This document shows, in pieces, positions 1 through 21,810 of a DNA stretch of 21,810 bases. A model generated the notes under the pieces. It was not told the DNA's origin, did not search any database, and saw nothing but the letters and a program-made list of their open reading frames with translations. The stretch covers positions 1 through 21,810 of the IMG/VR virus record IMGVR_UViG_3300036846_000704; one strand, 5' to 3'. The first letter of the stretch is position 1, and each line of letters opens with the position of its first letter. Made by a program: the position numbers and the translations under genes. This stretch comes from a virus.

Positions 1-164
1 GGCGCCATTTTTCGACGACCACGTCTGAAGTCGAACTCGATCAGAGGTGTCATTGGGTAGTCGCGACCTGTGAAAAACGTGTCGCGCAGAAATGAAGGAA
101 CGAGCGGCCCTTGTTCGAAAGGTGCCAGCATCGTTTTTGTTTCGTATGCAGGATTGAGTGCCAT
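1..164 (-). CDS. major capsid protein, lambda gpE-like (N-terminus only)
   Basis: Leftward gene cut by the left edge; about 54 N-terminal residues are visible. It forms the icosahedral shell. After a short lead the protein reads LRDTFF, then IEFDF-RRGRRKMAP, which is the opening pattern of the Phage_cap_E (lambda gpE) family (LxDTFF, an I-x-x-D strand, then a basic stretch ending in the Ala-Pro where the fold begins). The ATG at 164-162 is preceded by AGGAGAA, a strong Shine-Dalgarno at good spacing. Position directly after the decoration-position gene matches the lambda D-E order. The C-terminal bulk lies outside the window. Confidence 0.8.
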   Translation of the reverse strand, partial: MALNPAYETKTMLAPFEQGPLVPSFLRDTFFTGRDYPMTPLIEFDFRRGRRKMA

Positions 165-207
165 GGTTGGTTATTCTCCTAAGTTTGATGTTGAGGTTGT
201 TCTGACG

Positions 208-711
208 TTAAGGTGCGAATCCGCCACCTGGCACGCAGGCGTCGAGGAAGATTTGCATTTGATGCAGTCGCTCTAGCCCGGCTGCACTGATCGGCTGTGT
301 GCCGTCAGCATATTTGACGGTGTTCTTGTCGAACGAGCCGGTCAGCGCGATTCCAACAGTCGTGTCTGTTGGGTTCGCAGGATCGGTCCCGCCGACGTCG
401 AGAATCACGCCTTCGAGCAGTGCATCATCTGCAGCGACAGCGCCGAGCACGGTCGCGTGCGCAGCGTCGAATTTAATCAGATAGCCCGGTTTGACTGTGT
501 TCAGTGCGGGCCCTCCGGTGTAGGGATAGCGCACGACTTTCCAGTCTGGGTCGTCGTCATGACTGAGCAGCGGCCACGGTGTGAACGTTGTGCCGCTGAT
601 CGCGTTGAACGCTTCGAAGCCAGCAGGCTTGCGGATGCGATGCAGCGCGACGATCAGCGCTGCCATGAGGCACGCGATCGCCCAGCGGATACGTGAGAGC
701 ATTGTGTTCAT
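208..711 (-). CDS. protein in the head-decoration (gpD) position, with an N-terminal hydrophobic segment
   Basis: 167 aa. It lies between the protease/scaffold gene and the capsid gene, where lambda has gpD, the trimeric capsid-stabilising protein. Residues 60-160 (VKPGYLIKFDAAHATVLGAV, EGVILDVGG, VGIALTGSFDKNTVKY) look like the beta-rich body of HDPD-type decoration proteins. Unusually, residues about 10-23 (WAIACLMAALIVAL) form a hydrophobic helix followed by HRIRK, as in a signal anchor. The ATG at 711 has an AAGGAAA well upstream (14 nt); the ATG for residue 4 is an alternative. Family assignment rests mainly on synteny and general pattern. A host-derived or phage membrane-linked protein is possible. 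Confidence 0.55.
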   Translation of the reverse strand: MNTMLSRIRWAIACLMAALIVALHRIRKPAGFEAFNAISGTTFTPWPLLSHDDDPDWKVVRYPYTGGPALNTVKPGYLIKFDAAHATVLGAVAADDALLEGVILDVGGTDPANPTDTTVGIALTGSFDKNTVKYADGTQPISAAGLERLHQMQIFLDACVPGGGFAP

Positions 712-768
712 CTTGTTAGTTTGTTTCCTTTTCTGTTGGTTGTTTTGCTTTTGACGTTCTCTCGTTGG

Positions 769-1266
769 TTAGTTTTGCCCGTGAAGTGCTGCTGGGCGTT
801 TCATGCCGCGTCTGCCGAGCTGTGCTTGCACTGCTTTCGTCAGTCGCTCACCACATTCTCTGCTTTGAGCGTCAGCGTCGTCACCGCTCGGCGTCGTGTC
901 GCTGCCGCTGATACGATTGAGCGTTGACGCGTCAGTTCGACGCGCTGACTGCTGTGCAGGCTTCTCAAGCGCAGCGAACAGCTCGTCAGTGATGTCAGCG
1001 ACTGTTTTGCCGTCTGCGATCGCTTTCACGATGATCTCGTGCGTCGCTGGCTTGTCGTATTTCTGCAGCGCAGCAATGCGCGCTCGCTCTGCTGTGATGC
1101 CCTTGTCGTAGTCGTTCGCTTGAGCGCTCGCTGCAGCAGCTGCGGGTTGCGGCGACCCTGTGGGCGGCGGCGTAGGCGGCGCTGGGGCTGGTGCTGGCGG
1201 TTTCGGTGGTGTGTCTGCGCCGGAAGTTGCTGCTGCCGGCGCTGGTGCTGCTGGTGGTGTTTCCAT
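769..1266 (-). CDS. possible nested in-frame scaffold protein (Nu3-like internal start)
   Basis: Same frame and stop as the protease gene, starting at its Met232 and giving 165 aa. In lambda the scaffold Nu3 is made from an in-frame start inside gene C. Here an AGAAAGG sits about 11 nt upstream of an ATG that opens the METPPAAPAP linker, exactly at the protease/scaffold boundary. This is an inference from analogy plus a modest ribosome-binding site; the sequence does not prove separate expression. Confidence 0.35.
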   Translation of the reverse strand: METPPAAPAPAAATSGADTPPKPPAPAPAPPTPPPTGSPQPAAAAASAQANDYDKGITAERARIAALQKYDKPATHEIIVKAIADGKTVADITDELFAALEKPAQQSARRTDASTLNRISGSDTTPSGDDADAQSRECGERLTKAVQAQLGRRGMKRPAALHGQN

Positions 1267-1959
1267 TGGTGGTGTGTGCCTTTCTGTTTGTTGTTCAGTT
1301 GTGGCGGTGAACGCCGGGACATTGTGAAATCGTGAGAGATCGAACGTGACGCCGTTGAAGATCGCTTTCTTGTTGCCTACGATCGCAGCTGCTTTGACGA
1401 CACCGCGCACTTCGTCAGCGAAGCCTTTGTCGACTGCGTCTTGAGCTGACATCCACGTCTCAGCTTTCATGAGCGAGCGAATGTCTTCGCGCTCGCCGCC
1501 TGTGCGCTTCGTGTAGAGGTTCAACATCGCTTCAGTGTTCGTGTCGAGCGCAGCTGCGATCGATCGCAGATCATCTGAGTTGCCTGCTGCGATCGTCATC
1601 GGCAAGTGCACCATCATCAGTGCGTGCGATCGCATGAATATCTTATGCCCTACCATCGCGACGATCGTCGCAGCGCTCGCAGCAAGCCCGTCGACGTAGA
1701 CATTTTTCGTGCTCGCATGATCTGCGAGGCGTGAGTAGATCGCGCTCGCTTCACTCACACTGCCGCCAGGGCTGTTGATGTGAATGTCGAGACGCTTGAC
1801 ACTCTTTGGCAGCGCTGAGAGATCGCTCGCGAACGCTTTCGCGCTGATCTCGCCGAGAAATTCCCAATCACCAATGACGTCGAAGATCAGCAGCTCGGCG
1901 CCAGTTGGTTCGTCGCCTGCTTCAGCTCTGAATCTGTAGAAAGGTGTGATTGTATTCAT
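769..1959 (-). CDS. prohead protease (ClpP-like) fused to scaffold region
   Basis: 396 aa, the counterpart of lambda gpC with Nu3. Residues 20-200 are a ClpP/S14-like serine protease: the INSPGGSV strand-turn at 61-68, candidate nucleophile Ser95 in GLAASAA, and candidate catalytic His118 in MMVHLP. Residues about 230-280 are a Pro/Ala-rich linker. The rest (280-396) is a charged, helical scaffold-like tail. It processes the portal/scaffold during prohead maturation. The start overlaps the portal stop as ATGA (1959-1956), so the two are translationally coupled. An internal start at Met232 could yield a separate scaffold protein. Confidence 0.87.
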   Translation of the reverse strand: MNTITPFYRFRAEAGDEPTGAELLIFDVIGDWEFLGEISAKAFASDLSALPKSVKRLDIHINSPGGSVSEASAIYSRLADHASTKNVYVDGLAASAATIVAMVGHKIFMRSHALMMVHLPMTIAAGNSDDLRSIAAALDTNTEAMLNLYTKRTGGEREDIRSLMKAETWMSAQDAVDKGFADEVRGVVKAAAIVGNKKAIFNGVTFDLSRFHNVPAFTATTEQQTERHTPPMETPPAAPAPAAATSGADTPPKPPAPAPAPPTPPPTGSPQPAAAAASAQANDYDKGITAERARIAALQKYDKPATHEIIVKAIADGKTVADITDELFAALEKPAQQSARRTDASTLNRISGSDTTPSGDDADAQSRECGERLTKAVQAQLGRRGMKRPAALHGQN

Positions 1960-3773
1960 CGAATGATTGCTCCACTTGTTGACAGTGCGTGATTGTCTCT
2001 GCGTGATCTGCGTGACGCGTGACGTGCTGATGTTGCTGCGCCAGCAGCAGGTTGAGGTGCAGCAGAAGCAGGCGCAGCAGGTGCCGGAGCAGGCTGAGCA
2101 GGTGGCGGCGTCGGATACAGCTTGCCGCCTGCGCCGAGTTGTGCGCCTTGTCGCTCAGGCGGGAACGTCAAGTCAGCTTCAGTGAACTCAGTCTTCTCTG
2201 TCGACTGCTGACGCACGTTGTCGCGCCAGTTGCTGCCGTTCAGCTCCATCGACTCGCGCTCGATCGTTGAGAAGCCTGCGTTCACTTTCGCTTCTGCAGC
2301 TGCGACCTCTTTCTGCGGATCGAGCGAGCCTGCGCTTGCGCCTGTCCAATTGCAGCGCGTGAGCGCGCGTCGCACGTAGATGTCAGTGACGTCGCCTTTG
2401 AAGCGCTCGATGCGATTCAAGCTGACTGCGTCGATCACCCACTCTTCGTAGACAGGTTGGCACAAACCGTCGACCATGATCGAGCGATATTTGCGCACGC
2501 GTTTCCAAAATTCGAGAAGAGCTGCTCTGCTCGCGCTGTAGCTCGCGTTGAACTGCTTCAAGAGCACTTCGTATGGCATCCCGATCGCAGCTCCGACGAA
2601 CTTCGCGCACGCGATCGTGAACTCGCCGAACGTCGAGTGCGGCTGCGTCGGCGCTGAGAAGTTCACGGCATGACCAGGTCGCATGAAGTTCACGACGCCA
2701 GGACCGAGCTGCACATTGTAAGGGCTGAAGTCGAGAATCTGCTGCTTCTGCTCGTCAGTCAGCAAGTCTTGAAACATGTTCGGGTCAGGAAACTCTTGCG
2801 TGATGAACGCAGTGAAATAGCTCTGAATCACTGCAGCGACGACTGTCGCGTCGATGTAGCGACCGTTCTGCTTGAGCAGTTCGAGACACGGCGCCAAGAT
2901 CGGCACGCCGCGACGCTGCTCAGGTCGCTCAGGCTTGATCAAGAGCACCATGTTGCGACGACCTGTCTGTGCGCCAAACGGCTCAACGCGCACTGTCTGC
3001 CCGATCAGCAGTGGCAACGCGAAGATGCGCGACGTGTGCAGCGCGAGCGGGTGCCGCTTCGCGATGTGATACGCGAGCAGCTCGCCTTCGTCATCAAGCT
3101 CGACGCCGCTGAAGATGTTTTTCGTCGGGTCTATCGTCGGCGGGTTCATGATGCGATCTGCTTCGAGCACGCGAATGCGCAGATCGAAGAGCGTGTTCGG
3201 TCGCTGCGTCAACGGAAAGAGCACCGGGCAGTCGCCCGACAGCAGCATCGATTGGAACACCGTCGACTGCTTCAGATAGAACGTGTCGCGCGATTCGAAG
3301 TCACACTCGCGCGGGTCGCACGCCCACCATTCGAACTTGTCTGCGAGTTCCTTGTTCAAATCAGCAGTCGCTGCCGCTGAGAGACCGAGCGCTTCACCGT
3401 CAACGTTCGGGGCAGGATACAATCCTTCCCCGATCACATTCGTGTCGAACGTCTCGACAGCGCCGCTCGCGAGCGGGATTCCCATGAACGCGTCACGCGA
3501 TCGCTCGCGCAAGATTTGAACGTTCAGTCCGATGTCGCCGTCTGCGTCGCTGCCGCGCCACAGCCAACCTGCGAGCGAATTTTTCGTGACGTTCGCGCCA
3601 TAGTTGCCGTAGCCTGTGCCGCTGCCGCTGAACATCAGTGCCTGCGGATCGATCAGAGACATGCCGTTGATCGGTGCGCCGTCTTCGCCGAGAATGATGC
3701 CGCGCGGAAATCGCTTCTGCTGCTCGTGCCCGTTGCGCTCGTAGCGCCCGTTGTTGATCATCGTCGCACTCAT
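1956..3773 (-). CDS. portal protein, lambda family
   Basis: About 605 aa, in the range of lambda gpB-type portals (PF05136). It forms the dodecameric ring through which DNA is packaged. Family landmarks are GSGTGYGNYGAN near the N-terminus, the VETFDTNVIGEGLYP segment, SGDCPVLFP, the IEADRI-like VLEADRIMNPP, and YSASRAALLEFWKRVRKYR in the C-terminal half. The last 60 residues are Pro/Ala-rich and then basic. An ATG at 3797 is possible, but the ATG at 3773 overlaps the gpW stop as ATGA, the pattern used throughout the window, so I chose it. Its stop overlaps the protease start in the same way. Confidence 0.9.
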   Translation of the reverse strand: MSATMINNGRYERNGHEQQKRFPRGIILGEDGAPINGMSLIDPQALMFSGSGTGYGNYGANVTKNSLAGWLWRGSDADGDIGLNVQILRERSRDAFMGIPLASGAVETFDTNVIGEGLYPAPNVDGEALGLSAAATADLNKELADKFEWWACDPRECDFESRDTFYLKQSTVFQSMLLSGDCPVLFPLTQRPNTLFDLRIRVLEADRIMNPPTIDPTKNIFSGVELDDEGELLAYHIAKRHPLALHTSRIFALPLLIGQTVRVEPFGAQTGRRNMVLLIKPERPEQRRGVPILAPCLELLKQNGRYIDATVVAAVIQSYFTAFITQEFPDPNMFQDLLTDEQKQQILDFSPYNVQLGPGVVNFMRPGHAVNFSAPTQPHSTFGEFTIACAKFVGAAIGMPYEVLLKQFNASYSASRAALLEFWKRVRKYRSIMVDGLCQPVYEEWVIDAVSLNRIERFKGDVTDIYVRRALTRCNWTGASAGSLDPQKEVAAAEAKVNAGFSTIERESMELNGSNWRDNVRQQSTEKTEFTEADLTFPPERQGAQLGAGGKLYPTPPPAQPAPAPAAPASAAPQPAAGAATSARHASRRSRRDNHALSTSGAIIR

Positions 3774-4144
3774 ACGTCTCGCGGGATGATGCGACACGCT
3801 ACGTCGCGACCTGTGAGCTGCGACGGCAGCCCTGCGTCGCCGCAGTAGTAGACGACCATTGAGTTCCAGTAGGCGATGTTGTCGATCTGAGACTTCGAAC
3901 CTTCACGACGAAGACCGCGCGAGCCGATGTGATATTCAGTCACGCCGCCGCCTGCTTGCTTCATCCCTTCCATCGCTTTCGCGAGACCGTCACGGGCCCA
4001 GTCGCACCAAGACGCGAACGGCGAAGGCGGCGTCGCTGCTGACGGCGGAGAAGACGGTGGCGCCGTGTCAGGAATGTCTTTCGCTTGAGGCGGCTGTGGT
4101 GTTGCGACTTTCGTCGTGACGACAGGGTGCGCTGCATCAGGCAT
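3770..4144 (-). CDS. head-tail joining protein, gpW-like, with Pro-rich N-terminal extension
   Basis: 124 aa. Residues 68-124 (TEYHIGSRGLRREG, QIDNIAYWNSMVVYY) match the small alpha/beta gpW fold, which seals the portal and joins head to tail; the pattern Y-x-I-G-S-R-x-L followed by a helix is characteristic. Lambda gpW is about 68 aa, so residues 1-45, rich in Pro, Ala and Thr, are an extension. The start ATG has no clear Shine-Dalgarno. The gene follows the large terminase in order, but is separated from it by an opposite-strand two-gene unit, so it may need its own promoter. It is coupled to the portal by ATGA. Confidence 0.7.
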   Translation of the reverse strand: MPDAAHPVVTTKVATPQPPQAKDIPDTAPPSSPPSAATPPSPFASWCDWARDGLAKAMEGMKQAGGGVTEYHIGSRGLRREGSKSQIDNIAYWNSMVVYYCGDAGLPSQLTGRDVACRIIPRDV

Positions 4145-4189
4145 TCGCGCGCAGTCTTGAGCGGTAGTAGGTCAACGGTCAATCGGGGC

Positions 4190-4249
4190 TGATTAAATCA
4201 TGAGAAAAAAGTTGATCGCACGCAGCGAAGGCGTTAAAACGTGCGAAAC
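4190..4249 (+). promoter_or_regulatory. diverged promoter/operator module upstream of the ribbon-helix-helix gene
   Basis: The stretch begins with an 11-bp palindrome TGATTAAATCA (4190-4200). It then reads GAGAAAAAAG, TTGATC, and TTAAAA 16 nt later as weak -35/-10 elements. Arms GCACG (4218-4222) and CGTGC (4240-4244) form a dyad across the -10, recalling the GCACA/TGTGC dyad of the other modules, and both end in GTGCGAAA. The ATG follows about 10 nt after the -10, so the transcript would have almost no leader. On the opposite strand TTTAAT (4193-4198) could be a -10 for leftward gpW transcription. Inference only. Confidence 0.45.
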
Positions 4250-4474
4250 ATGAAAAAGCAATTTCACACGGGGCCTCCAGCGAGACCAGGTGTGCAAATC
4301 TACGGTCGCCCGAAGCTCGGCACCTATAATCTGCAGACAGTATTGCCTCAGCGAGTGCTTGATGAACTTCTGCGTGCCGAGAACGAAACGGACGTCTACC
4401 GCACACGCATCGCTGCGAACGTGCTCTGCGAATGGGCGAAAAACAAAGCAGCAGGACGCGCAAATTCGCATTGA
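4250..4474 (+). CDS. ribbon-helix-helix-like small DNA-binding protein candidate
   Basis: 74 aa, basic at both ends. After a GRPKLG turn, residues about 26-60 read as a short strand (YNLQTVLP) followed by two helices (QRVLDELLRAENE and DVYRTRIAANVLCEWAKNK). This is the arrangement of Arc/MetJ/CopG ribbon-helix-helix repressors. I start at ATG 4250; an in-frame GTG at 4241 also exists. It sits under a diverged copy of the repeated promoter module and directly upstream of a canonical copy, on the strand opposite the packaging and head genes. It may be the regulator of the modules, including its own, but this is inference; the fold call is from pattern only. Confidence 0.6.
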   Translation: MKKQFHTGPPARPGVQIYGRPKLGTYNLQTVLPQRVLDELLRAENETDVYRTRIAANVLCEWAKNKAAGRANSH

Positions 4475-4540
4475 GAAAAAAGTAGAAAAAAACACTTGCA
4501 GAGTGTTTCTACTCGTGCGATCAGTGTGTCATGACAACGA
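4471..4540 (+). promoter_or_regulatory. promoter-start module, copy 1
   Basis: A-rich tract (GAGAAAAAAGTAGAAAAAAA), CACTTGCA, then TCTACT at 4508-4513 and exactly 17 nt to ATGACAACGA at 4531. The -35 match is weak (TAGAAA with a 19-nt spacer). The dyad is degenerate (GCAGAG / CTCGTGC). There is no Shine-Dalgarno in the 17 nt. It drives the 113-aa gene at 4531. Confidence 0.7.
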
Positions 4541-4872
4541 TATTCGCAGACAATGCAGATCACTTCATTCATCACGTCGCAACAGCTTCAGAAGCAGTCG
4601 ACGAATGGCGCTTCAACGTAGGATACGACGATCGCAACATCGACAAGGCGTGGCTTTTGCACGATCGCGATGTGTGGGTCAAGAACCCGTTTTACGTCGG
4701 CGCGCCGCAACCGCATCCTGAAGACGAGCAGTTCGACGAAGAGTTTCTCAACAAGCTCGCAGCTGCTCGCGCTCGCGAAGACGCTGAGCGCGCTGACGAT
4801 CAGAAGATCGACGATCTCGCAGCTGAAGACTTCTGGCAGCGCTGTCACGAAGCTGAGATGGGCTTGCTCTAA
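4531..4872 (+). CDS. conserved-looking phage protein of unknown function
   Basis: 113 aa, acidic, beginning MTTIF directly behind promoter module copy 1. Residues 27-65 contain an NVGYDDRNIDKAW stretch and a DVWVKNPFYVGAPQPHPEDE stretch; similar Asp-Trp-x-x-NPFYxGxPxPHPED strings occur in phage proteins of unknown role (from memory, not searched). Residues 66-113 are a charged helix. It is followed by a rho-independent terminator, so with the upstream 74-aa gene it forms a self-contained rightward unit inside the leftward structural cluster. No enzymatic motif is visible. Confidence 0.75.
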   Translation: MTTIFADNADHFIHHVATASEAVDEWRFNVGYDDRNIDKAWLLHDRDVWVKNPFYVGAPQPHPEDEQFDEEFLNKLAAARAREDAERADDQKIDDLAAEDFWQRCHEAEMGLL

Positions 4873-4940
4873 TTTTTTCAACGACAAAGAGAGGTGCCTA
4901 TGCAAAACTGACAATCAATAGACGCTGAAGTGGGAAGTGA

Positions 4941-4975
4941 AGGGCGCGTGTTCGAAAGAATGCGCGCTCTTTTTT
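4941..4975 (+). terminator. rho-independent terminator ending the embedded rightward unit
   Basis: Stem A-GGGCGCG-TG pairs with TG-CGCGCTC-T (with G-U pairs), about 8-10 bp, followed by TTTTTT (4970-4975). The apex contains TTCGAAAGA, shared with the terminator at 15174. It abuts the stop codon of the leftward large terminase gene. The opposite strand lacks a U-tract, so it acts on rightward transcripts only. The 4873-4940 gap before it holds no gene. Confidence 0.85.
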
Positions 4976-6987
4976 CACGTGATGCCTCGATTGATCACAC
5001 CGAAACGAAGTGTCGATCGCACTGCTTGAGCTGTCTGCGCTTGCACTTTCGGCGCGTCGTCTGTCAGCGGCGTCGCTGTGCTGTTCGACTGCACGCCGAA
5101 TGACGTCGTGCGCTGCTCACGACCGTCTGTAGGAGGCGTGAACGCGTCGCGCTTCATCGTATCAAGACGAATCCCGCTGTGCGGCAGCTGCAGCGCAGCG
5201 AGCGCGTAGACGAAGACGTCCCACGATTCGTTGCGCTGACTCAAGCGCTTGATCCAGACGTAGGTCTTGAACCCGTTTTTCGACTTCATCACGCGCTGCT
5301 CTGCGCGCAAGCCTGCGAAGTAGGGCACATCGTAGCCGTTGATCGGTTCGTGCGCACGCAGACCTTCATCGAACACGTCAGAGCGCGGGAAGTGACAGTA
5401 GCCACCGCCGAGCTTCGTGACGTTGAGACGATTCATGATCTCCTCTTTCAACGTGTCGACACCGAGCGACGCGATCACGCACTTGTTCGACTTCGACAGT
5501 GTCATCGCGCTGATCGGCGCTTTGCCGAGACCGCCCATGCCTTTGATCGCGATGCAGCGCGGTTGTCGCGGCTTCACGTATGCGTAGACGTGATCGCTCA
5601 TGAATGACGAGTCGATGCAGATGCGTCGCACGCGCATCCTGCCGCCGTCGCTGCACGTGAACACGCGATTGTAGACTGCTTCGTCGAGCGCTTCCCACGG
5701 CTCGTCAGTGCGCGGGTCGCCGACGATCGTGATGTAGTCGAGGTGCCAATTCTCGCGACCTTTGCCCCAGCCGACGATGTCTGCGTGCAGCGATTGATCT
5801 TGCACGTCGACGCCTGCAGTGATCACGACGACGCCGTCTGGCACTTCGCATTGATACAGTTCTCGGCGCTGATACAGATCGATCTTCACTTTGCTGCCTG
5901 TGTCTTCGAAGAGCAGACCGAGTCGCGTGTTCTTGAACGTCTTCATCAGCTCGACGTCGCCTTCTGAGAGAGCAGCGCTCGCGAGTTCGAACTCGTCGCG
6001 CAAGATGTCCCAGTCGATCCACGGGTTCACGAGTCCGCTGATGAAAAAGCCGCGCGCAGTGACTTTGTTGCCGCGATCGTCGACGAGACGATGCGCGATC
6101 CACTCGCCTGTCTCGGCGAGCCACATGTATTTCTCGAACGCTTCAGCGCAGCTCGCGCACTTGTGCTCAAGTGTGTCGAGGTTGATGCGCTCCCAATCGA
6201 GCACTTGCTTGAATGCGCACGCAGGGCATGGCAGGTACCAATGTTCGCAAGTCGTCTGCGCGATCTCGCGCTCGATGTGCGACACGCCAGCGATCGACGG
6301 CGACGAGACGATGACGACTTTGCGATTCCAGAACGCGCTGCAGCGCGCGATCGCGAGCTTGAGCGGGTTACCTTCGCGCCCTGCGCTGAGCGGGTAGCGA
6401 TCGACATCGTCGAGCAGCACGACGCGCACAGGGCGACCGCTCAGCGACGCAGCGCTGTTCGCACCGCCGAGCGCGACGTAGCCGCCGTTGAACGTTTTTC
6501 TGAGCAGTCGATTGCCGTCAGCGCCTGGCTTCGGCACCTTGTCTTCGAGCGCAGGCGAATCGCGCAGCATCGGCTGCAGTCGATCGCTTGAGAACGCTTC
6601 TGCCATCTCGACTGTCGGCTGCACGACGAGAATCGGGCACGGGTCCTCAATGATGTGATAGCCGATCGGGTTCAAGATCGCGCTGTCGGTGATGCCGAGC
6701 TGAGCGCCTTTCTGCACAACGACCTTCGGCACAGACGGATCGCTGATCGCGTCCATGATCTCTTTCTCGTAGGGCACGTTCGCAGTGACCCACTCGCCGT
6801 GTTCAGCGCTCGATTCGCTCGACAAAACGCGATCGCGATCAGCCCACGCACTCAGCGTGATCGCTGACGGCGGCAGCAACGCGCTGCAAATCTCGCGCGT
6901 CAGTTCGCGCTCAGCTCTTGCGTCTGCGCTTTGCGACCCGTTTCGCAGCGCGCTTGAGCGCGTCGTTGTCGTCTTTACTTGCGCCAT
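4975..6987 (-). CDS. terminase large subunit, lambda gpA family
   Basis: About 670 aa. This is the ATP-driven packaging motor and nuclease. Visible in order: LSAWADRDRVLSSESS with GEWVTANVPYEKEIMDA (family opening); the deviant Walker A in VVVQKGAQLGITDS (about 89-102); Walker B VRVVLLDDVDRY (187-198); a CPAC...CASC zinc motif; then the nuclease part with TAGVDVQDQ, ICIDSS and WDVFVYALAALQ. The start is chosen at ATG 6987 (MAQVK), preceded by GGGG; an in-frame ATG at 7020 is possible. It overlaps the 3' end of the small terminase gene by 77 nt, as packed phage terminase pairs often do. Confidence 0.95.
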   Translation of the reverse strand: MAQVKTTTTRSSALRNGSQSADARAERELTREICSALLPPSAITLSAWADRDRVLSSESSAEHGEWVTANVPYEKEIMDAISDPSVPKVVVQKGAQLGITDSAILNPIGYHIIEDPCPILVVQPTVEMAEAFSSDRLQPMLRDSPALEDKVPKPGADGNRLLRKTFNGGYVALGGANSAASLSGRPVRVVLLDDVDRYPLSAGREGNPLKLAIARCSAFWNRKVVIVSSPSIAGVSHIEREIAQTTCEHWYLPCPACAFKQVLDWERINLDTLEHKCASCAEAFEKYMWLAETGEWIAHRLVDDRGNKVTARGFFISGLVNPWIDWDILRDEFELASAALSEGDVELMKTFKNTRLGLLFEDTGSKVKIDLYQRRELYQCEVPDGVVVITAGVDVQDQSLHADIVGWGKGRENWHLDYITIVGDPRTDEPWEALDEAVYNRVFTCSDGGRMRVRRICIDSSFMSDHVYAYVKPRQPRCIAIKGMGGLGKAPISAMTLSKSNKCVIASLGVDTLKEEIMNRLNVTKLGGGYCHFPRSDVFDEGLRAHEPINGYDVPYFAGLRAEQRVMKSKNGFKTYVWIKRLSQRNESWDVFVYALAALQLPHSGIRLDTMKRDAFTPPTDGREQRTTSFGVQSNSTATPLTDDAPKVQAQTAQAVRSTLRFGVINRGIT

Positions 6988-7510
6988 TTTTCCCCATTTC
7001 ATCGAACGAATGATCACCAAACTTCACTGCTTCTCGTAGACAATTCGCGATCGCAGTCGACAAGATCGTGCGAATCTTGACAGGGTCGCGCTGCATGATC
7101 AGCGGTCTCGTGACGCGCGCAGGCACTCCGAGCATGTGATTCTTGATCTGCGTGAGCAGCGACGTCATCACAAGCACGACTCTCGCGCGCTTGATCATGT
7201 CGCCACGAGCAATCGCAAGCTCAAGTTCCTTCTGCTGACGCACGATTTGCTGCGTCAGCTGCTTCTCGTGCTGGTAGTCGTCGCGCGACTCTTCTCTCGG
7301 CTGTCGCAGGTGCACGATGTAGCGCGAAACGTTCTCGCGCCAATCATACATGATGCGCGTGCGCTTTCCTGAGAATCGAAGCGTGCGACGCAGCACTGCC
7401 TGCTTCGTCAATTTGACAAGTTCTTGCTCAGAAATCGTCAGGATTTGGGAGAGTTCTTGCGGCGCGACAACGTCGTGATCCTCTTCACCATCGTGCTTTT
7501 TTGAACTCAA
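6911..7510 (-). CDS. terminase small subunit, Nu1-like, TTG start
   Basis: About 199 aa. It recognises the packaging site and recruits the large subunit. Residues 16-45 (APQELSQILTISEQELVKLTKQ) read as the N-terminal winged-helix DNA-binding segment. Residues about 80-140 contain the Nu1-family helix pattern KELELAIARGDMIKRARV, LLTQIKNHMLGVPARVTR. The C-terminus is strongly basic (KRAAKRVAKRRRKS). The start is TTG at 7510-7508, fixed by AGAGGA 6-7 nt upstream; the ATG at 7517 is in another frame and ends after 10 codons. It directly precedes the large subunit. Confidence 0.85.
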   Translation of the reverse strand: MSSKKHDGEEDHDVVAPQELSQILTISEQELVKLTKQAVLRRTLRFSGKRTRIMYDWRENVSRYIVHLRQPREESRDDYQHEKQLTQQIVRQQKELELAIARGDMIKRARVVLVMTSLLTQIKNHMLGVPARVTRPLIMQRDPVKIRTILSTAIANCLREAVKFGDHSFDEMGKNGASKDDNDALKRAAKRVAKRRRKS

Positions 7511-7513
7511 AAA

Positions 7514-7768
7514 TCATCCTCTTTTTGGGCGTCTCTGAACGCGCCGCTTGCCCAAACCGTTGCTAAAACTTAACGGCAGAGAAATTTGCGCTGCGGTTTG
7601 GGCATCCTTCGCGAGACATCTCTTGCGTGCATTGCTCGTGTGACATCTCTTGGGCTGTGTTGCTTGACACATTGCTACTCGCACACGAGGACACTCGCAG
7701 CCGTAGTTCTGACAGATGCCATCGATCTCTGTGCAGCCACATCTGAAGCAAGTGCTCGTCGTGCTCAT
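7514..7768 (-). CDS. small Cys-rich, probably zinc-binding protein
   Basis: 84 aa. Starts at ATG 7768 in an ATGA overlap with the upstream gene. Residues 7-25 (CFRCGC...ICQNYGCECP) hold several Cys pairs of zinc-finger type; further single Cys follow and the tail is basic (GKRRVQRRPKRG). Its stop lies in the ribosome-binding region of the small terminase gene, so it is likely co-translated with packaging genes. Unknown function. Confidence 0.6.
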   Translation of the reverse strand: MSTTSTCFRCGCTEIDGICQNYGCECPRVRVAMCQATQPKRCHTSNARKRCLAKDAQTAAQISLPLSFSNGLGKRRVQRRPKRG

Positions 7769-7923
7769 GAGCGATTGATTGCGAGCATTGCGAACACGAT
7801 GAACGTCGCGAGAATCGCGAGCAGTGACGCCCAACGTGGGCGCACTTTGTCTGCGTAGATTGTGACATACAACAGCAAGAGATATGCAGCGCACTTGAAG
7901 CAATAGCTCGTCGTTGTGGTCAT
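7765..7923 (-). CDS. 52-aa two-span membrane protein
   Basis: Too short to be obvious, but flanked by ATGA overlaps on both sides. Begins MTTTTSYCFKC, then two hydrophobic spans (AAYLLLLYVTIYA and ASLLAILATFIVFAMLAI) separated by a basic loop DKVRPRW. The two-helix, tiny format is compatible with a holin-like or other small phage membrane protein, but there is no neighbouring endolysin to support lysis. The MTTTT start recalls the rightward first genes, though no promoter module precedes it. Confidence 0.55.
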   Translation of the reverse strand: MTTTTSYCFKCAAYLLLLYVTIYADKVRPRWASLLAILATFIVFAMLAINRS

Positions 7924-8006
7924 GTCCAAGTCCACGGGATGTTTTCGCTGTAGCAGAACAGCAGCACTGGTGTGCCTGAGCCAATGAAGTCGATCGACGA
8001 GATCAT
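7920..8006 (-). CDS. 28-aa peptide gene in the leftward overlap chain
   Basis: Starts at ATG 8006 in an ATGA overlap with the 76-aa gene and ends in an ATGA overlap with the 52-aa membrane protein gene. The peptide MISSIDFIGSG...WTWT is moderately hydrophobic. It is supported mainly by the unbroken overlap chain; it may be a coupling peptide rather than a functional protein. Confidence 0.4.
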   Translation of the reverse strand: MISSIDFIGSGTPVLLFCYSENIPWTWT

Positions 8007-8233
8007 GATCGTGCTCGATTGAACGCAGTCATCAGCTCGCGTGCTTCACGTGTCGTGATCACTGAGCAATGAGTTGCAGTGTGCTCGCGCATCTGTGGTG
8101 CGCGACCTCTGCATGCGCACTGTTGAGCGAGTGTGTCGCGAGATGTCGCGTGGCTTTTCTTCACGCTCGACAGCTGCTCGCGACGTTTCTCATCGTGTTG
8201 TTGGTGTTGGTTAGAGATGTCGCTCGTGCTCAT
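8003..8233 (-). CDS. 76-aa polar protein, unknown function
   Basis: Begins MSTSDISNQHQQHDEKRREQ, strongly hydrophilic, with a single CAC pair in the middle (QQCACRGR) and an ALMTAF-like helical end. Coupled by ATGA to genes on both sides in the leftward chain that leads to the terminase. No recognisable family. Confidence 0.5.
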   Translation of the reverse strand: MSTSDISNQHQQHDEKRREQLSSVKKSHATSRDTLAQQCACRGRAPQMREHTATHCSVITTREARELMTAFNRARS

Positions 8234-8343
8234 TGATCAGCGATGAATAGCAGAATGAACGCGACAACGGCGAGAAAGAAAAGCGCGAGCACGATGAGCG
8301 CTGTGATCTTTGCGTTGCGCTCGTTGACAGCTGGTGTGTTCAT
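8230..8343 (-). CDS. 37-aa single-span membrane peptide
   Basis: Reads MNTPAVNERNAK, then one long hydrophobic helix (ITALIVLALFFLAVVAFILLF) and a short IADQ end. Start in a TGATG overlap with the upstream gene, stop in an ATGA overlap with the downstream gene. A hydrophilic N-terminus with one C-terminal span is the shape of many tiny phage membrane proteins. Function unknown. Confidence 0.55.
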   Translation of the reverse strand: MNTPAVNERNAKITALIVLALFFLAVVAFILLFIADQ

Positions 8344-8465
8344 CAGTGCATCCAGTGTTCCCAGTTTTCGTCGTCACGCGTTGGGTGCAATAGCACGTAG
8401 AAAAGACACGCGATCGCTGAGATGATCAGCAGCGCTGTGCTCGCGATGACGATGCGCGTGATCAT
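8343..8465 (-). CDS. 40-aa single-span membrane peptide
   Basis: MITR followed by a hydrophobic helix of about 22 residues (IVIASTALLIISAIACLFYV) and an acidic, Trp-containing tail (DDENWEHWMH), predicting N-in or signal-anchor topology. ATGA overlap with the upstream SEC-C gene and TGATG overlap with the next membrane peptide. Unknown role. Confidence 0.55.
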   Translation of the reverse strand: MITRIVIASTALLIISAIACLFYVLLHPTRDDENWEHWMH

Positions 8466-8668
8466 GTGTGCGGTGCTATGTGACAGCAGAACTTGAATTT
8501 TTTGCCGCTGCCGCAGCCGCAAGGCGAATAGAGATTGATCTGCTTGTTCAATCGTTCGAGCGCAGTCAGATCGCGCACGACAGGCACAAGCAGACAATCG
8601 TTGATCATCTTCTTGTGCTCGTCTGTGAGTTCGTGGAGTTCGTGAATCTCGCCTGTGTAAGGGTTCAT
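8462..8668 (-). CDS. SEC-C motif small zinc protein
   Basis: 68 aa. The C-terminal part PCGCGSGKKFKFCC (residues 49-62) is a textbook SEC-C metal-binding motif (CxCGSGxKxKxCC), as at the end of SecA and in many small proteins; it binds zinc and may contact protein or nucleic acid. The N-terminal 45 residues are helical (ELTDEHKKMINDCLL). It is the first gene of the leftward chain, starting 28 nt below a TCTACT -10-like element. Its role in the phage is unknown. Confidence 0.8.
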   Translation of the reverse strand: MNPYTGEIHELHELTDEHKKMINDCLLVPVVRDLTALERLNKQINLYSPCGCGSGKKFKFCCHIAPHT

Positions 8669-8735
8669 GCGTTTTAGACGCTACACACGAGCACAGAGTA
8701 GAAAAAGCGCAAAAAGAGCGTGCTGAATGTGCTCG
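8669..8735 (-). promoter_or_regulatory. leftward promoter candidate, mirror-image relative of the repeated module
   Basis: On the minus strand this region reads TTTTTGCGC, then TCTACT (complement of 8697-8702), CTGTGCTCG, and later GCGTCTAAAACGC just before the ATG. TTGCGC...TCTACT...TGTGC resembles the core of the rightward modules, so leftward and rightward units may share a regulator. The -35 is poor and the distance to the ATG (28 nt) is longer than the usual 17-18. No ATGACAACGA start follows. Confidence 0.45.
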
Positions 8736-8799
8736 AAAAATAGTTGAAAAAAGTGTTGCGTGCAGGTAGAATTGTGTCAGAGTGTTCGCATGACAACGA
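8736..8799 (+). promoter_or_regulatory. promoter-start module, copy 2 (best sigma70 match)
   Basis: AAAAATAG then TTGAAA (8744-8749), 17-nt spacer, TAGAAT (8767-8772), 17 nt, ATGACAACGA at 8790. This is a good sigma70-type match, which anchors the reading of the other copies. The 17-mer AAAAATAGTTGAAAAAA (8736-8752) is identical in copies 3 and 8. No Shine-Dalgarno is visible between the -10 and the ATG. Confidence 0.8.
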
Positions 8800-9041
8800 C
8801 AGAAAAAGCAGAACAAGTGATCAGAGTTGCGATTCAAAGCTGCCACGCTGGCGACATCTACGTGTCGAGCGACGGCAGCAGACGTGAGATCAGCAGAGTC
8901 GTGCGACCGACTCGCAAGATGTGGTCACACGCGAGACTGTATTTCCGCTCAGGCGGCAGCACGTGCATGAACAAGAACACGATCGTGACGATCATTGCAG
9001 GTCGCAACAACAAAGCGCAGAAAGCGAGCGTGCAATCATGA
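8790..9041 (+). CDS. 83-aa basic protein, first gene of rightward operon
   Basis: MTTTEKAEQVIRVAIQ, then a beta-like region (GDIYVSSDGSRREISRVVRP) and a basic end rich in Lys, Arg and Asn. The VSSDGSRREISRV stretch resembles small SH3-like folds, but I do not recognise a family. Starts at the ATGACAACGA of module copy 2; ends in an ATGA overlap with the next gene. Confidence 0.7.
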   Translation: MTTTEKAEQVIRVAIQSCHAGDIYVSSDGSRREISRVVRPTRKMWSHARLYFRSGGSTCMNKNTIVTIIAGRNNKAQKASVQS

Positions 9042-9271
9042 AAACACTCAAGCAACTCATCACTGACGAGCAGCAGCGCAACGACGCAGCTGACGATCGA
9101 CTGCGCTGCTTTGCGATCAATAAGTTCGGCTCTGGCGAGCACGCCTACGCTGACAACGCGTCGCTGAAATACTTCAAGAGCGACTACGTGCGCGAATGTC
9201 TGCTCAGGTGCGCGCAGTGCGAGAACGTGATGCAACATGCGCGCGATCGAGCGAAAGTGCTCGCGTCATGA
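9038..9271 (+). CDS. 77-aa protein, unknown function
   Basis: MKTLKQLITDEQQRNDAADDRLRCFAINKFG then YADNASLKYFKSDYVREC and a CAQC pair near the C-terminus. Soluble and helical; the Cys residues could bind metal weakly. ATGA overlaps at both ends place it in the copy-2 operon. The ATG at 9038 is used rather than upstream in-frame codons because of the overlap. Confidence 0.6.
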   Translation: MKTLKQLITDEQQRNDAADDRLRCFAINKFGSGEHAYADNASLKYFKSDYVRECLLRCAQCENVMQHARDRAKVLAS

Positions 9272-9486
9272 AAAAGCGTTGCGATCGCTGCGGCAGTGTT
9301 CTGCACACACGTGATAAGTGCGGCGTCACGACGACCATGCTGCGCGAAAGATTCGAGAAGCTCGACGCGGGCGTGAAGTCACGACTGCGCGACAGAGCGC
9401 GCAAACTCGCAGAGAGCGGTCGCACGACGCTCACAGAAGACGGCTGCCTGATGCGCGAGATCGAGTTCTACTTCATGGATCGCTGA
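9268..9486 (+). CDS. 72-aa zinc-knuckle-like protein
   Basis: Opens MKKRCDRCGSVLHTRDKCG: C-x2-C...H...C spacing of a zinc knuckle or ribbon within the first 20 residues, followed by a basic helix (LRERFEKLDAGVKSRLRDRARKLAE). Likely a small nucleic-acid- or protein-binding factor (inference). Coupled by ATGA upstream and TGATG downstream. Confidence 0.65.
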   Translation: MKKRCDRCGSVLHTRDKCGVTTTMLRERFEKLDAGVKSRLRDRARKLAESGRTTLTEDGCLMREIEFYFMDR

Positions 9487-9761
9487 TGAACATCTACGAT
9501 CACCAACTGAAATACGAGCGCTGGTGGCTCAACAAGCGCTGTCGCTTCGCGAATCAGAGCACGCCGTTCAAGCGCGTCGTCAAAGTGATGCTCTACGGGC
9601 CGCCGAGCTTCATCTACGGCTGCGTGTTTCTGCACTTCGATGACGGCAGCAATGCGCCCGTGATGCACGGCAACTCGTTCAAGCCGCGCAAGTGCGATGT
9701 CGAAGTCGAGCGTGCGCTTCCTGAATGCGAGCTGTGCAAAAAGCAACAGTGTCCCGGTTGA
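9486..9761 (+). CDS. 91-aa protein, unknown function
   Basis: MNIYDHQLKYERWWLNKRCRFAN, a beta-like centre (VKVMLYGPPSFIYGCVFLHFDDG) and a C-terminal CELCKKQQC motif that could bind zinc. Aromatic-rich N-terminus. Starts in a TGATG overlap; its stop overlaps a TTG that may start a further tiny gene. No family recognised. Confidence 0.6.
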   Translation: MNIYDHQLKYERWWLNKRCRFANQSTPFKRVVKVMLYGPPSFIYGCVFLHFDDGSNAPVMHGNSFKPRKCDVEVERALPECELCKKQQCPG

Positions 9762-9880
9762 AGACGATCGTGAAATTCATCGTGCTCTGCTTGCGCTACA
9801 GGCGCCTGATGTGGCGGCGCGCACGACTGATCGCAGAGAACAAGCGATTGCGCAGACGAGTCGAGACTCTCGCTCAATGA
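9758..9880 (+). CDS. 40-aa Arg-rich peptide gene with TTG start (tentative)
   Basis: A TTGA overlap with the previous stop opens a 40-codon frame: a short hydrophobic start (KTIVKFIVLCLRY) and then a strongly basic stretch (RRLMWRRARLI, KRLRRRVETLAQ). A GTG at 9770 is an alternative start. Supported by the overlap pattern and codon flavour only. Confidence 0.4.
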   Translation: MKTIVKFIVLCLRYRRLMWRRARLIAENKRLRRRVETLAQ

Positions 9881-9890
9881 CGAGCTGAGA

Positions 9891-9940
9891 CAGTGCGATC
9901 GCAACGAAAGCACGGCGGGAATCCGTCGGCGATCGCACTG
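9891..9940. repeat. perfect 12-bp inverted repeat with internal hairpin
   Basis: Left arm CAGTGCGATCGC (9891-9902) and right arm GCGATCGCACTG (9929-9940) are exact reverse complements separated by 26 nt. The loop itself contains ACGG...CCGT. There is no U-tract, so it is not a standard terminator; it lies just upstream of promoter copy 3, after the last gene of the copy-2 operon. It may be an operator, an RNA processing site or a Rho-type end. Confidence 0.75.
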
Positions 9941-9952
9941 AATCTCGACTGC

Positions 9953-10016
9953 AAAAATAGTTGAAAAAAGTGTTGCACACCTTTCTACTTGTGCGAAAGT
10001 GCTCACATGACAACGA
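9953..10016 (+). promoter_or_regulatory. promoter-start module, copy 3 (closest to consensus)
   Basis: AAAAATAG, TTGAAA (9961-9966), 17-nt spacer, TCTACT (9984-9989), 17 nt, ATGACAACGA at 10007. Arms GCACA (9975-9979) and TGTGC (9990-9994) flank the -10 with a 10-nt centre, a good operator candidate. No Shine-Dalgarno. Confidence 0.8.
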
Positions 10017-10273
10017 CAACAACAGCAGTGAAGTTTCTGAAAAAAGGCGTGCGCTCAGCTGGCAAATATCATCCCTGTTGGTATTCGCTGACGACGCTGA
10101 TCGACGGTCGCATCGCCGTGACGCTGTATGCGAAAAGCATCTTGACGGGTTTGCCAGCAGCGCTGCGCCCGATCAATAACAGCGACATGCAGAGCGACTA
10201 CTTCGAGAACGATCATGTGCGCTTTTTCGAAGGCAGCGCAGAGTTCGCGATGCTGAAAGGGTTGTGCTCATGA
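10007..10273 (+). CDS. 88-aa phage protein with a DYFE-type motif
   Basis: MTTTTTAVKFLKKG at the module start. The centre IAVTLYAKSILTGLPAAL and the later NSDMQSDYFENDHVRF resemble the N-x-S-D...DYFExDxxR strings seen in small phage and plasmid proteins of unknown function (recollection, not searched). Mixed alpha/beta, soluble. First gene of the copy-3 operon, ATGA overlap with the next. Confidence 0.7.
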   Translation: MTTTTTAVKFLKKGVRSAGKYHPCWYSLTTLIDGRIAVTLYAKSILTGLPAALRPINNSDMQSDYFENDHVRFFEGSAEFAMLKGLCS

Positions 10274-10584
10274 GCGTGCCGACAATGACAGAAGAGCAGA
10301 TCGCAGCGTTCGAGCAGAGCGTCACACGCTTGCTGCAAGCGCGCTGGGACACGGGCAAGATCACAGACTGGGCGATCAGCGCTGCGAGCGGTTACGGGCG
10401 ATTCTGGGAGTCGCGTGAGCACGCGCTGAGCGTGATCAATGCGAAGTGCAGAGAACTCAATGCAGAGCAACGTCGCGTCTACAATGACGCACTCGCAGCT
10501 GCGCGCAGATCGATCGAACGAGACCCGCTCGCGTTTCTGCACAAAGCGATCGGTGCAAAGTCGAACCCGAGGCCACGTCAATGA
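10270..10584 (+). CDS. 104-aa helical protein, unknown function
   Basis: MSVPTMTEEQIAAFEQSVTRLLQARWDTG, then WAISAASGYGRFWESR and long helices (VYNDALAAARRSIERD). All-alpha, soluble, no Cys cluster. Start taken at the ATGA overlap (10270). Coupled to the next gene by ATGA. No family recognised. Confidence 0.65.
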   Translation: MSVPTMTEEQIAAFEQSVTRLLQARWDTGKITDWAISAASGYGRFWESREHALSVINAKCRELNAEQRRVYNDALAAARRSIERDPLAFLHKAIGAKSNPRPRQ

Positions 10585-10844
10585 CTGCGAAGACGTCATC
10601 GATCAACGGCGTGACGCGTCTGCACTCATTCGAGATCGACATCACGAAGTTCGAGCGCAAGGGCGCCATCATGTGTTCAGGCGACGAAGCGAGCACGCTC
10701 GGCTTCAAGCCGGGAGAGTTTCCTGACAGCTTTCACTTGAACGGCCCGCTCGGCACGTTCTTGCTGTTCGAAGTGCTGCGTGACGGCAGTCACGCGTATC
10801 ACAGCGCAGACGGCAACTGCAGATTCACGATCTTCAACGACTGA
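10581..10844 (+). CDS. 87-aa protein, unknown function
   Basis: MTAKTSSINGVTRLHSFEIDITKFE then EFPDSFHLNGPLGTFLLFEVLRDGS and a beta-like end (CRFTIFND). Mostly beta, acidic C-terminus. ATGA overlap with the previous gene; 4-nt gap before the next. No family recognised. Confidence 0.65.
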   Translation: MTAKTSSINGVTRLHSFEIDITKFERKGAIMCSGDEASTLGFKPGEFPDSFHLNGPLGTFLLFEVLRDGSHAYHSADGNCRFTIFND

Positions 10845-10848
10845 TCGC

Positions 10849-11064
10849 ATGAGACGCAACGGCTACAAGACAGCAGAGATCGTCGAACGCACGCCGACAC
10901 GCATGCCGCAGAAATTCAGGTGCGCGTGCAGCAGACTGCATGTGCTCAGCACCTACGTGTTCGCGCACTTTCACGAAACACTTTTTCACACGTGCGACTG
11001 CGGTCGTAAGAACATCATCAAGAGCGGCGTCGTGCAGACTCCGATCAAGGCACCGAAAAAATGA
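10849..11064 (+). CDS. 71-aa Cys-pair protein, likely zinc ribbon
   Basis: The centre holds CACSRLH and, about 27 residues on, CDCGRKN, a C-x-C...C-x-C arrangement compatible with a zinc ribbon. Both termini are basic (MRRNGYK; VVQTPIKAPKK). Probably a small nucleic-acid-associated protein (inference). Followed by an ATGA overlap. Confidence 0.6.
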   Translation: MRRNGYKTAEIVERTPTRMPQKFRCACSRLHVLSTYVFAHFHETLFHTCDCGRKNIIKSGVVQTPIKAPKK

Positions 11065-11249
11065 AAAACAAAAAGCCACGAAAGACGCCTAGCGAAGCGA
11101 AGCGCACAAAGATCGCGAGCGACTTCAAGGTTGCGATCGTCAACGGGCGTCACGTGATCATGCTGCGCAAGTTCAACGTCGTCGTCGCAGAGTTCGCTGA
11201 GAACACAGCAGACGCTGTCGACTTTTTCACTGACATTCTCGGCACGTGA
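11061..11249 (+). CDS. 62-aa protein, unknown function
   Basis: Very basic N-terminus (MKNKKPRKTPSEAKRTK) and a compact beta-beta-alpha body (FKVAIVNGRHVIMLRKFNVVVAEF, then DAVDFFTDIL). ATGA overlap upstream, GTGA overlap downstream. The layout could suit a nucleic-acid-binding mini-protein, but there is no recognised family. Confidence 0.6.
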   Translation: MKNKKPRKTPSEAKRTKIASDFKVAIVNGRHVIMLRKFNVVVAEFAENTADAVDFFTDILGT

Positions 11250-11521
11250 AGATCACACCTTGCATGATGCGCGTGATGCGAGCTGTCGAGCAGCTCGAAG
11301 ACTGCGGTGCGCGCACGATCGACGAAGCGATGTGGCCTGATCGTCACTGCTACAAGCCGCTGAGGGCGGGCCAATACGCTGGGCGTCTCGTGCAGCTCGG
11401 ACTGCTGCGCAAGCGCTACGAAGAGCACCACAGCCTGCGCGATCGCACTCGTGTCGTCGCGATGACTGTCGAATACCGCTTGAGCGAACTCGCGCGAGAC
11501 ATTCTGCGATCTGAGCGATGA
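11246..11521 (+). CDS. 91-aa winged-helix-like protein (GTG start)
   Basis: Pattern of a small winged helix: CMMRVMRAVEQL (helix 1), ARTIDEAM (helix 2), YKPLRAGQYAGRLVQLGLLRKRY (recognition helix ending in the typical G-L-L), then a wing and VEYRLSELARDILRSE. This resembles MarR/phage wHTH proteins. The GTG start lies in a GTGA overlap. Penultimate gene of the copy-3 operon; could be a transcriptional regulator (inference). Confidence 0.6.
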   Translation: MKITPCMMRVMRAVEQLEDCGARTIDEAMWPDRHCYKPLRAGQYAGRLVQLGLLRKRYEEHHSLRDRTRVVAMTVEYRLSELARDILRSER

Positions 11522-11715
11522 AAAAGCGCATCCCTGACATCTCGACGCATCCCTACGTCGACGGCTGGTCTCGCGAAGCGATGACTGAAGCAGAAGAGAC
11601 TGCGCACATCGCAGCGCGCAAGAGACGCGGGCTTGCTGTGCGCTTTTCGCGATCGAAAAAAAAGACGAAAAAAGTGCTTGCGCACAAATCTACAAGTGCG
11701 AAAGTGTCGACATGA
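11518..11715 (+). CDS. 65-aa basic protein whose C-terminus is encoded by promoter module copy 4
   Basis: MKKRIPDISTHPYVDGWSRE, then helical MTEAEETAHIAARKRRG, and a Lys/Ser-rich tail (SRSKKKTKKVLAHKSTSAKVST). The tail is translated straight through the -35, dyad and -10 of module copy 4; the stop TGA overlaps the next gene's ATG. The body looks real from the ATGA overlap and codon flavour; the tail may simply be permitted coding of a regulatory site. Confidence 0.55.
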   Translation: MKKRIPDISTHPYVDGWSREAMTEAEETAHIAARKRRGLAVRFSRSKKKTKKVLAHKSTSAKVST

Positions 11716-11721
11716 CAACGA
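11655..11721 (+). promoter_or_regulatory. promoter-start module, copy 4 (inside a gene)
   Basis: AAAAAAAAGACGAAAAAAG, CTTGCGCACA, TCTACA (11689-11694), 17 nt, ATGACAACGA at 11712. Dyad arms GCAC (11682-11685) and GTGC (11696-11699). The -35 is weak (ACGAAA, 18-nt spacer). It lies wholly within the 3' end of the 65-aa gene. No Shine-Dalgarno. Confidence 0.7.
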
Positions 11722-12293
11722 CAGATCATTCAGAAAAAGTCCGACAGCTTCGCAGTCTCATTCGTCGCAACGTGTGCAGCACGCTGCGTGTCGTGATGAG
11801 TCGCGGAACTGCTTGGGGAAACGTCAAGATTAAAGGCAGCGGCGAGTTCGGCGTGTTCAACGAGAACGAGAAGTCAGCGCTGTCGAAGCACAATTTCAAC
11901 TACGGCGCGAACTGCGGCATCATCATGTATGAGAGCGTTGACGCTACGATCGCGCGCTTGCAGAAGATCGAGACAGCGAACTCGATCACGTCGATCACGG
12001 GCGCAGGTCGTGAAGCGATTCTCGCGCAACGTTTCGAGTCGCGCTTCATCAACATCGCTGCGACCACAATCGATGGTCGCGCGATCTCGACACAAGTGTG
12101 GGCAGAGTCGCAAGACGAGGCTGACAACGCAGCAGAGCGCATCCTCGTCAAGTGGTGCACGCCTGATCAAGAACGCTGGCACGGCAAGCTCGTGCTCGCG
12201 ACAATCTTCGACATGAAGACGAAGCAGACGCGCTGCTTCAAAGTGCGCGGCAGTTCGATCTACGACATCACGGACGAGGTGGTGCGATCATGA
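11712..12293 (+). CDS. 193-aa protein, unknown function, first gene of copy-4 operon
   Basis: MTTTDHSEKVRQLRSLIRRNVC; a beta-rich region (GNVKIKGSGEFGVFNENEK, then CGIIMYESVDATIARLQK) and a C-terminal half (FINIAATTIDGRAISTQVWAESQDEADNAAERILVKWC). The second half has the look of small alpha/beta domains, but I recognise no family or catalytic motif. It ends in ATGA overlap with the next gene. Larger than most of its neighbours. Confidence 0.75.
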   Translation: MTTTDHSEKVRQLRSLIRRNVCSTLRVVMSRGTAWGNVKIKGSGEFGVFNENEKSALSKHNFNYGANCGIIMYESVDATIARLQKIETANSITSITGAGREAILAQRFESRFINIAATTIDGRAISTQVWAESQDEADNAAERILVKWCTPDQERWHGKLVLATIFDMKTKQTRCFKVRGSSIYDITDEVVRS

Positions 12294-12601
12294 GCAAGAT
12301 CAAGACGCACACACCTGGCAAATTCGATCACGCATGGCGTGAAGGAGTTTTGCGATCGAACGACGAGACGCTGCGCGTGCTCGACGCGCTGATCGCAGCA
12401 GCGAAGCACTTCAACGAGGTCGTCGGCAGCGCTACAGCTGCAGAGTTCGATCGCGCTGACAGACAGCTGCGCAACGCGATCACTGACGCTGAGCTGCTGC
12501 GCAAACCTACGAAGACGATCAAGCTGAGCGGCAACATGGTCGACGCGACTGATCGCGATCTCTTAGGCAACCCAACACTCGAAGGCGACTGCAGACTATG
12601 A
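12290..12601 (+). CDS. 103-aa helical protein, unknown function
   Basis: MSKIKTHTPGKFDHAWREG followed by two long helices (TLRVLDALIAAAKHFNEVVG and AAEFDRADRQLRNAITDAELL) and a polar end. No Cys cluster or membrane segment. ATGA overlaps on both sides. Confidence 0.65.
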   Translation: MSKIKTHTPGKFDHAWREGVLRSNDETLRVLDALIAAAKHFNEVVGSATAAEFDRADRQLRNAITDAELLRKPTKTIKLSGNMVDATDRDLLGNPTLEGDCRL

Positions 12602-13020
12602 GCAAAAACGGCAAAACAAAAAACGACATCAAAGTCATCGAACGCACACTCAAACTGCTGATCAAGCGCGAGCGCGAGAAGTCGCGCGAGGCAGCTGAAC
12701 TGAGCAGGCGCTGCAGCGCTCACGCACAGCATGCAAGTCGCACGCTCAGCGTGTTCAGACGACTCGCAGCATCGTCACACTTTTCGTCATGCGCACTCGT
12801 GTGCGCAGTTGTCATCACGTGCGCGTCCGTCACGGGCGCGCACGCTGACGATCGACACTGCAAGCGCGATCGCGACGACGACAACAAGAACTACATCTTG
12901 CGACGACAAGAGGCCTATCAGGTGCAAGGCGTCCCGACGTCGCGTCTGATCATCGGCAAGCGCGAGATCGACTTCTATCGCGACGGCAAAGCGTTCGAGA
13001 AAGACAATCGACTGCGATGA
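12598..13020 (+). CDS. 140-aa protein with internal signal/anchor segment
   Basis: Residues 1-50 are basic and helical (IKVIERTLKLLIKREREKSREAAE). Residues about 63-78 (SCALVCAVVITCASVT) are hydrophobic, ending in GAHADD, which looks like a signal-peptidase site. The rest (HCKRDRDDDNKNYILRRQEAYQ, then IGKREIDFYRDGKAFEKD) is polar, presumably periplasmic. Either a signal-anchored protein with a cytoplasmic coiled coil, or an internal GTG (about codon 52, VFRRLAAS) starts a separately exported protein. Start follows the ATGA overlap. Confidence 0.6.
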   Translation: MSKNGKTKNDIKVIERTLKLLIKREREKSREAAELSRRCSAHAQHASRTLSVFRRLAASSHFSSCALVCAVVITCASVTGAHADDRHCKRDRDDDNKNYILRRQEAYQVQGVPTSRLIIGKREIDFYRDGKAFEKDNRLR

Positions 13021-13184
13021 GCGGCGACGACTTCAACACGCTTCAGAGACGCAAGACGATCGTCTGTCTGTGTCTCATGTTTGCAGCGCAGAATCACAGC
13101 ATCATGCTCGCTGGCGTCACTGCAGCGCTTGCAGCGAGTTTCTTCTGGAGCTGGCGCATCTTACTGAAGGGCGGTTCACTGTGA
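13017..13184 (+). CDS. 55-aa small membrane protein
   Basis: MSGDDFNTLQRRK then a hydrophobic stretch (TIVCLCLMFAAQ) and a second one (IMLAGVTAALAASFFWSWRILL). ATGA overlap upstream and GTGA overlap downstream. Probably one or two spans; function unknown. It directly follows the anchored 140-aa protein, so the two could act together at the membrane (inference). Confidence 0.6.
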   Translation: MSGDDFNTLQRRKTIVCLCLMFAAQNHSIMLAGVTAALAASFFWSWRILLKGGSL

Positions 13185-13609
13185 ACACGACGAGAACGTG
13201 CAGCAACTGCGGGCAAGTGAATCTCTTCTGGGCTAATAAGTGCCGACACTGTGATCACGTGCTCGTCATGACGCGAGCAGACTGGGAAAAGCTGATGGAA
13301 GCAACTGTCGATCGCCATATCTTCGAGATGAAACAAAAAGCAGCGCAAGAGCAAATCAGCGAAGATGATCACGATCGCATCGGCTTTCTGCTGCAGCGCG
13401 AGATGCACCATTTGATGAGGCTGAGCGATGAAGCGTGGCTGACGTTTCAACGAATCATCGAAGAGTCGCGCAAAGTGCAAGCTCTGCCGCACGAACCAAA
13501 ACCACGCAGTGAGGTGAAGTGCGAAGCGTGTCGTCGAGGCTGGCCGCTCAGCACGTCAGGGTTGCACGCTGTTCCTGGCAGTCTCAAGACTGTAGAATGC
13601 ACGGCATGA
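13181..13609 (+). CDS. 142-aa double zinc-motif protein (GTG start)
   Basis: N-terminal zinc ribbon CSNCGQ...KCRHCDH (residues 7-27), a helical middle (ADWEKLMEATVDRHIFEMKQ, then HHLMRLSDEAWLTFQRIIEES), and a C-terminal CEACRRGWPLSTSGLH...C motif like the short Cys/His knuckles common in phage proteins. The GTG at 13181 is chosen because it overlaps the previous stop as GTGA; upstream in-frame codons belong to the previous gene's region. Likely nucleic-acid or protein binding (inference). Confidence 0.7.
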   Translation: MNTTRTCSNCGQVNLFWANKCRHCDHVLVMTRADWEKLMEATVDRHIFEMKQKAAQEQISEDDHDRIGFLLQREMHHLMRLSDEAWLTFQRIIEESRKVQALPHEPKPRSEVKCEACRRGWPLSTSGLHAVPGSLKTVECTA

Positions 13610-13815
13610 ACTGCTCGATCTGCACAGCAGTGATCACGCGCGAGACGTCGCACTGCAGCGCGCAACCGCTCAATGACGGTCGCTGTTGTTGGGCTTGCGA
13701 CAACATGATCGTGACGCCTGTGCGCGTCGCGCGATCGCACAAGATGTCGATCGTCACAGCGATTGAGACAGCTTTGCAGATGCACAAGAGCGCAGAGAAG
13801 TTGTGCAGACGATGA
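13606..13815 (+). CDS. 69-aa phage zinc-binding mini-protein
   Basis: MNCSICTAVI...HCSAQPLNDGRCCWACDNMIVTPVR: two Cys pairs around a QPLNDGRCCWxC core ending in VxPxR. This fits a small phage/plasmid zinc-binding family of unknown role (CSIC, NPLxDGRCCxxC, VVxxR). The C-terminal third is a basic helix. ATGA overlaps both ends. A dyad CAGTCTCAAGACTG (13579-13592) followed by TAGAAT precedes it and might be an extra promoter. Confidence 0.7.
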   Translation: MNCSICTAVITRETSHCSAQPLNDGRCCWACDNMIVTPVRVARSHKMSIVTAIETALQMHKSAEKLCRR

Positions 13816-14018
13816 AAGACTATGGCTCAACAGGACCGCGCTGGAGCGGCACCGAGAATCGTCATCGACAGGGCTTTCAGAGCATGGGACTCGATCATGC
13901 TGCAGTCGAGTGCGTCTCGCTCAAGTGCAAAGGCGCGATGAAGCTGATCAGAGGCGGCACGCACATGCAGTGCGACACGTGCGATCTCATCATCAAGCGA
14001 CCAGCAGCGCAGCGATGA
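13812..14018 (+). CDS. 68-aa Cys-pair protein
   Basis: Polar N-terminus (MKDYGSTGPRWSGTENRHRQ), then VECVSLKCKGAMKL and MQCDTCDLIIKR, giving a C-x4-C...C-x2-C zinc-ribbon pattern. Ends in an ATGA overlap. Function unknown, probably metal-binding. Confidence 0.6.
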   Translation: MKDYGSTGPRWSGTENRHRQGFQSMGLDHAAVECVSLKCKGAMKLIRGGTHMQCDTCDLIIKRPAAQR

Positions 14019-14233
14019 AGCTGACGCCGTATCTCATGCGCGCACTGCAGCGCATCGTCGACAACGAAGGTGACGATCTCTACTTCGTCTTCGGTGACTT
14101 CACTGCAGCGACTGCTCGTAGTTATCTCTCGCTGCTCAAGATGCGCGGGCTTGCCTACACCTACGTGAGCGGTGGCGTCGTCGAAGTCTGGGCAACGCAA
14201 ATCGGGCGCAAATTGTGCAGCAAAAAAAGGTAG
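14015..14233 (+). CDS. 72-aa winged-helix-like protein, last gene of copy-4 operon
   Basis: LTPYLMRALQRIVDNEG, then FGDFTAATARSYLSLLKMRGLAYTYV, a Gly-rich wing (SGGVVEVW) and ATQIGRKLCSKKR. It has the same outline as the protein at 11246: helix, recognition helix ending in R-G-L, wing, final helix. Likely DNA-binding (inference). Its stop TAG lies inside promoter module copy 5, so regulator and next promoter abut. Confidence 0.6.
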   Translation: MKLTPYLMRALQRIVDNEGDDLYFVFGDFTAATARSYLSLLKMRGLAYTYVSGGVVEVWATQIGRKLCSKKR

Positions 14234-14288
14234 AAAAAAATACTTGCACACAATTCTGACGTGTGCGACAAGTGCTGAATGACAACGA
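14221..14288 (+). promoter_or_regulatory. promoter-start module, copy 5
   Basis: AAAAAAAGG, TAGAAA (14231-14236), 18 nt, TCTGAC (14255-14260), 18 nt, ATGACAACGA at 14279. Dyad arms GCACAC (14246-14251) and GTGTGC (14261-14266) are perfect with a 9-nt centre. The -10 is weak. It drives a 28-codon leader and the DUF932-like gene. Confidence 0.75.
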
Positions 14289-14365
14289 AAGCAGCGCACG
14301 AAGCGACTCGCACATCCGTTGTCGAAACAACAACAGACAACAAAGAAAGAAAAATCAGATCATGA
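14279..14365 (+). CDS. 28-aa leader peptide ahead of the DUF932-like gene
   Basis: The conserved ATGACAACGA opens a 28-codon frame, MTTKAAHEATRTSVVETTT...RKIRS, rich in Thr and charged residues, whose TGA overlaps the next ATG (ATGA, 14362-14365). In all other copies the conserved start belongs to a full-size gene, so here the initiation site appears to feed ribosomes into the following gene through a short leader. Whether the peptide itself matters is unknown. Confidence 0.6.
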   Translation: MTTKAAHEATRTSVVETTTDNKERKIRS

Positions 14366-15159
14366 AAACCACAGACCTCATGCTGCACTGCGGTGCAGCG
14401 AAAGTTGAACGAGCTGACGTCGAGAACGTCCCGACGCCAGACCGCACGAAAACTTGGACGCCAATCCCGCACACCTCGCTGATCGAGCGCGTCGAAGACA
14501 CGCTCAAATCAGACGGGCTGTCGATCGTCAAGCAGACGCACAGTCTCACACGCGGCGGCAACCGCTACTTCGGGCTGATGCAGATCGCGAACGGGCACAA
14601 CAGCGAAGACTATGCGTGGGTGCTCGGTCTTCGCAACTCGCACGATCAGAGCTTCCCTGCAGGTCTCGTCGTCGGCGCGAGCGTGTTCGTCTGCGACAAT
14701 CTGAGCTTCAGCGGCGAGATCAAGATGACTCGCAAGCACACAGTTCACATCATGCGCGATCTGCCTGCTCTCGTGCAGCGATCGATCGGGCAGCTGATGA
14801 GTCGCTGGCACGATCAAGACACGCGCATCGAAGCATACAAAAATTGCGAGCTGAGCGATCTGCAAGCGCACGATCTGATCGTGCGATCGATCGACGCACG
14901 CTCGCTGACTGCGACACAAGTGCCACCGCTGCTGCAAGAATGGCGTCATCCGCGTCATGAAGAGTTCGCAGCGCGCACCGCGTGGTCGCTGTTCAACGGT
15001 TACACCGAAGTGATGAAGGGCTTGAGCTTGAACGAGCTGTCACTGCGCACGCAGCGCTTGCACGGCTTGTTCGACATGCAAGCAGGCGTTCACATCGCTC
15101 GTGCTCGCGAAGTCGAGACGATCGGTGACGGTGAGATCGTCGTCAACGGTTTGAACTAA
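14362..15159 (+). CDS. DUF932-like protein
   Basis: 265 aa. Matches the DUF932 outline seen in phage and plasmid proteins: HTSLIERVEDTLKSDGL near the N-terminus, RYFGLMQI and the core VVGASVFVCDNLSFSG...HTVHIMRDLP, then RTAWSLFNGYTEVMKGLS towards the C-terminus (the family's W-x-L-x-N-x-x-T-E-x-x-K motif). Its biochemical role is not established; it is often carried by mobile elements near anti-restriction or repair genes. Coupled to a leader peptide by ATGA; followed by a rho-independent terminator, so it probably forms its own, possibly abundant, transcript. Confidence 0.8.
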   Translation: MKTTDLMLHCGAAKVERADVENVPTPDRTKTWTPIPHTSLIERVEDTLKSDGLSIVKQTHSLTRGGNRYFGLMQIANGHNSEDYAWVLGLRNSHDQSFPAGLVVGASVFVCDNLSFSGEIKMTRKHTVHIMRDLPALVQRSIGQLMSRWHDQDTRIEAYKNCELSDLQAHDLIVRSIDARSLTATQVPPLLQEWRHPRHEEFAARTAWSLFNGYTEVMKGLSLNELSLRTQRLHGLFDMQAGVHIARAREVETIGDGEIVVNGLN

Positions 15160-15173
15160 AACAACAACGCGAG

Positions 15174-15205
15174 AGCGCGTCATTCGAAAGAGTGGCGCGC
15201 TTTTT
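15174..15205 (+). terminator. rho-independent terminator after the DUF932-like gene
   Basis: AGCGCGTCA (15174-15182) pairs with TGGCGCGCT (15193-15201, one G-U) around the loop TTCGAAAGAG, followed by TTTTT. It shares TTCGAAAGA with the terminator at 4941. The next gene starts 20 nt downstream, so it depends on read-through or on an unseen promoter. Confidence 0.88.
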
Positions 15206-15225
15206 GCACAACCAACAGAGAACAC

Positions 15226-15759
15226 ATGAACACAAAACAACAGACAGAGAAGACGCTTGCAGTCGAGCGACGCACGGTCGATATGGACATCTCACAGAAC
15301 GTGATTGACAGATCGAAGATCCGCAGCTCGTCGCATTGCATGTATGCAGAAGCACTCAGAGACGCGCTGAAAGAGCGCGACATCAAAGCGCGCAACATCG
15401 CAGTCGATCTGCAGACTGTGCGCTTCACTGACGTCACAGCAGGAGTGCGCTTCATCTACTTCACGCCACCTGCTGCGCAGCAAGGCATCGTCGACTTCGA
15501 TCAAGGCAATAAGATCAAGCCTCACAAGGTGCGACTGTATCGCGAGCGATGCGCGCAAGTGATTCCGCTCGGCAGACGCGTCAAGCGACGGCTCAAAATC
15601 GAACTCACGAAGACGTCGAGAGGCAAGCGCAAGCGAACACTGAACTCGACGCCGACAGTGATCGGCGGCAAAGCGCCACCGATCGCAGCGCTGTCGAATA
15701 ACCCGTCACGATGGACGGGCAAGCGTCGCGCGTTCGGTATGCGATTGCTGAAGGCTTGA
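15226..15759 (+). CDS. 177-aa basic phage protein, unknown function
   Basis: Residues 18-85 form a compact domain: MDISQNVIDRSKIRSSSHCMYAEALRDAL, ARNIAVDLQTVRFTDVTAGVRFIYFTPP and QQGIVDFDQG. The order (D-I-x-x-x-V-I-x-x-S, S-S-H-C-x-x-A-x-A-x, VDLQTIRFTD, YxTPxxAQxxIVxFDxG) looks conserved from memory in phage and plasmid genes found near DUF932, but no function is known to me. The C-terminal 60 residues are very basic. It lies between two terminators with no module of its own; codon flavour matches neighbours. No good Shine-Dalgarno. Confidence 0.75.
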   Translation: MNTKQQTEKTLAVERRTVDMDISQNVIDRSKIRSSSHCMYAEALRDALKERDIKARNIAVDLQTVRFTDVTAGVRFIYFTPPAAQQGIVDFDQGNKIKPHKVRLYRERCAQVIPLGRRVKRRLKIELTKTSRGKRKRTLNSTPTVIGGKAPPIAALSNNPSRWTGKRRAFGMRLLKA

Positions 15760-15786
15760 ACTGATCGAGAGATCAACGATCATCAC

Positions 15787-15809
15787 AGTCGCATCGACGT
15801 GCTGCGACT
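15787..15809. repeat. 7-bp hairpin upstream of the bidirectional terminator
   Basis: AGTCGCA (15787-15793) and TGCGACT (15803-15809) are perfect inverted repeats with a 9-nt loop. A smaller one, TGATC-GAGA-GATCA, lies just before it, near 15761. There is no U-tract. It may strengthen the following terminator or protect the 3' end of the transcript. Confidence 0.5.
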
Positions 15810-15818
15810 TGAGAAAAC

Positions 15819-15859
15819 AAAGCGCGCCAGTTTCGAGTGATCGAGCTGGCGCGCTTTTT
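15819..15859. terminator. bidirectional rho-independent terminator
   Basis: AAAGCGCGCCAG pairs perfectly with CTGGCGCGCTTT, with TCGA/TCGA pairing inside the loop, giving a long stable stem. T-run to the right (15855-15859) and an A-run to the left (15814-15821) make it work in both directions. It separates the rightward 177-aa gene from the leftward WGG-repeat gene, whose 3' end is at 15894. Confidence 0.92.
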
Positions 15860-15893
15860 GTTTCTCCTGTGTCAGACGTTGTTCGTCGTCAGA

Positions 15894-16376
15894 TCAGTGC
15901 TTCGGTGCGCCCGGTCGTGGTTTATCTGCTGCGTCAGTCTCGACGAACGTGATCGCTTTCCACTGATCGCCCTTGTGAACGATCACAGTGATTTTTGTCG
16001 GCGGCTCTTGTCCCGGCGGAATGACGATCGGCGGCGTCGGGAACGGCTCATTCGCGCCGCCCCAAATCTCGTCGTGCGCAGGCGGCAGTTCGATCGGCGG
16101 CGTCGGCATCGGTTCGTTGCCACCGCCCCAGATGATGAGCGGCGGATTGCCCGGTCGAATCACGATCGGATTCGTCGGGAAGTTCTCGTTGCCGCCGCCC
16201 CAGATGATCAGTGGCGGTCGCCCGTCTGTCGGCGGGATGACGATCGGGTGCGATGCTTGAGGCGGGATAGGGTGCTCGACGTGAGGCGGGGCGCCACCTG
16301 GCGCGATTGGATGCGCAGGATGTTCGTCTGTGCCTGCTGCGAGCACTGTGATGATTGCGAGAGTTGATTGGTGCAT
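15894..16376 (-). CDS. 160-aa Trp-Gly-Gly / Pro repeat protein
   Basis: Low-complexity protein with three imperfect repeats of about 22-25 residues at about 54-122: PPLIIWGGGNENFPTNPI, PPLIIWGGGNEPMPTPPI and EIWGGANEPFPTPPI. Before them come shorter HPI-PP units (residues 19-50). The C-terminus is a non-repeat domain (ITVIVHKGDQWKAITFV). A weak hydrophobic start (STLAIITVLAAG) could be a signal peptide. ATG 16376 has AAAGGTC upstream; an in-frame start at 16472 would add 32 residues but lacks support. It is the only leftward gene in the right half, with its own promoter and terminator, so it is probably expressed independently, perhaps with the leftward late genes (inference). Function unknown. 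Confidence 0.75.
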   Translation of the reverse strand: MHQSTLAIITVLAAGTDEHPAHPIAPGGAPPHVEHPIPPQASHPIVIPPTDGRPPLIIWGGGNENFPTNPIVIRPGNPPLIIWGGGNEPMPTPPIELPPAHDEIWGGANEPFPTPPIVIPPGQEPPTKITVIVHKGDQWKAITFVETDAADKPRPGAPKH

Positions 16377-16590
16377 GAGTTTGACCTTTCTTTTTGTGTT
16401 GTTGTTTCTGACGTGCTGCGTTGTGCAGCGTTCGAGCGCATTAGACGCACGTCTCGAAGTCGAGCGCAACAAGAAAGACCTCGCACAGACGATCCTGACG
16501 CGCTGCAGCGTGTTTCTGCGAGCTGATCATGACACGTGCAGCGCAGCTCGATCGCGGCGATCGCAGCTTGAACATGTTCAAAAAAGATGA
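16375..16590 (+). CDS. possible 71-aa small protein, start overlapping the divergent gene
   Basis: The palindromic CATG at 16374-16377 starts both the leftward repeat gene and this rightward frame. Reads MSLTFLFVLLFLTCCVV (signal- or lipoprotein-like), then LDARLEVERNKKDLAQTILT, a helical stretch with good codon flavour, and RADHDTCSAA. It ends just before promoter copy 6, as real genes do at other copies. Against it: the 5' third is antisense to the leftward gene's leader and promoter, so the true start may be the internal GTG near 16423. Confidence 0.4.
   Translation: MSLTFLFVLLFLTCCVVQRSSALDARLEVERNKKDLAQTILTRCSVFLRADHDTCSAARSRRSQLEHVQKR
16440..16469 (-). promoter_or_regulatory. leftward promoter candidate for the WGG-repeat gene
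   Basis: On the minus strand TTGCGC (complement of 16464-16469), 18-nt spacer, TCTAAT (complement of 16440-16445). The -10 context GCGTCTAAtgCGC resembles GCGTCTAAaaCGC upstream of the leftward SEC-C gene, suggesting a shared leftward promoter type distinct from the rightward modules. Confidence 0.5.
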
Positions 16591-16656
16591 AAAAAAAGTT
16601 GCTTTTTCTACTTGCGCACTTGTGTTGAGCATGAGAAGTTCAGAGCATGACAACGA
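16584..16656 (+). promoter_or_regulatory. promoter-start module, copy 6, with duplicated start region
   Basis: GATGAAAAAAAAG, TTGC, TCTACT (16607-16612). An ATG at the usual 18 nt (16631) leads out of frame; the ATGACAACGA used by the gene lies 16 nt further at 16647. GAGCATGA occurs at both places. The spacer between A-tract and -10 is shortened compared with other copies, so the promoter is weaker or shifted. Confidence 0.6.
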
Positions 16657-17351
16657 CAGACAAGAGCAGAAAGCACACACATCGCGGCACGTGCCAAGCG
16701 TGCGGACGCGCACAAGCGTTCATGATCAACGGCGTGCTCGCGAAGCACGGCTACACAGTCGACTGGGGTTTCTTCAACGGCACCTGCACGGGCGCAGAAG
16801 TGAAGCCGCTCGAACACGAGAAGACGCTGACAGAGTCGATCATCAAGCAGCTGCGCGCACAAGCGCTGATCAACGACAAGCGCGCTGCTGATCTCAAGAG
16901 CGGCGCAGTCGAGCCCGTGTGGTTCAATCGCACTCGCGACGCAGTCACGCGCAAATATGTCGACACGAACTGCTCGCGCGCAGACCTCGATGACTACAGC
17001 GCGCAGCAGCAGACGATCGCAGCGACCTACAGAGCAGAGAACACAGCGAAGCACGAGCGATCACACGCAGCGATGCTTGAGAAGCTCATTGTGTCACGTC
17101 ACGGCAAAGCGCTGATGCCAGTCTCGACGAAGCGCGAGCTGAGCGTCGGCGATCGCTTGCTGCTCGGTGGCAAGAGCGGCATCATCTGCGAAGTCGTCGA
17201 GATCAAGATGCACGTCGCGAGCGGTTGCGGCCCTTACATGAACGGGCACACGATGCTGCATGCTTTCGTGAAGCGACCAGACGGCAGAGTCATCGCAGTG
17301 CCGACGCGCACGATTCGTCAGAGCGCGATCATCGAGGAGACGCAGTCATGA
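16647..17351 (+). CDS. 234-aa protein with N-terminal Cys zinc motif
   Basis: MTTTDKSRKHTHRGTCQACGRAQ...LAKHGYTVDWGFFNGTCTG: a C-x2-C...H-G-Y...G-x-C pattern at residues 15-48 seen in small phage proteins (from memory). Residues 55-145 are a charged helical region (TLTESIIKQLRAQALINDKRAADL; YSAQQQTIAATYRAENTAKHERS). The C-terminal 75 residues look like a small beta-barrel (SVGDRLLLGGKSGIICEVVEIK; GRVIAVPTRTIRQSAI). Possibly nucleic-acid binding. Ends in ATGA overlap with the ADP-ribosyltransferase-like gene. Confidence 0.7.
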   Translation: MTTTDKSRKHTHRGTCQACGRAQAFMINGVLAKHGYTVDWGFFNGTCTGAEVKPLEHEKTLTESIIKQLRAQALINDKRAADLKSGAVEPVWFNRTRDAVTRKYVDTNCSRADLDDYSAQQQTIAATYRAENTAKHERSHAAMLEKLIVSRHGKALMPVSTKRELSVGDRLLLGGKSGIICEVVEIKMHVASGCGPYMNGHTMLHAFVKRPDGRVIAVPTRTIRQSAIIEETQS

Positions 17352-17773
17352 CGTTCACTTCAGACATCAAAGCAGAGACGTGTGCGCGATTGCGTGCGCG
17401 TCTCTGCGCAGGGATGCGCGTCTGGCGTGGCACGAACAACTACGCAAACGACGGGTCACACAAGCCGAGCGACCCGGGCGACTTCGGCGCTGGCACGTAT
17501 CACTCGACGCAGTTCTATCGTGCGCGCTGTCACGGCGCGCCAGCGCAGCGCATCGTCACACTCAAGAACCCGTTTATCGCGAGCGTCGAATCTGCCTACA
17601 CTCAGATCGCTGACGTCTTCGACACGATTCACGCTGACGATCGCGTGCAAGCATCACGCAACGCAACGCGCGCACTGCAAGCAGCAGGCTTCGACGGCAT
17701 CGTCTCGATCAACGACTACAAGCGCAGACCGTTCTGCGGCGGCGAGCTTGAGATCGTCGTCTTCGCATCATGA
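17348..17773 (+). CDS. probable ADP-ribosyltransferase-fold protein
   Basis: 141 aa. Motifs fall in the order of the R-S-E class ART fold: MRVWRGTN (Arg27, NAD-binding strand), GDFGAGTYHSTQFYRARCHG (residues 44-63, Gly-rich turn with Tyr51 and Ser53), RIVTLKNPFIAS (the L-K-N-P strand of ART-PolyVal-type proteins), AAGFDGIVS (112-120), and GGELEIVVFAS (131-141) with candidate catalytic Glu133 or Glu135. It would transfer ADP-ribose from NAD to a host target, as T4 Alt and ModA do. The target is unknown. The frame contains upstream codons, but the ATGA overlap at 17348 fixes the start. Coupled to a 106-aa Cys protein downstream. Confidence 0.6.
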   Translation: MTFTSDIKAETCARLRARLCAGMRVWRGTNNYANDGSHKPSDPGDFGAGTYHSTQFYRARCHGAPAQRIVTLKNPFIASVESAYTQIADVFDTIHADDRVQASRNATRALQAAGFDGIVSINDYKRRPFCGGELEIVVFAS

Positions 17774-18090
17774 AGCAGCACGGCCCGATACCGACGCGAC
17801 TGACGCAGTGCGCGACGTGCCCGTTCAGAACAGGCTCACCGCATGCGTATCTCGCGCACGATCTGACGCAGTCAGCGCTGAGCACCGCGTCGCGCATCTG
17901 TCACTCGACAGGTAAAGACAACGCGATCAACAAGCGCACGGGCAAGCCCGAGCGACTCTGTCGCGGCGCTCGCGACATTCAGCTCAAGATGTTCAAGAGT
18001 CTCGGCTTCATCGACGACGCGACAGACGACGCGTGGAATGCGAAGTGCGCAGAGATGGGTCTGCCAGTGCCTGCAAAGAGTGATTTTTGA
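17770..18090 (+). CDS. 106-aa Cys-motif protein (CxxCPFR type)
   Basis: QCATCPFRTGSP near residue 14, ICHSTGKDNAINKRTG with a Cys-His pair in the middle, then RLCRGARDIQ; the C-x2-C-P-F-R...C-H...C-x-G-A layout suggests a structural zinc or Fe-S site like DUF6283-type phage proteins (tentative). The C-terminus is helical (IQLKMFKSLGF). ATGA overlap with the ART-like gene; it could bind or regulate it (inference from adjacency). Confidence 0.65.
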   Translation: MKQHGPIPTRLTQCATCPFRTGSPHAYLAHDLTQSALSTASRICHSTGKDNAINKRTGKPERLCRGARDIQLKMFKSLGFIDDATDDAWNAKCAEMGLPVPAKSDF

Positions 18091-18093
18091 CGC

Positions 18094-18171
18094 TCAAAAA
18101 AAGTTGAAAAATCTTTCATTTTTGCACTTGCACACTTTTCTACCTGTGCGATCTTCTACACATGACAACGA
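18094..18171 (+). promoter_or_regulatory. promoter-start module, copy 7 (with insertion)
   Basis: CAAAAAAAGTTGAAAAATC, then an extra stretch TTTCATTTTTGCAC, CTTGCACAC, TCTACC (18139-18144), 17 nt, ATGACAACGA at 18162. GCACA (18130-18134) and TGTGC (18145-18149) flank the -10 with a 10-nt centre. The insertion moves the TTGAAA too far to act as a -35; the promoter strength is unclear. Confidence 0.7.
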
Positions 18172-19271
18172 CAAAGCAGATCACTGCAAAGTATTCAGGC
18201 AAGTGTGCGCGCTGCGGGGGAGTCATCCCGTCAGGCGCACGCTGCGAATGGGAACAAGGCGCGGGAGTGCGCCACATCTTCGACGCGAACGCTGAAGGCT
18301 TCGGCTGCCCCGTGCAGCGAGCTGAGACGAGCGCGCCGAAAGTTGCTGCGAGCGAGAACAAGCAGCCGAGCGTCGCGATGGGGGTTTTCAAGAAAGACGA
18401 TCGCATCTACGTCGTGAAGCCGAATCGCGAGAAAACTCGCGTCTACGCGAAAGAGATCGTCGAGTCGCCTGCGCGCATGACTGAGAACGGCGCAGTCGTC
18501 GACTTCGAGACGCGCTACGCTCCCGGCATCGTGTTCAAGCTCACAGAAGCAGATCGCTGGGCCCTCGCAGACGCGAAAGATTTTTTGACGAAGTTCTCGC
18601 GCTGCATCGTGTGCGGGCGTCACTTGAAAGCAGCGAAGTCAGTCGAGCGATCGATCGGCCCAGTCTGCGCGGGATATTTCAAAGGCAGCAGCCGCGTCAA
18701 CGGTTGCGCACATCACGACAGCGCCGCCCCGAAAGGGGCGGTCGCTGCTGCCGCATCTGACGATCAGCTCGAAGCTGACGAAGCGCGCGCCTACAGCGAC
18801 ATGCAAGCGAGCGCAGCGAACGTCGAGGGCACGTGCAGCAAGTGTCACGAGAAGTTCAGCAACTGCACGAGCGACTACCACTGCGCGCGCAATCAGAAGA
18901 TGAACGCTCTGCGCGCAGCACCGCTCACAGACGACGAGAAAGCGCTGATCGCGCACATCGACGAGCAGACGCGCAAGACTGAAGCGTGGGTCGCTGAAGA
19001 CCCGCAGAACCGCTGGGCGGCGACGTGCGTCAATGACATCGCGCACTGGCGCGAATACGGCATCAGCAGCGTCGCTGACTTCAAAGCGATGGAAGCTGCA
19101 GAAGCTGAGAAAGAGGCGCGCAAAGAGTCCTACTACATCGACGACGTCGTGCAGCCGACACTCGAAGAGAGCAACGCGCAGCTGCTTGCGCGTGACGACA
19201 TGAAACCTATCAAAGCGATCGACGCTGCGTTCAGACTCGCGTTGATCAAAGCGCGCAACGCACGCAACTGA
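18162..19271 (+). CDS. 369-aa multi-zinc-motif protein with DUF6011-like domain
   Basis: Residues 8-50: zinc ribbon KYSGKCARCGGVIPSGARC...FGCP. Residues 75-140: a domain starting VFKKDDRIYVVKPNREKTRVYA. Residues 148-172: CIVCGRHLKAAKSVERSIGPVCAGYF, the C-x2-C-x-x-x-L...S-V...G-P-x-C pattern of DUF6011. Residues 183-205 are an Ala-rich linker encoded over a strong hairpin. Residues 224-242: CSKCHEKFSNC...C, a further Cys motif. The C-terminal 120 residues are helical and acidic. Likely nucleic-acid-associated; role unknown. Promoter-proximal gene of the copy-7 operon. TGATG overlap with the next frame. Confidence 0.75.
   Translation: MTTTKQITAKYSGKCARCGGVIPSGARCEWEQGAGVRHIFDANAEGFGCPVQRAETSAPKVAASENKQPSVAMGVFKKDDRIYVVKPNREKTRVYAKEIVESPARMTENGAVVDFETRYAPGIVFKLTEADRWALADAKDFLTKFSRCIVCGRHLKAAKSVERSIGPVCAGYFKGSSRVNGCAHHDSAAPKGAVAAAASDDQLEADEARAYSDMQASAANVEGTCSKCHEKFSNCTSDYHCARNQKMNALRAAPLTDDEKALIAHIDEQTRKTEAWVAEDPQNRWAATCVNDIAHWREYGISSVADFKAMEAAEAEKEARKESYYIDDVVQPTLEESNAQLLARDDMKPIKAIDAAFRLALIKARNARN
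18720..18746 (+). other. GNRA-tetraloop RNA hairpin inside the coding sequence
   Basis: CCGCCCC (18724-18730), GAAA, GGGGCGG (18735-18741) form a perfect 7-bp GC stem closed by a GNRA-type tetraloop, extended by AGCG/CGCT across a bulged U. It lies in the Ala-rich linker of the 369-aa protein, where sequence is free to vary. No U-tract follows. Possible roles: RNA processing site, ribosome slow-down, or protein binding site. Confidence 0.7.
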
Positions 19272-19450
19272 TGCAAGAGACTGTCGCAGACTTCAAGCAT
19301 CGACTCGCGCTCATGATTCGTGAGCGCGAGACGGGCAAGAAATACAGCTTCATCGGCGCGGCGCGCTCTCATCAGTGCGTCGTGCGATCGAGCAGCAGCA
19401 ACAACAAACCAAAGAGGGACAAACATGACAACGCAAAAAATCAAAACTGA
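19271..19450 (+). CDS. 59-aa small protein in the copy-7 operon
   Basis: Starts in a TGATG overlap with the 369-aa gene. MQETVADFKHRLALMIRERETGKKYSFIGAARS looks like a folded helical segment; the end is polar and Lys/Asn/Ser-rich. Its 3' part overlaps the next gene's start by 26 nt. Supported by the overlap pattern and codon flavour; unknown function. Confidence 0.5.
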   Translation: MQETVADFKHRLALMIRERETGKKYSFIGAARSHQCVVRSSSSNNKPKRDKHDNAKNQN

Positions 19451-19901
19451 TAAGGAGCGACTGAACGACGCCTTCGCGCAGCTGCGCAAGCACAAGTTCG
19501 TCGCGAAACAAAACCACCTCTGCTGCCAGTCGTGTGGCTGGGCAGCGATCGACGGGAAGCACCCAGACGCGAAAGACGTGATCTTCTATCACAAGCAAGA
19601 CAGTGACGCGCTGAAAGGCGATCGACTCGTCGGCAAGCTCTACCTCGCGCACCGCTTCAGGACCTCGGGCAGAGCGCTTGACGCCTGCGCAGTGCTGCAT
19701 CAGCACGGCTTCTACACGATCTGGGACGGCACCGACGAGACGCGCATCGCGATCGTCAACATGACGCCTGAACTCGAAGCGCTGAAGATGCTCAAGACTG
19801 CTGATCGCGTCTGCAAGAAAGCAGGTCACGAGTGGGGCTGGCAGCTGCAAGCGCGCGAGCTGATCAAGAACGCAGAGGAATCGATCGGAGGTGCTCAATG
19901 A
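19425..19901 (+). CDS. DUF6891-like protein
   Basis: 158 aa. HLCCQSCGWAAID, then DVIFYHKQDSDAL, LYLAHRF, HGFYTIWDGTDETRIAI and a C-terminal helix. The order CCxxCG...VFYHxQD...W-D-G-x-x-x-x-R-I-x-V resembles DUF6891 proteins (tentative). The Cys cluster is probably metal-binding. The start ATGACAACGC resembles the module start but is preceded by AGAGGGAC, a Shine-Dalgarno, and has no promoter module, so it is an internal gene. ATGA overlap downstream. Confidence 0.7.
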   Translation: MTTQKIKTDKERLNDAFAQLRKHKFVAKQNHLCCQSCGWAAIDGKHPDAKDVIFYHKQDSDALKGDRLVGKLYLAHRFRTSGRALDACAVLHQHGFYTIWDGTDETRIAIVNMTPELEALKMLKTADRVCKKAGHEWGWQLQARELIKNAEESIGGAQ

Positions 19902-20128
19902 AGCCGTCGACGACGACTGCTGCTGAAGCAGCCGTCTTCACTTGTCTCGCGATGTTCGCGATCTTGATCGTCTTGATACTCGCTGGGCTTGCATCGTCTG
20001 ACAACGATGAGCGACCGAGCAGCACGACGACGAGCGCGCAGAGCACGCCTACAGCAACACCTTCAGAAGATGCGATCGACGATGCTGATGCTGTCGACAC
20101 GTGGAACGAAGAGGGCCCTGAGCAATGA
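19898..20128 (+). CDS. 76-aa single-span membrane protein
   Basis: MKPSTTTAAEAA then a hydrophobic helix (VFTCLAMFAILIVLILAGLA, about 13-32) and a Ser/Thr/Pro- and Asp-rich polar tail (ERPSSTTTSAQSTPTATPSED; ending DTWNEEGPEQ). GGAGG precedes the ATG, one of few good ribosome sites in this half. ATGA overlaps on both sides. Low-complexity tail suggests an exposed, flexible domain; topology and role are not known. Confidence 0.65.
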   Translation: MKPSTTTAAEAAVFTCLAMFAILIVLILAGLASSDNDERPSSTTTSAQSTPTATPSEDAIDDADAVDTWNEEGPEQ

Positions 20129-21012
20129 AGGAAGCATTCATCGATCGCAAGTTCAGTCTCGCGAGTCTCGCGCTCATCAAAAAAGCGAACGAGATTCTCG
20201 CTGAGTATGAGGCAGCTGGCTACGACTTGAGCGTGCGTCAGCTTTACTACCAATTCGTTGCGCGCGACATCATCCCGAACACGACGAAAAGCTACAGCAA
20301 CCTGTCGTCTGTGATCAGCGACGCGCGCAAAGCAGGCATGATCGACTGGGGGATGATTCTCGATCGCGGTCGTGTCGTCGTGTCGAACTCGCACTGGAAG
20401 ACGCCGAAGGAGATTCTTGAAAGCGCTGCGACGTCGTTCGCAATCGACAAGTGGTTGACGCAGCCGAACTTCGTCTACGTGATGGTAGAGAAGCAAGCGC
20501 TCGAAGGTGTGCTGCAGCCTGTCTGCAGCGCGCTCGATGTGCCGTTTCTCGCGAACAAGGGCTACTGCTCAGACAGCACGATGTATCGCGTCGGCAAGCG
20601 CATCGAGCACGCGCGCATGCGCGGCAAAGAGCCTGTCGTCATCTACCTCGGCGATCATGACCCGAGCGGCATCGACATGACGCGCGACGTGACTGAGCGC
20701 CTTGAGATGTATTCTGGGGGGCCTGTCGACGTGCTGCGCGTTGCGCTCAACATGGATCAGATCAGACGACTGCGCCCACCTGAGAACCCAGCGAAGTCAA
20801 GCGACTCGCGCTTCGATTCGTATGTCGAGCGCTTCGGCACTTCGAGCTGGGAGCTTGACGCGATCGAGCCGAATGAGCTTGCGCAAATCGTGCGCACGAA
20901 CATCATCGCGAATCGTGACGAAGACGAGTGGGACAAAGCAGTCGAGCGCGAAGACAACATGAAGATCGACCTGCAGCGCATGGCTGACGACTACGAAGAG
21001 GAGCGAGAGTGA
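20125..21012 (+). CDS. TOPRIM-domain protein related to Topo VI-A/Spo11
   Basis: 295 aa. N-terminal region SVRQLYYQFVARDIIPN...SDARKAGMIDW...DRGR resembles the winged-helix part of topoisomerase VI subunit A/Spo11-like proteins. The TOPRIM domain shows VMVEKQALEGVL with Glu122, GYCSDSTMY, and IYLGDHDPSGIDM with Asp177 and Asp179 as metal ligands. C-terminal PAKSSDSRFDSYVERFG and SSWELDAIEPNEL are typical of the mobile-element branch. It could nick, rejoin or otherwise cut DNA, for example in replication or host DNA processing; whether it has a catalytic Tyr is unclear (candidates Tyr41, Tyr42). ATGA overlap upstream, GTGA overlap downstream. Confidence 0.8.
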   Translation: MKEAFIDRKFSLASLALIKKANEILAEYEAAGYDLSVRQLYYQFVARDIIPNTTKSYSNLSSVISDARKAGMIDWGMILDRGRVVVSNSHWKTPKEILESAATSFAIDKWLTQPNFVYVMVEKQALEGVLQPVCSALDVPFLANKGYCSDSTMYRVGKRIEHARMRGKEPVVIYLGDHDPSGIDMTRDVTERLEMYSGGPVDVLRVALNMDQIRRLRPPENPAKSSDSRFDSYVERFGTSSWELDAIEPNELAQIVRTNIIANRDEDEWDKAVEREDNMKIDLQRMADDYEEERE

Positions 21013-21164
21013 TCACGATCTGCGATGGCGACACGATCACTGAGATCGACGAGATGCCAGACACGTCGAGTGGCTTCATCTGGTTTAACGGCGAGCAGCG
21101 CGAGATTCGCGAAATACACACGACGTCGCACGGCACGCAGATCGAGCTTGAGGACAACACATGA
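21009..21164 (+). CDS. 51-aa small protein (GTG start)
   Basis: GTGA overlap with the TOPRIM gene, ATGA overlap with the next. Reads ITICDGDTITEIDEMPDTSSG then FIWFNGEQREIREIHTTSHG and an acidic end: a mostly beta, SH3-like mini-domain. Unknown function; may be a TOPRIM partner (adjacency only). Confidence 0.6.
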   Translation: MITICDGDTITEIDEMPDTSSGFIWFNGEQREIREIHTTSHGTQIELEDNT

Positions 21165-21421
21165 CAGCTGAAAAATTTCAACCGATCGATCTTGACGACG
21201 AGTTCGAAGCGTTCATGCGAAAAGTGAACCCGCAAGTGCGACAACATGAGGCGCAATACAAAGAGAGCAGACGCGTGTGGTTCGCTGCGTGCGCTGCGCT
21301 CTTTCATCACATGGCGAATAAGGTGACAGAGATCAGCGACGACGAAGGCGTCAAGGAATACGAGAACGTCACGCAGCAGCTGCAAGAGTTCATGCTGCGC
21401 GTGAAAGAGGGACGCGACTGA
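21161..21421 (+). CDS. 86-aa helical protein, unknown function
   Basis: MTAEKFQPIDLDDEFEAFMRKV, then RRVWFAACAALFHHMANKV and a C-terminal helix (VTQQLQEFMLRVKEG). All-alpha and soluble. ATGA overlap upstream; the MazG-like gene starts 1 nt after its stop. It might be a MazG partner (adjacency only). Confidence 0.65.
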   Translation: MTAEKFQPIDLDDEFEAFMRKVNPQVRQHEAQYKESRRVWFAACAALFHHMANKVTEISDDEGVKEYENVTQQLQEFMLRVKEGRD

Positions 21422-21422
21422 C

Positions 21423-21749
21423 ATGCTCAACGAGATCGAACATCTGCTTGTGTGCCTCAACGAAGAGTGCTGCGAGATCGCGAAAGAATGCACGAAAGCG
21501 CTGCGCTTCGGACTCGACGACTACAACGCCGAGAATCATGACGACCCGCTGAACCGTGAGCGCTTGCGTCGCGAGCTGTGCGATCTGCTCGGCGTGATCG
21601 AGCTGCTCGTCGCACGTGGCGTGATCACAGACCCTCATCTCGACACGCAGCGCATCTACTTCAAAAAAGTGCGCGTCGCGAAGTTCATGCGCTACGCACA
21701 GAACGCTGGCGCGCTCGATCGAACGATCGTCCTCGACTTCGAAAAATAG
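21423..21749 (+). CDS. MazG-like nucleotide pyrophosphohydrolase
   Basis: 108 aa. The family's metal-binding helices are visible: LNEECCEIAKE (Glu14, Glu15, Glu18) and LRRELCDLLGVIE (Glu51, Asp54), in the all-alpha MazG/iMazG outline; KALRFGLDDY is also typical of phage members. It would hydrolyse (d)NTPs or alarmones in infected cells; substrate not readable. The stop TAG forms part of promoter module copy 8, so it is the last gene of the copy-7 operon. Confidence 0.8.
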   Translation: MLNEIEHLLVCLNEECCEIAKECTKALRFGLDDYNAENHDDPLNRERLRRELCDLLGVIELLVARGVITDPHLDTQRIYFKKVRVAKFMRYAQNAGALDRTIVLDFEK

Positions 21750-21807
21750 TTGAAAAAAACACTTGTGCGCTTTTCTACTTGCTGATATGGTTCACGCATG
21801 ACAACGA
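21742..21807 (+). promoter_or_regulatory. promoter-start module, copy 8
   Basis: AAAAATAG, TTGAAA (21750-21755), 18 nt, TCTACT (21774-21779), 18 nt, ATGACAACGA at 21798. The TAG doubles as the MazG-like gene's stop. A TATGGT (21785-21790) further on, 17 nt after TTGTGC, is an alternative -10. The dyad is incomplete here. Confidence 0.75.
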
Positions 21808-21810
21808 AAA
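21798..21810 (+). CDS. start of the next module-driven gene (4 codons)
   Basis: ATGACAACGAAAA reads MTTK and runs off the window. Inferred as a gene start from the conserved module alone; the product is unknown. Confidence 0.55.

Follow-up and report, generated by a model that had tools for sequence, protein, structure and literature searches.

The stoperators of L5 and cluster A phages are 13-bp asymmetric repressor-binding sites (GGTGGMTGTCAAG) that block transcription. In cluster K mycobacteriophages, the SAS (GGGATAGGAGCCC) is a Shine-Dalgarno (SD)-like leader element (PMC3203893). In published leaderless genes, a -10 box of the form TANNNT precedes the ORF by about 6-7 nt (PMC12340547, PMC3160421). 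The lambda cI mRNA is a leaderless phage mRNA that is transcribed from the A of its AUG, as cited in PMC3160421 and PMC9031893. CA repeats after the AUG enhance the translation of both leadered and unleadered mRNAs in E. coli constructs (Martin-Farmer and Janssen, 1999, cited in PMC9031893). The module described here is dispersed over a 21,810-base viral contig, a genome fragment that is referred to as the window. Similar to the stoperators, it is a dispersed phage repeat with a predicted tie to transcription control. It shares with SAS/ESAS the short length, the position at many phage gene starts and an inverted-repeat character, whereas it differs from SAS in that it carries no SD sequence and extends into the coding sequence (PMC3203893). 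Neither consensus was found in the window (SAS with up to two mismatches, 0 matches; an L5-type stoperator consensus with two mismatches, 0 matches). This agrees with an earlier sequence-only reading of the window, which had likened the module to such repeats in idea but not in sequence.

The minus strand of the window encodes a terminase large subunit (GpA type, 4975-7020), a lambda-type portal and a ClpP-like head protease, and the plus strand carries many small genes. Exact matches to ATGACAACGA, the sequence shared at the start codon, number eight on the plus strand, with none on the minus strand and none for a reversed control. With one mismatch allowed, 12 matches were obtained where 2.3 are expected, and 0/100 shuffles reached 12. 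All eight copies that the sequence-only reading had reported were thus recovered, in clear excess over chance (Table 1). Since these copies were picked by the ATGACAACGA tail alone, they are free of the selection bias that a promoter matrix introduces. Copy 4 overlaps the 3' end of the ORF 11518-11715, and the gene behind copy 8 runs off the end of the contig; the -10 hexamer of copy 8 was placed by eye, gapped scoring having put it 1 nt earlier.

Table 1. Predicted promoter elements of the eight window copies, and associated small ORFs.
Feature	Positions	Strand	A-tracts (UP)	-35	Spacer	Extended -10	-10	ATG and tag	Remarks
Copy 1	4472-4540	+	4474-4492	TTGCAG 4496-4501	N17		GATCAG 4519-4524	4531, tag ACAACGA
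Copy 2	8730-8799	+	8735-8752	TTGCGT 8756-8761	N16	TGTGT	CAGAGT 8778-8783	8790, tag
Copy 3	9947-10016	+	9952-9969	TTGCAC 9973-9978	N16	TGTGC	GAAAGT 9995-10000	10007, tag
Copy 4	11652-11721	+	11656-11673	TTGCGC 11678-11683	N16		GAAAGT 11700-11705	11712, tag
Copy 5	14219-14288	+	14222-14240	TTGCAC 14244-14249	N17		GACAAG 14267-14272 (or ACAAGT 14268-14273)	14279, tag
Copy 6	16580-16656	+	16580-16597	TTGCGC 16612-16617	N17	TGA	GAAGTT 16635-16640	16647, tag
Copy 7	18095-18171	+	18096-18111	TTGCAC 18128-18133	N16	TGTGC	GATCTT 18150-18155	18162, tag	DUF6011 gene
Copy 8	21738-21807	+	21741-21759	TTGTGC 21763-21768	N17	TGA	TATGGT 21786-21791	21798, tag
Mini-ORF	14279-14365	+							28 codons, MTTKAAHEATRTSVVETTTDNKERKIRS; predicted leaderless; TGA overlaps the start ATG (14362) of the DUF932-like gene at 14362-15159
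Small conserved protein	L121:14955-15167	minus							RTVKISDVLHHRIRVLSVQKR..; orthologs in relatives; ribbon-helix-helix-like by eye; module variant upstream, with a longer gap to the ATG

The module is not restricted to the window. Relatives were found via the terminase and scanned with a matrix built from seven copies; in these genomes the module occurs at some 40 additional gene starts. Together with the window copies these form a set of 48 sites, drawn from six relative contigs and two fragments besides the window, for which a spacer of 16 or 17 nt was allowed. Above 15 bits, the matrix found 33 sites, compared with 0.95 expected in shuffled sequence. When a promoter-only matrix, trained partly on sites with an ATG within 3-11 nt downstream, was applied above 18 bits, the next ATG lay 5-7 nt past the -10 box at 36/41 sites, compared with 3.9% of random positions. 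The sequence-only reading, which had proposed a motif-model scan of relatives as a check, was right in describing one dispersed promoter-plus-start module.

The 48 sites share a common architecture. The A-tracts peak at -54 to -50 and at -43 to -39, which are 11 bp apart and correspond to one helical turn. Counted conditionally on matches to TTG and TGTG, TTG occupies -34 to -32 at 48/48 sites, and the extended -10 element TGTGN has G-16 at 47, T-15 at 46 and G-14 at 46 of them. The -10 box takes the form NANNNT, with A-11 at 42/48 and T-7 at 45/48 sites, and its end lies 5-7 nt before the ATG at 45/48. By automatic placement, the -35/-10 spacer is N16 at 40 sites and N17 at eight. TTG lies 34-35 nt before the ATG in every window copy. 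With the range widened to 33-36 nt, it is found in 8/8 window copies and 38/40 sites of relatives, compared with 42/508 (8%) gene starts that do not carry the module. The -35 box of the window reads TTGC(G/A)C, and TTGACA or TTGACT is found in several relatives. Hexamers such as GAAAGT, GATCTT and TATGGT form the -10 box, and some relatives have TACTTT, TAAAGT or TATGGT. Textbook boxes are present in the relative G005 at 28557 (TTGACA...TGTGC TACTTT acactc ATG) and at 18456 (TTGACA...TGTGC TATGGT tgaatct ATG).

In terms of a sigma70 promoter, the conserved peaks correspond to the subsites of an UP element, a -35 box, an extended -10 element (TRTGN), the two -10 bases that matter most and the YR sequence preferred as initiator. 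The spacing, the TRTGN element and the position of the A-tracts (about -57 to -38) agree with a sigma70 promoter that has an UP element and an extended -10 box. The copies are therefore strongly indicated, from their sequence, to be sigma70-type promoters, as judged against a general sigma70 consensus that may not be that of the host. The first position of the -10 box departs from TANNNT; it is G at 25/48 and T at 11/48 sites, and the hexamer matches TATAAT poorly. The extended TGTGN, present at nearly all sites, may compensate for this base. The -10 box may usually start with G because these genomes avoid the TA step (odds ratio 0.25 in the window). Conservation of the spacer from -27 to -19, which reads TTTTCTACT, the reverse complement AAGTAGAA or TTGTGTT, exceeds what sigma70 alone requires, and this stretch may be used by another protein or a second start. 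For the 70 proteins of the relative G004, the 25 best-ranking Pfam or PHROG families include no RNA polymerase or sigma factor; the window represents only a fragment of a genome.

The sequence-only reading had assigned the promoter differently, with TTGAAA as the -35 box, TCTACT as the -10 box and a start about 10 nt before the ATG, which would produce a short leader without an SD sequence. Its description of A-rich tracts, of a TCTACT-like element and of a distance of 17-18 nt from this element to an ATG is accurate, except that copy 6 fits only with a different ATG. TTGAAA-N17-TAGAAT (8744-8772) and TTGAAA-N17-TCTACT (9961-9989) are plausible hexamer pairs, and conservation of the TCTAC spacer exceeds the background. 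However, TTGAAA or TTGACA (up to one mismatch) is paired with TCTACT at only 2/8 window copies and 6/40 sites in relatives. The supposedly fixed distance from TCTACT (up to one mismatch, 15-20 nt before the ATG of the gene) holds in 5/8 copies, whereas TTG keeps its distance in all eight. In copy 6 the TCTACT sits upstream of the -35 box; TTCTAC has this position there and in several relatives, and is elsewhere replaced by AAGTAGAA or TTGTGTT. The cryptic ATG that this assignment requires in copy 6 is needless, as TTGCGC is located at the normal distance from the ATG of the gene itself. Moreover, the conservation of TGTG, A-11, T-7 and C-1 is left unexplained. The assignment is thus improbable. 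TTGAAA and TCTACT correspond to the proximal A-tract of the UP element and to the conserved spacer, and the boxes are the TTG at -34 and the -10 hexamer 5-7 nt before the ATG. The fit to sigma70 stands, through other elements than those originally named.

A -10 box 5-7 nt before the ATG, combined with the normal distance of 6-7 nt from a -10 box to the start, implies that transcription would begin at the A of the ATG, give or take one base, leaving no leader of some 10 nt. A pyrimidine occupies -1 at 44/48 module starts, compared with 190/360 ATG starts of other genes (p = 5e-8, Fisher test). This preference is expected if the A of the ATG is +1, and there is otherwise no obvious reason for it. 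An SD pairing energy at or below -6 kcal is found at 2% of module starts, 30% of the other genes of the same phages and 12% of random sites, and folding over +1 to +40 is weaker in the module mRNAs (-3.5 vs -5.7 kcal, p = 1e-4). With good confidence, the module mRNAs are predicted to be leaderless. The leaderless genes of Deinococcus-Thermus and Actinobacteria similarly have a -10 box with A2 and T6 about 5-7 nt before the ATG, no SD sequence and a predicted start at the A of the AUG (PMC12340547, PMC3160421). In contrast to these genes, the present sites have UP tracts, a -35 box, an extended -10 box and a constant spacer of 16-17 nt with conserved sequence, G predominates at the first position of the -10 box, and the start codon is followed by a phage-specific tag. 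By analogy, the mechanism would resemble that of the Deinococcus and Actinobacteria genes, with a more complete promoter. Lambda cI (cited in PMC3160421, PMC9031893) is a single gene, whereas a set of operons per phage is concerned here.

We consider it likely, with a probability of roughly 0.8, that each copy is a host-type sigma70 (RpoD) promoter of a presumed early operon, from which transcription would start on the A of the ATG to give a leaderless mRNA with a phage-specific start tag. The phased A-tracts would form an UP element that contacts the alpha subunits of RNA polymerase, TTG(C/A)(G/A)C at -34 would serve as the -35 box, and TGTGN plus NANNNT ending at -7 would serve as the extended -10 box. 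C or T at -1 and A at +1 would form the initiator, with RNA synthesis from the A of the ATG. The 5'-terminal AUG of the leaderless mRNA would then be translated without an SD sequence, and the A/C-rich first codons (ATGACAACGA in the window) would constitute the start tag.

An imperfect dyad, CGCAC-N10-GTGCG, lies over the -35 and -10 boxes, so that the block could mainly be an operator over the -35 box, spacer and -10 box, bound by a repressor or activator, of phage or host origin, that coordinates the early operons, with a promoter beneath. The left arm CGCAC (-31 to -27) is 58-73% conserved per base despite its departure from the sigma70 consensus ACA, and the matrix scan also matches some sites on the reverse strand. 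However, the right arm is the extended -10 element, for which no operator is required, and the left arm is absent at sites with TTGACA or TTGACT. The sole candidate regulator, a small conserved protein encoded beside a module variant (Table 1), has neither a Pfam match nor a PDB fold match, its AlphaFold model is of low confidence (pLDDT 65), and no regulator was found. A predominantly operator role is compatible with a sigma70 promoter at the same sites, and we regard it as possible but rather unlikely.

The tag evolves separately from the promoter. ATGACAACGA lies outside the general module, since the promoter in relatives precedes other starts: ATGAANAATGAATCG-like sequences in G003-G005, ATGACAAAYGAA in G006, ATGACAACA in G007 and ATGACRAA in G009. 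Orthologs differ by phage in their tag peptides (MTTT, MNNES, MTNE, MTK), and unrelated proteins of one phage share a tag. For instance, the DUF6011 protein starts with MTTTKQITAKYSGKC in the window and with MNNESKTITAKFSGKC, MNETESKQITAKFSGRC, MTNESITIKAKFNGKC or MTTTARKQITAKFTGKC in relatives. In G004 (L119:11083, minus), the DUF6011 gene is frameshifted after MNETESKQITAKYS behind an intact module, which reflects an assembly error or a real break. The GHKL-type ATPase (PF13589, weak match) is another product encoded behind the module in relatives. Tag identity between non-orthologous genes is 0.63 within a phage and 0.49 between phages (p < 0.001), and the difference disappears by +13 to +18. 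Orthologs carry the tag of their own phage, which shows that the tag belongs to the phage and not to the protein.

An alternative is that the tag is a protein signal and that selection acts on the N-terminal peptide (MTTT, MNNES, MTNE), for instance on its effect on stability or on the processing of methionine. The tags are alike as peptides in several phages (MNNES, MNETES, MRNES, MTNES) and are also found on a few genes that lack the module. However, the tags of orthologs differ wholly, and synonymous positions are fixed. Codons 2 and 3 are ACA ACG in all eight window copies, compared with an overall threonine usage of 26% ACA and 52% ACG; glutamate in the tag is nearly always GAA, which accounts for about 45% of Glu codons; and AGC, the commonest serine codon, is avoided. 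The protein-signal explanation is therefore unlikely. Fixed synonymous positions show that selection or copying acts on the nucleic acid, as the sequence-only reading had held for the conservation across the start codon. At 19425 on the plus strand, the start ATGACAACGC follows an SD-like GAGGG without the module and is a tag without a promoter, so that the association of the tag with leaderless starts is not a strict one.

In the proposed mechanism, the tag would be kept as a 5' mRNA sequence and not for its proteins, either because it favours initiation or because it was spread and homogenised with the promoter. The CA-repeat enhancer likewise places A/C-rich codons right after the AUG (Martin-Farmer and Janssen, 1999, cited in PMC9031893); it was studied in E. 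coli constructs, whereas the present tag is a natural, repeated, phage-specific sequence and a candidate enhancer. By this analogy, the tag may enhance translation in this phage. A bolder proposal, which we regard as a long shot, is that the tag is a genome-wide, phage-specific 5' identity mark of the mRNA, whose copies on unrelated leaderless early genes evolve in concert and are recognised by a dedicated factor, such as a phage protein, a modified ribosome or a small RNA. If this were true, the phage would rely on the tag-reading factor to have its own leaderless mRNAs selected for translation in the course of infection. Copies of the promoter core and of the tag resemble each other slightly more within a phage than between phages, as would those of a dispersed repeat copied by recombination without a function of its own. 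However, the core is kept between phages whose proteins are 65-75% identical, its orientation is always the same, it lies 5-7 nt before gene starts, and its per-base conservation matches the promoter contacts. A functionless repeat is accordingly very improbable.

Copy 5 does not open the large ORF but a 28-codon mini-ORF ahead of a DUF932-like gene (Table 1). In G003, G004 and G007, the DUF932-like gene begins directly at the module. The mini-ORF of the window is probably coupled to the DUF932-like gene behind it. A GTG start at 14272, given for the DUF932-like gene by a simple gene caller, was dropped in favour of the ATG at 14362 by ortholog alignment.

A search for TTCTACTTGTGCGANNNT..ATGA in 2.9 million viral contigs returned only members of this phage group, so that the promoter family appears to be confined to this group in IMG/VR at the stringency used. 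A looser search with TCTACNNG..ATGACAACGA over viral contigs gave 95 stretches, of which one belonged to a true relative (L001, near-identical to the window) and the rest were chance-like, without other parts of the module. Distant DUF932 relatives outside the group have no module; some carry promoters of the TTGACA/TAxATT type 9 nt before the ATG. TerL is at most about 41% identical to that of isolated phages. Among contigs selected as one genome per species, TerL gave only matches of 34-35%, to Acetobacteraceae, and no host was assigned. The topoisomerase-like gene at 20125-21012 on the plus strand (phrog_6247 'DNA topoisomerase', E 2e-106) is the sole window gene with DNA similarity to isolated phages, namely Stenotrophomonas phages. 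The dinucleotide bias of the window and of G003-G006 is extreme, with CC/GG reaching 0.36 and TA 0.25 of the expected frequency, and CGATCG is the commonest hexamer of the window. The bias is far weaker in G007 and G009 (terminase about 60-72% identical), which indicates that it shifts quickly within the group.

Leaderless sigma70 promoters are of an already known kind, and the start tag is the unusual part. Promoter evolution is separated here from the start-codon context, as orthologs retain the promoter and adopt the tag of the resident genome. The natural tag variants make the role of the sequence after the AUG in leaderless translation directly testable. The analysis predicts a family of uncultured tailed phages in which the early operons would be leaderless and the other genes SD-led, and which would thus combine two modes of initiation in one virus.
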